DNA of 64,000 nt from Diplolepis rosae (lineage: Eukaryota > Arthropoda > Insecta > Hymenoptera > Diplolepididae): assembly GCA_030998225.1 (NCBI GenBank), contig JAPYXD010000250.1, forward strand, positions 620,001-684,000, written 5' to 3'. Shown here piece by piece: positions 1 through 64,000 of the stretch. The notes beneath the pieces are model-generated. The model was not told the origin of the DNA and made no database searches. It saw nothing but the letters and a program-made list of their open reading frames with translations. The position numbers and the translations under genes are program-made. The first letter of the stretch is position 1. Every line of letters begins with the position of its first letter.

Positions 1-522
1 CCGGGAAAGTTTGAATCCGGAAATGAAAATAAACACACGAATCTCGGTAAATGGAAGTTTAATTAATAAATGTTAATGTATTTCAAAACTGTTAAGTCTG
101 GACTAACAGTAACGCCTAATTATTACTGTATGGACCTTACGGATAAAAATACTACGATTCTACAAGTTCGACGAGTAAACTTGTAGACTATTTGAACGTG
201 TCCAAATCAAAACTGAAACTGTCATACTTGCACTCTACAAAACTCATGCATTCTCTTCACAGCTCTCCCCCACGCATCCCCTCTCTCTCAATTTCACACG
301 CTGGCCCTCGCTAGGCCCAGTCCCAACTTCCCGAAGAAGCTCGACCGCGAGAATCCGAGTCCGAAGAAGCCCGACTCGGGAAACCCCAGTCCTAGCCTCT
401 AGCCTCAGCTGCAAGTTTTTTATGGCGCTTGCAGTGAAAGCGCAAAAGAAGGCAGTAAAGCAGTAAATCTTAAAGGATTACTTTTTACTTCCTTCTGTCG
501 ACCAGACATCCTATTTTAAATC
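1..522. other. Intergenic sequence, no gene recognised
   Basis: No ORF with recognisable domains is visible. Positions about 290-410 are locally GC-rich with a degenerate repeated motif around 'gaagaagc..gactcggg'. The stretch abuts the left LTR-like repeat and may be older transposon sequence, but I see no homology to the rest of the window. Confidence 0.4.
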
Positions 523-1028
523 TTTTAGGTCTACGTGAATAAATAGTTTCAATACCTATTTGCCTGGCCATTCGGTTTAGTTTTTGCCTATCTAAAATAG
601 AAATGCATGTTACCTTTATAAATCCCTAGCTCTATCTTAAACTTAGTTTATTTAAATTCTAACGTCCAGACTTAACCTTTCGTATCCTTAAAACCAGTAT
701 ACATAGAAGTGATATATAACTTACAGAGAAATCTTAAAACTAATTTACAATGTCGAGTTTCTCGAAGAGTACATATGTTGAACACTCGCAGAATAATCTT
801 AGGTTTATTATTTAAAGATAGTAAATCTAGCTAAAGAATTTGTACGCTTTTCCCAAGGTCTTTTATGATTTTCAGCTGCACAACGTGGGAGAATAATTTC
901 TTTAAGTAAGATGGGAATTTCCTGAATTAGACTATGTTTTTGTTTGAAATTAATAATACCGCGAGCTAGTATCGAACATTCGATTAAATTAATCGACTTC
1001 GAGCGAGACCCTATAGTCGCTCGTTACA
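523..1028 (-). repeat. 3' LTR of the deleted errantivirus-like element
   Basis: Direct copy of about 5155-5665, sharing for example 'cttttaggtctacgtga' near the start and 'gtcgctcgttaca' at the end. On the minus strand it starts TGTAACGAGC, a TG start as expected of an LTR. The left edge is placed where similarity fades and is approximate. Confidence 0.65.
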
Positions 1029-1968
1029 CCTTCACCCTTATAAAAACATTTTTCGTCAGATAAGGAAGGAGTCTGTAGGGTGGAAAGAATATCGTAATTT
1101 GAAATTCGCGCCCATGGTTCGATACGTTCGATATAATTCGAGAGGCAACGACTTCGATTGAGCAGACGTTGTGACCGTACCACGTAACAAGCCTGCATGG
1201 TTGCATGTGACAGGTGTAAACATTTCAGTTGGTGATAAACAAAAGGTGGCAGAATTTGACGTTTGAGAACAGAAGAAAAGGTCTCGTCCATGTGAATTTG
1301 TGAATTTATTTCGTCTGATTGTGATTAATGTTGCTAGGATGGAATAGGATGCAGTAATCGATGGTAAGTCTAACCTGCAATATTTGTTTTATCTTACTTG
1401 TTTATTTTGATAACTATAGCAGAGTCATGTTTTGAGCGAGACCTAGTCGTTCGACTCTCACCCCCCTCTTATTTAGAAATTTAAACTAAATATAACTAGG
1501 AAATAAAAATAATAAAAATAAATAATGAATATATACATATATGTCCCAACGTGACTAAATATTTGTTTACAAGGTAATTTTCTATCCCATTCCTAGGTAA
1601 TTTTACTTTTTAGGTTTAAGTTGAATGCAGTTCTGGATAATTTGTGATTGAAAGCCTTTATTGTGAATCGGGAAAAATTTTAAGTGTAAATTTCTTGTAA
1701 ATCGTCGTATTTGAGTCTGTTTTCCTCTATTTATTCCTGCCCTGTTTCAGTAGTCAATCTACAATCAGCAGGAATGAATAACACGAGGTTGTCATCGCGC
1801 ATGGAAAGTTTTCCTCTGGAAGGCTGAATACAAGAAAATTCGATGTTTGAGGGAATTGGGTTATCATGAGTCAGGTCTTTGTCAGCAGAAGGTTCGTCTT
1901 GAGAAATAGGAAAGCATGGGTAAGTACTTTGCTTCGCAATTTGATTTTCTTTTAGGCTTAAAAGGTTT

Positions 1969-2298
1969 TTATTTTTTTTGGTTTAAAAATGAGTCTTTTT
2001 GTGATTCAAGTCCAAAACTCGTTTGTAAAGAATCCTTATATTCAAAGCTATCTTGTGAGTTTTCGTTATCCGATTCGATTATATTAATAAATTTTTCCCT
2101 GATTTCAGTGAAGAATTCATCACTCTCAAAACGGTCGTCGTCAGCACAAGTGCGGGATGTGCAATCACGGCTAGTTGAACTAGGGATCGCCCCAGGACTT
2201 GTCGACTTAGACATAAAATCCATCAGAGCCTCACCCTCGGTGCGGGATGTGCAATCACGGCTAGCTGTACTAGGGATCGCCCCAGGACCGAGAGACAT
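1969..2298 (-). pseudogene. Low-complexity coding remnant downstream of RNase H
   Basis: A minus-strand open stretch of about 109 codons rich in Ser, Asp and Glu lies 3' of the RNase H fragment, where the RNase H-integrase linker would be. It contains a 48-bp near-perfect direct repeat (2151-2198 and 2241-2288, period 90 bp, about two mismatches by eye) that encodes a repeated Pro-Gly-Ala-Ile-Pro-Ser segment followed by Arg-Asp-Cys-Thr-Ser-Arg. No catalytic motif is visible. It is probably leftover pol linker; a chance ORF cannot be excluded. Confidence 0.35.
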
Positions 2299-2547
2299 AT
2301 TGGCATCAAAATAATAATTGCTTCCTGAGGGATAGCCCTCCTCGTGGATAGCATCAACAAAGAGCTCAACTTGCTCATCACCACTCTCCTCAGTGGCCGT
2401 CTTAAATTCTTCCTTACTGGAATCAGGTTCGTATACTTTCTTTTTGATAATCTGGCAACTAAATTTATTTTCAGAATGTATAATATGTTCAACTCTCGAG
2501 AATGCATTCTCAATACGGACGTCATTGTCTGTGTTTTCGAGTGTGTT

Positions 2548-3015
2548 TCACGAAGGTGGGGTCACAGGTGTCTGATTAGAAATCAACACCTCGTGTACCC
2601 GGTGGAAGGAGGAATCAAGAGGATCGAGTTCTTCGTTTAGCGTCGTGTCGTCTTCTAAGTCGTACTGAGTCTGCATCTCCTCACATGGATTTCGAGAAAG
2701 AGCGTCTGCGTTCGAATTAGTAGTTCCTTTTTGATAAACAATTACATAATCATACTCATTCAAACGCAGTCGCCATCGTATAAGCTTTGAATTTGGATTC
2801 TTCACATTATGGAGCCAGACCAGTGGCCTATGGTCTGTCTCCAGAGTGAATTTTCTACCATATAAATAAGGTCGAAATGTTTCAACAGAAAATAAAATTG
2901 CGAGAAGTTCTTTTTCGATTGTTGAGTAATTTACTTCTGTTTCTGATAGGGTTCTGGACGCGTAAGCGATAGGAAGGACTTTACCATCGAGTTCTTGGCT
3001 TAACCTTCTGTCCAT
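2548..3015 (-). pseudogene. pol (fragment): Ty3/gypsy RNase H fragment
   Basis: The minus-strand translation shows the C-terminal part of a Ty3/gypsy RNase H: PIAYASRTLSETE near residue 16, the ELLAILF helix near 36, TDHRPLVW near 59 (a catalytic Asp) and NADALSRNP near 102. Reverse transcriptase should lie directly upstream but is absent: the open frame starts abruptly at a Met-Asp-Arg-Arg that looks like a deletion junction with gag sequence. RNase H degrades the RNA strand during reverse transcription; this fragment lacks the N-terminal catalytic Asp and cannot be functional alone. The closest relative in the window is the RNase H of the 24-kb element (26998-27340). Confidence 0.85.
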
Positions 3016-3049
3016 TTAAATAAAACATTCTTTTTCAGAAGGTAACTCA

Positions 3050-3787
3050 GCGGCTTTGCAATGGTTGATGATACATGGGCTTACTTTGTTACTCTGAGGG
3101 AGATTGAGTGTGTCGATTCCCCGGTATTTTGCTTCATGCAAGCAATTTCCGAGTGAATCTGGAAAGGAGTTTTTTTTTGAGGCCATGAAAGCAGTTTCGA
3201 GAATATTCAGAAGTTCTGAAAGAGTTTCAAATCGGAGATTTTTAATATATAATTCGGCTTCTCCTTGGATTTTTGTTCGTAATAATTTTACAACAAAGTT
3301 CGGAGATGAGGAGCAACTCCTTCCTCTGCGAATTTACATTCACGGGAGAAGGCCTGTACCGAGATATTATTCCCGGAAAAGATGGGAATAAGGTCTACAA
3401 TTACCTTGAGAGCAGTTATATCACTGCCTTTGAAAACAATTGGTAAAGAACGTGAAGAACTGCTAGATTCTGCCAAATTATTTACTGAAGGGTTTGTGAC
3501 TTCCTTCGATTTTTTTTTAATTCGTGCAATTCTATTTGGCGACGAATAATTTCATTCAGATCTCGCAAATTACCTGTATTTATTTGTAAAGATGTTTGGT
3601 TAAGAACTTGGGACCCTACATTATCTCTACTCGCAATTAACCTATCAAAATAATCGATATTCGATAGACCAGATGCGTTTATATCATTAGAGTATTGAAT
3701 CTCGTCAATAGTGCGCAGTGATTCAGCGTCATCGCCTAAGTGCTGGATTCGGATATTATATTCGCCAGTCCTCTCTGAATTTTCCAT
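3050..3787 (-). pseudogene. gag (fragment): Frameshifted gag remnant
   Basis: Two overlapping-in-theme minus-strand pieces appear to be one broken Gag. The first (3787 down to 3482) begins with Met-Glu-Asn-Ser-Glu and ends in a basic Lys-Lys-Asn-Arg-Arg-Lys stretch. The second (3476 down to 3288, another frame) reads through VIVDLIPIFSGNN and continues in a third frame with capsid-like sequence (GEAELYIKNLRFETLSELL). The order and the 'P.FsG' motif fit Ty3/gypsy capsids. Two frame changes make it a pseudogene. It sits between the 5' leader (3790-5150) and the deletion junction to RNase H. Confidence 0.6.
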
Positions 3788-4970
3788 CTTATATTATATT
3801 TAATTTAATTAGAAAAAAAAGAAAATATACTAAGTTAATTTGTAAGTAATTTAAAGTAATTAGATGTGCTGCAGAAATTTGTGTGAATATAAAAATTAAA
3901 TAAAAGGTTCCTTCCCAAAATGACTTGAAAATTATCGTGTCATTAGAAATCTACTTTATTTCAATCGTCGAAAGAATTATATTAAATTATTAATCGCTGA
4001 AGAAAGCAACGTAATGTAACTTTCCACTTGAGAGATATAGAAAATTTATCAGTATCTGATAATAAGACTTGACTGTTTTTAAATTTAATAAGATAGAATA
4101 CAGAAATAGTCTCCTAGTATATAAGTAGTCTGTGGAATTACCTTGATTCAAATTATTGCACGATTTACTATATGTAAGTAGCACTGAACATTAAATAATG
4201 CCAATATATATAGAATTATAATACCAATATGATTTGCGTAGTCGAAGGGAAAATTTCATACTTAAAAAAAAATAGAAATTTTAAAACTTGAAAAAGTTTG
4301 TATACGAAGATAAACAGAGAAAACAAAGCAAAGTAAAAATAAGTACTAAAAATAATTATGTTCAATCCCTCAACTTGTTATAGATGAATATATATAGTTA
4401 GTTTGCACCGATATGTCACGTTTAATCAGAGGAAAAAATTATATTATGAAAAAAAATAATGGTTTGTGTATATTTTCAGAAAACGCGTAGAGATTAGAGG
4501 AAACTGTTAAATTTATTTTATAAAGAGAAGGAGATTAGAGAAAACTGGTAAATATATTTTACAAAGAAAAGTTTATAATACTTAATCTAGCCAAACCTTT
4601 AAAGTTCCTTTACCACGAGTCCTGGGTATAATCGATGGTTTTCAGTGATAAATCCAATTTTATTTTGTGCACTAAGAACGAAAAAAGGCAATGGTTCACT
4701 TCCGCACTATCGCAATCACTTGGTGAAGAAAGTTCCAGCTGAATTGCCCACGAAGTTTCCCTCGATGTTTCCCTCGATGATCCTTCATGAAATCCACCGT
4801 TGAATCTCAGGAACCGGAAGTTACTCGAAGATCGCTGATGTCCTTTGATGATGAAAATCCCTCGATGACCATAAAATGAAGAAAAATCGCTTTTATTAAT
4901 TTCCCTCAATTGGCTACTCGATCCACCAATATCAGAAAATTACTCAAGTCGATTTTGAATTGAAGTAGAA
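3788..4970. other. Leader of the deleted element, no gene
   Basis: AT-rich sequence between the presumed gag start and the right LTR. Nothing recognisable; a minus-strand open stretch at 4610-4909 has no domain and a biased composition, so I do not call it a gene. Confidence 0.4.
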
Positions 4971-4974
4971 GTCG

Positions 4975-5125
4975 TTGAAGCACAGCACAGGAACTAGTCA
5001 GGAACACAGGAACTCAGCAGTAATCAGCAACACGGGAACAAGTCAGAATTTCGGGAACTAGAAGGCAATCAGCAGCACAGGAACAGATCAGAAGCACGGG
5101 AACTAGACGGCAATCAGCAGCACAG
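4975..5125. repeat. Degenerate minisatellite in the element leader
   Basis: Short imperfect units built on 'gcagcacaggaac' and 'cacgggaacta' repeat about seven times. It is located just inside the right LTR, so it lies in the 5' leader of the minus-strand element. Confidence 0.6.
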
Positions 5126-5154
5126 AAAAAATAAAATCAGAAAATACTCTTTTA

Positions 5155-5665
5155 ATTCTTTTAGGTCTACGTGACTAAATAGTTTCTATACTTATTTACC
5201 TAGCCATTCGATTTAGTTTTTGCCTATCTAAAATATAAATGCATATTCCCTCTATAAATCCCTAGTCCTATTTGAAATTTAATTTATTTAAATCCTATAG
5301 TCCAGACTTAACCTTTTCTTATCCTTAAAACTAGTATACATAGAAGTGATATATAACTTACAGAGAAATCTTAAAACTAATTTACAATGTCGAGTTTCTT
5401 GACGAGTACATATGTTGAACACTCGCAGAATAATCTTAGGTTTATTATTTAAAGATAGTAAATCTAGCTAAAGAATTTGTACGCTTTTCCCAAGGTCTTT
5501 TATGATTTTCAGCTGCACAACGTGGGAGAATAATTTCTTTAAGTAAGATGTGAATTTCCTGAATTAAACTATGTTTTTGTTTGAAATTGAAAATACCGCG
5601 AGCTAGTATCGAACATTCGATTAAATTAATCGACTTCGAGCGAGACCCTATAGTCGCTCGTTACA
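5155..5665 (-). repeat. 5' LTR of the deleted errantivirus-like element
   Basis: Direct copy of 523-1028 with scattered substitutions. On the minus strand it begins TGTAACGAGC at 5665. No convincing primer-binding site was identified next to its inner end. Confidence 0.65.
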
Positions 5666-5876
5666 ATTAATTTAATTTTAATAGAAAAGGAAACGATGAT
5701 TCTTGTTTCTTTTTTGATAACATTCAAAACTAAGAAATATAAAATTGTGTGCAATAATTATTTATTGCGAAATATGGTTTTTATAATATTATGCAATGTC
5801 GAATTGATTTATTCACAGAATAGATTTAATGATTTTGAAACAATGTTAATAAAATTGACAAACGAGTTATTTGTTT

Positions 5877-6467
5877 GTAATTTTCAATTAATTTCAAGTT
5901 ATTCAGTTGGTATGAGATGAATTTGATGTCAATTGAACATAATTGATTTCTTTGTGACAAATTTAATTCTTTTTAGGTTCTTTTTCATTAATTTCAACTA
6001 ATTCAGTCTGTATTAAATAAATTTGATGTGAATTAAACATAATTAATTTCTTTATGAAGAATTAAAAGTTTTTTAGGTTATTTTTCATTTATTTCAACTA
6101 ATTCAGTCTGTATTGGATAAATTCAATGTGAATTGAACATGATTCATTTCTTTATGCAGAATTAAATGTTTTTTTCACTAATTTAAACTAATTTAGTAGT
6201 CTGTATTGCATGAATTCAATGTGAATTGATCATAATTCATTTGTTTATGAAGAATTAAATGTTTGTTAGGTTATTTTTCATTAATTTCACCCAATACAGT
6301 CTGGATCTGATGAATTTAATGTGAATTGAACATAATTTATTTCTTTATGGAGAATTAAAAGTTTTTTAGGTTATTTTCCATTTATTTCAACTAATTCAGT
6401 CTGTATTGGATAAATTCAATGTAAATTGAACATAATTCATTTCTTTATGCAGAATTATATGTTTTTA
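5877..6467. repeat. Minisatellite, unit about 100 bp
   Basis: About six imperfect units, each containing 'atttcaactaattcagtctg', then 'gtgaattgaacataatt' and 'tttctttatg'. Unit starts fall near 5880, 5983, 6082, 6170, 6272 and 6377. No coding potential. Confidence 0.8.
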
Positions 6468-8345
6468 CATTCTCATCATGGATGAGAAGGTATTGGTTTT
6501 ATGTGAAAAATGACTTTCGAAAATTTCATCAAATCTTTACGTTTTGAGACCCCCTGAGTCCGAAAAAAGGGTTTTTACGAAAGTGTCTGTCTGTCTGTCT
6601 GTAGTTCGTGTGCGGCATAACTCTCGATAGAATTATCAGATTGAATTGTGCTTTGGCACACTTTATCGGAGCCGAAAAAGTAAGGACAAGTTCGTTAACC
6701 AGCCACATCCAATCAAAATTGAGGGATTGAGCACTACTTTTGTGTTTTTGAAAATAATGTTTTAAAAAAATCAAAAATTTTAATACTGGCTTTAGATAGT
6801 TCTCATAAATCTCTAAAAATTATCCTGATAACATTTTTTGATTAAATCAAAATTAGAAATGTTACAGCGTATTAAAATTCAAAAAAAGTCAATATCAAAA
6901 TTCCATTTTCCAGTTAAATTATACGAGATACGAAAAAACGTTATGATACAATATTATTTTCTACATAAAGACCTACAAATTTGAATTGTAACATTTTTTC
7001 ATAAGATGCATATTTTTTTTTTTAATTCAAAAATAATCTATTGAAAATCCAAAATTCAATTTTTTAACAATAATATGTGAAATACGAAAAAAACGTAAGA
7101 ATACAAAGTTGTTCGTTTCGAAAAGATCTACAAGTTTTGTCTAACACAGTTTATGAAAAAACATATATTTTTCGTTTCAATTCCAAAAAATACGATTAAA
7201 ATTCAATAATTCCATTTTTTAGACAAAATATATGAGATACATAAAAAAAGTTTAGATGAAAAATTATTTGCCTAAATGAGGTCTACACATTCTTATTAAG
7301 AAATTTCTCGGCAGGACGTATATTTTATGTTTTGATTTTTAATATTGAAAAAATTCGATTTTTTTCACCAAATTATGTGAGATACGAAATAAGCGTTGTT
7401 CTGCAAAATCGTTTCCTTAAGGTAGTACGATCACGAAAATTAGACCTCAGACAAAAATAGATAATTTTGCTTTCAAGAATAGCAACATTATTATTGAAGG
7501 GCCAATTTGAATGAGAAAAGATTATTTTTCATGAAAAAAATTTGAAACACAAAAAATAATGTTATTAATAAATTTTATTTTTGCCCAAACTTATTTTCTT
7601 ATCGCTGCGAGTCAAATTTTTGAAAATGATGCGATTCTAATAAATTATGTTTCATTTTTTTAGAAAAAAGATTCTCTACAACTTGACCGTTTCCTATTTT
7701 TGAAATTGAATTAATTATTATCAAATACAGCAATTTGTTTATAAAAAATTTTTTTTGAAAAATTGTTTTTTTATAATTTCAGCCATTAGAGAATTCATTT
7801 TCAAAAATCGGAAACGGTCAAGTTGTAGAGAATCTTTTTCCTAAAAAAATGAACCGTGATTTATTATAATCGCATCATTTTTAAAAATTTGGCTCGAAGC
7901 GATAAGAAAATAAGTTTTGGCAAAAATGAAATTTATTAATAACATTATTTTTTTGTGTTTCAAATTTTTTTCATGAAAAATAATCTTTTCTCATTCAAAT
8001 TGGCCCTTCAATAATAATGTTGCTATTCTTGAAAGCAAAATTATCTATTTTAGCCTGAGGTCTAATTTTCGTGATCGTACTATCTTAAATAAAGTCTACG
8101 ATTATTTTTTCTTTCTGAGAGATTTGGAAGAAAAAAAATTCTTTTAATCATATAATTTATTAAAAAGTTACTGAAATGTATACAGAAAATCGAGCGCGAA
8201 GCGCGAGTGACATGATGAGAATGCGTTCTTCAAGGCCGATAGAGCCTTAAGTAAATTGAATTTCCTGTTTCACTTAAACTGAAAAAGAAATTTAGTGAAT
8301 TTGTGAAAATGAGTAATTCCAATCATCTTTAATATTATAAAATTG
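6468..8345. repeat. Dispersed repeat family Y, copy 1
   Basis: Starts with 'cattctcatcatgg' and contains 'ctgagtccgaaaaaagggtt' followed by a (ctgt)n tract near 6585. Similar sequence lies at 39779-42480, 50290-54500 and 61946-63140. A phrase 'cgagcgcgaagcgcgag' near 8190 is shared by all copies. 'catgatgagaatg' at 8211-8223 is the inverted complement of the start, but similarity between copies continues about 120 bp past it, so this is not certainly the element end. No protein is encoded; the copy is interrupted by the MITE at 7421-8084. Confidence 0.7.
7421..8084. mobile_element. Palindromic MITE with TTAA target duplication
   Basis: Long inverted arms (about 7421-7740 and 7765-8084) start GGTAGTACGATCACG and end CGTGATCGTACTATC. 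TTAA flanks both ends (7417-7420 and 8085-8088), and the related repeat at 62890-62930 shows the unoccupied site with one TTAA. TTAA duplications are typical of piggyBac and Kolobok transposons, so this is probably a non-autonomous derivative of one of them. It could fold into a long hairpin if transcribed. Confidence 0.85.
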
Positions 8346-9451
8346 GTTTGAGATTCAGTATTAAATTATAAGAAATAAACTTAAATGTATGCGAAGAGCA
8401 CAAGACCGAGCGCGAAGCGCGACGTTCAAAAATTACTAGTACATATTTTTAACATATTTTAAATTTTTAACATGTACAGATCGATGATGACTAGTTAAGT
8501 GTGGCAAAGCTTGGCATGCTTTTTTATCAAGACGCTAAATTTTTAAATTTCAGCTATTTCCTGTCTTACGAATTGTCTTATTCTTATTTAAAATAAAATT
8601 AAATCACATATGCTAACATCTCTACAGCTTCATTGGCATGTTCTTTGCATTGAAAAATAAATCTTGTTTCACATGACAAAAAGTATTCATTACTATAAAA
8701 TTTGCTAGTACATATTTTTAACATATTTTAAATTTTTAACATGTACAGATCGATAATGACGAGTTAAGTGTCGCAAAACTTGGCTGCTTATTTCTTCAAG
8801 GCGCTAACTTTTTTAATCTCAGCCATTTCCTGTCTTACGAATTGTCTCATGCGTATTTGAACATAAAATTGAATTATATATGCTAACATCTCCACAGCTT
8901 CATTGGCATGTTCTTTGCATTGAAAACTAATTTTTTTTCATCAGATGAAATTAAATCGTCTAGAATTAGATCAAAAGAATTGCTAGACCGGCAATGTTTG
9001 TTAAATAGATATTCGACAACTGTGATAAGCTTGTATAACTTAACATTTGGATGTATGAAATCTTTATTTATTTTTGCAAATCTACTCAGTAGTCAAAAAT
9101 GCATTTAAGCGTATCGAACACTGAGTGTGCTGTTTAATGTAAGCAGTTATACGACCAGTTGTGTAAAAAATCAAACAATTTCTAACAGCTAGTAAAGCAT
9201 AATCGTGCGCTACTGCATCTACAAAATCACTAAAATCAGTGTCTTCACAATCGATTATTGCTTTTGACTTTTCTCAAATTTCTTAATTGGCGCTTTTACT
9301 ATTCGACTGATGTAATTCTCCCAATTTTGAAATTGTTATTAAGGGCTGTGGAGGGTTGCCATCGAAAGTACTACAATTTCCAAGCTTTGGAGGTTTCAAA
9401 ATGCTAAAGGCAGCTTGTTGACGCCGAAATTCACTACTTTAGATCAGAGGT

Positions 9452-9865
9452 ATTTGTAAGGTCCGAGTTTTAGACCCTGGACTAAGTTCTTACTTTAATT
9501 TACAATATTTAGCAGATTGTAGCAATTCAGTGAAATTCTCAGCACTCAATTTATAGCACTGGGTTTTTCCCAAACTAACGCTAACAATATTTCTTTCGGC
9601 GTTTTATTTCTTTTACATGGTTCAAGCAAAACGTGCTCAAATAAACTTCTCTAGGATTTCCTTACGTTCCAAAGAAGACAATTAGGGGCTAATCCCAGAC
9701 ACTAAACGTCGCCTCAGATATGTTCAGGTAACTTAGGTTATAATGTTTCATCTGTACGCCATCCTCGACTTCATGACTCACTCTGTAATACCTTTGCCTA
9801 AACTTACCTCTACCCTCCCCACCACTCCATTTTCGAGATGCACTCTCACTTTTCAAATGGTCTCC
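9452..9865. repeat. Direct repeat, first copy
   Basis: Starts 'atttgtaaggtccgag' and ends 'cttttcaaatggtc'. It looks identical by eye to 10424-10833 over nearly its whole length, so the duplication is recent compared with the mariner fragment it flanks. Confidence 0.85.
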
Positions 9866-9897
9866 TTCAGGAGTGATGCATTCATCTCAACGCTTCT

Positions 9898-10423
9898 CTA
9901 ACCTTCAAACGCATTAATAGTCATATAATATTCGCAATTGATGGTTTTTCCTTTCTCAAGATAATCGATGAATAATAACGCACACATCCCAAAATACGGC
10001 AGCCAAAACCTTACCAGCTGACATTTGTCTTTATAGTTGCTTTGGACGTTTTCCACCCCTTGATGTCCACTCAGCTGACTGCTGATTTGAATCCAGAGTG
10101 TAGTGATGGATCCATGTTTCATCCGTTGTCACGTATCATATGAAATAATCCGTTTTACCGCGCTGAAATAGCTCCAAACAGCGCTCTAAAATCGTCGACG
10201 AGTTATTTTTGATCAACTGTAAGCAAACGCGATACCCATTTTGAACAGAGCGTTCTATGCTCAAATGATTACACGAAATGGCGAATACACTGCCTTCTGA
10301 TATCTTTGAGGTGTCAGCTATCTCATGCAACTTCAATTCACGATCGGCCAAAACCATTGTGTGGACGATTTTTATGTTTTCTGGAACAACTGCGGAATTC
10401 GGGCGACCCGAGCATCCAGCATC
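9898..10423 (-). pseudogene. Mariner transposase fragment
   Basis: Minus-strand reading gives pieces typical of a mariner (Tc1/mariner, mauritiana-like) transposase. There is GRPNSAVVPENI, then a helix-turn-helix segment MVLADRELKLHEIADT, then FQRGKTDYF, then (after a stop and frame change) a WIHHYTLDS-like DETW region, and VFWDVCALLFIDYLEKGKTI, whose Asp sits where the second catalytic Asp is expected. The N-terminus is missing, several stops interrupt the frame, and no mariner inverted repeats were found. It is a truncated relic within the solo-LTR insertion. Confidence 0.8.
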
Positions 10424-10833
10424 ATTTGTAAGGTCCGAGTTTTAGACCCTGGACTAAGTTCTTACTTTAATTTACAATATTTAGCAGATTGTAGCAATTC
10501 AGTGAAATTCTCAGCACTCAATTTATAGCACTGGGTTTTTCCCAAACTAACGCTAACAATATTTCTTTCGGCGTTTTATTTCTTTTACATGGTTCAAGCA
10601 AAACGTGCTCAAATAAACTTCTCTAGGATTTCCTTACGTTCCAAAGAAGACAATTAGGGGCTAATCCCAGACACTAAACGTCGCCTCAGATATGTTCAGG
10701 TAACTTAGGTTATAATGTTTCATCTGTACGCCATCCTCGACTTCATGACTCACTCTGTAATACCTTTGCCTAAACTTACCTCTACCCTCCCCACCACTCC
10801 ATTTTCGAGATGCACTCTCACTTTTCAAATGGT
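10424..10833. repeat. Direct repeat, second copy
   Basis: Copy of 9452-9865; together they bracket the mariner fragment. After 10833 the sequence continues into the remainder of the solo LTR. Confidence 0.85.
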
Positions 10834-11350
10834 CACTAAGTTAATTCACTGTCAACATTAATCGACCAAACATCGAGTCTGTAACCTTGTGTCGTCAAAT
10901 TAAAGAAAATTCTAATGTACGAGTCTGGAATTATTAATACTTACCCCTTCTATTAAGTAAGGAGAAATCACGGCGAATAACGATTACATTCTCATTTTTC
11001 GTGGTTCGCAACGTAACAACACAGCTAATATCTTGTATATTCGCAAGAAGGTTGGTGTACAAGGATGATCATTTGTTCCTCCAGCTAAGCTGGTAGTGCC
11101 ACAAAATCTCTACACCAACGGAAAGGAACACGAAATTAGTGAAACTTTTATACAGTATTGATAATATTCCATTCGAAATCTCATACTGAATAAAATATTT
11201 TTATCTTGTTCAGTTAAATTTTCTGAAATTAAGGAAGCTAAAGAAATACTAAATGGATTTTGAATGCAACATCAACGACACTATATTTCTTATACAAATC
11301 CATTTTGTAAAAAAATATAAAAGTGCTTTTTTCGATAGTTATATTTCACT

Positions 11351-11754
11351 GGAAGAATTCGGATGAAATGGAATGGACTGAAGGGATATAAAGATAAATT
11401 TTGGAGTTAAATAAGTACCGTGATGATTAATATGAACGTATCTGGAAATAAAATATTAGACCAGATTTTATATAAAGATATTTTATTATACGCGTAAAAA
11501 ATACTAAGTATAAAGTAATTAAAATAAATATTTTAATATTATTATTATAAACGGTAGTTTATCTTTCCTGCAAAACACGTCATATTAAAATGAATACATA
11601 TGTTCATATTTTTCCGCGAAGTTCAATACTTACAAAAATTGATTGAATATAATGAAAAAAGACGAAAAAAATCAGCTATATCTGATAAAGTATCTAATAT
11701 ATCTATATTCCCCGTACGAAATATGTCGAACATAACCCAAGACATATATACATA
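11351..11754. other. AT-rich intergenic sequence, no gene
   Basis: No ORF or recognisable repeat beyond short A/T runs. Confidence 0.4.
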
Positions 11755-11995
11755 TGTTAAAAATATGTACTAGCAAATTTTATAGTAATGAATATTTTTT
11801 GTCATGTGAAACAAAATTTATTTTTCAATGCAAAGAACATGCCGATGAAGCTGTAGAGATGTTAGCATATGTGATTTAATTTTATTTTAAATAAGAATGA
11901 GACAATTCGTGAGACAGGAAATGGCTGAAATTAAAAAATTCAGTGTCTTGAAAAAAAAAGCGCCAAGCTTTGCGACATTTAACTAGTCATCATCG
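11755..11995 (+). repeat. P-like family X fragment, inverted
   Basis: Plus-orientation fragment of the repeat otherwise seen on the minus strand at 8436-8640 and 57290-57430. It starts near 'atgtactagcaaattt' and ends 'aactagtcatcatcgat'. It corresponds to the 3' end of the transposase relic ('gaacatgccgatgaagctgt'). Confidence 0.7.
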
Positions 11996-12171
11996 ATGGC
12001 CACTGTAGCCGCACTGCGCATTAATAGCAATTAATAGCAAACGTTCGCGTGACAGAGTGAGGTTATGAATTTCTTGTATTACTGAATAGAATATGATAAA
12101 GAGGATAATAATTAAATAAGAAAGAAAAGAAAGAAATAGTGAAAGTGTAAAAAATCGAAAAATAAAATAAA

Positions 12172-12414
12172 GTAAGTAGCTGTCTTTAAAATTTATATAT
12201 GTTTGGTTATAAATGCGGTCGATAGTTATGTAAAATGCGTTTGATTCAAAGAGTTCTTTTTGCTTTTAATTTTTAATATTATTTTTAAATTGAATTTGTT
12301 AAAACATACATAAAATGCATGTTCTTACAATAGATTTTAAAATATATTGGTCTCGGAGATTCAGTGGATTATAAAAATTAATGTTAAATTTATTTGTATG
12401 CTTTTAATTCGCAG
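12172..12414 (+). other. Candidate intron
   Basis: AAA|GTAAGTAG at 12169-12179 is a near-consensus donor. A pyrimidine-rich 'tgcttttaattcgcag' ends at 12414, directly before the short ORF below. The length is 243 bp. No transcript evidence is available here. Confidence 0.4.
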
Positions 12415-12416
12415 AT

Positions 12417-12575
12417 ATGAGTACGAAATTGGAAAAACGTAAGAGGAACAGTAAATGCATAAAGGATCAGATATTCAAAAGCTTTCAAGAATCACTGCAT
12501 GAAATCCACACGCAGATGCAGATATTGCATTCTGCCAAATTTGAAGCTTCTCTTCCTGTCAAAGAAATATTTTAA
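12417..12575 (+). CDS. Small 52-aa ORF in a possible two-exon gene
   Basis: ATG at 12417 lies two bases after a good splice acceptor and opens a 52-codon frame ending TAA at 12573. An AATAAA lies about 35 nt downstream (near 12610). The protein is basic at the N-terminus (KLEKRKR near residue 4) and helical-looking after it (QIFKSFQESLHEIHTQMQIL). I do not recognise the family. It is the only stretch in the window with donor, acceptor, ORF and polyadenylation signal in a gene-like arrangement that is not visibly a transposon. Such short ORFs arise by chance, so this is a candidate only. Confidence 0.35.
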   Translation: MSTKLEKRKRNSKCIKDQIFKSFQESLHEIHTQMQILHSAKFEASLPVKEIF

Positions 12576-13270
12576 AATAAGTTTTATTTATAAAAAATGT
12601 TTTCCAATAAATAGGGAATACATACTTTATACTACACGAAAATAAAGGAATGTTATTCATTAGATACATGTTGAAATACTTAATTAGAAATTTAATTTCA
12701 ATAAAAGTTAGATAAAATCTGCATCAAAGATTACAGTTAAAATAAAGTTATAGTTACAAATATTGCAACTCAGGTTGGGATTACTTACCGTTCTTGGTGC
12801 ACGAAAAAAGTGGCTTTTTCCCCCATTTTTCCGAAAATTAGATTTTAAATCAGTGGTAGTCACCGCCGGGAATAAAACACTTCATTCTCTACGACTTTTC
12901 AAATAAAATGGACCGTAAACCCACGAAAGTGTCAACATTCAAATTGGTGGTTATGTGTGAAAACAGAAAAAGCCGGAAAACAATTCAGATTCCGTCCAGC
13001 AGAGGCGCTGAAATTCGATTCAGTAAAATTATTCTATTTCCCGACTCCACGAATTATTCCGGAAAACCACGACCAATCCAAGTCGAGTTCCCCAGCCTAA
13101 GATACGTCTTCTTATACTCCTCCATGTTTCTTAGTTTTGAAAGTTATCAAAAAAGAGACAAGAAAAAACCATCGTTTCCTTTTCTATTAAAATTAAATTA
13201 ATTTTAGAGTTAACGCTATCTATCGATCAGTTTGGATGTTTCTCTTGGAATCGTCCTGACCACTATGCAT
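12576..13270. other. Intergenic, no supported gene
   Basis: A 97-codon open frame at 12908-13201 has no recognisable domain or conserved pattern and I do not support it. The segment 12840-13090 is less AT-rich than its surroundings. Confidence 0.35.
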
Positions 13271-13274
13271 ATGC

Positions 13275-13561
13275 CTATCCATGGAGACTAGATATAAGAA
13301 GACCAATCTCCATATATCTATTCCCGAAATGAAGTTCTGCTAAGTACATAGTTACAAAACTTCCCAATGAGGGCATGTATGTTCCCTGGGTGCAAAATGT
13401 CGATGCCCAAGACGCAATGCTTATAAGCCGTGGATGCCGCCAATTTGCACTCAGGGAGCACACGTGCCCTCATCGGGAAGTTTCCTAACTAAGTACTTGG
13501 CAGAACTTCATCTCGTGTTTTGTGAAGTACGGCCATAAGAGATTGGTCTCCTTATATCTAG
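13275..13561. mobile_element. Palindromic MITE, split by a later insertion
   Basis: The left arm contains 'ggagactagatataag' and 'cttcccaatgagggcat'; the right arm carries their inverted complements ('atgccctcatcgggaag' type, then 'ggtctccttatatctag'). The palindrome is completed by 'tctccat' at 46122-46128, on the far side of the 32.6-kb insertion, showing that the TIR element jumped into this MITE's right arm at TATCTAG. Confidence 0.7.
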
Positions 13562-14283
13562 CAGAGATGAGTTGGGAGATTGCTAAAGTAATGTATTTGA
13601 TTTCGAGTGATTTTCCGCAGCGCGCCCTATTGCGAAATGCTCTTGGGAACTAAAATGAAAGGTTCATGCTACTACTTGAAGGGTAAAACAGAGCTACTGT
13701 TTATCACTTTTGCAGCGCCCCCAATTGCGTACAGCTTTTTCGGATCTTTTTCGAACTAAAATTAAAGGCCCGCGCTGTTATAATAACATGTGGGAGCACA
13801 CACAATGAAGCGCGTCATGTCAGTGTATCCCCACTAACTTGCTTCGATTTCACGCTGTCGGTTGTCGAGTTAAAATCAAAAATTGTATTTTTCTCGACTT
13901 CATGCAAAGGAGGCGCGAAATAGACTCAGAACTCAAAATTACGGAATATAACATTAAAAAATTACACTTTTTTTCTATATACTATGAAAAATATTGATCT
14001 GAAATAAGTATCTAAAAGATTTTGTGAAATTTTAAGATGATTTAAATACTTGAAAAATAATTTTTTAATGAAATTTAAAGTCAATAAATGCTTAAAGATT
14101 CGAAATAAAATATCGATTTCAGCATTTTTTTTTAAAATTATGTAGAGAATATTTTATAATAAGATATCATTCAAGATGAAATACAAGTTTAAAAAATGAA
14201 GGGTTTGAACATTTTTGTAATAGGTAACATCTTTGGCATGAAAATTTCGATAAATAAATGTAACTGAAGTTTTTGCTGATTTC

Positions 14284-14932
14284 AGGTAGTTCATCCACAA
14301 AAATTAGACTTCAGGCAAAAATAGATAAATTTTTTTTCAAGAATAGCAATATTATTATTGAAGAGATCATTTTGAAGAAAAGAGATTAGTTTCCAAGAAA
14401 AAAAATTAAAACATAAAAAAATAATGCATTTAACAAATTTTATTTTTACCCGGACTTGATTTCTTATCGCTTCATACCAAATTTTAGAAAATGATGTGAT
14501 TCTGTGAAATCACGGATAATTTTTTTAAGAAAAAGGCTTTCTACAACTTAACCGTTTCCATTTTTTGGAAATTATAATAAATTCTTTAATGGCTAAAAGC
14601 ATTAAAAATAAAATTTCCAAAACAAAATTCTTGTAAAAAAATTACTGAATTTGGTAAAAACTTATTCATTTTAGAAATATGGAAACGGCTAGGTTGTATT
14701 AGGTCTTTTTCCTGAAAAAACGATTCTTGATTTATTTGAATCACATCATTTTTTTTTAAATTTGGTTTGAAGCGATAAAAAAAAATGTCGGGGTAAAAAT
14801 CAAATTTGTTAAATTTATTTTTTCTTATGCTTCAAATATTTTTCTTGGAAATTAATCTCTTTTCTTTGAAATGATCTCTTCAATAATAATTTTTCTATTT
14901 TTGGAAGCAAAATTATCTTTTCTTACCTAAGA
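14284..14932. mobile_element. Palindromic MITE related to 7421-8084
   Basis: Starts GGTAGTTCATCCACAAAAAT and has inverted arms containing 'caagaatagcaatattatta' and its complement near 14885. It is a diverged relative of the TTAA MITE and is also present in element U copy 2 (about 49006-49655), where a TTAA precedes the GGTAGT. It was thus already in the ancestor of both copies. Confidence 0.65.
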
Positions 14933-15270
14933 CATATGGCAATTTCAATAGATGAATGTAAATGAAGTGTTTGCTGATTTAAGAAAATACATAAATTGTA
15001 TGTGAATTTACACCTCAAACTTTTCTTGATATGAAGCTAAGTCGACAAACGGTTGCTAAAAAATAAAATACATTGAATACAATTTTTTGGAATTTAACAT
15101 CTTTTACATGACAATTCGTATGTGTCACGTCCCGCGACGCATTAGAATGTACTATAGGCATAGGCTAGGTCTAGAGAGAAATCTGGGGAAATTACTAAAA
15201 GAGAGAGAAAACCACCTATTGAAAAGAGAGGTATAACTACGTCACACGCAGCGGGAGACTGCGCAACGCG

Positions 15271-15298
15271 TGACGTCACCAAAAAATATAATATAAAA
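15271..15298 (+). promoter_or_regulatory. LTR promoter: CRE-like site and TATA box
   Basis: A perfect CRE/ATF palindrome TGACGTCA (15271-15278) lies 13 bp upstream of TATAAAA (15292-15298). Transcription would then begin near 15320-15325. The 3' LTR carries the same pair. The CRE suggests control by ATF/CREB-type bZIP factors, including stress-responsive ones; that is inference. Confidence 0.7.
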
Positions 15299-15742
15299 AG
15301 GACACGCCGCCAAGGGAAAACTAGTCTTGTGAGCAAAATTAAGTGCGGCAAATTTCTAAAATCTTAAAAGGATTCACAGCGTGAGATACGTGTTTAGTTC
15401 AGTTTTCCGAAGAAACGTGTCGTAAATTCTCTGATTGTACTTTCAATCTTTGAAAGGATCTTAGAGTCAGTGTAGAGTGAAATAACTATTCTTGTCCTCC
15501 TCACACCAGTGGGATATTTGTTTCTGTCTTCCTCACACCAGTGGGATACCTATTGCTGTCTTCGTCGCACCAGTGGAAGAATCTTTCTCTCTCCCTCACA
15601 CCTGTGAGGATCATTCATAAAAAAAGGGACTATTCACAACTCAACAAAGGTACCGAAAATTCTCTCTATTCTTTACCTATTCCCTGTGCCATTGTTTGAA
15701 TCATTGTAAAATTTTAACCTTGTTTATATCAGTGTTAATTTA

Positions 15743-15748
15743 AATAAA
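15743..15748 (+). terminator. Poly(A) signal in the 5' LTR
   Basis: AATAAA about 420 nt after the predicted start site. This would place the R/U5 border shortly downstream and make R unusually long, so promoter-proximal polyadenylation must be suppressed in the 5' LTR. Confidence 0.55.
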
Positions 15749-15853
15749 TTCAATTTGTATTACTTTACTAATCATTGTGTACTTTTCATTGACTTATCCT
15801 CATCCCTAAGAGAGGATCATTCGATCCTAACTTAAAACGAGGAATCTTCGATC

Positions 15854-15862
15854 AAAGTAAGT
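15854..15862 (+). promoter_or_regulatory. Candidate major splice donor in U5
   Basis: AAA|GTAAGT followed by AT matches the donor consensus except at the last exon base. It lies 28 nt before the LTR end, upstream of the primer-binding site. If used, all subgenomic mRNAs would share an R-U5 leader and join to the acceptors in front of the downstream genes. Foamy viruses likewise use a donor within the LTR transcript (R). Confidence 0.55.
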
Positions 15863-15899
15863 ATTTACGTACTTGTGACGTAACATACTTCCTTTTTTC

Positions 15900-15917
15900 T
15901 GGTGCATCGGCCGGGAA
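15900..15917 (+). promoter_or_regulatory. Primer-binding site, tRNA-Gly
   Basis: TGGTGCATCGGCCGGGAA is complementary to the 3' 18 nt (with CCA) of insect tRNA-Gly(GCC) as I recall that tRNA. It lies 14 nt downstream of the LTR end, separated by a pyrimidine-rich spacer; most retroelements have 0-5 nt here. Confidence 0.8.
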
Positions 15918-16792
15918 ACACAAGTCAATTGAAATTGAACACATTGGTTCTTAATAATAAATAAATAAATAAATAAATGATTATGAAATATTATTTCAAC
16001 TTTAAAACTTAAAATTTCAATAAAATAGATTTGTTAGATCACAAAGGGATTTGACCTTGAGGCTAACCTTAATGATTTAATAATCAGATCATTTCTTTGA
16101 AATTTTATAATTTATATAAATTGTTTAAAAATAAAATAAGTTTGAAAAATCACGCAGGGATCTGACCTTGAGGCTAACCTAAGTGATTAAGTAACTTATC
16201 TTATTTAAAAAGATATTCTAATTTGTTAACCAAGTTTTGATTTAAGTTAAAACAAACATAAAAAACAGAATATTTTTATTTGCAAAAAAAAATTTTTGTC
16301 CAAAGATTTGCACTTAAGTTAACTTTTCCAATATAATAAAAATAATTTATGAATATTTCGAATGATCATTATTATAAACAAATTTGTTTAATTGTTATAA
16401 ACAATTTATAAATAAATAAAATAAATTATTTTAATTTTACATAAAGGGCACATGCAGTTGGTAAAGAAAAATATTTTATTATTTTAAGAAATTTATTATT
16501 AAAAATTATAAATTTACAAACAATTGAGCGATTATTTATTTAATTTGAATATTTGAAATAATTATATTTTTATATCATTATTTTATTTTCAAATGACGAA
16601 ATACAAATTTCATTTCAAATTATATTGTTATTAAAAATAAATAAACAAATTAAAAATAAATTTTACTAATCTCATTTTATTTTTCTTAAAAAACAAATTT
16701 TATATATAGTTTTTTTATTGTTATAAACAAATTTAAAATAACAATAAACAATCAACGCTCAATACAAAATATTGTAAATTTATAATGACTCA
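15918..16792 (+). other. 5' leader of the giant element
   Basis: About 875 nt, very AT-rich, no ORF of note. A 23-nt motif beginning 'gggatttgaccttgaggct' occurs at 16046-16068 and again with one mismatch at 16157-16179, in otherwise low-complexity sequence; this could be an RNA packaging or structural element. A short upstream ORF (ATG at 16785, about 10 codons) overlaps the gag start in another frame. Confidence 0.5.
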
Positions 16793-17471
16793 ATGTCAAA
16801 ACCAAATATCCCTTTAGAATCTACCCCGAAAGTTATAACACGTAGTCAAGCTAAACACGATAGTCAGCTTGCAAAAATAGTAGATTTGAATCAAAAGGGT
16901 AATTTAAAAATAAAACCAATTAGAAATAGAGAATATTCAACTGATAATAAATGCCAAAATATCCCTGATCCAATCCCTACAGAACAAGAATTAGATAACA
17001 CTCTTAAGTTAGATGATTCAAGTTTAGACAAGACTCTAATTAATAATCAAAATATATCACGTGAAAATTCAGAAAAAACTAGCGGGTTTCATTCAAGTTT
17101 CTGTCCAGATTTAAGCATTGTAACAGGACCCAGTAATCAAGATCAAACTCTAACGAATGAATTATCTTATTTTGACGAATTCAATTTGCTAAGCTCAACA
17201 GTAATAACAGTAGATAATAAAACTTTGAAAGAAAGATTGGAAACCGCATTGGCACGCGAATCTATAATTAGTAACAACGATAGCGACGACGACAAAAGCG
17301 ACACAGAAGCCATAAATCAGGATAATCCCGTAAGAGTAAATAACGAAGAGATGGCCGTGGTCATACCCAACAGCCAGCAGATATCCTTACGCGACGCGCT
17401 AGAGGTGGTCCCATTGTTTGACGGAAGTAACCTCCCATTGTCACATTTTATTGAGGGTTGCATGGAGGCAA
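16793..17471 (+). pseudogene. gag: gag, 5' part (interrupted)
   Basis: ATG at 16793 opens the N-terminal 226 codons of Gag, which are cut by the nested CsRn1-type element at a GCAA site; the frame resumes at 23925. The protein is acidic and Ser/Asn-rich. It begins with a Lys-Val-Ile-Thr-Arg-Ser-Gln-Ala segment and reaches the capsid-like VVPLFDGSN motif near residue 206, common at the start of Ty3/gypsy capsid domains. In the occupied locus a stop (TAG at 17474) follows two codons into the LTR, leaving a truncated matrix-like protein. Before the nested insertion the two parts formed one reading frame. Confidence 0.85.
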
Positions 17472-17740
17472 TGTAGAGCTTTGGTTGGATACTTATATAT
17501 ATATCAGGATGGGAGTCTACTATCCCAGGTCGACATCGGTGGCAATAATATTCAAGACACCATTAACGATAAAAAGGTATTTATTTATTTAACAAACTTA
17601 ACAGTGACGTGTAAACGTCTTGTCGCAAGGAACAACTGGTCGTCAACTAGTGAATAATCATGGCCGCCGCTGCGGCATAGACTAGGTGTGCGCAAGATGG
17701 GGAACTCACTAAGTCCAATTACATTGGTTCGTTCCCTACA
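17472..17740 (-). repeat. 3' LTR of the nested element
   Basis: Identical by eye to 23652-23920. Next to it, 17741-17752 ('gtactccccc ct') is the complement of a polypurine tract AGGGGGGAGTAC, as expected beside a 3' LTR on the minus strand. Confidence 0.93.
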
Positions 17741-17752
17741 GTACTCCCCCCT

Positions 17753-18258
17753 GAGTGAGAGCGGTCATAAAGTATAAAACGAAGCAAGTCGAAATCGAAG
17801 TTTAAAGCTACCAGTGATAACAGTATAAGAAAAACAAAAAAAAAAAAAAACAAATGAAATTTACATTGCAAAAAGTGGAAATATTCCAACTAAATCAGTC
17901 GATTTTAATTTGCGAATTCAATTGCTAAAGACAAAATTAGTATAAAGGCAGGCCTAACCTAAAACTACCCGTTGTAGCAATATAAATAGTCGCAAGAACG
18001 ATGATTACAGTTGGGACTGAAATGTCATTATACAATTCATTACAAGAAAATTAATTTTTCTAATCAGACGACGGTAGAACATACTGATATTATCGCATAA
18101 GCGATGCACGCAAAAGTTTAACAATGCAAAAGAGCGTGAAAATAGTTGATCCAAAATTGAAGACGAGAGAGGAAGATACCAAGCTAATATCCAGACGTTT
18201 TATTTGACTTGGTTCTCGTCTGACGTCGTTCAATATGCGAGCAACATGCCCAAGCTAC
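17753..18258 (-). other. 3' untranslated region of the nested element
   Basis: About 500 nt between the pol stop and the polypurine tract. No ORF recognised; a 17-nt A-run lies near 17835. Confidence 0.5.
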
Positions 18259-19650
18259 CTACAAGAATGTTACTTTTTTACGTGGATATGTTCGCAATAC
18301 AGTTGGTGATTTGTCTGATTGAGAGAGCTGATCGATGTCATCGCGCATGAAAAATGCTGGTTTAATATTTTCGATAGATACATGACGAGGCACGCCATTA
18401 ACTTCTATTTCAAAAACTCTATCTGAAGTTTTGTTTAAAATCTTATGTGGGCCCGTATAAGGGCGTTCTAATGCTTTTTTAGCGTGGTCACGAAGAAATA
18501 CATGTGTAGAATTGTTTAAATCTTTAAAAACAAAGGCTTTTCGTTTATATTTATGCGCAACCGGGATTGGTTTGATGCGACGCATGTGCTCCCGGAATTC
18601 TTCAAGAAAAACATGCGGGTCAGGCGAGAAATCCTCAGGGAGGACAAACTCTCCAGGTATACGCAGAGTTGCACCGAAAACAAATTCTGCCGGAGACGCG
18701 CCGACGTCTAAAACATTAGATCTGAGACCAAGCAGTACAGTTGATAATGATCGTGACCATTCACGGTCAGAATGGCACATGATGGCCGCTTTCAGCGAGC
18801 GATGACACCGCTCAATCATACCGTTAGAAGCGGGATGGTAAGCGGTAGTGCGTATACGATTGCAACCAATCAACCGCAAAAGTGCCGTGAATAGCTGTGA
18901 TTCAAACTGGCTACCTTGGTCGGTTGTCAGAGTTTCTGGGGAACCGTACCGTGATACCCAGTTATCAAAGAATGCTCTGCAAACTGAAGGTGCTTCAATG
19001 TTTTGAAGAGGTACAGCCTCAGGCCAACGCGAAAAACGGTCGATGACCGTGAGGCAATACTTGAAACCATTACTAATGGGGAGTGGACCAACAATGTCCA
19101 TGTGAACATGGCGAAAACGACCATCCGGAGCTGAAAAACTTGATGGCAGTAAACGATTGTGCCGCGAAACTTTCGATTGTTGACATTCCGGACATGCCTT
19201 GCACCAATCGGAAATATCGCGACGCATCGACGGCCATACATATCGCTTACGGATGACACGATCCGTAACCTTTGCGCTAGGATGTGCTGGATGATGAAAC
19301 AAATTAAACACTCGTTCCCTGAGTGGAGATGGAATGACGGGACGTAGTGTTTCGCCAGTCATGTCACAATAAACAGATGTGTGTTCTGGACCCCATTGTA
19401 TTTTGCGGATGTTCAATGAGCATTCCGGATCGGTTATAAGTGCTTTGATCTCTTCGTCTTCGGTCTGATATTGTGCGAGTTCGATTAAACTAAACTCCGT
19501 GGGTACGCGTACGCTATCGACTCTGGATAACGAGTCAGCAACGACATTATCGTGGCCTGGCTGATATTGAATGTCGGTCGTAAATTGCGAGATGAAAGCA
19601 ATTTGTCGTTGCTGTCGTTGCAAGATTTTCTCAATTCGTTGTGAAAACAT
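18259..19650 (-). pseudogene. pol (3' part): CsRn1-type pol, RNase H tail and integrase
   Basis: A 463-codon frame starts abruptly with Met-Phe-Ser-Gln-Arg, inside RNase H. It continues with VVADSLSRV, the usual end of RNase H. The integrase follows: an HHCC zinc module (HHPAHPSAK ... CKACPEC, residues about 112-150), then the DDE core with HMDIVGPLP, TDQGSQFES and ASNGMIERCHRSL, and a basic C-terminus. Integrase inserts the cDNA into the genome. The integrase itself looks intact, but it is out of frame with the upstream pol ORF because of a deletion at about 19650, so it is not expected to be made from this copy. Confidence 0.88.
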
Positions 19651-21278
19651 GTAAGCTCGCGATCATAGGTGCTGTAATTACATTGCGCAGGAGAAAATTT
19701 GCGTGAGAAAAATGCTAATGGTTTCCACGAGTCGTCAAACCACTGCTCGAGCGATGCGCCCATGCCGAAATTAGAGGCATCAGTAACTAGGCGAGTCTTT
19801 GCGTCGAGTGCTGGATGAGATAAAAGAGTCGCGTTAGCTAAGTCTTGTTTGACTCTTTCGAACGCCGAGTCAGATTCAGTATCCCAAGGAATCAGTCTTT
19901 TGTCATTTTTTCGAGAATCACACAAAAATTTTTGGAGTGGAGCTTGGATTTCCGCGGCATGCTTCAAGTTTTTGCGATAGAAGTTGACCATTCCGAGGAA
20001 ACGGCGGAGTTCTACCATTGTTTTTGGCTTAGAATACTCGGTGATCGCACGAACTTTGTCTGGTGTAGGTCGACAACCTTCATGATTAATCCAATAACCC
20101 AAGAATTCCAGTTCGGTTTTGCCGAACTGACATTTATCGGGATTGATGCGGAGCGAAAAATCCTTCAAGCGTTGGAACATAATTTTAAGATGATCCTCAT
20201 GCTCTTCATGTGAAGAAGAAGCAATGAGAATATCATCTATATAGGCGAATACAAAATTGAGATCACCCAAGGCACGAAAGATGTAACGTTGGAAGGTTTG
20301 GCCAGCATTCCTAAGGCCGAAAGTCATAACCTGATACTCAAAAAGACCAAAAGGGGTTATAACGGCAGTTTTTGGGATATCATCGGCAGCGATAGGAATC
20401 TGGTGATATGCCATGAGCAAATCGAGCTTTGAAAAAATTTTCTTTCCCCGAAGCATTGAGGCAAAATCATAAAGGTTAGGTACGGGATACCTGTCCGGAA
20501 TAGTGATGGCATTTAAACGACGAAAATCGCCACAAACACGCCAGTCGCCATTTTTCTTCTTAATCATATGAATAGGAGTTGCCCAAGGACTACTAGAAGG
20601 TCGGCAAATTCCGTCTTCAACCATCTGCCTGAAAATTGCCTTGGCAGCCGTTAATTTTTCAGGGGAAAGTCGTCTCGCGCGATCGTGAACCGGTGGACCG
20701 GTAGTCAAAATGTGGTGGTGTATATCGACATTGAGGGTGGTATTACCCTGCTGTAAGGATGTAATAGTCGGAAAGGACTCCAGGATGTGTGAAAAAGCAT
20801 GTTCACGGCTGATGGTACTTAAACCGCAAACTAGTGCAGGCTTAAGAAAACCGAGAACACTAAAACCGGTGGTGGTATCTACTAAACGTGACTCGTGAAG
20901 ATAAGGAACCAGGTGGAAGTGAGCAAGCAAGTCTGCTCCTATTATAGGATAAGGGACTGCTGCTATGCAAAAGTTCCATTTAATACAGCGACGCAGATTT
21001 AAATTTAAAGTTATTGCACGCTCACCATAAGTGGCGACGCGTGAATCGTTGGCTGCGTATAAAACGAGGTCACAAGGACGGTTTTTCAAAATGGAGGGAC
21101 CGGCTGGAAACAGAGAAATGTCTGACCCTGTGTCGATGAGATAAATTAAACCACTTGAAATGTCCCGAATATGGAGACGCTTGGATCCGGAGGAGCCCAT
21201 ATCGATGGTCTCCGTACGAAAGGGCTGTGTTAGTTTTCCGGATTTGATAAAACTTTCCACGAACATGGCTGAGTGCAT
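19485..21278 (-). pseudogene. pol (5' part): CsRn1-type pol: protease, RT, truncated RNase H
   Basis: This overlaps gag by 49 nt in the -1 frame, so it is probably expressed by frameshifting. The protease active site is LIDTGSDISLF (residues about 47-57). Reverse transcriptase shows KLDLLMAYHQIP, TPFGLFEYQVMTFGLRNAG and YIDDILIAS (YIDD catalytic box). RNase H starts with TDASNFGMGASLEQ and runs to NYSTYDRELT, then goes out of frame: the segment that should carry the later catalytic Asp (TDHKPL-type) is missing and the ORF ends in unrelated residues. Identical LTRs with a defective pol suggest either mobilisation in trans or a deletion made during or after insertion. Confidence 0.9.
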
Positions 21279-22117
21279 TTTTTAGCACTTTTACCGAACC
21301 TTTGATGATAATAACAGCGACGTTGGGAACTCCTGCTGCGCGAGCGGTTACGAGGTTGAAAATTACTCGAACTGGAGCGGCCACGTGCTCGAGTAGCCAT
21401 TTTCAAATCACGGATATCGTTTGAAAGTCTCTCAAATTGCTTAGTCAAGATGTTAACCAGTGATGAAAAATGATCATTGGTTGCTGAAACCGAAGCAGTT
21501 TGGCTCGGAATATTTGAATGAGTCGATGTAGAAGCGACCTGGTAATTTAGAGGTTGTGATGCTTCAGAAACCTTATCAGCCAGGTTAGCTAATTCTTGGA
21601 GATCATCAACGTTGCTCAAGGCCAAAATCGCGCGTATTTGTGAGGGCATCTGTTCCAAGAATACATTCTTGATTACCGCGTCGGTACAATTTCCATCATT
21701 GAGTGCGCGAAGTCTAGTTAAAAGAAGAGAAGGCTTTCCTTCTGAAACAACTTCTCCTCTTAACAATTTGCGTAATCGCGTTTCAGCTGAAACCGAGAAA
21801 CTTTTAATAAGTTGATTTTTTATTTGCGAGTAGATATCCGCGGGTTTTGGCTCCAATTCCAAAATATGTTTGATATGTGGTATCAAATCATGGTCTAAAT
21901 TTGCAACTAAATAATCAGCTTTAGTTGATTCTAAGTTAATTCGCGCTTGGCGAAAAGAGGCTTCTATAATCACGAAAAATGATATTGGATCTTCGCGAAA
22001 AAATTTCGGAATTTTAGGTGTGCGATAAGCATCCGCGCGCTGATTCTCGATTAGAGCCAAGTTTTCAACCAACCTGGAGAGATCGCCCTCCTCCAGGGAC
22101 CTTCCGCCGGTTGCCAT
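21230..22117 (-). CDS. gag: CsRn1-type Gag
   Basis: Start chosen at the Met-Ala-Thr-Gly-Gly (22117); the open frame extends 45 codons upstream with a hydrophobic stretch that is probably untranslated leader. The protein has about 295 aa. A capsid-like region (KIPKFFREDPISFFVIIEA, residues about 30-48; LRKLLRGE near 116) leads to a Ser/Arg-rich basic tail and a zinc knuckle CYYHQRFGKSAKKCTQPC of CHCC type. Gag would form the particle shell and bind RNA. No break is visible. The stop overlaps the start of pol, consistent with -1 frameshifting. Confidence 0.88.
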   Translation of the reverse strand: MATGGRSLEEGDLSRLVENLALIENQRADAYRTPKIPKFFREDPISFFVIIEASFRQARINLESTKADYLVANLDHDLIPHIKHILELEPKPADIYSQIKNQLIKSFSVSAETRLRKLLRGEVVSEGKPSLLLTRLRALNDGNCTDAVIKNVFLEQMPSQIRAILALSNVDDLQELANLADKVSEASQPLNYQVASTSTHSNIPSQTASVSATNDHFSSLVNILTKQFERLSNDIRDLKMATRARGRSSSSNFQPRNRSRSRSSQRRCYYHQRFGKSAKKCTQPCSWKVLSNPEN

Positions 22118-23629
22118 TTTAATGGGTTTTAGATTTTGAAAGACTATATAAAATTGTTGTAGATATTCAGAGTACCAAAAATAAATGCAAGTTGATAAAA
22201 ATACAAGGACTAATGCCAGAAAGAGTGTAAAAATAATGATTTTTAATAACAAATTTAAATTTAAAGAAAGAAATCGACCGCGGAAAACTGTTTCTCAAAA
22301 TTCCAAGAAGTTAATACCCATAAAAAAAAAAATCCTTCTTAGTGAGCACGCCAAAATGCAATGAATTCTTCATGTTATAAATTGCAAAACTGAGTTCGAT
22401 TAATCAATTGAGCAAGGACATCGGTCAGCCATAAAGAAACGCTGCGAAAAATAAAAATTTTTATAAATACATTACATAATAAAATTTGTTAAAAATGTTG
22501 TTTAAAAATTCAAAGATAAGCAACATTAATTATCGAAATGTATCACTGGATAATACTTCGTTGATATAATTTAAAGTAGTAAAAATCATTAAATAAGTTA
22601 ATTCAGTCTTACAATTTTGGAGTAATAGCCTTGCGAAAATTTTCTTAAATTAATAAAAAACAAAATTTCATAAAATATAAATTATTTAATAAATTAAAGG
22701 CACATCGTTGAAAAAATTGGTGATAAGAAGTAAAAGTGTGAAAATGTATACGTTTGATATAAAATTTTGACTCGTTGAGTAAAAATAGATTCAAATAGAT
22801 CGTTAAAAAAAAAAAAATTGATTTGTAAGATATAAATAAATTCAAATAGGTCGTCATAAAATTAGACAAAATATCCAATCATTATAGTTAATATATCACA
22901 GATTATATCACAAATAGTGAAGTCAAGTTTTACATAATTGGTTGACGCTCGGAGTATTGTAAATCAGTATAAATTTGAAAAGGTGAAGTTTTGACAGTTA
23001 AATATAATCACAAGAAGTAATTATTAAAATTAGACAATATCATGAAGAGTTCTTCAAATTACTGTACAAAATTAATACAAATGGCTAGAAAAAGAATATA
23101 AATATAAAATCTAATTTCGAACTTGATGAAAAATATTAGATCGAATAAATACTACAGCGGTTAATTAGAATTTCGAGGCAAAGCTATAACATTGGAATCC
23201 AAATGGGCGAAGCGTAAACAATTTTGACCTTTTGTGTCAAAGAAATAATATTCGTCTGACACCAGAATTATCTTTGAATACAAGGAAGATTTAAAATAAA
23301 ATTTCAATATTCATTTTAAATTGAAATATAACTTAGCTTGGCGTATAAATGATGCTTAGTAGAATTCCTTCCAGATTGCGAAATCCAACAAGCCAGACAA
23401 AATTGCGTTGCTTAAAATTTGAAGATTGTACTGGGCGAAGTTAAACCTCAAATACTCCCATGGCGTCAATTTTTAGATGTAACCAGTTATAAGATGAATA
23501 GTTGACTGACTTTATATTTGTGAAATTGCTCCAACATCGTTCCTGATGTTAAAGTTTATCGTTTGCAAATTAAATGCCGAGAAGAGACGCCATTATTGTA
23601 ACCGGCGTCTTTTTCCTGGACATGATAGC
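22118..23629 (-). other. Long AT-rich leader of the nested element
   Basis: About 1.5 kb between the primer-binding site and gag, unusually long for this clade. No ORF is supported; a 77-codon Phe/Leu-rich frame at 22645-22878 reflects AT-rich composition. Confidence 0.5.
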
Positions 23630-23648
23630 AATCACGTCGGGGTCACCA
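23630..23648 (-). promoter_or_regulatory. Primer-binding site of the nested element, tRNA-Trp
   Basis: On the minus strand TGGTGACCCCGACGTGATT is complementary to the 3' end of insect tRNA-Trp as I recall it. It lies 3 nt from the 5' LTR. A tRNA-Trp primer is characteristic of CsRn1-clade elements. Confidence 0.85.
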
Positions 23649-23651
23649 CTT

Positions 23652-23920
23652 TGTAGAGCTTTGGTTGGATACTTATATATATATCAGGATGGGAGTCTAC
23701 TATCCCAGGTCGACATCGGTGGCAATAATATTCAAGACACCATTAACGATAAAAAGGTATTTATTTATTTAACAAACTTAACAGTGACGTGTAAACGTCT
23801 TGTCGCAAGGAACAACTGGTCGTCAACTAGTGAATAATCATGGCCGCCGCTGCGGCATAGACTAGGTGTGCGCAAGATGGGGAACTCACTAAGTCCAATT
23901 ACATTGGTTCGTTCCCTACA
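23652..23920 (-). repeat. 5' LTR of the nested element
   Basis: 269 bp, TGTAGGGAAC...CTCTACA on the minus strand; the same sequence as 17472-17740. Confidence 0.93.
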
Positions 23921-25111
23921 GCAAAGGCAATGCTACCGACACCTGCAGCTCAAGAAAACCTCGCAAGGCTATTAAGAGGTAAATTAACTGGAGAAGCCAG
24001 AAAATGCATTTTTGGTTCTACTTATACAACAATAGAAGAATTGATAGAAAAATTGAAAAGAGTATATGCCCCTGCGAAAAGCGTGTACCAGTTACAGGGA
24101 GAATTAGGTAATACATTTATGTGGGAAAGAGAAAATGTACTTTCCTATGCTGCTAGGATAAAAGAAATTGCCGACAAAATCGAAGATGCTCACAGGCTCA
24201 ATAATAATGGTCAGGTAGATAATAATTTTAAAGTAAACCTTGAAAAAGACGTAATTCAATGTTTTATACGCGGTTTGCGTCCTGAGTTAGAAATTCGTGT
24301 TGAAGAAAAGGATACTTTTAAAGAAGTTATTAGCGACAGTATTGATATAGAACGAAGATTAGCTGCAAATTCCGCACTACGAAGAAATAAAAATATGGAT
24401 TATTCAAAAAGTGACGAATCATCTAATAATAAAAATAACAAAACAACCCGATTTAACGTAGCACTTGAAAACAAAACTATTTGTTTAATTTGTAAAAAAC
24501 CAGGTCACACAACTGAAAAATGTTTTCATTTAAGTAAAGCTCAAGATGCAGTTTTTAATAATAAACAAAAAAATTTTTTGTTGCGTCCTAACCAACAAGG
24601 ATATAGTAATTTCAATGGTCAAAGAAGTAATAATAATAATAATTTTGCAAGAAACAATTACAATAATTTTTCGAATAACAATTTTTTAAGAAATAAAAAT
24701 CATAATTTTAATAACAATAACAATAATAATTTGCAAAATAGAAATAATAATTATAAAAACAATAATAATAATGTTTTACAACAAAGACACAACAATAATA
24801 ACAATTTTCCTAGAAATTTTTACAATAATAACAATAATGTTAATAATAATAATAGACAATGGAATCCAGGACAGTATCAAAACTTTAACTTAGGACAGTC
24901 TCAAAATCGAAATAAACCATATGAATATAGGTTTTTACAAAATAATAATAATCAACAAAATTCAAATTATACTGAAGTAGTTTGCAATTATTGTAAAAAA
25001 CCCGGTCATTTAGTACGAGACTGCAAGATACGACCAAATAGCCAATCGCAAACAGCTCATCAGGAAAACTCCAAAGCTCTCCCCAGCACGGGTGCACTGA
25101 GGAAAGCATAA
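23921..25111 (+). pseudogene. gag: gag, 3' part: capsid and nucleocapsid
   Basis: Continuation of the giant element's Gag after the nested insertion. The capsid region shows ARLLRGKLTGEARKCI and the helix-rich YQLQGELGNTFMWERENVLSYAARI. Two CCHC knuckles follow: C-LI-C-KKPG-H-TTEK-C (24482-24523) and C-NY-C-KKPG-H-LVRD-C (24983-25024). Between them is a roughly 150-residue linker made mostly of Asn with Phe, Arg and Tyr, an unusual low-complexity, prion-like insertion in a nucleocapsid. The ORF ends at TAA 25109. Pol overlaps in the -1 frame. Gag would assemble particles and package RNA; at present it is disconnected from its start codon. Confidence 0.88.
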
Positions 25112-25230
25112 ATCGAGAACTACTGGCATCCAATTCTAACGATCATACAACAACAACAATAAATATTTCAAAGTCCACTTCAATTCCATCAATTATAATA
25201 TCAACGGAAGGTTTAAAAAACCCAACACAC

Positions 25231-27852
25231 ATGATGATTGATACTGGTGCTGCTCGAAATTTAATTAAACAAAAGGTTCTCAACCCTGAAGTACCAATAA
25301 ATAGCCAAAACGTATTAAAACTTACAGGAATTAATGATTTACCACTTTACACATTAGGACAAGTAAAAATAAACATTTTTGGTTACCCAACAATATTTAA
25401 CATTATTCCGAATGAAGTCCCAGTAGAAGAAGATGGAGTATTGGGATCAGAATTTTTTCAAGATAATAGAGTGAATATAAACTATACTTCAAAATGCTTA
25501 GAAATTGAGAACCACTGTTACCCTTTTAAATCTACCAATACATTTACTATTCCAGCTCGAACAGTTACAACATTTTATGTTAATATAAAAAATACAGAAA
25601 AGAGTGAAGGGTATGTACCTCGATTACATATCCAAGATGGCGTCTACGTAGGTGACGCAGTTGTAAAAAATCACAGAGGAAAAGCTTATTTAAAATTTGC
25701 AAACACAAATGAAATCCCAATTACATTATCCGTCCCATTAGTTAATTTAGAAGACTTTGAAGAACAAGAATGCTATAAACAAATTGAAAATTTAATTAAT
25801 TTCAAACAAACAAATAACGAAGATTTAGCAAGTAAAATATTAAATAACTTTTTAAAAACTGACAATTCTCTAATTAACTCATGCAAATTTTATAATGTAA
25901 CAGACGAAGACAGAGTAGAATGTATTAAAAAACTTCTTCGATTAGACCATTTAAATCAAGATGAATATGAACATGTAGAAAAATTAATTAAAAATAATGC
26001 AGACAGATTTCAAATCCCAGGAGAACCACTTGAAGCTACTAATGTATTACAACATTCAATTCCTACTGTAGATGACGCTCCAATTTTTTCAAGACAATAT
26101 AGATTTCCCCCAGTTCACAAGGAAGAAATTACAAGACAAGTCGATGAATTATTAAAAAATAAAATAATCAAGCCCTCACAATCACCATATAACACTCCAG
26201 TGTGGATAGTTCCTAAAAAACCTGATTCTCAAGGAAAAATAAAATGGAGAATGGTTCTTGATTTTCGTAAATTAAATGAAAAAACAATTGGCGATTCGTA
26301 TCCTTTACCTAATATAAACGATATACTTGATTCTCTAGGATCAGCAAAATATTTTTCAGTGTTTGATTTAGCTACCGGTTTTCACCATATAAAAATGGAT
26401 CCAAAAGACTCGCATAAAACCGCGTTTTCTACACCTCACGGTCATTACGAATTCGATAGAATGCCTTTCGGTTTAAAAACTGCACCTGCCACATTTCAAA
26501 GATTAATGGATTTAACATTAACTGGATTAATAGGAACGGAACTTTTTGTATATCTCGATGACATAGTTATATATGCAAATACTCTAGAAGAGCACGAAAT
26601 TAAATTTAACAATTTAGCAGAAAGACTTAGAAAAGCAAATCTTCACTTACAACCAGACAAATGCGAATTTTTACGACCTGAAGTAGGATATTTAGGTCAT
26701 ATAATTGATAAAAATGGAGTACGTCCAGATCCAAAAAAGATAATAGCTGTAAAAAACTTTCCAGTCCCAAAAACACAGAAAAATGTTAAACAATTTTTAG
26801 GCTTAGCAGGATATTATAGACGATTTATTGATGGATTTTCAAAAATTGCAAGTCCTTTAAATCAACTTCTGAAAAAAGATACACCTTTTAATTGGACAGA
26901 AAAACAACAAGCAGCTTTCGAAATTTTAAAAGCAAAATTATGTGAAGAACCACTTTTACAACGACCTGATTTTTCTCAACCTTTTATACTCACAACAGAT
27001 GCCTCAGGATTTGCAATAGGAGGTATTTTATCACAAGGTAAAATAGGTAAAGATAAGCCAATAGCATATGCTTCACGTAGTCTAAGTGATACTGAGAAAA
27101 AATATGATACATATGAGAAAGAAGCTCTTGCTATAATATTTTGTGTAACTCATTTTCGTCCTTATTTGTATGGGAGAAAATTTACTTTAGTGACTGATCA
27201 CAAACCTCTAGTTTGGTTTCAAAATTCTAAAGACCCTTGTTCACGAGTTTCACGTTGGAGACTGAAACTCGCAGAATATGATTTTGATGTAATTTACAAA
27301 GCAGGAAAAATGAATGTAAATGCAGACGCTCTCTCAAGAAACCCTATTGATGATAACAAAGAGAAATCAAGATATTTACAAGTTGACGCCAATGATACTT
27401 TTATGACTTCCCAAGAAAAAATGTTTTCAAAGAAAACTTTTACAAGAAAAAAACAAGAAAACTCTAAAAATGAGGTAAGACCTTCAAAACGAAGAAACTT
27501 GAATCCAGAAATCGTACCAGACGACGTAGATCGTTTTAGCGAAATTTCGGAAGCCCAAATATTAAATATCGACTCAAAAATCCCAGAATATTTCCAGGAA
27601 TTTCTTAGTGAAGAATTATTTAGTGAGATTGGTAAGAATATTTTAAAATACACAAATTTATTCAAAAATATGGCTTCAAGACTTATTTTTATGACAATAT
27701 TTTTATTAAGTCCAGTTTTTTTAAAAAAAATACGAAAATTTATCATGGAAAACTATTACTACGAGAGCTCAAAAGAGAATAGAGCAAGAAAAAGCAAAAA
27801 ATTTGAATCGAAACGAAACTCAAGAAAAATTAGACGAAAATTTTTCTTCTAA
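25231..27852 (+). CDS. pol: pol, part A: protease, reverse transcriptase, RNase H
   Basis: First Met is at 25231, but the frame is open further upstream across the gag stop (-1 relative to gag), so a Gag-Pol frameshift product is expected. The protease motif is MMIDTGAARNL (residues 1-11). A 250-residue spacer with a YVGDAVVKN-type fold precedes RT. RT has VLDFRKLNEK, SVFDLATGFHH, MPFGLKTAPATFQ and the catalytic YLDD at 441-444. RNase H has TTDASGFAIGG (Asp 590), the YEKEALAI helix and TDHKPLVW (Asp 656), ending at NADALSRNP. A Lys-rich linker follows. The frame stops at 27852 after a T7A8 run (27716-27730); integrase continues in the +1 frame. It converts the RNA genome to DNA. Confidence 0.93.
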   Translation: MMIDTGAARNLIKQKVLNPEVPINSQNVLKLTGINDLPLYTLGQVKINIFGYPTIFNIIPNEVPVEEDGVLGSEFFQDNRVNINYTSKCLEIENHCYPFKSTNTFTIPARTVTTFYVNIKNTEKSEGYVPRLHIQDGVYVGDAVVKNHRGKAYLKFANTNEIPITLSVPLVNLEDFEEQECYKQIENLINFKQTNNEDLASKILNNFLKTDNSLINSCKFYNVTDEDRVECIKKLLRLDHLNQDEYEHVEKLIKNNADRFQIPGEPLEATNVLQHSIPTVDDAPIFSRQYRFPPVHKEEITRQVDELLKNKIIKPSQSPYNTPVWIVPKKPDSQGKIKWRMVLDFRKLNEKTIGDSYPLPNINDILDSLGSAKYFSVFDLATGFHHIKMDPKDSHKTAFSTPHGHYEFDRMPFGLKTAPATFQRLMDLTLTGLIGTELFVYLDDIVIYANTLEEHEIKFNNLAERLRKANLHLQPDKCEFLRPEVGYLGHIIDKNGVRPDPKKIIAVKNFPVPKTQKNVKQFLGLAGYYRRFIDGFSKIASPLNQLLKKDTPFNWTEKQQAAFEILKAKLCEEPLLQRPDFSQPFILTTDASGFAIGGILSQGKIGKDKPIAYASRSLSDTEKKYDTYEKEALAIIFCVTHFRPYLYGRKFTLVTDHKPLVWFQNSKDPCSRVSRWRLKLAEYDFDVIYKAGKMNVNADALSRNPIDDNKEKSRYLQVDANDTFMTSQEKMFSKKTFTRKKQENSKNEVRPSKRRNLNPEIVPDDVDRFSEISEAQILNIDSKIPEYFQEFLSEELFSEIGKNILKYTNLFKNMASRLIFMTIFLLSPVFLKKIRKFIMENYYYESSKENRARKSKKFESKRNSRKIRRKFFF

Positions 27853-30001
27853 ACCTCTTATGAAAAAACCACGAGGTAGGCCAAGAAAAAATCTACTTAC
27901 AAATTTGAAAAATATTCCCTCTCAAACAAAAAGAAAGAGAGGTAGGCCAAGAAAACAAATGTTTGAAAACGAATTACCAGAAATAAATGTGCAAAAGGGA
28001 AGCCGAACAAAAGTAGAATCAGATTCCGACTCTGATCCTGATTATTTAGATTATTTGAAACAAACTCAAGCCAAAAATAAAAAGAAGAAGAATGCCAAGA
28101 AGCCAAAAAATATTAATGAATTTGAAAGTGAAGAAAGTGAGAATTATTTTTCAACCTCAGAAGATGAAATCAACGACATTGAAACCTCACACGAAGGAAA
28201 TGACGGAGAAAATTATGAAGAAAATTGGGAAGAGAATTTTGAAGATGATCTTGAAGACGATTTTGAAAAGAATTTCGAACAGAATTTTGAAGAAAATTTT
28301 GAAGACAATCTTGAGGAAAATTTTGATGAGAAGTTTGAAGAAAACCAAGAAGAAAAATTGGAAGAAGAATTTGAAGAGCCTTATTTTGAAGAAAATTTGA
28401 GATTAAACCGAAGATCTCAAATAAATTGTGAAAAAATCGATAAAGATCATGATAATTATAATCGTCCACCCCCAGAACCTCCTCCTATAAACTCTCAAAC
28501 AGAAAAAATTATAACAAAGAAAAATTTAGTTGAATGTCGCGATCAATTAACTATGCGAAAAGATAATTATGCATATTTTGTTACAACAAATGGAACTCCT
28601 CGCGACAACGGATCAAAAATTTTAGAAAAACGTGAAACTTTACCAAAATTTAAAAATTTACAAAAGGGGATAGCAAAAGAGATTAAAAAAGGAAACTACT
28701 ACCATTTTGCACTTCCAATTGAAGAAGAAACTAAAGATAATTTATCTGAAACTTTAAATAATATAAAATTATCAATTCATTCATTACATGAATTATCTCA
28801 AAAATTTAAATTACGATCTATTAGTATATCAAAAACTTCCAGAATTAATCATATACCTTGGGAAGAAGTGAAATCAATTTTCGATTCAATTTTTTCAAAT
28901 TCAACTACAAAAATTATAGTTTGCAATGGAATAACGCAATATCCAACAAAGGAACAACGAACTCATTTAATTGAAGAAGCTCACTCCTCAGCATTAGGAG
29001 GCCATAAAGGCGTTACAAAAACTTATAGCCGAATTCGCCAAAAATTTTTTTGGGAAAATATGAAAGTAGACATTCAAAAATATATTCAAGGCTGTTTACA
29101 ATGTCAACTGAAAAAATTAATCAGAGTCAAAACAAAAAACCCTATGGTAATCACTGACACACCCAATACTGCTTTTGAAAAAATATCAATGGACATTGTT
29201 GGTCCACTACCTGAAACAAAATCTGGTAACTTATATATTCTAACGATACAAGACAATTTTACCAAATATTCTTTAGCAATACCTCTTCCTAATCACCAAG
29301 CTAGTACGATAGCAGATGCTTTCGTGAAAAAATTTATTTGCATATTTGGATCACCGAAAGGAGTACTTACTGACCAAGGCAGAGATTTTTCAAGTAATTT
29401 ATTAAAAAGATTGGCAAAACGTTTTAGAATTAAACAATTTCGTACCACAGCATTTCACCCTCAATCAAACGGGTCATTAGAACGTTCACATCATATTTTA
29501 GGAGAATATCTCAAACAATTTGTTGCAAAAAATTCAGAATGGGATGATTGGCTTGAACTAGCAATGTTCTCATATAATACTAGTGTACATGAAGGCACAA
29601 AATGCACACCCTATGAATTGGTTTTTGGTAAACTAGCTCGTGAACCTTCCAGTGAACCTTTATCACAACAAGAAAAATTACAAACATATGACGATTATTT
29701 AATTAATTTCGTAACACAACTACATGAAATGCGAACACAAGCAAGAGAAAATCTTATTTCAGCAAAAGAAAAATCGAAATTATATTATGACAAAAAAATA
29801 AGTCCTTTAGAAGTAAAAATTGGAGATTACGTGTTTTTATTAAAAGGAGGAAAAATTAAAGAACTTGACAGCCATTATACAGGGCCTTATGAAATATTGG
29901 AAGTGTTAGGAAAAGGGAATGTCAAAATAAGCTATAAAGGCAAACCTACTGTTGTCCACATTAATAGACTAAAACGCTCACATGTGCAAGTACAAAAGTA
30001 A
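27725..30001 (+). CDS. pol: pol, part B: AT-hook/acidic linker and integrase
   Basis: The frame is open from 27725; numbering below is from 27803. Two AT-hook cores (RGRPRK near residues 23-29 and 48-53) are followed by a strongly acidic tract of about a dozen degenerate E-E-N-F-E units (about 135-195). Integrase then has an HHCC module (H394, H401, C431, C434) and a DDE core with D464, D524 and E560 (35 residues between the last two, the canonical spacing), then a C-terminal GPYEILEVLGKGNVKISYKG module (SH3-like/GPY). The reading frame is +1 relative to part A, most simply from one extra base in the T7A8 run. AT-hooks bind the minor groove of AT-rich DNA and could influence target choice (inference). 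Confidence 0.9.
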   Translation, partial: KKYENLSWKTITTRAQKRIEQEKAKNLNRNETQEKLDENFSSKPLMKKPRGRPRKNLLTNLKNIPSQTKRKRGRPRKQMFENELPEINVQKGSRTKVESDSDSDPDYLDYLKQTQAKNKKKKNAKKPKNINEFESEESENYFSTSEDEINDIETSHEGNDGENYEENWEENFEDDLEDDFEKNFEQNFEENFEDNLEENFDEKFEENQEEKLEEEFEEPYFEENLRLNRRSQINCEKIDKDHDNYNRPPPEPPPINSQTEKIITKKNLVECRDQLTMRKDNYAYFVTTNGTPRDNGSKILEKRETLPKFKNLQKGIAKEIKKGNYYHFALPIEEETKDNLSETLNNIKLSIHSLHELSQKFKLRSISISKTSRINHIPWEEVKSIFDSIFSNSTTKIIVCNGITQYPTKEQRTHLIEEAHSSALGGHKGVTKTYSRIRQKFFWENMKVDIQKYIQGCLQCQLKKLIRVKTKNPMVITDTPNTAFEKISMDIVGPLPETKSGNLYILTIQDNFTKYSLAIPLPNHQASTIADAFVKKFICIFGSPKGVLTDQGRDFSSNLLKRLAKRFRIKQFRTTAFHPQSNGSLERSHHILGEYLKQFVAKNSEWDDWLELAMFSYNTSVHEGTKCTPYELVFGKLAREPSSEPLSQQEKLQTYDDYLINFVTQLHEMRTQARENLISAKEKSKLYYDKKISPLEVKIGDYVFLLKGGKIKELDSHYTGPYEILEVLGKGNVKISYKGKPTVVHINRLKRSHVQVQK

Positions 30002-30226
30002 ATAAATAAAAATAGAAACAAAATATCTGTACCTTAATTAAAAAAAAAAAAATATATATATATTTATATATATACATATACAACTTAAATAAGATATAGA
30101 AATTTTATTTTGTCGATAAATAGTAAAAATATAAAAAATAAAATTTTTTTTTGTTATGAAAATATATGTTTTATATATAAAATAAAAAATATATATAAAA
30201 CAAAATAAAAATGAATTTTCAGACAT
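30002..30226 (+). other. Spacer between pol and the accessory genes
   Basis: Very AT-rich, with a (TA)n tract at about 30051-30085. No ORF supported. Confidence 0.6.
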
Positions 30227-30241
30227 AACACATTATTCCAG
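30227..30241 (+). promoter_or_regulatory. Splice acceptor for the CARD gene
   Basis: 'cattattccag' ending AG at 30240-30241, with a possible branch point 'ataac' about 15 nt upstream. The start codon follows 5 nt later. Confidence 0.5.
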
Positions 30242-30246
30242 ATATA

Positions 30247-30528
30247 ATGGAACAAATTCATCGCAAACGCATAGATGATCTCATTGAAATAGTTCCCTGT
30301 TTTATCGACATGGTAGCTCTCTGGCCATACTTAATTCAAACTGGAATTTTTAAGAAAGACGACTGCAATATCCCCACATGGAACAGAAATCTAAACAATC
30401 CAGAAATATTAAAAGACATTTTTTCAACAATCAAAACAAGAGGACCGGACGCATACAAAAATTTAATTCTCAGTTTACGGCTATCAAATCACATTGTCAT
30501 AGCCGACATGTTGGATATAATGAACTAG
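30247..30528 (+). CDS. CARD-only protein
   Basis: 93 aa made up almost entirely of one death-fold domain of the CARD type. The visible pattern is a first helix RKRIDDLIEIV, a LWPYLIQTGIFKKDDCN helix pair, and the signature ILKDIFSTIKTRGPDAY followed by LILSLRLSNHIVIADML. The RGP-x-AY motif with a following hydrophobic helix is typical of the CARDs of initiator caspases of the Dronc/caspase-9 type. There is no catalytic domain, so it would act as a decoy or adaptor. The likely partner is the Dark(Apaf-1)/Dronc apoptosome and the likely effect is blocking of caspase activation; the sequence does not show whether it inhibits or activates. It overlaps the 5' extension of the next frame but not its likely start. 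It probably derives from a host gene (inference). Confidence 0.8.
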   Translation: MEQIHRKRIDDLIEIVPCFIDMVALWPYLIQTGIFKKDDCNIPTWNRNLNNPEILKDIFSTIKTRGPDAYKNLILSLRLSNHIVIADMLDIMN

Positions 30529-30630
30529 GAACGCAAAATACAAAAAGTAAATCAATAACTTCAAAAATATACATATTTAATGATAAAACATTTTCCTATT
30601 CTTATATTACAAAGCAAGCTGCTAATTGGA

Positions 30631-30645
30631 ACCTCCTTTTTCCAG
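30631..30645 (+). promoter_or_regulatory. Splice acceptor for glycoprotein 1
   Basis: 'acctcctttttccag' ends AG at 30644-30645; the ATG begins 2 nt later. This is a textbook pyrimidine tract and it also decides the start codon. Confidence 0.6.
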
Positions 30646-30647
30646 AG

Positions 30648-32678
30648 ATGGGATTACGAGGCTTCCTTTTGGCACTGCTCACTTGCAACTTCAACTATAT
30701 AACAACAGTCTACGCCATCATAGGATTCGATTGCGGTTCAAATCAATCAAATATTACGACATTATCTTTACTAGAGGTAGGAGAATGTGATCTACCTCGA
30801 TCTCAAGTACATGTTGAAAGAACTTATATACAACTTTTACAATTAACTGGATTTTCAAATACAAAAGTAATACAATGCAAAATAGAAATTCGACGCGCCA
30901 TCTCTCATTGTGGTATGCATTCTCACAGTTCCATAGTAGCAAATGGCCACAGTGAATATATACATGATGTTACACGAGATCAATGTAATCAAATGCACAC
31001 AATAGGAACATTTTTAGTAACCCCTTCTCTTCAGATATCAAAGTTAAAAGTAAATGAAACTTCATTTCATAGCGTTACTTTAGCAGGTTCTGTAACACCT
31101 AATGGAGACTGTACTGGTACACAATTTTCTGACCCATACGGAACATGGAATAATGTCGTAGTCCAAGCAATATTCAAAATAACTTTACAAGAACATTACG
31201 CGACTATTCATTTAAATTCAAATAAAATTCAATTAGGATCTGGAATAATATGCACACTTTCAGACACATTCTGTACTGACGTAGAATATGGACAAACATT
31301 CTGGGATACATTACCTAATGACGTATGTAATTTTAACAAATATGAAATTATTTATGAAGGACCAGCAAATAAGACCTATGACAACACGACAGACAATTAT
31401 GAAACCTTTTATTCTTTAACGACTGAGGATATATCTTTCGTACTAGCTGAAAAAACAAGAAAACCAGTTTGCAGTTACGTTTTAATACAAACCGAACATC
31501 CAAAATTATTAATTTTTGAAACCAGACCTGGGAATTCATTTTTAGAAAATAAACATTTAGAAGTTCAAAATATGGACATTTTCACATACGTCAATTCTAA
31601 ATTTATATATGTAGAACGACACATACGCACTGAAGTAAATAGACTTTATCACGGTGTTCTTACTCAACGATGCATACTTGAACAGCAAGTTTTCAGAAAT
31701 ACATTAACCTTAGCAACCCAATCACCAGACGAATTTGCATATCATTTAATGAAAGGCCCAGGATATATGTCAGTAATTGCAGGAGAAGTAGTACATATCG
31801 TAAAATGTATACCGGTTGAAGTAAAATATCGCAAAACTGAAGAATGTTATCTACAACTACCAATATTTAGAGGAAATCAATCCTTTTTCCTTTCTCCACG
31901 AACTCATATATTAACAAAATCAGGTATCCAAACAAATTGCAATTCTTTCCTTCCACCAATGTACCTTTTTGGAGAAACCTGGTACAAATTACTTCCAAAT
32001 CCTGTCGAATCCATAGCACCAACTATAGTTAAACCTCTCACAAAAGCAACCTGGAAATACACAAATCCTTCATCCTTAGCAACAAGTGGCATTTATTCTC
32101 AATCTGATCTTGATAAACTGCGAGATCATATTATGTTTCCAGCAGAAAAACCAATGATTCTAAATTCTTTAGCTAGAGAAATAACAGGACATCCAACTAT
32201 TAATCAAGGAATATCATTAACGAATTTATTTAATGAAGATGTAATTGATAAAATTGCTGAATCCGCATGGGGTAGATTTTGGACAATTTTTACAAGTTTT
32301 GGAACTACTAGTGCAGGCCTAATTGGATTAATAATAATAATTAGAGGGATTAAATTGATAGCTGATACCATTATTCATGGATATGCGCTACACAGATTAT
32401 TTGGATGGTCTCTCCATCTACTAGGCGCCTTCTGGGATTCGGTCACTAACCTCTTATTACACTTAGGTACCCATCGACCTTCTGGACCTCCTGCTGAGGG
32501 TCATCAAGAACTGCTAACACCTTCAGCACCACAAAGCTCGAAAGAGGCACCTAAAAGTCCATCGTATTACGCAAACACTACTTCAGGTAAAGATCACAAT
32601 AATACAAACACAACTCTTTATCCTCACTCTGAATTAAAAGAAGAACTTAGTAGAACCCACTACTCTATCCAAATCTAA
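30648..32678 (+). CDS. env1: Envelope 1: chuvirus-like glycoprotein
   Basis: 676 aa from the Met directly after the acceptor. The frame is open for 90 codons upstream, but that part overlaps the CARD gene and is probably not used. A signal peptide (GLRGFLLALLTC, about 1-23) is followed by a Cys-rich ectodomain with several N-x-S/T sites. It contains GFDCGSNQSNITTLSLL near the mature N-terminus, YIQLLQLTGF, the CGMHSH segment and TPNGDCTGTQFSDPYGTW. A membrane span lies at about residues 552-575 (SAGLIGLIIIIRGIKLIA), with a cytoplasmic tail of about 100 aa ending in Pro/Ser-rich sequence. The pattern resembles chuvirus (Mononegavirales relative) glycoproteins, which insect LTR elements are known to have captured. 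It would mediate entry and membrane fusion. The frame looks intact. Confidence 0.8.
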   Translation: MGLRGFLLALLTCNFNYITTVYAIIGFDCGSNQSNITTLSLLEVGECDLPRSQVHVERTYIQLLQLTGFSNTKVIQCKIEIRRAISHCGMHSHSSIVANGHSEYIHDVTRDQCNQMHTIGTFLVTPSLQISKLKVNETSFHSVTLAGSVTPNGDCTGTQFSDPYGTWNNVVVQAIFKITLQEHYATIHLNSNKIQLGSGIICTLSDTFCTDVEYGQTFWDTLPNDVCNFNKYEIIYEGPANKTYDNTTDNYETFYSLTTEDISFVLAEKTRKPVCSYVLIQTEHPKLLIFETRPGNSFLENKHLEVQNMDIFTYVNSKFIYVERHIRTEVNRLYHGVLTQRCILEQQVFRNTLTLATQSPDEFAYHLMKGPGYMSVIAGEVVHIVKCIPVEVKYRKTEECYLQLPIFRGNQSFFLSPRTHILTKSGIQTNCNSFLPPMYLFGETWYKLLPNPVESIAPTIVKPLTKATWKYTNPSSLATSGIYSQSDLDKLRDHIMFPAEKPMILNSLAREITGHPTINQGISLTNLFNEDVIDKIAESAWGRFWTIFTSFGTTSAGLIGLIIIIRGIKLIADTIIHGYALHRLFGWSLHLLGAFWDSVTNLLLHLGTHRPSGPPAEGHQELLTPSAPQSSKEAPKSPSYYANTTSGKDHNNTNTTLYPHSELKEELSRTHYSIQI

Positions 32679-32687
32679 CATCTTCAG
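32674..32687 (+). promoter_or_regulatory. Splice acceptor for the two-dsRBD gene
   Basis: 'tctaacatcttcag' ends AG at 32686-32687 and includes a CTAAC branch-point-like motif. It overlaps the env1 stop codon; the ATG starts 1 nt after AG. Confidence 0.55.
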
Positions 32688-32688
32688 A

Positions 32689-33426
32689 ATGTCGCATGTT
32701 CCTTTTACAACCTTACTAAACAAAATTATTCAACAAAGAGGAGATCCACCCCTAATTTATGAGATACTCATTGAACAAACCAATAATAATGAATGTCTAT
32801 TTCACGTTAATTTACAATATAAACATTTTATAATAATGAATAGTGGCAAAGATAAAGAAAATGTAAAGCAAAAGGTAGCACAAAATTTATATAATGCCTT
32901 AATTAATGAATCAAAGGAAACAAATCAAAACGTCCAATCAAACTCTATTAGTAAAAATTGCAAAAAATTAAACGAAATTTGCACTGAAAATAAATTTGAG
33001 TATCCAAAATATACAGTATTACGAATAAAAACCTCATCAAAAGACTCAACATACATAGCAATTTGTTTCATTAATAACATTAAACAAATAGGAATAGCAA
33101 ACTCAATAAAAACAGCTAAGGATTTTGCTGCCATAAAAGTTATTAATTCTCTTTCGCATAAAGACGAGAAATGTGAACTACGTTTGATAAACTCACTAGA
33201 ACATTTGCATGTAACAATTCAAGAATCATCTATAAACGATCCAAAACCTTCAACGAGTAGCCAAATAACAAAACCTATTACTTCAAATAACAATCGTGAT
33301 AAAAATACAAATTCATATAAAATGAAAACAAATAATAATCATACTGCATCATCTTTCTCTACGAAAAGCTTTAAAAAATGTTTTAAATGCGGATATAGAC
33401 CTCCCAACCAGTACAATAAATTCTAA
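32689..33426 (+). CDS. Protein with two dsRBD-like domains
   Basis: 245 aa. The first dsRBD-like module (about 6-72) shows TTLLNKIIQQRGDPPLIYEI, then strands around FHVNLQYKHFIIMNSG, then a helix VKQKVAQNLYNAL. The second (about 92-160) shows KLNEICTENKFEYPKYTVL, a strand YIAICFINNI, then IKTAKDFAAIKVINSL. Both follow the alpha-beta-beta-beta-alpha order of double-stranded RNA-binding domains, but the basic KKxAK that contacts RNA is only partly kept, so one or both may act in dimerisation. A Ser/Asn-rich tail ends with CFKCGYRPPN, perhaps half of the zinc knuckle found in its relatives. It starts 10 nt after the env1 stop. Likely role: binding dsRNA or RNAi proteins (inference). Confidence 0.75.
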   Translation: MSHVPFTTLLNKIIQQRGDPPLIYEILIEQTNNNECLFHVNLQYKHFIIMNSGKDKENVKQKVAQNLYNALINESKETNQNVQSNSISKNCKKLNEICTENKFEYPKYTVLRIKTSSKDSTYIAICFINNIKQIGIANSIKTAKDFAAIKVINSLSHKDEKCELRLINSLEHLHVTIQESSINDPKPSTSSQITKPITSNNNRDKNTNSYKMKTNNNHTASSFSTKSFKKCFKCGYRPPNQYNKF

Positions 33427-33430
33427 TATA

Positions 33431-33450
33431 AACATTCCATACCGATTCAG
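33431..33450 (+). promoter_or_regulatory. Candidate acceptor before the second dsRBD gene
   Basis: 'aacattccataccgattcag', AG at 33449-33450. The first ATG after it (33464) opens a 51-codon frame (33464-33619) without recognisable domain; the dsRBD frame starts at the second ATG, 33534, in a good context (tccATGG). Confidence 0.4.
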
Positions 33451-33533
33451 GAAATCAACTGCAATGGAGCATTACTACGACGAGCCTACTTACGAACCAA
33501 GTTACCAAAAAAAAGAAATACAGAACAGACTCC

Positions 33534-34049
33534 ATGGGATTTTTAAATCATGTAGAAATTTTAAGAAACTTCACGATAAAATATGGACTGCCGTTACCGC
33601 AATATACAGTCTATCCTGATCCGAATTCGAAAACAAACTCATTTTTTCTCGCACAAATTAATATAAATGAACATTTCGTTATACAAGCCGGCCCTACTAG
33701 TGAATTAGCAGAAAATAGAGCAGCTTTAAAATTATTATTACTACTAATAAGATCATATGATCTCTGCGACGAAAAATTTTATAATAATGATGATAAAAAA
33801 AGGCAAAAAACCAAAAATCAAAGTATTCAAACCGATCCAAGACCAAAATTAATACCTTGGGAAAATTCCTGTAGATTTTGTAACACTCAAATGCATGCTA
33901 CAAAAGAGTGCCGTAGACGAAATATTTTTAAGGTAGACAAATCAACCCAATTCCCCCCTCCAGTTCCACCAAGAAACTCCTCAACATTTAGTAGACTTTT
34001 TTCCCCTTTTCTCCAAAAAACTTCTAGACCTAAATCCAACCATATGTAA
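33534..34049 (+). CDS. dsRBD plus zinc-knuckle protein, copy 1
   Basis: 171 aa. A dsRBD-like module occupies about 4-72: helix HVEILRNFTIKYGLPLPQYTV, strands with FFLAQININEHFVIQAG, and helix ELAENRAALKLLLLLI. The second helix lacks the KKxAK lysines, so RNA binding may be weak. A CCHC knuckle, C-RF-C-NTQM-H-ATKE-C (about 119-132), follows a basic linker, then a proline-rich PPPVPPR motif resembling an SH3 ligand. The frame is open upstream of the chosen Met, but the domain begins right after it. The same dsRBD-knuckle arrangement recurs in the last gene (37567), so these are probably duplicates of one ancestral gene. Confidence 0.75.
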   Translation: MGFLNHVEILRNFTIKYGLPLPQYTVYPDPNSKTNSFFLAQININEHFVIQAGPTSELAENRAALKLLLLLIRSYDLCDEKFYNNDDKKRQKTKNQSIQTDPRPKLIPWENSCRFCNTQMHATKECRRRNIFKVDKSTQFPPPVPPRNSSTFSRLFSPFLQKTSRPKSNHM

Positions 34050-34073
34050 ACATCCTATTTTATCCAATATTAA

Positions 34074-34092
34074 TCCTACTTTTCTTTTTCAG
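34074..34092 (+). promoter_or_regulatory. Splice acceptor for envelope 2
   Basis: 'ctacttttctttttcag' ends AG at 34091-34092. It is a strong polypyrimidine tract, 16 nt before the env2 ATG. Confidence 0.6.
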
Positions 34093-34108
34093 CCTTCCGA
34101 GAAGCCTA

Positions 34109-35890
34109 ATGAATTTCCTTAATCAACCAGCATCCAGAGTGTATTTAATTTTAATTCCACTCCTTTTCTCCAAAGCAGAAAAATACTTCATAGACTCACA
34201 ATTTTCTCATTCTTCAGGGATTTATTTTGAACCAATTTCAAAAGTTCGTCTTTTTTCTGAAAAATATCATTTTATATCTTATATCGATATCTTTCAGCCA
34301 GACGTACTTAAATACAAAATAATAGATTTCTCACATAAATTATATGAATATTGCATACTCTCAAATATTGCCAATAATTGTAATTTATACGATCATCAGA
34401 CACAACTTGATTTTATAGAACAACGCATCAACTATTTTCTTGAAGAAATATCATTTATATCTAGACAAGCTCGTAATATCACGAATATTTCTAACACTAA
34501 TGATCCATTCTTGCAACAGATACAAAAAGTACTTTTAGAATTAAGAATGAGAAATGAAACCTCCCTTTACTGGCCCAAAGAAAATTTATTTCTACTTCCT
34601 AATCCATTTTTCCAAAAAGTTACAAATCTTTCTTCAAAACTTGACAACATTATGACCTACAAAAAATGGCATAATTCTCAAAAAGATCCAAATATTCACC
34701 TATATCGAATATTAGCAGCAAATTGGCTTAAAGACCTGCATGAAATTTCTCAATCTTTTCTTTTACTCCTTGACCAACTTACAGAAGCTATTACTCATGC
34801 CGCAACTAATTTATGGCACCCTATGCTACTTCCTGATACCTTCTTAGACTTCAAATCCAACAAAGAAGACCCACACCTTTCAACATCCCTTTTTTCTATG
34901 GTCCTTCCATTTTCTAAAATACAATACTTCTTATTCGATAAGTACTTGATTTTTATTATGACTATACCAATCCCATCTGCTGAAGAATTTCAATTATTTA
35001 AACCACATCCAATTCCAATACATCTCGATTTTAATACTGACGTAATTTCCTCTATTTACATAAAACCTCAAAATTCTTATCTCGCTATTTCTTCAAATAA
35101 CCAATCATACTTTATAACAAATGAAAATTTCCTCAATGCATGTTATCAAAATGGATTCCAAACATTTTGTCACCCACCAAGATCTATATCTAACATCGAT
35201 AACAATCCTATTTGTGAAACATCAATGTTTCTAAATTCAGAACCATACAAGTGTAAAATATTCATCAGTTTTAGTGAATATCCCTTTCTAACACCATTGC
35301 AATTTCATCATGGATGGCTATACTCAACAATTTTCCCCCGACAAATTTTCTTATCATGTCGAAAAAACTCTAAGACCTTAATCACACTCCAAGGAATATG
35401 AATTTTGCAAACAAAATCAGGTTGCAATCTAGATTCATCAACTCCATATTACCATCTTCAAAACCATTTGAATATAATGGATAATTCAATTCCAGTCAGC
35501 AAATCAACTACTTCCCTTGCTATAATTTCACCATTCTTATATAATATTTCCATTCAAGAGCCTCACTTACTAAAAAAGGTATTACTTCTTCTTCAGCAAA
35601 AAGAAGACATGCCATTATCAATCTTCGAAAACCATGTCTTTATCCTTACAAAATATGCAAACATTCAAAAAATCATTCCATCAATTTTTATTTCTAGTGC
35701 ACATAAATTAACATTAGCACTAATCTTTATCACTTTACTTATGATTACAATTTTAGGATTATTACTATTGAAAATTCAAAAAATATCTAAAAAAATAAAC
35801 AAAACGCCAACACGTATAGAACTTATACAAAAAACTCCTTTAAGCTCAGTGACAAAACCTTTACTGACCGACTTGACGTTTAACTTTTGA
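34109..35890 (+). pseudogene. env2: Envelope 2: errantivirus/baculovirus-F-type, one in-frame stop
   Basis: A single frame of about 593 codons is broken only by TGA at 35399-35401. The upstream 430 aa start with a hydrophobic signal-like segment (VYLILIPLLFSK) and continue with GIYFEPISKVRL, a Tyr-Ile-Asp-Ile motif near 50 and paired cysteines. A coiled-coil-like helical region and a Cys-rich C-terminal half follow. The downstream 161 aa contain a membrane anchor (LTLALIFITLLMITILGLLL) and a short basic tail. This layout matches the class I fusion proteins of gypsy-type errantiviruses, themselves related to baculovirus F. No clear furin site was seen. With the stop, the product would be secreted and lack the anchor unless the UGA is read through. 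Confidence 0.72.
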
Positions 35891-36206
35891 CCTTTCCTTT
35901 ATTCCATCTTTCACCCTTTTCTTTAATAGACTTGAAGTCAATTCACAAAATTTTTCAGATACAGGTACATTCCGTCCTTACCTTTCTCAAAACCACATGC
36001 ATGAACGACCTATACCGTCAGAAGGACAGTTTTTGTACCCACGTCTTTAATGTTTCTTACTAAAGGAAAAACAAACTGTAATATAAAAGTTGTTTTTCTG
36101 ACGGAAAGTAAAATACTTTTAGCAAAATCTTTTACCTTGCATGATTAGAAAATATATTCAAAAAGTTATTTTTCAATCTCCTTATCAGACCTTAATAAAA
36201 TAAATC
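35891..36206 (+). other. Non-coding spacer with a possible hairpin
   Basis: No ORF. A perfect 9-bp inverted repeat (CCGTCAGAA at 36015-36023, TTCTGACGG at 36096-36104) could pair in RNA around a 72-nt loop. In complex retroviruses such spacers may hold RNA export signals; that is speculation here. Confidence 0.4.
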
Positions 36207-36224
36207 TATTCTAACAATTTGTAG
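36207..36224 (+). promoter_or_regulatory. Splice acceptor for Cys-rich gene 1
   Basis: 'tattctaacaatttgtag', with CTAAC as branch-point candidate; AG at 36223-36224, 3 nt before the ATG. Confidence 0.5.
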
Positions 36225-36227
36225 AAA

Positions 36228-36635
36228 ATGATACCAACTCCAAGTGAACCTATTGTTAACCATCTTGGACCAGTAGACGGTGTATGTCCGCAAGACTATC
36301 CGATAGCATACGCGCACTTATTACAGAGTTATTGCTTCGAATTAGAACCCTCAACATTGTTTTTATATTATAATCACCAAACCACAAAAAGATATTGCCA
36401 ATTCTGTTTCGAGAAATTAGATCAGGAAACTCAAAATAACTGTGAATTTTTTACATCATGGCATTCCATTTGTAAATTGGAATGCATATATATGAATTGT
36501 TACGGTTGTCAAGAACTATTAATTACTCCGCGAAAAAGAGCAGCTGATTGTAGAGAATGTATCGAACAATATTTAAATTATAAATTCGAAATTAGTCAAG
36601 GAAACGAAGTTCTAGTAGAAAATACCCCTGCATGA
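36228..36635 (+). CDS. Cys-rich zinc protein 1
   Basis: 135 aa, family not recognised. The cysteines form CQFC, then after 30 residues CYGC, then after 13 residues CREC, with extra Cys/His between them (NNCEFF, SWHSICKLEC). The last part, CQELLITPRKRAADCREC, is closely matched in the neighbouring gene (36775) by CNTQIFYMRQRADLCVTC, so the two are paralogues with at least two zinc sites, perhaps treble-clef-like. No signal peptide or membrane span; an acidic C-terminus. Small nuclear regulators with paired CxxC motifs are common among viral accessory proteins, but no function can be assigned. Confidence 0.7.
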   Translation: MIPTPSEPIVNHLGPVDGVCPQDYPIAYAHLLQSYCFELEPSTLFLYYNHQTTKRYCQFCFEKLDQETQNNCEFFTSWHSICKLECIYMNCYGCQELLITPRKRAADCRECIEQYLNYKFEISQGNEVLVENTPA

Positions 36636-36752
36636 TTATACATATCTACCTTCCACGCATGTAATCACGCATGAAAAATTTTGTTAAATTTAATAAAATC
36701 CTTAATACTAAAAAATTGTAAATTTTACAAATATTTCAAATTCCTTAAATAT

Positions 36753-36770
36753 TGTAAATTTCCCCAACAG
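36753..36770 (+). promoter_or_regulatory. Splice acceptor for Cys-rich gene 2
   Basis: 'ttgtaaatttccccaacag', AG at 36769-36770, 4 nt before the ATG. Confidence 0.5.
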
Positions 36771-36774
36771 AAAA

Positions 36775-37206
36775 ATGCTGCCCCAAGAAATCGAAACAAT
36801 CGAAGCAGAAGAAGTTCGAGCAAGCGAGCAGGATGTTCAGCCGTATTTTGAAAATCAATTATGGTCAGAATACTGCTGCACAACCCTGGTCGAGAATTTT
36901 TACATGAATGTTCTCGAAAAAAAACTTGTTTGCGAGGATTGTTGGATGACAGAACTCAGCTTTTTCGAAACCGAAGTAACATTACCCGTCCGAATAGACC
37001 ACATAGTTACTAAAGACTTATATTGTACATTAAAACTATCTAGCCTCGACTGCTCCATTTGCAATACACAAATTTTTTACATGCGGCAAAGAGCAGATTT
37101 ATGTGTAACTTGTGCCGAACGTGTAATTCATTTATACCAACAAGAAGCACTGTATAACGACGTCGATTCCGAAACATCGACTATTATTTATAACAACGAC
37201 GAATAA
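36775..37206 (+). CDS. Cys-rich zinc protein 2
   Basis: 143 aa, paralogue of the preceding gene. It has an acidic N-terminus (ETIEAEEVRASEQD), then EYCCTTL, LVCEDCW, YCTLKLSSLDCSIC and RQRADLCVTC. The spacing CxxC-36-CxxC-13-CxxC closely follows that of protein 1 (30 and 13), with the final RAD-x-C-x2-C conserved. The tail is acidic (NDVDSETSTIIYNND). It is probably soluble and zinc-binding. Retention of two diverged open copies next to each other suggests they have distinct jobs, for example transactivation or modulation of the host (inference). Confidence 0.7.
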   Translation: MLPQEIETIEAEEVRASEQDVQPYFENQLWSEYCCTTLVENFYMNVLEKKLVCEDCWMTELSFFETEVTLPVRIDHIVTKDLYCTLKLSSLDCSICNTQIFYMRQRADLCVTCAERVIHLYQQEALYNDVDSETSTIIYNNDE

Positions 37207-37535
37207 AAATAATAAATCAAAACATATTTTTTATTATTCTTTTTTCTAAATATAAACAATATCTATTAGTAACTTTTGTTAAAAAATTTTCCCTTTTAAT
37301 TTTTATTCGTTGTTTAAAATCATATTTCATATACACCACTACTTCTTCCTTAACCGCTATAATGTAACGACAAACCTTAATAAATTAAAATATTCTAAAA
37401 AACGGACCACTGTTTTCTCTGCATGAAATATCTCTTTGAGTTAGGAAACGCGGAAAGTGAATATATCAACAAACACAAAATTATTACAAAAAAACTAACT
37501 AATTTTAGAATTTCAATAAATTCAATCATCAACTC
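37207..37535 (+). other. Non-coding spacer
   Basis: AT-rich, no ORF supported; a minus-strand open stretch at 37395-37631 overlaps the next gene and is a chance frame. Confidence 0.5.
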
Positions 37536-37537
37536 AA

Positions 37538-37556
37538 ACAGGTAATTCTTTTGCAG
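37538..37556 (+). promoter_or_regulatory. Splice acceptor for the last dsRBD gene
   Basis: 'acaggtaattcttttgcag', AG at 37555-37556, 10 nt before the ATG. Confidence 0.55.
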
Positions 37557-37566
37557 ATCAAAAACA

Positions 37567-38016
37567 ATGGCCTTGCAGACAAGAGACCTATCGAAAGGCA
37601 CTGCTGTACAAGTTTTAAACGAGATAAGCATTGAGTATGATTTCTCCGAACCTTCATATATTGTAAAATCGCTTGGAAAACACCAAGAACTGCCACCATT
37701 CCAAGCAACTTGCGAAATCTTTAAAAATAAAATAACTTTCTCTTGTATTGGGGAACCAGCCCCTCAAAAAAAGTCTGCAAAGCAAAATGCAGCATCTAAA
37801 CTCTTGGAAATGCTTTCCACAAGATATGTATTTTTAGAAGAAATGAAAGAAAAAAGCTTAATCCCAGAAACGAGAATTTTCAAAATAACTGATGAAATCA
37901 GTAAAGAAACCTTACAAAAATGGACCAACTCTTGTGAAAGGTGTTTTCAAAGAGGGCATTTAGCTCATAACTGCCGCAATCCTTTACGTAATAGAAAATA
38001 TAAAAATAATTCTTAA
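37567..38016 (+). CDS. dsRBD plus zinc-knuckle protein, copy 2
   Basis: 149 aa, the clearest dsRBD in the window. Helix 1 is AVQVLNEISIEYDFSEPSYI (about 12-31), beta strands lie around FQATCEIFKNKITFSCIG, and helix 2 is QKKSAKQNAASKLLEML (about 67-83) with the intact KKxAK motif that contacts the dsRNA phosphates. A helical linker leads to a CCHC zinc knuckle, C-ER-C-FQRG-H-LAHN-C (about 127-140), then a basic tail. It is likely a cytoplasmic dsRNA-binding protein. Viral stand-alone dsRBD proteins commonly suppress Dicer-dependent RNAi, and this is the best candidate for such a role here (inference). It is the last gene before the polypurine tract. Confidence 0.88.
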   Translation: MALQTRDLSKGTAVQVLNEISIEYDFSEPSYIVKSLGKHQELPPFQATCEIFKNKITFSCIGEPAPQKKSAKQNAASKLLEMLSTRYVFLEEMKEKSLIPETRIFKITDEISKETLQKWTNSCERCFQRGHLAHNCRNPLRNRKYKNNS

Positions 38017-38428
38017 AAATCTACATTATGAAATTACGTTACAGTTTTATATATTATTATATTACATGATATTTATAATTTACGAATATGAAATAAAAAT
38101 TATTGATGTATTTAGTTATATAAGAAAAAATCATATGTAACCTTATGTTAAGTTCATACTATTTCAAAAAAAAACTATGTAATTATTTATAACAAAAAAA
38201 TTATAATATTTAGATAATATAAATTTTTATGACATCAAAAAAAAAAAAAAAAAATCGATATTGGAATCAAATAGTCAAATGCAAAAAATACAAATTGTAA
38301 AAGAGACCCCGAAATGAATGTTGGTTATTACGTCAGAAATAGAAATTCAATGTATCTTCAAAAACATTAACGAATGTATTCTTCTTCCGAAGATTCGATC
38401 GCGGATGCTTCACCCCCGCGCTCGAACT
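38017..38428 (+). other. 3' untranslated region of the giant element
   Basis: AT-rich with an A-run near 38240. Becomes GC-rich just before the polypurine tract. No ORF supported. Confidence 0.6.
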
Positions 38429-38439
38429 AGGGGGGGAGG
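38429..38439 (+). promoter_or_regulatory. Polypurine tract
   Basis: AGGGGGGGAGG directly abuts the TG of the 3' LTR. It is the primer for plus-strand DNA synthesis. Confidence 0.93.
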
Positions 38440-39201
38440 TGTCACGTCCCGCGACGCATTAGAATGTACTATAGGCATAGGCTAGGTCTAGAGAGAAATC
38501 TGGGGAAATTACTAAAAGAGAGAGAAAACCACCTATTGAAAAGAGAGGTATAACTACGTCACACGCAGCGGGAGACTGCGCAACGCGTGACGTCACCAAA
38601 AAATATAATATAAAAAGGACACGCCGCCAAGGGAAAACTAGTCTTGTGAGCAAAATTAAGTGCGGCAAATTTCTAAAATCTTAAAAGGATTCACAGCGTG
38701 AGATACGTGTTTAGTTCAGTTTTCCGAAGAAACGTGTCGTAAATTCTCTGATTGTACTTTCAATCTTTGAAAGGATCTTAGAGTCAGTGTAGAGTGAAAT
38801 AACTATTCTTGTCCTCCTCACACCAGTGGGATATTTGTTTCTGTCTTCCTCACACCAGTGGGATACCTATTGCTGTCTTCGTCGCACCAGTGGAAGAATC
38901 TTTCTCTCTCCCTCACACCTGTGAGGATCATTCATAAAAAAGGGACTATTCACAACTCAACAAAGGTACCGAAAATTCTCTCTATTCTTTACCTATTCCC
39001 TGTGCCATTGTTTGAATCATTGTAAAATTTTAACCTTGTTTATATCAGTGTTAATTTAAATAAATTCAATTTGTATTACTTTACTAATCATTGTGTACTT
39101 TTCATTGACTTATCCTAATCCCTAAGAGAGGATCATTCGATCCTAACTTAAAACGAGGAATCTTCGATCAAAGTAAGTATTTACGTACTTGTGACGTAAC
39201 A
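38440..39201 (+). repeat. 3' LTR of the giant element
   Basis: 762 bp, one substitution and one single-base indel from the 5' LTR by eye. Contains the same CRE/TATA promoter and donor, and a poly(A) signal at 39059-39064. TATG follows as target duplication. Confidence 0.95.
39059..39064 (+). terminator. Poly(A) signal in the 3' LTR
   Basis: AATAAA in the position equivalent to 15743-15748 of the 5' LTR; the expected site of transcript 3' end formation. Confidence 0.65.
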
Positions 39202-39205
39202 TATG

Positions 39206-40293
39206 TATACATATATATAAACTACCATCGGAAATTACAGATTGACCTGGAGTTTCAACTTTCGTCAAAGTGTTTTATTTTATAGAAAGATATTACAAAA
39301 GAAATTTTAATTTAGATTTAGATTTCAAAAGGTTTTTTCAGTATGTCTTCATAGTGATTTCTTAACCTAATCAAAATATTTTTAGAAATTCTTTTCTGGA
39401 TTCTATCTTGGGGTTGAACAGAATTCAAAAAAGTCATGCAATTTTTAAAATATGTAGCTTCTTCAAGAAGTTTTTAAAAATCGACCTATATCATATTTTA
39501 ATAAATTTAGAAATTTTTATCAAAATATTGATAGTTTGGATTTTTTGAATTCTTCAAATGAATGTAGTACAATCATCATTTGAAATTTGATGATTTTTCA
39601 TTACCATCTTTGATTCTAGAGCAGAATCTAGCAGAAAAATTCCAAAAACATCTTAATTAGTTAGAAAAATAATATGCAAACTTACCTTTGAAATGAGACT
39701 ACAGACTTTTGACAATGTTAATTAATTTTAGAGTTATTAATATTATTAAGAAAGATCTAAATTTGATGTCTTCTAGATTCTCATCATATGAGAATTAAGG
39801 TTTTGGTTTTATGTGAAAAATAATTTTCGGAATTTTCGTCAAATCTTTACGTTTTGAAATCCCCTGAGTCAGAAAAAACGGTTTTTACGAAAGTGTCTGT
39901 CTGTCTGTCTGTCTGTCCGTCTGCAGTAGTAATAGGTCATATACTCGATAACTCTGGATAGAAAAAAATTGTCGGATTGAATTGAGCTTATGCATACATT
40001 ATCGCAGCTGAAAAAGTAAAGACAAGTTCGTTAACCAGCTACATCCGACAAAAATTGTCAAAATAGGAGCATTTTTTGTGTTTTTGAAAAAAACTTTATG
40101 AAAAAACCAAAACTTTTAAGACTGCTTTCTGATAATTCTCGTAAATCTCTACTAATTATCCTGATAATATTTTGTAATTAAAATAAATTTAAGAAAGTTA
40201 CAGTATATTAAAACTTGAAAAAAGTCAATATCCATTTTCCAGTTAAATTATACGAGATACGAATAAAAGTTATGATAAAAAATGGTTTACTAC
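39206..40293. other. Element U copy 1, non-coding
   Basis: Matches 49805-50757 of copy 2. It contains a family Y segment from about 39779 with the (ctgt)n tract at 39895. No gene. Confidence 0.6.
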
Positions 40294-40481
40294 ATAAAGA
40301 TCTACAACAGTAATAACTGTAAAGTGACATGTTTGATGACATGTCTGCTATTATATTGACCCAAAATTCACAGAATTTTTGTTAATTTCTCATTTTTTTG
40401 GCATTGGGTCAGCCTCTTTTTATTTTCTTCTATTAATATTATCAATGCTACCTACGATAAAAAACGCAAAAAAAGAGAGAA

Positions 40482-40522
40482 GGCAAACGTTTCGGCCACA
40501 TATGGGGGCCCTCTTCAGTGCC
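40482..40522 (-). ncRNA. Minimal type I hammerhead ribozyme motif
   Basis: On the minus strand the order is stem I GGCA, core CTGAAGA, stem II (GGCC...GGCC around a loop), core GAAA, a 2-bp stem III (AC/GT), and the partner strand TGCC of stem I. All invariant core positions look present. Very short stem III is typical of hammerheads in Penelope-like elements, which self-cleave as dimers. The copy at 50952-50994 has GAAA changed to CAAA and is probably dead. Confidence 0.6.
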
Positions 40523-41021
40523 ATAAATTAAAAGATTAATTCAAAATTTTCGTAAAAGATAAAAATGTAGAAGATAGTTAAAATAAGGATAATAATGAAA
40601 CTCAAAATCTTATCTCATTGCTTGCAATTCAAAATGAAGAAGTCCAGTAAGCAACAACACGAATTGGAAAAAATATGTAGAATTCACTGTATATAGAAAA
40701 CCGGATAAAATGAACGAAAAACTTAGAAATTTGTAAACAACAGGCTAGAATTTTTGTTTGTTTTTTTCCCTTTATAAAGAACGGATGACCATTTCTTCGA
40801 CCGTTATATTATTATATCATATATAGGTTTGGTTTCGTCGGTCTTAGGATCAATAAAACAACATTAAAGAAAAATTATTGAATCAATTTATATCAATAAA
40901 AATATTATTATTTCAATAAATTGTAAGGCTGAAATTATGAATATTAATTTGAATTTGCCATGGCATTATTTAACGTATGATTTTCAAGTTTGTATTCTCA
41001 AGCTTTAGCACGCTTTTCATT

Positions 41022-41300
41022 CACGGAGAAACTTTTTATATCAATTTTTACTATAGTATTTTTCAATTTAGGGAAAGACGTATCACTTTGAGGATTTTTG
41101 TTAGTAAAAATACTAAACTTTATTATAATGATATGAAACTTCAGCATAGTCCATAGCAAATTTTACTATAGTTTATACTAAAGTTTCATATCATTATTAT
41201 AAAGTTTAGTATTTTTACTAACAAAAATTCCCAAAGTCATAAGTTTTTCCCTAAATTGAAAAATACTATAGTAAAAATTGATATAAAAAGTTTCTCCGTG
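41022..41300. mobile_element. 279-bp MITE
   Basis: Near-perfect palindrome with ends CACGGAGAAA...TTTCTCCGTG. Absent from the matching place in element U copy 2 (about 53460), so it inserted after the two copies diverged. A related end CACGGAGAAA occurs at 59236. Confidence 0.85.
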
Positions 41301-42299
41301 TTGGTGAATTTAATTCAATTTATCGTATCTTCGTCTCTCTATCCTAAAGTTTGCGTTGCTTCATCGGATTGTACACACCGTATTATAATGTAATTTAAAA
41401 TTATTGAAGCCCTCAATCTTTGAGGCTTAAATTTTAATAACATTTTCAAGAATAAGACTGAATCTTCATGTGTGTTTTCGTTTTTTTGTAATTTATGTAA
41501 GTACTTATTTATTATATCAACACAACATATAAAATAGTTCTCTTTGGAAAAAGAATTTTGATGGTAAATTGATTTGTTCAATTTTTAGTGACATATATAT
41601 TCCTTGAAAAAGACCCGCAGTGAGGTTGAAACATAGGAGAATTTTTGACCAAATATAATGAAGGAGTTTTTTATAGAATGTTGTTTTATTGACCGCAAGA
41701 CCGACGAAACCAAACCTATATGATATAAAGATCTACAAGTTTGAACTGCAACATTTTTTCATAAGATGTATATTTTTCTTTTTAATTAAAAAAAAAATAC
41801 CATTGAAAATCCGAAATTCAATTTTTTAACTAAAATATGTGAAATACGAAAAAAACGTAAGAATGGAAAATTGTTCGTTTCAATAATATATACAAATATT
41901 TTCAGATATAGTTTCTAATAAAACGTATATTTTTCATTATAATTTTAAAAAATACGATTAAAATTCAAAAATTCCATTATTTGAACAAAATATGTAACAT
42001 ACGAAAAAAACGTTGAGCTAGAAAATTATTTGCCTAAATGAGGTCTACAAATTCTCAGTAGGACATTTTTTGACAAGATATATATTTCATGTTTTGGTTT
42101 TAAAAAATACAATATTGAAAATAAAAAATTCCATTTTTGAACCAAAATATGTGTGATACAAAATAAGCGATAATACAAAAATTCGTTTTCTCTAAAAGAG
42201 TCTATGAATTCTCCTCCTTTTTTAAATATTTGGAAGAAAATAGATTTTTTGTAATCTTGTAAATTATTAGAAAGTTACAGAAATGTATACAGAAAAATC

Positions 42300-43029
42300 G
42301 AGCGCGAAGCGCAAGTTTCATGATAAGAATGTGTTCTTTAAGGCTGATAGAGCTTTAAGTAAATTGAATTTCTTTTTTCATTTGAAATCAAAAACAAATT
42401 TAGTAACTTTGAGAAAATGTAATTCACATCGATAATATTATAAAATTCACTTGAACTTAAGTATCAAATTACAAGTAATAAATTTAAATAATAATGAAAC
42501 AGGACTTATATCGACCCTTAGTATTAATATTCAAATATTGTTCATGTTCTTAGTTGGCTTTACGATCCGAAGAATATAAGACCGAGTGCGACGATCGAAT
42601 CGCGCGCCCCAGGCGCGCTCAAACTTGCAAGCGAAGCGCGCCATGAGAATGTGCCCACGAAGCGGGCAGATTTTTTGTAGTATATTTTTACAAAATTGAT
42701 ATTATGCTCTTAACTTGGGATTATTAGAAGCAAAACTGTGTTAACTTTTATTTTAGCATCATGAAAAAATGTTAACCTTTTATTATAAAAATTAAGTTAC
42801 TTTAACAATAGCTTAAATAACATATGAACCTCTAATTTCCGATGGAAGTGTCTGTGTAAAGAAAGGTTTTAAATATTGCAAAAAAAGCATAAATTGTATT
42901 TGAATTCGCATGCGATCTTGCACTTTGAGATTTATTCGGTGTGAAGTAAATTCGACAAATCATTACTATAAAGTAAAATACTTGAAAAAACATTTTCAAA
43001 ATATTTAATATTTTTACACGAATGTACAT
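42300..43029. other. Non-coding part of element U copy 1
   Basis: Includes the end of the family Y segment and a GC-rich patch at 42590-42665. Positions from about 42355 to 44555 have no counterpart in copy 2, so they are an insertion here or a deletion there. Confidence 0.5.
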
Positions 43030-43118
43030 ACAGTCGACCGGCAATCGAAATACCCGGGCTTGAAACCCGGTGCATTCGAAAACGTCTTTTTTCCACAGAA
43101 AGATTTTAAATTCTTTAA
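43030..43118 (+). repeat. tRNA-related repeat fragment
   Basis: Begins 'cagtcgaccggcaatcga' and ends near 'ccacagaaagattttaaatt', matching the inverted unit at 61595-61680 with several substitutions. Only the 3' half of the tRNA-like part is present. Confidence 0.7.
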
Positions 43119-43329
43119 ACTTAAATATGTAACTATGAACGTATTAATATGTTTAATGTTTTTAAATTATTCAATGTTTTATTAAAAGAATTAAAATAGT
43201 AAATTGTAATGACCCTTGATTTAATTTATAATAGACTTCTTCATTTATGGACCCTAAAGCCAATGCAATTTATTAAAACATTTTGAATTCAAAATAATAC
43301 TGAATGTTTGAGTATAAAAGGTTTAAATA

Positions 43330-44449
43330 CACTGAGAGACTTTTCGTTAGAGTAAATGATAAAGATGAATCAAAATTTAGTATAATATCGTTTCAAAATG
43401 GGGAAAGCCGAGGCTTTATTATACTTATTCATATTATGACATCGAAGTTTGATATAGTCATAACGGTCTTTAATATATGAAGAAGATAAAGTAGTATTTT
43501 AAATACTAAATATTATGAATCTCTATTCGAGAAATTGAAAGTACGAGAAAATGATATTATGATTACTAAGTTGTCTAAAAATAATTTGAATAAGATAAAT
43601 AATGAATATCACATTTTGGAAAGCATGTTTGAGAAATTCATATTATGAATATGAACTTGCCAGAAACCTCACGACGCGCAGCAAAAATCAAAACATTCAT
43701 TCTCGGTTTTTCATATAATTTGTTTCAGAATGTCGTCCGAGTACTTCCGACGTTATCCGAATAGCTTCGTAGACTCGAATCCAAGTCTGCCCAACCCCCA
43801 ACTCAGTAGTGGCTTATAAGCGACATTTATTTCGGAATATGGCAAGCGAGAATAGCCGAGAGGCTTTAGGCGTTAGGAATGCGTTTAGTTAATGTAGATA
43901 TAGGTAGAGTTAGGGGTATTCGAACCCAAAGGCGATTCTGAAATTTAATTTCAAGCGTGCATGCGAATATAAATAGTGTAGCATTGTGTACTTAAATATA
44001 TGAACATAACTAAGGTATGATAATAATATTTGTGTATGTGTTTCCACTGAAACCTCTCCCCTCTTCTGAGTGCCCAAAGCTCTCCCCTCTATCTTCCTCT
44101 TGCTTCGCACACGTTAGAAAAAGACACCACAATCCATAACCCGGAGACGTTCCTTCTGAAGGTCAAACTTTTTGGTGGAGTGAGTGATTTTTCATATAGT
44201 GGTTTTCAGATTCACATATTCTTTGTTTCGCTTCGAAACTTTGATATAGTAAATTTCAAATTCTCGTAGGTTTCATAGCAGTTCGTAAAACATATATTCC
44301 ATTCATTCAAACGAAAATATTAATTTCGCCGCTTGAAAACCACTATATTAATTTCTGATACGTAAACCCTGTTTGCCTCACTTTGAAACGATATTATACT
44401 AAAATATGATTCACTTTTACGATTTATTCTAACGAAAAGTCTCTCAGTG
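43330..44449. mobile_element. Non-autonomous transposon with TA target duplication
   Basis: 1120 bp with terminal inverted repeats of roughly 80 bp beginning CACTGAGAGACTTTTCGTTA, flanked by TA (43328-43329, 44450-44451). TA duplication suggests Tc1/mariner. No transposase is visible; a 66-codon minus-strand frame at 43910-44110 has no recognisable domain. Tip-proximal sequence includes 'gtataatatcgtttcaaa'. Confidence 0.75.
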
Positions 44450-44555
44450 TATTTGAAAAATACATAAATTATATCAAAATTAGCACACGAAATCGTACAA
44501 TAACTTTAATTTGGTATGAAGTAAAATTGAAAATAAATCCTTTAGAATAAAACAT

Positions 44556-44932
44556 TTTGAAAAAACTTTCAGAATACATAACATATTATAAATGAAAATT
44601 TCAATATATAAGTATAAATAAAAGGTTTGATTATTCAAAAGTAAAATATATTATATCTAATATTTTATCGAACAGCACACTTTAAGATTTCATTGGTATG
44701 GGGATACACATTTTTAAAATTACACGACTTTTTGTAACATGTTCAACCCCAGCATATAGAATCCAGAGAAGACTTTCTAAAAATATTTTAATTAGGTATA
44801 CATATACATACTTATATACATACTTATTAATTTCCTTCAAAGAGATCTAAATTAAAATTTCTTTTGTAATATCTTTCTATAAAATAAATCACTTTAACGA
44901 AAGTTGAAACTCCAGGTGGTAGTTTCCGATGG

Positions 44933-44979
<47 letters not shown>

Positions 44980-46114
44980 AATTGTCATGTAGAAGATGTA
45001 AATTCCAAAAAATGTTATAGTTACAAAGCTTCAAAATTTTGTAATTAAAATTTTAATATAAAACTTTAAGCATTTATTGACCTTGAATCCCATTGGAAAA
45101 TTTGTTGTTTACTGTTCAAATCTTCCTCCGATTTCAGAAGAACAGACAAATTAAAAATTACAAAATATTTCATTAAAAAAATTGAACTCGTCCATATGAT
45201 CTTGTCATATTGTAACAAGATTTGAACACTTCGGACAAAAATTTTTATGTAAAATTTAATATCGATAAATATTTACATGTTCATATGAAGATATTAATGA
45301 ACACATATTTTAGCTTCTTAATTTATCCACATCTGTTAGAAAATTTTTCCTTTCCATAGACCATTTCATTTTTTTAATGATTAGTCTGTGCTTAGGCTAC
45401 AAAAATGTGAGATGAAAATATTGCTAACATAAAACTGACAATGTAAATTTTAAACTTGAATTTTATGTTTATCTCTTCTTAATAGAAAATATTTCTCTAA
45501 CTAAAAAGTTTTTAAATGCACAAAATTGATAAGAAGTATGGAAATTTGAATAGGAAAATATATATTGATTCAAATTTGGAACATTTATTGGCATCAAATT
45601 TTACTGAAAGTTTATTTTTGAAGTGTTTAAATGCTTATAAAATTTTACACGATATTTCAGATTTTTATTTTAGGCAGATTTTTTCCAAAATATCTGAAAA
45701 AAAGTGTTGTCTCTTAAATAACATATTTCGTAAATTTGAAATTGTCGTCTGCTTCGCGCCTCTTTTGCACGGTTTCGACAGAAATACACAATTCTCAATT
45801 CCGACTCGATAACCGAAATACCGAAAGCGTGAAATCTAAAAATAGCATTGCATGAAGGAAGCGAGGAGAATAAGGAGAAGTGGGACGTGTCGTTCTCGCG
45901 TGCAAGAGCGACGAGGAAGAAACAAGGGCACCGCGCGCCGCTGCCCCTCCATAGAAATTCTGATGGTAAATCATTTCTGGATTTTCTAACTTTCATTATT
46001 TACCGACGCGCAAAGTACACCTTTTGCGCAACGCGTTCAGAGGGCGCGTTTATCAGCCCACTTTTGTGAAATTCTCTTATTCCATTACTTTAGCAATCTC
46101 CCAACTCATCTCTG
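44556..46114. other. Right part of element U copy 1
   Basis: Parallels 54520-55918. A (TA)n tract lies at about 44938-44978. A minus-strand open frame of about 108 codons (45670-45996) is partly shared with copy 2 (55471-55800) but has frame differences and no domain, so I treat it as non-coding. Confidence 0.55.
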
Positions 46115-46199
46115 TATCTAGTCTCCATGTGGCTATCATTCATGTATTTTTATCGGGTCTATTTTTTCATGGAAGACTGGATTGCACTACACCAGTCCA

Positions 46200-47797
46200 G
46201 TCCAACTAAAAAAAAAATTAAGTTTCTGAACAATATGAAACGAAAAAATGTTCCTAAAATGATTCTAGGACATAAAATACACATTTTCTATAAATCAATT
46301 AATACAAAATAAAAGAAAGAACACATTAAGTTTCGTAAAATGTATACTGTGGATACGCAGAAAGAATTCTTGAGACACTGAACAGAATTTTTTTTATGTT
46401 ATCCCCATAAAACTGGAAATATATTTTTAAATATATAAAAAGCTTAAGCTTCTAAATAGAAATATTTTCCATTTCTATTTTCCAGCTTCAAACGAATGAA
46501 ATAAAATATAAATATTTTGTTAAGCCCTGTGTTCAACATAAAAAACCATGTGAAAGGGAATATATACTCAATTAAAAATTTATAAATGTAACAAAAAATA
46601 TTCATTAATATAAAATGTTCTAGTACATATTTTTAACACATTTTAAATTTTTAACATGTACAGATCGATGATGACTAGTTACGTGTCGCAAAGCTTGGCT
46701 GCTTTTTTCTTCAAGACGCTAACTTTTTTAATTTTAGCCATTTCTTGGCTTACGATTTGTCTCATCCTTATTTAAAATACAATTAAATTGCATATGCTAA
46801 CATCTCCACAGCTTTATTGGTATGTTCTTTGCATTGAAAAATAAATATTGTTTCACATGAAATTAAATCGTCTGGAATTAGATCAAAAGAATTGCTAGAA
46901 CGGCAATGTTTGTTAAATAGATATTTGACAACTGTGATAAGCTTGTATAACTTAACATTTGGACGTATGAAATGTTTATTTATATTTGCAAATCCAATCA
47001 AAGTTTCAGGTAACTGATCACAAGAAAAAAATATCGTATCTGCATGAATTTCAGGCGTAGTAAAAAATGCATTCAAATGCATTTAAGCATGTTGAACACT
47101 AAGTGTGCTGTTTAATGTAAGCAGTTATACGACCAGTTGTGTACAAAAATCAAACAATCTCTAACAGTTGGTAAAGCATAATTGTGCGCTACTGCATCTA
47201 CAAAATCACTTAAATCAAAGTCTTCACAATCGATTATTGCTTTTGACTTTTCTCAAATTTCTTAATTGGCGCTTTTACTATTCGACTGATGTAATTCTTT
47301 CAATTTTAAAATTGTTATTAAGGGCTGTCGAGGGTTGCCATCGGAAGTACTATACAATTTCCCAGCTTTGGAGGTTTAAAAATGCTAAAGGCAGCTAATA
47401 TCTTGTATATTTGCAAGAAGGTTGGTGTACAAGGATGATCGTTTGTTCCTCCAGCTAATCTGATAGTGCCAAAAAATCTCTAAACCAAAGGAAAGGAACA
47501 CAAAATTAGTAAAACTTTTATACAGTATTGATAATATTCCATTCGAAATTTCATACTGAATAAACTATTTTTATCTTATTCAGATAAATTTTCTGAAATT
47601 AAGGAAACTTAAGAAATTCTAAATGGATTTTAAATGCAACATCAACGACATTATATTTCTTATACAAATACATTTTGTAAACAAATATAAAAGTGCTTTC
47701 TTCGATATTTAATTTATATTTATATTATATTATATATATTTATTTTAATTAATATTTAAATACACTTTTTTCAGAAAATCACCCGTTCAACACAATG
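46200..47797 (-). mobile_element. P-like transposon relic, copy X2
   Basis: Contains the family's 5'-arm-like sequence (46210-46640, matching 56880-57300), then a minus-strand transposase remnant (47480 down to 46783). Its right end is cut by element U copy 2 inserting at 47798. Confidence 0.6.
46783..47480 (-). pseudogene. P-like transposase C-terminal remnant
   Basis: Minus-strand reading starts with LAGGTNDHPCTPTFLQIYK, the Gly-Gly-x-Asn-Asp-His-Pro pattern I associate with the C-terminal part of P-element/THAP9-type transposases. After frame changes an open piece (47082-46783) reads HLNAFFTTPEIHAD and then LYKLITVVKYLFNKHC. Stops and frameshifts abolish function. The family assignment is tentative; an alignment to P-superfamily transposases would decide. 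Confidence 0.5.
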
Positions 47798-48444
47798 CTT
47801 TTGTCAGAGATGAGTTGGGAGATTGCTAAAGTAATGTATTTACTTTCGAGTGATTTTACGCAGCGCGCCCTATTGCGAAATGCTCTTGGGAACTAAAATG
47901 AAAGGTTCATGCTACTACTTGAAGGGTAAAACAGAGCTACTGTTTATCACTTTTGCAGCGCCCCCAATTGCGTAAAGCTTTTTCCGTCGCTTTTTAGAAC
48001 TAAAATTAAAGGTCCACACTGCTACAATAATATGTGGGAGCATACACAATGAAGCGCGTCCTGTCAGTGTATCCCCACTAACTCGCTTCGATTTCACGCT
48101 GTCTGTTGTCGAGTTAAATTCAAAAATTGTATTTTTCTCGACTTCATGCAAAGGAGGCGCGAAATAGACACAGAATTCAAAATTACGGAATATAACATTA
48201 AGAAAATTAAACTTTTTTTCTATATACTTTGAAAAATATTGATCTGAAATAAGTATCTAAAAGATTTTGTGAAATTTTAAGATGATTTAAATCCTTGAAA
48301 AATAATTTTTTAATGAAATTTAAAGTCAATAAATGCTTAAAGATTCGAAACAAAATATCGATTTCAGCATTTTTTTAAAAATTATGTAGAGAATATTTTA
48401 TAATAAGATATCATTCAAGATGAGATACAAGTTTCAAAAATGAA

Positions 48445-48920
48445 CCCAGGAAACAAAAAACCATTCACTTGCATTAAATTTGAATGGGCTTTGAGGTGTT
48501 CTGAATTGCGTATCTGTCACTGGAATTTCAGCATTAACAGATTGAAAACCAATATTTCCGATAGAAAATAATGTATTTAAAGTGAACAATCGTTTACAAT
48601 ACAATTCGTATTCTGTTTTTATTGTATTTCTCTTATTCAGAGTGACCTTTTAAGACTTCCATTTCATTTGGAATTTCAACCGATTCATGCGAACATCAAT
48701 GAATCGTACATTGCCATTAGAAATTATTTGAGGTTAATCAGTCTTATTCAACCCTATTCACTTAACGATTTAACCAATGTCGAATGGCAGATTTAAAACA
48801 TTGCGCACAAATGGCAGATTCCAAGTGTCACCATCCGATTGAATTTTTATTTCCTGAATATGCAAATGACAGATACACAATTCAAAGAGACGCGCGTTCT
48901 ATCGGTTTTTTTTTCCTGGG
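48445..48920. mobile_element. 476-bp MITE
   Basis: Inverted ends CCCAGGAAAC...TTTTCCTGGG, absent from the same place in copy 1 (14203), so it is specific to this copy. No ORF. Confidence 0.75.
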
Positions 48921-49005
48921 AAGGGTTTGAACATTTTCATAATAGGTAACATCTTTTGTATGAAAATTTCGATAAATAAATGTAAATGAAGTGTTTGCTG
49001 ATTTA

Positions 49006-49655
49006 AGGTAGTTCATCCACAAAAATTAGACTTCAGGCAAAAATAGATAAATTTTTTTTCAAGAATAGCAATATTATTATTGAAGAGACCATTTGGAAGA
49101 AAAGAGATTAGTTTCCAAGAAAAAAAAATTAAAACATAAACAAATAATGCATTTAACAAATTTTATTTTTACCCGGAATTGTTTTCTTATCGATTCATAC
49201 CAAATTTTAAAAAATGATGTGATTCTGTGAAATCACGGATAATTTTTTTAAGAAAAAGGCTTTTTACAACTTAACCGTTTCCATTTTTTGGAAATTATAA
49301 TAAATTCTTCAATGGCTAAAACCATTAAAAATAAATTTTACAAAACAAAATTCTTGTAAAAGAATTACTGAATTTGGTAAAAACTTATTCATTTCAGAAA
49401 TATGGAAATGGCTACGTTGTATTAGGTCTTTTGCCTGAAAAAACGATTCTTGATTTATTTGAATCACATCATTTTTTTTTAATTTGGTATGAAGCGATAT
49501 GAAAAAAAGTCGGGATAAAAATAAAATTTGTTAAATTTATTTTTTCTAATGCTTCAAATATTTTTCTTGGCAATTAATCTCTTTTCTTTGAAATGATCTC
49601 TTCAATAATAATTTTTCTATATTTGGAAGCAAAATTATCTTTTTTTACCTAAGAT
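49006..49655. mobile_element. Palindromic MITE (orthologue of 14284-14932)
   Basis: Starts TTAAGGTAGTTCATCCACA; inverted arms as in copy 1. Supports TTAA as the target of this MITE family. Confidence 0.65.
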
Positions 49656-50951
49656 ATAATTTTTGAAGATAAACTACGAAGAAAGTACATAAATTATATG
49701 TGAATTTACACCTCAAACTTTTCTTGATATGATGTCAAGTCAACAAACCTTTACTAAAAAATAAAATTTTTTGGAATTTAACATCTTTTATATGACAATT
49801 CGTATATATATATAAACTACCATCGGAAATTACAGATTGACCTGGAGTTTCAGCTTTCGTCAAAGTGTTTTATTTTATAGAAAGATATTACAAAAGAAAT
49901 TTTAATTTAGATCTAGATTTCAAAAGGTTTTTTTCAGTATGTCTTCATAGTGATTTCTTAACCTAATCAAAATATTTTTAGAAATTCTTTCCTGGATTCT
50001 ATCTTGAAGTTGAACAGAAGTCAAAAAAGTCATGCAATTTTTAAAATATGTAGCTTCTTCAAGAAGTTTTTAAAAATCGATGTATATCATATTTTAATAA
50101 ATTTAGAAATTTTTATCAAAATATTGATAGTTTGGAATTTTGAATTCTTCAAATAAATGTAGTACAATCATCATTTGAAATTTGATGATTTTTCATTACC
50201 ATGTTTGATTCTAGAGCAGAATCTAGCAGAAACATTCCAAAAACATCTTAATTAGTTGGAAAAATACTATGAAAACTTACCTTTGAAATGAGACTTTTTG
50301 AATTTTCGTCAAATCTTTACGTTTTGAGATCCCTTGAGTCAGAAAAAACGATTTTTACGAAAGTGTCTGTCTGTCTGTCTGTCTGTCCGTCTGGAGTAGT
50401 AATAGGTCATATACTCAAAAACTCTGGATAGAAAAAAATTGTCGGATTGAATTGAGCTTTGGCATACATTATCGCAGCTGAAAAAGTAAGGACAAGTTCG
50501 TTAACCAGCTACATCTGACAAAAATTGTCAAAATAGGAGCATTTTTTGTGTTTTTGAAAAAAACTTTATGAAAAAATCAAAAATTTTAAGACTGGTTTCT
50601 GATAATTGTCGTAAAGCTCTACTAATTATCCTCATAATATTTTGCAATTAAAATAAAATTAAGAAAGTCACAGTATATTAAAACTTGAAAAAAGTCAATA
50701 TCCATTTTCCAGTTAAATTATACGAGATACGAATAAAAGTTATGATAAAAAGTGGTTTACTACATAAAGATCTACAAGAGTAATAACTGTAAAGTGGCAT
50801 GCTTGATGACATGTCTGCTATTATATTGACCCAAAATTCACAGCATTTTTGTTAATTTCTCATTTTTTTGGCATTGGGTCAGCCTCTTTTTATTTTCTTT
50901 TATTAATATTATCAATGCTACTTACAATAAAAAACGCAAAAAAAGAGAGAA

Positions 50952-50994
50952 GGCAAACGTTTGGGCTACATATGCGGGGGCCCTCTTCAGTGCC
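50952..50994 (-). ncRNA. Decayed hammerhead motif
   Basis: Equivalent to 40482-40522, but with CAAA in place of the invariant GAAA and two altered stem II bases. Expected to be inactive. Confidence 0.5.
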
Positions 50995-51125
50995 ATAAAT
51001 TAAAAGATTAATTCAAAATTTTCGTAAAAGATAAAAATGTAGAAGATAGTTAAAATAAGGATAATAATGAAACTCAAAAGCTCATTATCTCATTGCTTGC
51101 AATTCTAAATGAACAAGTCCAGTAA

Positions 51126-53088
51126 GAGTCAAATTTTCTCAAGTGGGCCACCAAAAACGGAACTATCGATTTTGAAGATCTTTTTCACTTTTTCCAATAG
51201 CTTGAAACATTATAAGTGCTACCACAAAATATTTTGATGAAATTCGCTTTTTTCTAGTAGTTGTTTATAAACAATTTTTAGGCTAAGTTTTCGTAAAACG
51301 GCTATATTTCAGTTTACTAACAATGCGATTAGAGTGAAATATAAAACAAACATATAAAAATGTTTGAAAAACTATTGACGAGTAAATTTATATTCATATT
51401 TTTTTTTGTTTATAAAAAATTAAAATTTTTATAAACAAATGCAAATTTTTTGAACTTCTCATATAGGTAGGGAAAAAAATCAAAATGCCTTGGATGTGGC
51501 AAACATTCAGCTTTAATCATAAAAAAAACATTTTAGTACAATTCACAAACAAAAGAGTCGTCAATTTTTTTATGCAAGCTGGCACGCGCTCAGGTGCTAC
51601 CGAGTCATCTCGTCGGCGCCAGCTATAACCGTTTTTCGTTGGCTATTAAGTATCAGTATTTTCTTTTGTTCATTTGCATGATTATACAATATAATTCTCA
51701 CAATGTCATTTTTAAATGCGTGAAGAAGAATTGCACGCATTTTGTGTTAAGGTTTTATGTCAATCAAATAGTAAGAAATGACGCATTATAAAAAAAAACG
51801 CTTCCGTATTTATTCAAGTATTTGTTGTACAACGTCGCTGTTAGCTGCAGAAAATACTTTGCATCGAATTTTTTTATTTTCAATTGGTTTGTAACAATGA
51901 TAGGCCCGTGTATTTTCATTCTTGAAAAATAAATTTGAATAAAAAAATATTAAAAAATTTTACTATTTCTGATGGAGCAGGCTCTCAATACAAAAACAGA
52001 TTTGATTTTGTGAATTTGTTAAATCATAAAAAAGATTTCGTTATAGAAGCCGAGTGGCATTTCTTTGCAACATCACATGGAAAAGGGGCGTGTTATGGAA
52101 TTGGAGGGTGCGTCAAAAGAAATGCTTACCGTGCTAGTTTACAAAACAGAAATTCGAAAAAAATAACAAATACTACAGAATTGTACAAGTGGGAAACTGA
52201 ATTTTTCAATAAAATTTATTTTGATTTCTGCACAGTTGAAGAATTCGAAAATCACAAAAAAAATTGGAATCTCGATTTGCAACAGCAAAAACCGTAAAAA
52301 ATACACGGGCCTATCATTGTTACAAACCAATTGAAAATAAAAAAATTCAATGCAAAGTATTTTCTGCAGCTAAAAGCGACGTTGTACAACAAATACTTGA
52401 ATAAATACGGAAGCGTTTTTTTTATAATGCGTCATTTCTTACTATTTGATTGACATAAAACCTTAACACAAAATGCGTGCAATTCTTCTTCACGCATTTA
52501 AAAATGATATTGTGAGAATTATATTGTATAATCATGCAAATAAACAAAAGAAAATACTGATACTTAATAGCCAACGAAAAACGGTTATAGCTGGCGCCGA
52601 CGAGATGACTCGGTAGCACCTGAGCGCGTGCCAGCTTGCATAAAAAAATTGACGACTCTTTTGTTTGTGAATTGTACTAAAATGTTTTTTTTTATGATTG
52701 AAGCTGAATGTTTGCCACATCCAAGGCATTTTGATTTTTTTCCCTACCTATATGAGAAGTTCAAAAAATTTGCATTTGTTTATAAAAATTTTAATTTTTT
52801 ATAAACAAAAAAAAATATGAATATAAATTTACTCGTCAATAGTTTTTCAAACATTTTTATATGTTTGTTTTATATTTCACTCTAATCGCATTGTTAGTAA
52901 ACTGAAATATAGCCGTTTTACGAAAACTTAGCCTAAAAATTGTTTATAAACAACTACTAGAAAAAAGCGAATTTCATCAAAATATTTTGTGGTAGCACTT
53001 ATAATGTTTCAAGCTATTGGAAAAAGTGAAAAAGATCTTCAAAATCGATAGTTCCGTTTTTGGTGGCCCACTTGAGAAAATTTGACTC
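51126..53088. mobile_element. Foldback transposon with about 790-bp inverted arms
   Basis: The arms 51126-51918 and 52297-53088 are near-perfect inverted copies starting GAGTCAAATTTTCTCAAGTG. A TAA duplication flanks it (51123-51125, 53089-53091), and element U copy 1 has the empty site at about 40650 ('ccagtaagcaac'). TWA target duplications are typical of PIF/Harbinger, but the coding loop does not show its nuclease, so the superfamily is open. The near-identity of the arms suggests recent insertion or gene conversion between arms. Confidence 0.88.
51935..52297 (+). CDS. Fragment of a transposon-associated protein in the foldback loop
   Basis: An open frame of 120 codons fills the 378-bp loop between the inverted arms. 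It has no ATG start in a useful position (the frame begins near TTG) and is probably an internal or terminal exon fragment. The conserved-looking core is FTISDGAGSQYKNR (about 9-22), AEWHFFATSHGKGACYGIGG (about 39-58) and VKRNAYRASLQ. I recall similar segments, with the SDG...QYKN and SHGKG...GIGG motifs, in uncharacterised animal proteins that look transposon-derived. The Asp and His/Gly motifs could belong to a nuclease fold, but that is a guess. It may be the relic of the autonomous element's transposase. Confidence 0.5.
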   Translation: MNKKILKNFTISDGAGSQYKNRFDFVNLLNHKKDFVIEAEWHFFATSHGKGACYGIGGCVKRNAYRASLQNRNSKKITNTTELYKWETEFFNKIYFDFCTVEEFENHKKNWNLDLQQQKP

Positions 53089-53091
53089 TAA

Positions 53092-54500
53092 GCAACAACA
53101 CGAATTGGAAAAAATATGTAGAATTCACTGTATATAGAAAACCGGATAAAATGAACGAAAAACTTAGAAATTTATAAACAACAGGCCAGAATTTTTGTTT
53201 GTTTTTTTTTCCTTTATAAAGAACGGATGACCATTTCTTCGACCGTTATATTATTATATCATATAGATTTGGTTTCGTCGGTCTTAAGGTCAATAAAACA
53301 ACATTAAAGAAAAATTATTGAATCAACTTATATCAATAAAAATATTAATATTTCAATAAATTTGAAGGCTGAAATTATGAATATTAATCGAATTTGCCAT
53401 GAAATTATTTAACATATGATTTTCAAGTTTGTGTTCTCAAGCTTTAGCGCACTTTTCATTAGTGAATTTAATTCAATTTATCGTATCTTCGTCTCTCTAT
53501 CCTACAGTTTGCGTTGCTTCATCGGATTGTACTTACACACCGTATTATAATGTAATTTTAAATTATTGAAGCCCTCAATCTTTGAGGCTTTAATTTTAAT
53601 GACATTTTCAAGAATAAGACTGAATCTTTATGTGTGCTTTCGTTTATTTGTAATTTATGTAAGTACTTATTTATTATATCAACACAACATAAAATAGTTC
53701 TCTTTGGCAAAAGAAATTTGATTGTAAATTGATTTGTTCAATTTTTAGTGACATATATATTCCTTGAAAAAGACTCGCAGTGAGGTTGAAACATAGGAGA
53801 ATTTTTGACCAAATATAATGAAGGAGTTTTTTATAGAATGTTGTTTTATTGACCGCAAGACCGACGAAACCAAACCTATATGATATAAAGATCTATAGAA
53901 GTTTGAACTACAACATTTTTTCATAAGATGTATATTTTTCTTTTTATTTAAAAAAAGAAATACCATTGAAAATACGAAATTCAATTTTTTAACTAAAATA
54001 TGTGAAATACGAAAAAAACGTAAGAATGGAAAATTGTTCGTTTTAATAATATATACAAATATTTTCAGATATAGTTTCTGATAAAACGTATATTTTTCAT
54101 TTTAATTTTAAAAAATACGATTAAAATTCAAAAATTCCATTATTTGAACACGATATGTGACATACGAAAAAAACGTTGAGATGGAAAATTATTTGCCTAA
54201 ATGAGGTCTACAAATTCTCAGTAGGACATTTTTTGACAAGATGTATATTTTATGTTTTGGTTTTAAAAAAACACTATTGAAAATAAAAAATTCCATTTTT
54301 GAACCAAAATATGTGAGATACAAAATAAGCGATAATACAAAAAATCGTTTCTTCAAAAAGTCTATGAATTCTCTCCTTTTTTAAATATTTGGAAGAAAAG
54401 AGATTTTTTGTAACCTTGTAAATTATTAGAAAGTTACAGAAATGTATACAGAAAATCGAGCGCGAAGCGCAAGTGTCATGATAAGAATGTGTTCTTTAAG
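53092..54500. other. Element U copy 2, non-coding
   Basis: Continues the Penelope-like insertion (to about 53870) and then family Y sequence, parallel to 40650-42340 of copy 1. No gene. Confidence 0.55.
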
Positions 54501-55925
54501 GCTGATTTTTTGAAAAAACCTTCAGAATACATAACATATTTTAAATGAAAATTTCAATATATAAGTATAAATAAAAGGTTTGATTATTCAAAAGTAAAAT
54601 ATATTATATCTAATATTTTATCGAACAGCACACTTTGAAATTTCATTGGTATGGGGATACACATTTTTGAAATTACACGACTTTTTGTAACATGTTCAAC
54701 CCCAGCATATAGAATCCAGAAAAGTCTTTCTAAAAATATTTCAATTAGGTTAACAAATCACTATGAAGACATAATAAAAAAAATCTTTTAAAATTTTAAT
54801 TTGTTTACATACTTATTAATTTCCTTCAAAGATATCTAAATTAAAATTTCTTTTGTAATATCTTTCGATAAAATAAATCACTTAAACGAAAGTTGAAACT
54901 CCAGGTCAACCTGTAATTTCCGATGGTAATTTATACATATATATATATACAAATTGTCATGTAGAAGATGTAAATTCCAAAAAATGTTATAGTTACAAAG
55001 CTTCAAAATTTTGTAATTAAAATTTTAATATAAAACTTTAAGCATTTATTGACCTTGAATTCCATTGGAAAATTTGTTGTTTGCTGTTACATATTCATAT
55101 GAAGATATTAATGAACACATATTTTAGCTTTTTAATTTATCCACATCTGCTAGAAAATTTTTCCTTTCCATAGACCATTTCATTTTTTTAATGAAAAGTC
55201 TGTGCTTAGGCTACAAAAATATGAGATGAAAATATTTCTAACATAAAACTGAGAATGTAAATTTTAAACTTGAATTTTATGTTTATCTCTTCTTAATAGA
55301 AAATATCTCTTTAACTAAAAAGTTTTTAAATGTACAAAATTGATAAGAAGTATGGAAATTTGAATAGGAAAATATATATTGATTCAAATTTGGAACATTT
55401 ATTGGCATAAAATTTTACTGAAAGTTTATTTTTGAAGTGTTCAAATGCTTATAAAATTTCACACGATATATCAGATTTTTATTTTAGGCAGATTTTTTTC
55501 AAAATATCGGAAAAAAAGTGTGTTTCTTAAATAACATATTTTGTAAATTTGAAATTGTCGTCTGCTTCGCGCCTCTTTTGCACGGTTTCGACAGAAATAC
55601 ACAATTCTCAATTCCGACTCGATAACCGAAAGCGTGAAATCTAAAAATAGCATTGCATGGAGGAAGCGAGGAGAATAAGGAGAAGTGGACGAGCCGTTCT
55701 CACGTGCAAGAGCGACGAAGAAGAAACAAGGGCAGCGCGCGCCGCTGCCCCTCCAAAGAAATTCTGATGGTAAATCATTTCTGGATTTTCTAACTTTCAT
55801 TATTTACCGACGCGCAAAGTACACCTTTTGCGCAACGCGTTCAGAGGGCGTGTTTATGAGCCCACTTATGTGAAATTCTCTTATTCCATTACTTTAGCAA
55901 TCTCCCAACTCATCTCTGCTTTTGT

Positions 55926-56850
55926 AGCGCGTGATACGTGCAACGCGCTCTGGTGAGAAAATTTTGCACATAGAAACTATAAACACTAAGGGAAGTAAGT
56001 TCTCGCCGTTGCAGGCAGGGAGCCGGATATGGCTGCACCATGAAGGAATAATAAGGAGACCAAACTGCCATGGGAAACTTTTCTGAATCTGGCAGGAGCA
56101 ACAGCACGGTTGTTCTCTTCTTACTCACGGGAAAATGTGCGAGTGAGACGAACTTGTCAAATTGATCTAAGCCAGAGAGGTTATGCAACCCGGTACGCGA
56201 CACGACATTGCTAAGAAAAAAATTGATTATATTATATTACATGCGATCTTCAAAATCTCGAAAATTTCTCGGATTAAATCCCCTCACCTTTGAAGGAAAA
56301 AACTATTCAACATTATTTAACACACGATTTACGAAGTAATAACAAATACCATAATTTCCATTTCTAGATTTACAATCTTCTATTCGATATATACTTACCA
56401 CTTTTATAATCCACTCCTTTAGCTTAAATTTATAGGAGTCCTGAGATAATAATTTTTTTTTTAAACTAAATTGAAATTGAACAAATATCTGCCGCTTGCA
56501 AATGATAAAAAAATCAATCAACATAATCACTCTGGCTTAGATCAATTTGACAAGTTCGTCTCACTCGCACATTTTCCCGTGAGTAAGAAGAGGACAACTG
56601 CGCACTTGCGCACTCCTTTCCACTACTTCCAACTTACAAGGCGGGCACTTACCGTGCTGTTGCTCCTGCCAGATTCAGAAAAGTTTCCCATGGCAGTTTA
56701 GTCTCCTTATTATTCCTTCATGGTGCAGCCATATCCGACTCCCTGCCTGCAACGGCGAGAACTTACTTCCCTTAGTGTTTATAGTTTCTATGTGCAAAAT
56801 TTTCTCACCAGAGCGGCGCTGCATGCGGCACGCTCTACAAACGCATTATA
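55926..56850. repeat. Inverted-repeat element around 56.2-56.5 kb
   Basis: Arms of roughly 250-310 bp (55926-56176 and 56531-56838) are inverted copies; shared stretches include 'ttgacaagttcgtctcactc' and 'ggctgcaccatgaaggaata'. The arms are GC-richer than the surroundings. The left arm's outer tip was split off by element U copy 2 (CTTTTGT at 47798). Small open frames in the arms mirror each other and are not genes. Confidence 0.7.
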
Positions 56851-59232
56851 CTAATAGACAAATATTTTAAAAAATTTAAATAATTAAGTTTCTGAACAAT
56901 ATAAAATGAAAAACAGTTCCTAAAATGATTATAGGACATAAAATACACATTTTGCATAAATCAATTAATACAAAATAAAAAAAAGAACACATTAAACTTC
57001 CTAAGATATATATACTGTGGATACGCATGAAGAATTCTTGAGACCCTGAACAAAATTTTTTTCATGTTATCCCCATATAACTGAAAATATATTTGAAAAT
57101 AAATAAAAAGCTTAAGCTTCTAAATAGAAGTATTTCCCATTTTTATTTTCCAGCTTCAAACGAATGAAATGAAAAATAATTATTTTGTTAAGCCCTGTGT
57201 TCAACATGAAAAACCATGTGAAGCGAAATATATACTCAATTAAAAATTTGTAAATGTAACAAAATATATTCATTACTATAAAATTTGCTAGTACATATTT
57301 TTAACATATTTTAAATTTTTAACATTTACAGATCGATGATGACTAGTTAAGTGTCGCAAACCTTGGCTGCTTTTCTTTTCAAGACGCTAAATTTTTAACT
57401 TCCAGCCATTTCCTGTCTTACGAATTGTCTCATTCTTATTTAAAATAAAATTATAAATCACATATGCTAACATCTCTACAGCTTCATTGGCATGTTCTTT
57501 GCATTGAAAAATAAATTTTGTTTCACATGACAAAAAATATTCATTACTATAAAATTTGATAGTACATATTTTTAACATATTTTAAATTTTTAACATGTAC
57601 AGATCGATAATAACTAGTTAAGTGTCGCAAAGCTTGACTGCTTTTTTCTTCAAGACGCTAACTTTTTTAATTTCAGCCATTTCCTGTCTTACGAATTGTC
57701 TCATCCGTATTTGAAGATAAAATTGAATTATATATGCTAACATCTCCACAGCTTCATTGGCATGTTCTTTGCATTGAAAACTAAATTTTGTTTCAGATGA
57801 AGTTAAATCGTCTAGAATTAGATCAAAAGAATTGCTAGACCGGCAATGTTTGTTAAATAGATATTCGACAACTGTGATAAGCTTGTATAAATTAACATTT
57901 GGATGTATGAAATATTTATTTATTCTTGCAAATCTACTCAAACTTTCAGGTAACTGATCTCAAGAAAAGTTTAATGTAAGCAGTTATACGGCCAGTTGTG
58001 TAAAAAATCAAACAATCTCTAACAGCTGGTAAAGCATAATCGTGCGCTACTGCATCTACAAAATCATTAAAATCAGTGTCTTCACAATCGATTATAGCTT
58101 TCAACTTTTCTCCAATTTCTTGAATTGCGCTTTTACTATTGGACTGATGTAATTCTTTCAATTTTGAAATTGTTATTAAGGGCTGCGGAGGGTTGCCATC
58201 GAAAGTACTACAATTTCAAAGCTTTGCAGGTTTTAAAATGCTAAAGGCAACTAATATCTTGTATATTTGCAAGAAGGTTGGTGAACAAACATGATCATTT
58301 GTTCCTCCAGCTAATCTGATATTGCCAAAAAATCTCTAAACAAAAGGAAAGGAACAAAAAATTAGTGAAACTTTTATAAAGTATTGATAATATTCCATTC
58401 GAAATTTCATACTGAATAAAATATTTTTATCTCGTTCAGTTAAATTTTCTGAGATTAAGGAAGCTAAAGAAATACTAAATGGATTTTGAATGCAACATCA
58501 ACGACACTATATTTCTTATACAAATCCATTTTGTAAAAAAATATAAAAGTGCTTTCTTCGATATTTATTTTTCAATGCAAAGAACATGCCGATGAAGCTG
58601 TAGAGATGTTAGCATATGTGATTTAATTTTATTTTAAATAAGAATGAGACAATTCGTAAGACAGGAAATGGCTGAGATTAAAAAAGTTAGCGTCTTGAAG
58701 AAAAAAGCAGCCAAGGTTTGCGACACTTAACTAGTCATCATCGATCTGTACATGTTAAAAATTTAAAATATGTTAAAAATATGTACTAGCAAATTTTATA
58801 GTAATGAATATTTTTTGTTACATTTACAAATTTTTAATTGAGTATATATTTCGCTTCACATGGTTTTTCATGTTGAACACAGGGCTTAACAAAAAAATTA
58901 TTTTTCATTTCATTCGTTTGAAGCTGGAAAATAAAAATGGGAAATACTTCTATTTAGAAGCTTAAGCTTTTTATTTATTTTTAAATATATTTTCAGTTAT
59001 ATGGGGATAACATAAAAAAAATTTTGTTCAGGGTCTCAAGAATTCTTCATGCGTATCCACAGTATATATTTTACGAAGTTTAATGTGTTCTTTTTTTATT
59101 TTGTATTAATTGATTTATGCAAAATGTGTATTTTATGTCCTATAATCATTTTAGGAACTGTTTTTCATTTCATATTGTTCAGAAATTTAATTATTTAAAT
59201 TTTTTCAAATATTTGTCTATTAGTATAATGCT
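56851..59232 (-). mobile_element. P-like transposon relic, copy X3
   Basis: Inverted outer arms (56842-57330 and 58780-59235, with 'attatactaatagacaaata' and its complement at the tips) enclose a minus-strand transposase remnant. The 3' transposase segment recurs at 57290-57540, 57550-57790 and, inverted, at 58560-58760. This is the most complete copy of the family in the window. Confidence 0.6.
57618..58345 (-). pseudogene. P-like transposase C-terminal remnant
   Basis: From 58345 downward the minus strand reads GGTNDHVCSPTFLQIYKIL, then a frame from 58161 to 57946 (ELHQSNSKSAIQEIGEKLK, DFNDFVDAVAHDYALPAV, then CLIFYTTGRITAYIKLFLR). A second frame runs from 57941 to 57618 (LYKLITVVEYLFNKHC and FQCKEHANEAVEMLAYI). 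The order is the same as in copy X2. At least one frameshift and several stops are present. The P/THAP9 assignment is tentative. Confidence 0.5.
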
Positions 59233-59235
59233 TTT

Positions 59236-60210
59236 GTACACGGAGAAAAATAGTTGAAGTAATTTTACTCAACTCTGTCGATTAAACTTGGGACATAAGG
59301 ACATTTGAACATCTATTAAATCCTAGTCGGGTAAAATCAATTTGATATATACCTAATTCACCCAAAGTGAATAACAATAAGCGTTACATAGGGAATAGTA
59401 AGGAGTTGAGTAAAACGTTATCGACGACAGGGCACCAACATGCGTCAGTGGGTTAACATGAAATGTATAAGTATATCACCGACGCTTGAGGTGCTTCAAA
59501 CCGTAGTTGGGTAAAATGAGCATCGAGCGTATTATTTGAACTGGCAATGGTATGGTTCTCTCAAATAAAAAAAAATTCTTACCTCGAGCCTGCCAATAGT
59601 CATCCGGTATATACATAAACAACTTACAAATACATTCACACTATTACGGACGTAGCCAATCATATTTCAAATTACAAATACACTTAAACATATAACCTTA
59701 CATATATAAACCTAATAACAACACTTATATATAGTACGATACGCTTTCGTCGAATCACGCACACGCTCGCTTACCAAAGATATTATAAACCTAGATGCGG
59801 CCAATTATAGTTTGTTGACTTAAATGCAGACGTTGCTTTCGGCGTGTTTTTACCGGTCCCCTCTTGCCCCTCAACGCACCGTAGGATCCGCTAAAATTAG
59901 TTCCTCGATAGCATTATAGAGGCGCTAAATGTATCTCCCTCTAATCCCCTCCACCCGCTGAGATACCATAAACAGTAAGCGCGCTTTAAAAATTTAAATT
60001 TAAATTATATATATTGAAGAAAATTAAAAATTGGTAAACAATGCAAGGAAAAGAGACGTGTAAAGTGTTTCAATGTTACTTTATGTGTATTTTATTTTGC
60101 TTTATAGTATCATTTTGATATTGAAATATGTTACAGTGAACATGCATTGCTAAATTAACTTTCTGTCAGTGAAAGATAAGTACGTGAATGAAAAACCAAT
60201 ATTTAATTAT
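59236..60210. other. Intergenic sequence, no gene
   Basis: Begins with CACGGAGAAAA, the same tip as the 279-bp MITE, so it may start with a related element whose other end I could not find. The rest is unremarkable, with no ORF worth calling. Confidence 0.4.
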
Positions 60211-60256
60211 TATTTAAAGAATTTGAAAATCTTTCTGTGGAAAAAATGACGCTTTC

Positions 60257-60330
60257 GACTGCGCTGGGATTCGAGCCCAGGTCTTTCGATTGCCGGTCGA
60301 CTGCTCTAACCACTGAGCTACACAGGCGTC
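60257..60330 (-). tRNA. tRNA-like sequence, array unit 1 (probably a tRNA-derived repeat)
   Basis: On the minus strand a box A (TAGCTCAGTGG) and a box B (GGCTCGAATCC, one mismatch to consensus) are correctly spaced. The D arm, a 5-bp T stem (CTGGG/CCCAG) and an anticodon stem with loop CCGGCAA form; the anticodon would be GGC (Ala), but position 33 is C instead of T and the acceptor stem pairs only at the outer three bases. So it is more likely the head of a SINE-like repeat than a working tRNA. Confidence 0.45.
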
Positions 60331-60596
60331 CGACATCTCTTTCTCCACAGGAAGATCTCCTTATATCGCCTAGTGGCTCAGCCTTGCGGCTGTAAATGAT
60401 TTCAAATTAATTAGTTGAGTTTGAAATTTTTGTCACTGCCTACATTATCGGAGGATCACTAGTCGCGTATCAGATAGGATACGTTGTCGACAGGTGTCCT
60501 CGTAGACAATTTCAAACTCTTATATCGCAAATAATGCAAATAAATTCAATATTTAAAGAATTTGAAAATCTTTCTGTGGAAAAAAATGACGCTTTC

Positions 60597-60670
60597 GACT
60601 GCGCTGGGATTCGAGCCCAGGTCTTTCGATTGCCGGTCGACTGCTCTAACCACTGAGCTACACAGGCGTC
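60597..60670 (-). tRNA. tRNA-like sequence, array unit 2
   Basis: Same sequence as unit 1, including C at position 33 and the poor acceptor stem. Confidence 0.45.
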
Positions 60671-60934
60671 CGACATCTCTTTCTCCACAGGAAGATCTCC
60701 TTATATCGCCTAGTGGCTCACCCTTGCGGCTGTAAATGATTTCAAATTAATTAGTTGAGTTTGAAATTTTTGTCACTGCCTACATTATCGGAGGATCACT
60801 AGTCGCGTATCAGATAGGATACGTTGTCGACAGGTGTCCTCGTAGACAATTTCAAACTCTTATATCGCAAATAATGCAAATAAATTCAATATTTAAAGAA
60901 TTTGAAAATCTTTCTGTGGAAAAATGACGCTTTC

Positions 60935-61008
60935 GACTGCGCTGGGATTCGAGCCCAGGTCTTTCGATTGCCGGTCGACTGCTCTAACCACTGAGCTACA
61001 CAGGCGTC
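60935..61008 (-). tRNA. tRNA-like sequence, array unit 3
   Basis: Same sequence as unit 1. Confidence 0.45.
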
Positions 61009-61273
61009 CGACATCTCTTTCTCCACAGGAAGATCTCCTTATATCGCCTAGTGGCTCAGCCTTGCGGCTGTAAATGATTTCAAATTAATTAGTTGAGTTT
61101 GAAATTTTTGTCACTGCCTACATTATCGGAGGATCACTAGTCGCGTATCAGATAGGATACGTTGTCGACAGGTGTCCTCGTAGACAATTTCAAACTCTTA
61201 TATCGCAAATAATGCAAATAAATTCAATATTTAAAGAATTTGAAAATCTTTCTGTGGAAAAAATGACGCTTTC

Positions 61274-61347
61274 GACTGCGCTGGGATTCGAGCCCAGGTC
61301 TTTCGATTGCCGGTCGACTGCTCTAACCACTGAGCTACACAGGCGTC
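61274..61347 (-). tRNA. tRNA-like sequence, array unit 4
   Basis: Same sequence as unit 1. Confidence 0.45.
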
Positions 61348-61945
61348 CGACATCTCTTTCTCCACAGGAAGATCTCCTTATATCGCCTAGTGGCTCAGCC
61401 TTGCGGCTGTAAATGATTTCAAATTAATTAGTTGAGTTTGAAATTTTTGTCACTGCCTACATTATCGGAGGATCACTAGTCGCGTATCAGATAGGATACG
61501 TTGTCGACAGGTGTCCTCGTAGACAATTTCAAACTCTTATATCGCAAATAATGCAAATAAATTCAATATTTAAAGAATTTGAAAATCTTTCTGTGGGCAG
61601 TCGACCGGCAATCGAAAGACCTGGGCTCGAATCCCAGCGCAGTCGAAAGCGTCATTTTTTCCACAGAAAGATTTTCAAATTCTTTAAATATTGAATTTAT
61701 TTGCATTATTTGCGATATAAGAGTTTGAAATTGTCTACGAGGACACCTGTCGACAACGTATCCTATCTGATACGCGACTAGTGATCCTCCGATAATGTAG
61801 GCAGTGACAAAAATTTCAAACTCAACTAATTAATTTAATTATTATAATTTGAACATGTATGCAATAGAAAGAGAATTAGTTTCTTATTTTTAAAAAGTTT
61901 AATTTTTAATTTTCATATTTTCGTATTTTTAATTCTTTTTTTTTA

Positions 61946-63149
61946 CATTCTCATCATGGATGAGAAGGTATTGGTTTTATGTGAAAAGTGACTTTCGAAA
62001 TTTTCATCAAATCTTTACGTTTTGAGACCCCCTGACTCAGAAAAACGGTTTTTACGAAAGTGTCTGTCTGTCTGTCTGTCTGTAGTAGGTCGTGTGGGGA
62101 ATAACTCTCGATAGAATTATCAGATTGAATTGAGCTTTAGCACACTTTATCGGAGCCGAAAAAGTAAGGACAACTTCGTTAACCAGCCAGATCCAATCCA
62201 AATTGAGGGATTGAGCACTACTTTTGTGTTTTTGAAAATAACTTTTTGAAAAAATCAGAAATTTAAATACTGGTTTTTGATAGTGCTCATAAATCTCTAC
62301 AAATTATCCTGATAACATTTATTAATTAAATCAAAATTAGAAATGTTATAGCATATTAAAATTAAAAATAAGTCAATATCAAAATTCCATTTTCCAGTTA
62401 AATTATACGATATGCGAAAAAACGTTATAATACAATATTATTTACTACATAAAGACCTACAAATTTAAATTGTAACATTTTTCCATAAGATGCATATTTT
62501 TCTTTTTAATTTAAAAAAAAACTATTGAAAGTCCAAAATTCAATTTTTTAACAATAATATGTGAAATACGAAAAAAACGTAAGAATACAAAATTGTTCAT
62601 TTCAAAAAGATCTACAAATTTTGTCTCATACAGTTTTTAATGAAACATATATTTTTCGTTTCAATTCCAAAAAATACGATTAAAATTCGAAAATTCCATT
62701 TTTTACAAAATATGTGAGATAAAAAAAAAACGTTTGGATGGAAAATTGTTTGCCTGAATGAAGTCTACAAATTCTCATTAAGACATTTCGGGACAGGATG
62801 TATATTTTATGTTTTGATTTTTAATATTAAAAAAATTCGATTTTTTTCTCCAAAATATGTGAGATACGAAATAAGCGTTGTTCTGCAAAATCGTTTCCTT
62901 AAATAAAGTCTACGATTGCTTTTTCTCTTTGAGATATTTGGAATAAAATAAATAAATTATTTTAATCATGTAATTTATTAAAAAGTTACTGAAATGTATA
63001 CAGAAAATCGAGCGCGAAGCATGAGTGTCATGATGAGAATGTGTTCCTTAAGGCCGATAGAGTCGTAAGTAAATTGAATTTCCTGTTTCACTTAATTTCA
63101 AAAAGAAATTGAGTGACTTTGAGAAAATGTGTAATTCACATCATCTGTA

Positions 63150-63150
<1 letters not shown>
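61946..63150. repeat. Dispersed repeat family Y, copy without MITE
   Basis: Matches 6468-8345 but without the TTAA MITE (site intact near 62905) and with its own small indels. The (ctgt)n tract is at about 62062. It ends at the poly-T tail of the adjacent LINE. Confidence 0.7.
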
Positions 63151-63151
<1 letters not shown>

Positions 63152-63184
<33 letters not shown>

Positions 63185-64000
63185 GTGAGGAGGAAAAATG
63201 GCAAAATCTTTTATAGACGTTGTACAGGACTCTCCTAGGACGGGTCTAGGCATACCTGTTAAAACCAAAAAACCCCCTCTCTCGAACCAATACACCACCC
63301 GCGGAACCGCCTTTCGGCTTTAAACTTCACGGGTGGTTGGTTCCATTAAAGTCGCGTACGACTCTTCCGTCATCCGTTCGCTCGGAACGTCCACCCGCGG
63401 CCACACGCCCACTAGGATAACCGACCAGCCGCGCCACCCAGGGGAGAAACAAACAGATTCCTTCCCCGAACGACGCGGACAGTCAAGTCTACCCGAGACG
63501 CAGGACCGCGGGTGCCGGCCCCGATGCGATTTCTACTGGCCCTCCCCGTTGTTTCGCTCTCGACGCCCATCAAGTTCTCTCGTCTTCATCACAAGTGTGA
63601 CGAATGACTCGATGAGCGTCCAGAACCGTTCAGACTGGAGCATGAGGGGGACCATCGTGTCAGGAGTAAGTTCGGAACCCACCGCCTGACCGAGGACCCC
63701 CCTAGCCACACCCCATTTTGCGCAGACGAAGAGTGCGTGCTCTGCGTTATCCACCGGGGAATCGCAGTAGCAACACGTCTCCTCGTCTCTCTTCTTAAAG
63801 CGCCTCAGGTACGCGTTAAAACAGCCATGGCCCGAGAGCGCTTGTGCCAAGTAAAAGCCGACTTCCCCGTGCTTTCTGTTCAGCCAGGTGGCGAGCTCCG
63901 GGATCAGGCGGTAGGTCCATCTCCCTGTCTGCTCACCATACCATCTCATCTGCCATTTCTCGACGAGTCTGCGCCTTCCATCCTTGCGGATGGCCTCCTT
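63152..64000 (-). mobile_element. 3' end of an R1-like non-LTR retrotransposon
   Basis: The poly-T run at about 63153-63183 is the poly(A) tail of a minus-strand LINE that inserted into the dispersed repeat. A 3' UTR of about 350 bp and the end of ORF2 follow. GC content is sharply higher than in its surroundings. The element continues beyond the window. Confidence 0.85.
63533..64000 (-). CDS. R1-like LINE ORF2, C-terminus (partial)
   Basis: The minus-strand frame is open from the window edge to the stop at 63533 (about 155 codons). It shows the C-terminal region of R1/Jockey-type ORF2 proteins: basic KDGRRRLVEKW, TGRWTYRLIPELATWLNRKH, LAQALSGHGCF and a Cys-His module CYC-DSPVDNAE-H-ALFV-C. 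Upstream endonuclease and reverse transcriptase would lie outside the window. The protein primes reverse transcription at the target site. No break is visible in the part seen. Clade placement (R1) rests on the tail motifs only. Confidence 0.85.
   Translation of the reverse strand, partial: KEAIRKDGRRRLVEKWQMRWYGEQTGRWTYRLIPELATWLNRKHGEVGFYLAQALSGHGCFNAYLRRFKKRDEETCCYCDSPVDNAEHALFVCAKWGVARGVLGQAVGSELTPDTMVPLMLQSERFWTLIESFVTLVMKTRELDGRRERNNGEGQ

What the first reader, a model, noticed from the sequence alone, without database searches (positions are those of the whole stretch)
15123..39201. A 17.6-kb complex retrovirus-like element with eight ORFs downstream of pol
Seen: intact LTR pair, primer site, polypurine tract, gag-pol, then eight closely packed ORFs on one strand. 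Known: insect errantiviruses normally carry gag, pol and one env in about 7-9 kb. A Ty3-type element with CARD, dsRBD and zinc-binding accessory genes plus two envelopes is not one I know. Inference: this is a complex endogenous retrovirus lineage of insects with a counter-defence gene set.
Basis: partly seen in the sequence, partly recalled or inferred. Interest (0 to 1): 0.97.

Follow-up and report, generated by a model that had tools for sequence, protein, structure and literature searches.

The report
Complex retrovirus outside the retrovirus family
This genome holds many copies of a 17.6-kb virus-like jumping element that carries eight genes beyond gag and pol, including two unrelated membrane-fusion proteins, and whose other genes are predicted to block host cell suicide and RNA interference, so it is likely a complex retrovirus that arose outside the known retrovirus family.

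Summary
Window 15123-39201 is one LTR-element insertion (TG..CA ends, TATG duplication, empty-site paralogue). Without a nested 6.4-kb Ty3 element it is 17.6 kb; four other copies measure 17,629-17,692 bp. After Ty3-type gag-pol come eight genes: a CARD protein, a Monjiviricetes-type fusion glycoprotein, three dsRBD proteins, a baculovirus-F-type envelope and two cysteine-rich paralogues.

Of 20 3' halves read in the 757.7-Mb host genome, 19 are collinear and 15 carry all five diagnostic accessory genes, across five lineages with accessory identities down to 25%. dN/dS between two lineages is 0.11-0.31 for these genes; some close pairs are higher. dS rises about tenfold along that pair, which suggests recombination. 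A distant lineage (4 copies) shows no genes after env1.

This copy is broken (gag split, pol frame break, stop in env2); the other copies checked lack these breaks. The CARD profile matches initiator caspases best (Dronc first), so a decoy for the apoptosome is likeliest; the dsRBD proteins are likely RNAi suppressors.

The parts
15123..15885 (+). 5' LTR
   Evidence: Direct repeat of 38440-39201 with one mismatch and one gap; preceded by TATG
15900..15917 (+). putative primer-binding site (tRNA-Gly 3' end, recalled)
   Evidence: Sequence 14 bases after the LTR; the tRNA match is from memory
16793..17471 (+). gag, first part (split here by the nested element)
   Evidence: ORF in one frame up to the insertion
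17472..23920 (-). nested Ty3-type LTR element, later insertion, not part of the family
   Evidence: 100% identical 270-bp LTRs, GCAA duplication, RT/RH/IN and DUF7041; four other full-length copies are too short to hold it
23930..25111 (+). gag, second part, with CCHC zinc knuckle
   Evidence: zf-CCHC 21.5 bits, cut-off 20.8
25042..27849 (+). pol: protease motif, reverse transcriptase, RNase H; overlaps gag in another frame
   Evidence: RVT_1 1e-35, RT_RNaseH 8e-39; best solved relative Ty3, 332 bits; frames
27725..30001 (+). pol: linker with AT-hook-like motifs, and integrase, in another frame in this copy
   Evidence: Integrase_H2C2 6e-21, rve 5e-13; in 12 of 12 informative other pieces (of 17) RNase H end and integrase start share one frame
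30247..30528 (+). CARD protein, 93 aa
   Evidence: 53 database relatives at E <= 10; 27 of 34 aligned members match Pfam CARD at E <= 1; lineage E member 30.9 bits over cut-off 23.9; profile's best PDB match Dronc
30648..32678 (+). env1: Monjiviricetes-type fusion glycoprotein
   Evidence: PF24664, E 2e-246, on the frame 30378-32678; 68 scored matches in the host genome
32689..33426 (+). dsRBD-1: two dsRNA-binding motifs
   Evidence: dsrm 2e-10, two stretches; 36 database relatives
33534..34049 (+). dsRBD-2 with CCHC-like knuckle, paralogue of dsRBD-3
   Evidence: dsrm 5e-4, 21.1 bits, below the 23-bit cut-off; alignment
34109..35401 (+). env2, first part: baculovirus F-type envelope, ends at a stop seen in this copy only
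   Evidence: Baculo_F 6e-18; 0 of 16 other copies have a stop there
35402..35890 (+). env2, second part with hydrophobic stretch
   Evidence: Same frame as the first part, no Pfam match; one frame in several other copies
36228..36635 (+). Cys-rich protein 1
   Evidence: 34 database relatives at E <= 10; seven cysteines kept across lineages and paralogue
36775..37206 (+). Cys-rich protein 2, paralogue of 1
   Evidence: Shared CxxC pairs
37567..38016 (+). dsRBD-3 with CCHC zinc knuckle
   Evidence: dsrm 9e-7, 29.9 bits over cut-off 23; zf-CCHC_3 4e-5, below its cut-off
38429..38439 (+). polypurine tract
   Evidence: Purine run directly before the 3' LTR
38440..39201 (+). 3' LTR
   Evidence: followed by TATG
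49545..50097 (+). empty-site paralogue of the target
   Evidence: Aligns through the junction of the two flanks

Best explanation
The stretch is one insertion of a 17.6-kb Ty3-type LTR element that carries gag, pol and eight more genes (a CARD protein, a Monjiviricetes-type fusion glycoprotein, three dsRBD proteins, a baculovirus F-type envelope and two cysteine-rich proteins), kept in order under purifying selection across diverged lineages of this genome, so it is likely an infectious-type complex retrovirus whose extra genes are predicted to block apoptosis and RNA interference. Shown: the single insertion, the gene set, the conserved order, the constraint, and copies with near-identical LTRs. 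Inferred: the two glycoproteins would give enveloped particles with two entry machines or two host-cell ranges. Inferred: the CARD, closest in sequence to initiator-caspase CARDs (Dronc, CED-3, caspase-9), would occupy the CARD of the host apoptosome protein (Dark) and keep Dronc away, as a CARD-only decoy. Inferred: the dsRBD(-CCHC) proteins would cover double-stranded or antisense element RNA and small RNAs, so that Dicer-2 and Argonaute loading fail. Inferred: the cysteine-rich pair binds zinc and may regulate transcription or a host factor. The lineages likely also exchange 3' cassettes by recombination during reverse transcription.
For: Unit insertion and empty site; four full-length copies with 4-bp duplications and LTR pairs differing by 1, 7, 2 and 5 changes. 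Ty3-type pol. Gene identities. CARD: 27 of 34 members match Pfam CARD at E <= 1, best 1.3e-5; lineage E member over the cut-off; a profile of nine diverse members finds Dronc first in PDB (E 0.0011), then CED-3 (0.011), and its first ten matches are all caspases, the tenth at E 0.098; six predicted helices; all 18 Foldseek matches are CARD entries or designs on template 1cy5, a CARD as I recall. Collinearity in 19 of 20 3' halves, all five diagnostic genes in 15 of 20. Database fusion frames join neighbours in the same order: IN-CARD, CARD-env1, env1-dsRBD1, dsRBD1-dsRBD2, dsRBD1-env2. dN/dS window against L022: IN 0.09, CARD 0.27, env1 0.17, dsRBD1 0.31, dsRBD2 0.11, env2 0.12 and 0.15, Cys-rich-1 0.12, dsRBD3 0.14. 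dS 0.15 in IN and env1 but 1.1-1.9 in env2, Cys-rich-1 and dsRBD3 of the same pair, with a patchy identity profile. Precedent: IIV-6 340R, a dsRBD protein that suppresses Drosophila RNAi (PMC4231766, abstract and passages).
Confidence: 0.8

Rival explanations
1. The extra genes serve the element's own RNA handling rather than counter-defence: the dsRBD-CCHC proteins act as Rev- or nucleocapsid-like RNA export or packaging factors and the cysteine-rich pair as transactivators, as accessory proteins of vertebrate complex retroviruses do.
For: Knuckles of CCHC type on dsRBD-2 and dsRBD-3; eight genes downstream of pol would need spliced and unspliced RNA; the C. elegans LTR element Cer1 has a protein for export of genomic RNA (PMC10309623, search listing with start of abstract only).
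Against: Does not explain the CARD, whose closest solved relatives are caspases. Three dsRBD proteins would be an unusual way to make an export factor (my judgement).
Confidence: 0.3
2. The element is an ordinary errantivirus-like retrotransposon that has gathered passenger genes that are drifting; the ORFs are remnants.
For: The window copy has three lesions. Many database relatives are fragments or fusions: 18 of 53 CARD, 32 of 36 dsRBD1 and 21 of 34 Cys-rich-1 relatives do not cover 95% of the query, though contig ends may explain part. Some close pairs have dN/dS near 1.
Against: Same order and open frames in lineages with accessory identities of 25-58%; dN/dS well below 1 between lineages; nine long ORFs against 0.155 expected.
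Confidence: 0.04
3. The CARD protein promotes rather than blocks death or signalling: it nucleates a CARD assembly, for example to kill or fuse cells at virus release.
For: Fold matches include MAVS filaments and CARD9 (weak model); that CARDs can seed filaments is recalled.
Against: Best sequence relatives are caspases; a germline-inherited element gains little from killing its cell (inference).
Confidence: 0.15
4. The stretch is a composite of separate insertions (retroelement plus EVEs from a jingchuvirus and a baculovirus-like virus) or an assembly artefact.
For: Two envelope types of different viral origin lie near each other; a nested element is present.
Against: Single empty site, four 17.6-kb copies elsewhere with their own duplications, and the same order in 19 of 20 copies.
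Confidence: 0.01

Closest known systems
Errantiviruses (gypsy, ZAM and relatives; Metaviridae), as described in PMC12992720 (passages)
   Same: Ty3-type gag-pol, LTRs, F-type envelope (env2).
Envelope-carrying gypsy elements with type III fusion glycoproteins in mosquitoes (PMC13172572, passages); survey by Chary and Hayashi, eLife 108449: nothing seen, not held
   Same: Ty3-type element with a glycoprotein shared with RNA viruses; the simple lineage here (L023, L045-L047) looks like this type.
   Different: No accessory genes or second envelope are mentioned in the passages seen.
Anakin (BEL/Pao with chuvirus glycoprotein; PMC7642597, passages)
   Same: LTR element with a jingchuvirus-type glycoprotein.
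   Different: Pol here is Ty3-type; PMC10084718 (part 1 of 5 and passages) states that no clear capture by Gypsy elements was found.
Complex retroviruses of vertebrates (lentiviruses, spumaviruses, deltaretroviruses; recalled)
   Same: Regulatory and accessory genes beyond gag-pol-env.
   Different: Different RT lineage (Ty3 332 bits; best vertebrate-retrovirus Gag-Pol entry 134 bits; that this entry is of a murine-type retrovirus is recalled). Homology of the accessory genes to theirs was not tested directly; Pfam named none.
IIV-6 340R and DCV 1A, dsRBD suppressors of RNAi (PMC4231766, abstract and passages)
   Same: Small virus-encoded dsRBD protein; 340R also needs a region beyond the dsRBD.
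   Different: Three dsRBD proteins in one retroelement, two of them with a knuckle.
CARD-only decoy proteins of vertebrates (recalled)
   Same: A bare CARD of about 90 aa without an effector domain.
   Different: Carried by a retroelement, and of Dronc/CED-3/caspase-9 type.

Membership tests
Errantivirus / Metaviridae | Ty3-type PR-RT-RH-IN order and RT | tested here: met
   (protease by its DTG motif read in the frame; motif recalled)
Errantivirus / Metaviridae | baculovirus F-type envelope | tested here: met
   env2 first part, Baculo_F 6e-18; not matched by Pfam in lineage D
Errantivirus / Metaviridae | three ORFs (gag, pol, one env) | tested here: not met
   Eight genes after pol
Errantivirus / Metaviridae | RT groups with errantivirus RTs in a tree | not tested
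   No reference RT set was on hand
Anakin (BEL/Pao) | BEL/Pao pol | tested here: not met
   Ty3-type families and Ty3 as best solved relative
Anakin (BEL/Pao) | jingchuvirus-type glycoprotein inside the LTRs | tested here: met
   PF24664 2e-246, inside the LTRs
Complex Retroviridae | accessory genes kept beyond gag-pol-env | tested here: met
Complex Retroviridae | retroviral RT lineage | tested here: not met
   Ty3 scores far above every retroviral entry listed
Complex Retroviridae | spliced subgenomic RNAs and a transactivator | not testable with these tools
   No RNA data
CARD domain family | passes Pfam gathering score | tested here: met
   Met by the lineage E member (30.9 bits); the window's own copy alone is at 14.5, under 23.9. 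37 of 61 genomic matches pass, one of them probably a host gene; 1 of 14 control genomes also gave a match, none over the cut-off
CARD domain family | six-helix CARD fold | tested here: inconclusive
dsRBD suppressors of RNAi | dsRBD | tested here: met
   dsRBD-1 and dsRBD-3 over the Pfam cut-off; dsRBD-2 just below
dsRBD suppressors of RNAi | dsRNA binding and suppression of Dicer-2 or RISC | not testable with these tools
   Needs an assay
Infectious retrovirus | enveloped particles that infect cells | not testable with these tools
   Inferred from two fusion glycoproteins only

The most novel reading that the evidence does not exclude
A whole genus of complex retroviruses evolved independently of Retroviridae from Ty3 elements: it took up two unrelated entry proteins, a caspase-type CARD that works as a Dronc decoy against the apoptosome, and a family of dsRBD-zinc-knuckle proteins that jam RNA interference or piRNA making; its lineages recombine 3' cassettes like modern viruses and were infecting the host germline until very recently.
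Probability: 0.45. Interest if true: 0.95.

Novelty: new variant of a known kind. Interest (0 to 1): 0.88.

Why it matters
Accessory genes against host defence are a hallmark of vertebrate complex retroviruses (recalled). A Ty3-derived lineage with its own set would show that this life style arose twice. It gives concrete, testable candidates for how an endogenous retrovirus could resist RNAi or piRNA silencing and apoptosis in the germline. It also adds a well-bounded Ty3 element to the question, open in 2023 (PMC10084718, passages), whether Gypsy elements captured jingchuvirus glycoproteins. In the ten paper searches I found no element with two unrelated fusion proteins; a key survey could not be read.

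Tried and rejected
Composite of separate insertions or assembly artefact: rejected. Programmed stop readthrough in env2: considered because both parts share a frame; rejected, since 0 of 16 other copies examined have a stop there. Programmed frameshift between RNase H and integrase: rejected, since in 12 of 12 informative pieces both lie in one frame; 5 of 17 pieces were uninformative, and 3 of the 12 have a break or stop elsewhere in the piece. Zinc fold of the Cys-rich protein: model too poor to search; its profile found nothing meaningful in PDB. env1 by sequence against PDB: only chance matches. Window CARD alone against PDB: no CARD found. Host origin of the CARD: of five odd-framed genomic CARD matches fetched out of 61, four carry the element's CARD and one (L058) looks like a host exon not close to it; this host's Dronc and Dark were not found. 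Relatives in IMG/VR and in prokaryote genomes: none. Papers on CARD or dsRBD genes in LTR elements and on complex insect retroviruses: none found in the listings. A dsRBD-3 genome search and an insect-marker search did not complete; an LTR-based copy count was not sent.

Limits: the 20 3' halves were chosen by me from 68 scored env1 matches to cover subfamilies, so they favour copies with long env1 frames; 2273 is a first-look candidate count, not a copy count. Protein-level tests treat related sequences as independent, and the database lists only open frames. In one search the dsRBD3 rows with L014 compare a paralogue (its hit is dsRBD2) and are not used. In one search I compared 61 CARD matches with 16 of the 68 env1 matches (7 adjacent).


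Full report
WHAT IS THERE. Window 15123-39201 is a single LTR-element insertion. The LTRs (763 and 762 bp) differ by one mismatch and one gap, end in TG..CA and are flanked by TATG on both sides. A repeat copy of the target at about 49545-50097 lacks the element: the two flanks, joined, align to it through the junction, 524 of 552 aligned bases identical, with a six-base gap at the junction itself. A second, minus-strand Ty3-type element (17472-23920; 100% identical 270-bp LTRs, GCAA duplication) sits inside gag. Without it the element is 17,626 bp. Four other copies in the same genome are 17,629, 17,635, 17,692 and 17,632 bp, each with a 4-bp duplication, their LTR pairs differing by 1, 7, 2 and 5 changes counting gaps. 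So 17.6 kb is the real size, and these copies look young; no rate was available to date them.

GENES. Pol is Ty3-type: RT, RNase H and integrase families, and the best solved relatives are Ty3 entries (332 and 331 bits), then an 'enzymatic polyprotein' (226; a caulimovirus as I recall), then retroviral Gag-Pol entries (134 and less). After pol lie, on one strand: a 93-aa CARD protein (30247-30528), a fusion glycoprotein of the Monjiviricetes family (PF24664, E 2e-246), a protein with two dsRBDs, a second dsRBD protein, a baculovirus F-type envelope (Baculo_F 6e-18), two cysteine-rich proteins, and a dsRBD protein with a CCHC knuckle. dsRBD-2 and dsRBD-3 align over dsRBD and knuckle and look like paralogues; the two cysteine-rich proteins share CxxC pairs. 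In 30001-38439 there are nine plus-strand ORFs of 93 aa or more (the eight genes, env2 in two parts) against 0.155 expected.

THIS COPY IS BROKEN, THE FAMILY IS NOT. Gag is split by the nested element, RNase H and integrase lie in different frames, and env2 has a stop. None looks like a family trait: four other full-length copies have no room for the nested element, 12 of 12 informative pieces have RNase H end and integrase start in one frame (5 of 17 pieces uninformative), and 0 of 16 copies have a stop at that place in env2. Other copies have lesions of their own.

THE FAMILY IN THE HOST GENOME. The window lies in a 757.7-Mb genome of 428 contigs. A first look gave 2273 candidate env1 places; all 68 scored were over the family cut-off and span at least profile positions 9-619 of 653, and 62 of 68 have no internal stop. 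I read the 3' halves of 20 copies chosen to cover the subfamilies. Nineteen show the same order, integrase - CARD - env1 - dsRBD1 - (dsRBD2) - env2 - Cys-rich-1 - (Cys-rich-2) - dsRBD3 - (LTR), some with genes missing, interrupted or beyond the piece; 15 of 20 have CARD, dsRBD1, env2, Cys-rich-1 and dsRBD3 together. An env1 tree gives lineages that I call A (window, L024-L027), B (L019, L021, L022), C (L014, L020, L028), D (L009-L011, L015, L016), E (L012, L013, L017), F (L018) and S (L023). Mean identities among A-E run from 97% (A-B) to 73% (C-D) in integrase, but 25-73% in env2, 34-73% in dsRBD3 and 46-89% in CARD. dsRBD2 matches were found in A-C only (in E a 105-aa frame at that place has a very weak dsRBD match), Cys-rich-2 in A, B and D. 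The CARD frame is 92 or 93 aa in the one copy each of A-F that I list. Lineage S shows no gene after env1 in 4 of 4 copies, apart from a 176-aa frame in one copy that the others do not keep; integrase and env1 are too close for a CARD gene in L023, L045 and L047, and L046 was not read far enough upstream. Its conserved block ends in CA in all four. It is the most distant lineage, so gain of the accessory set in the complex lineages is the simpler reading, but the tree is unrooted.

CONSTRAINT. Window against L022 (lineage B), dN/dS with codon bootstraps: IN 0.09, CARD 0.27 (6 of 500 bootstraps at or above 1), env1 0.17, dsRBD1 0.31, dsRBD2 0.11, env2 0.12 and 0.15, Cys-rich-1 0.12, dsRBD3 0.14 (0 of 500 for all but CARD); Cys-rich-2 is saturated. 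Lineage C pair L020-L028: dsRBD1 0.40, dsRBD2 0.31, env2 0.35, Cys-rich-1 0.27, dsRBD3 0.25, CARD 0.74 (152 of 500, so not different from 1). Against this, other close pairs are higher: L014-L028 dsRBD1 0.67, dsRBD2 0.58, env2 0.60, Cys-rich-1 0.63; L014-L020 CARD 0.99, dsRBD1 0.56; lineage D pairs CARD 0.69-0.77 (one pair 0.28); and dsRBD1 reaches 0.50-0.69 in window-L009 and window-L018. Values near 1 in close pairs are expected after insertion; dsRBD1 is the least constrained gene. In the protein database, 53, 36 and 34 proteins (E cut-offs 10, 0.01 and 10; all from ENA, hosts not shown) match CARD, dsRBD1 and Cys-rich-1; 35, 4 and 13 of them cover 95% of the query. Fusion frames among them join IN-CARD, CARD-env1, env1-dsRBD1, dsRBD1-dsRBD2 and dsRBD1-env2.

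RECOMBINATION. In the A-B pair, dS is 0.15 in integrase and env1, 0.21-0.27 in CARD and dsRBD1, 0.7 in dsRBD2 and 1.1-1.9 in env2, Cys-rich-1 and dsRBD3. Nucleotide identity to L022 is 95-99% in 30701-32200 (env1), 84-97% upstream and 55-92% downstream. The likely reading is a mosaic: 5' and 3' parts with different histories, as template switching would give. A locally higher synonymous rate is not excluded, since accessory genes also have higher dS in more distant pairs.

THE dsRBD PROTEINS. dsRBD3 matches a plant Dicer dsRBD (E 0.0014) and keeps a KKxAK-like start of the second helix (motif recalled); dsRBD1 matches Loquacious, R2D2 and TARBP2 weakly (E 0.011 to 0.88). IIV-6 340R, a 23-kDa dsRBD protein, binds long dsRNA and siRNA and suppresses RNAi in Drosophila (PMC4231766, abstract and passages). 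That makes RNAi suppression the first hypothesis here; RNA export or packaging is the main rival.

COMPARISON. F-type env is the standard errantivirus envelope (PMC12992720, passages). Gypsy elements in mosquitoes with type III fusion glycoproteins are mentioned in PMC13172572 (passages), and Anakin is a BEL/Pao element with a chuvirus glycoprotein (PMC7642597, passages). PMC10084718 (part 1 of 5 and passages) found Gypsy-type repeats near such glycoproteins in Hymenoptera and Coleoptera but no clear Gypsy capture. I found no description of an element with both envelopes, a CARD gene or dsRBD genes (searches; mostly listings). The survey most likely to hold one, Chary and Hayashi (eLife 108449), is not in the library, so novelty is claimed with that gap. 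Troyka (PMC12440569; abstract and part 1 of 5) is a different lineage with other termini.

VERDICT.

Noticed in passing
window 60211-61596: About four copies of a 339-bp tandem unit, 99% alike, each holding a tRNA-like sequence on the minus strand (ARAGORN Ala-GGC, Rfam tRNA 56 bits); possibly a tRNA-derived satellite.
   Followed up: partly
window 5900-15100 and 39200-63000: The flanks hold many dispersed repeats, often 90-96% identical to each other, several with large internal palindromes; the element inserted into one of them.
   Followed up: partly
window 34100-36100: The plus strand of the env2 region is very poor in G (8-10%) though C is 19-24% (GC skew about -0.45); reason unknown.
   Followed up: no
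window 27803-28400: Between RNase H and integrase lies a long linker with two AT-hook-like motifs (below the Pfam cut-off) and an acidic repeat; could steer integration or bind chromatin.
   Followed up: no
L023:84-1397 (minus): A pol-like frame lies about 5 kb downstream of env1 in the same orientation; a second copy or a tandem element.
   Followed up: no
L058 (G000 C284:24095300-24095700): CARD-matching open frame that does not resemble the element's CARD, probably a host gene exon.
   Followed up: no
window 2548-3015 (minus): RNase H fragment of another Ty3-type element.
   Followed up: no
L026 / L053-L054: One lineage A copy has LTRs of 794 bp instead of about 762, equally in both LTRs, so an LTR variant is being copied.
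   Followed up: no
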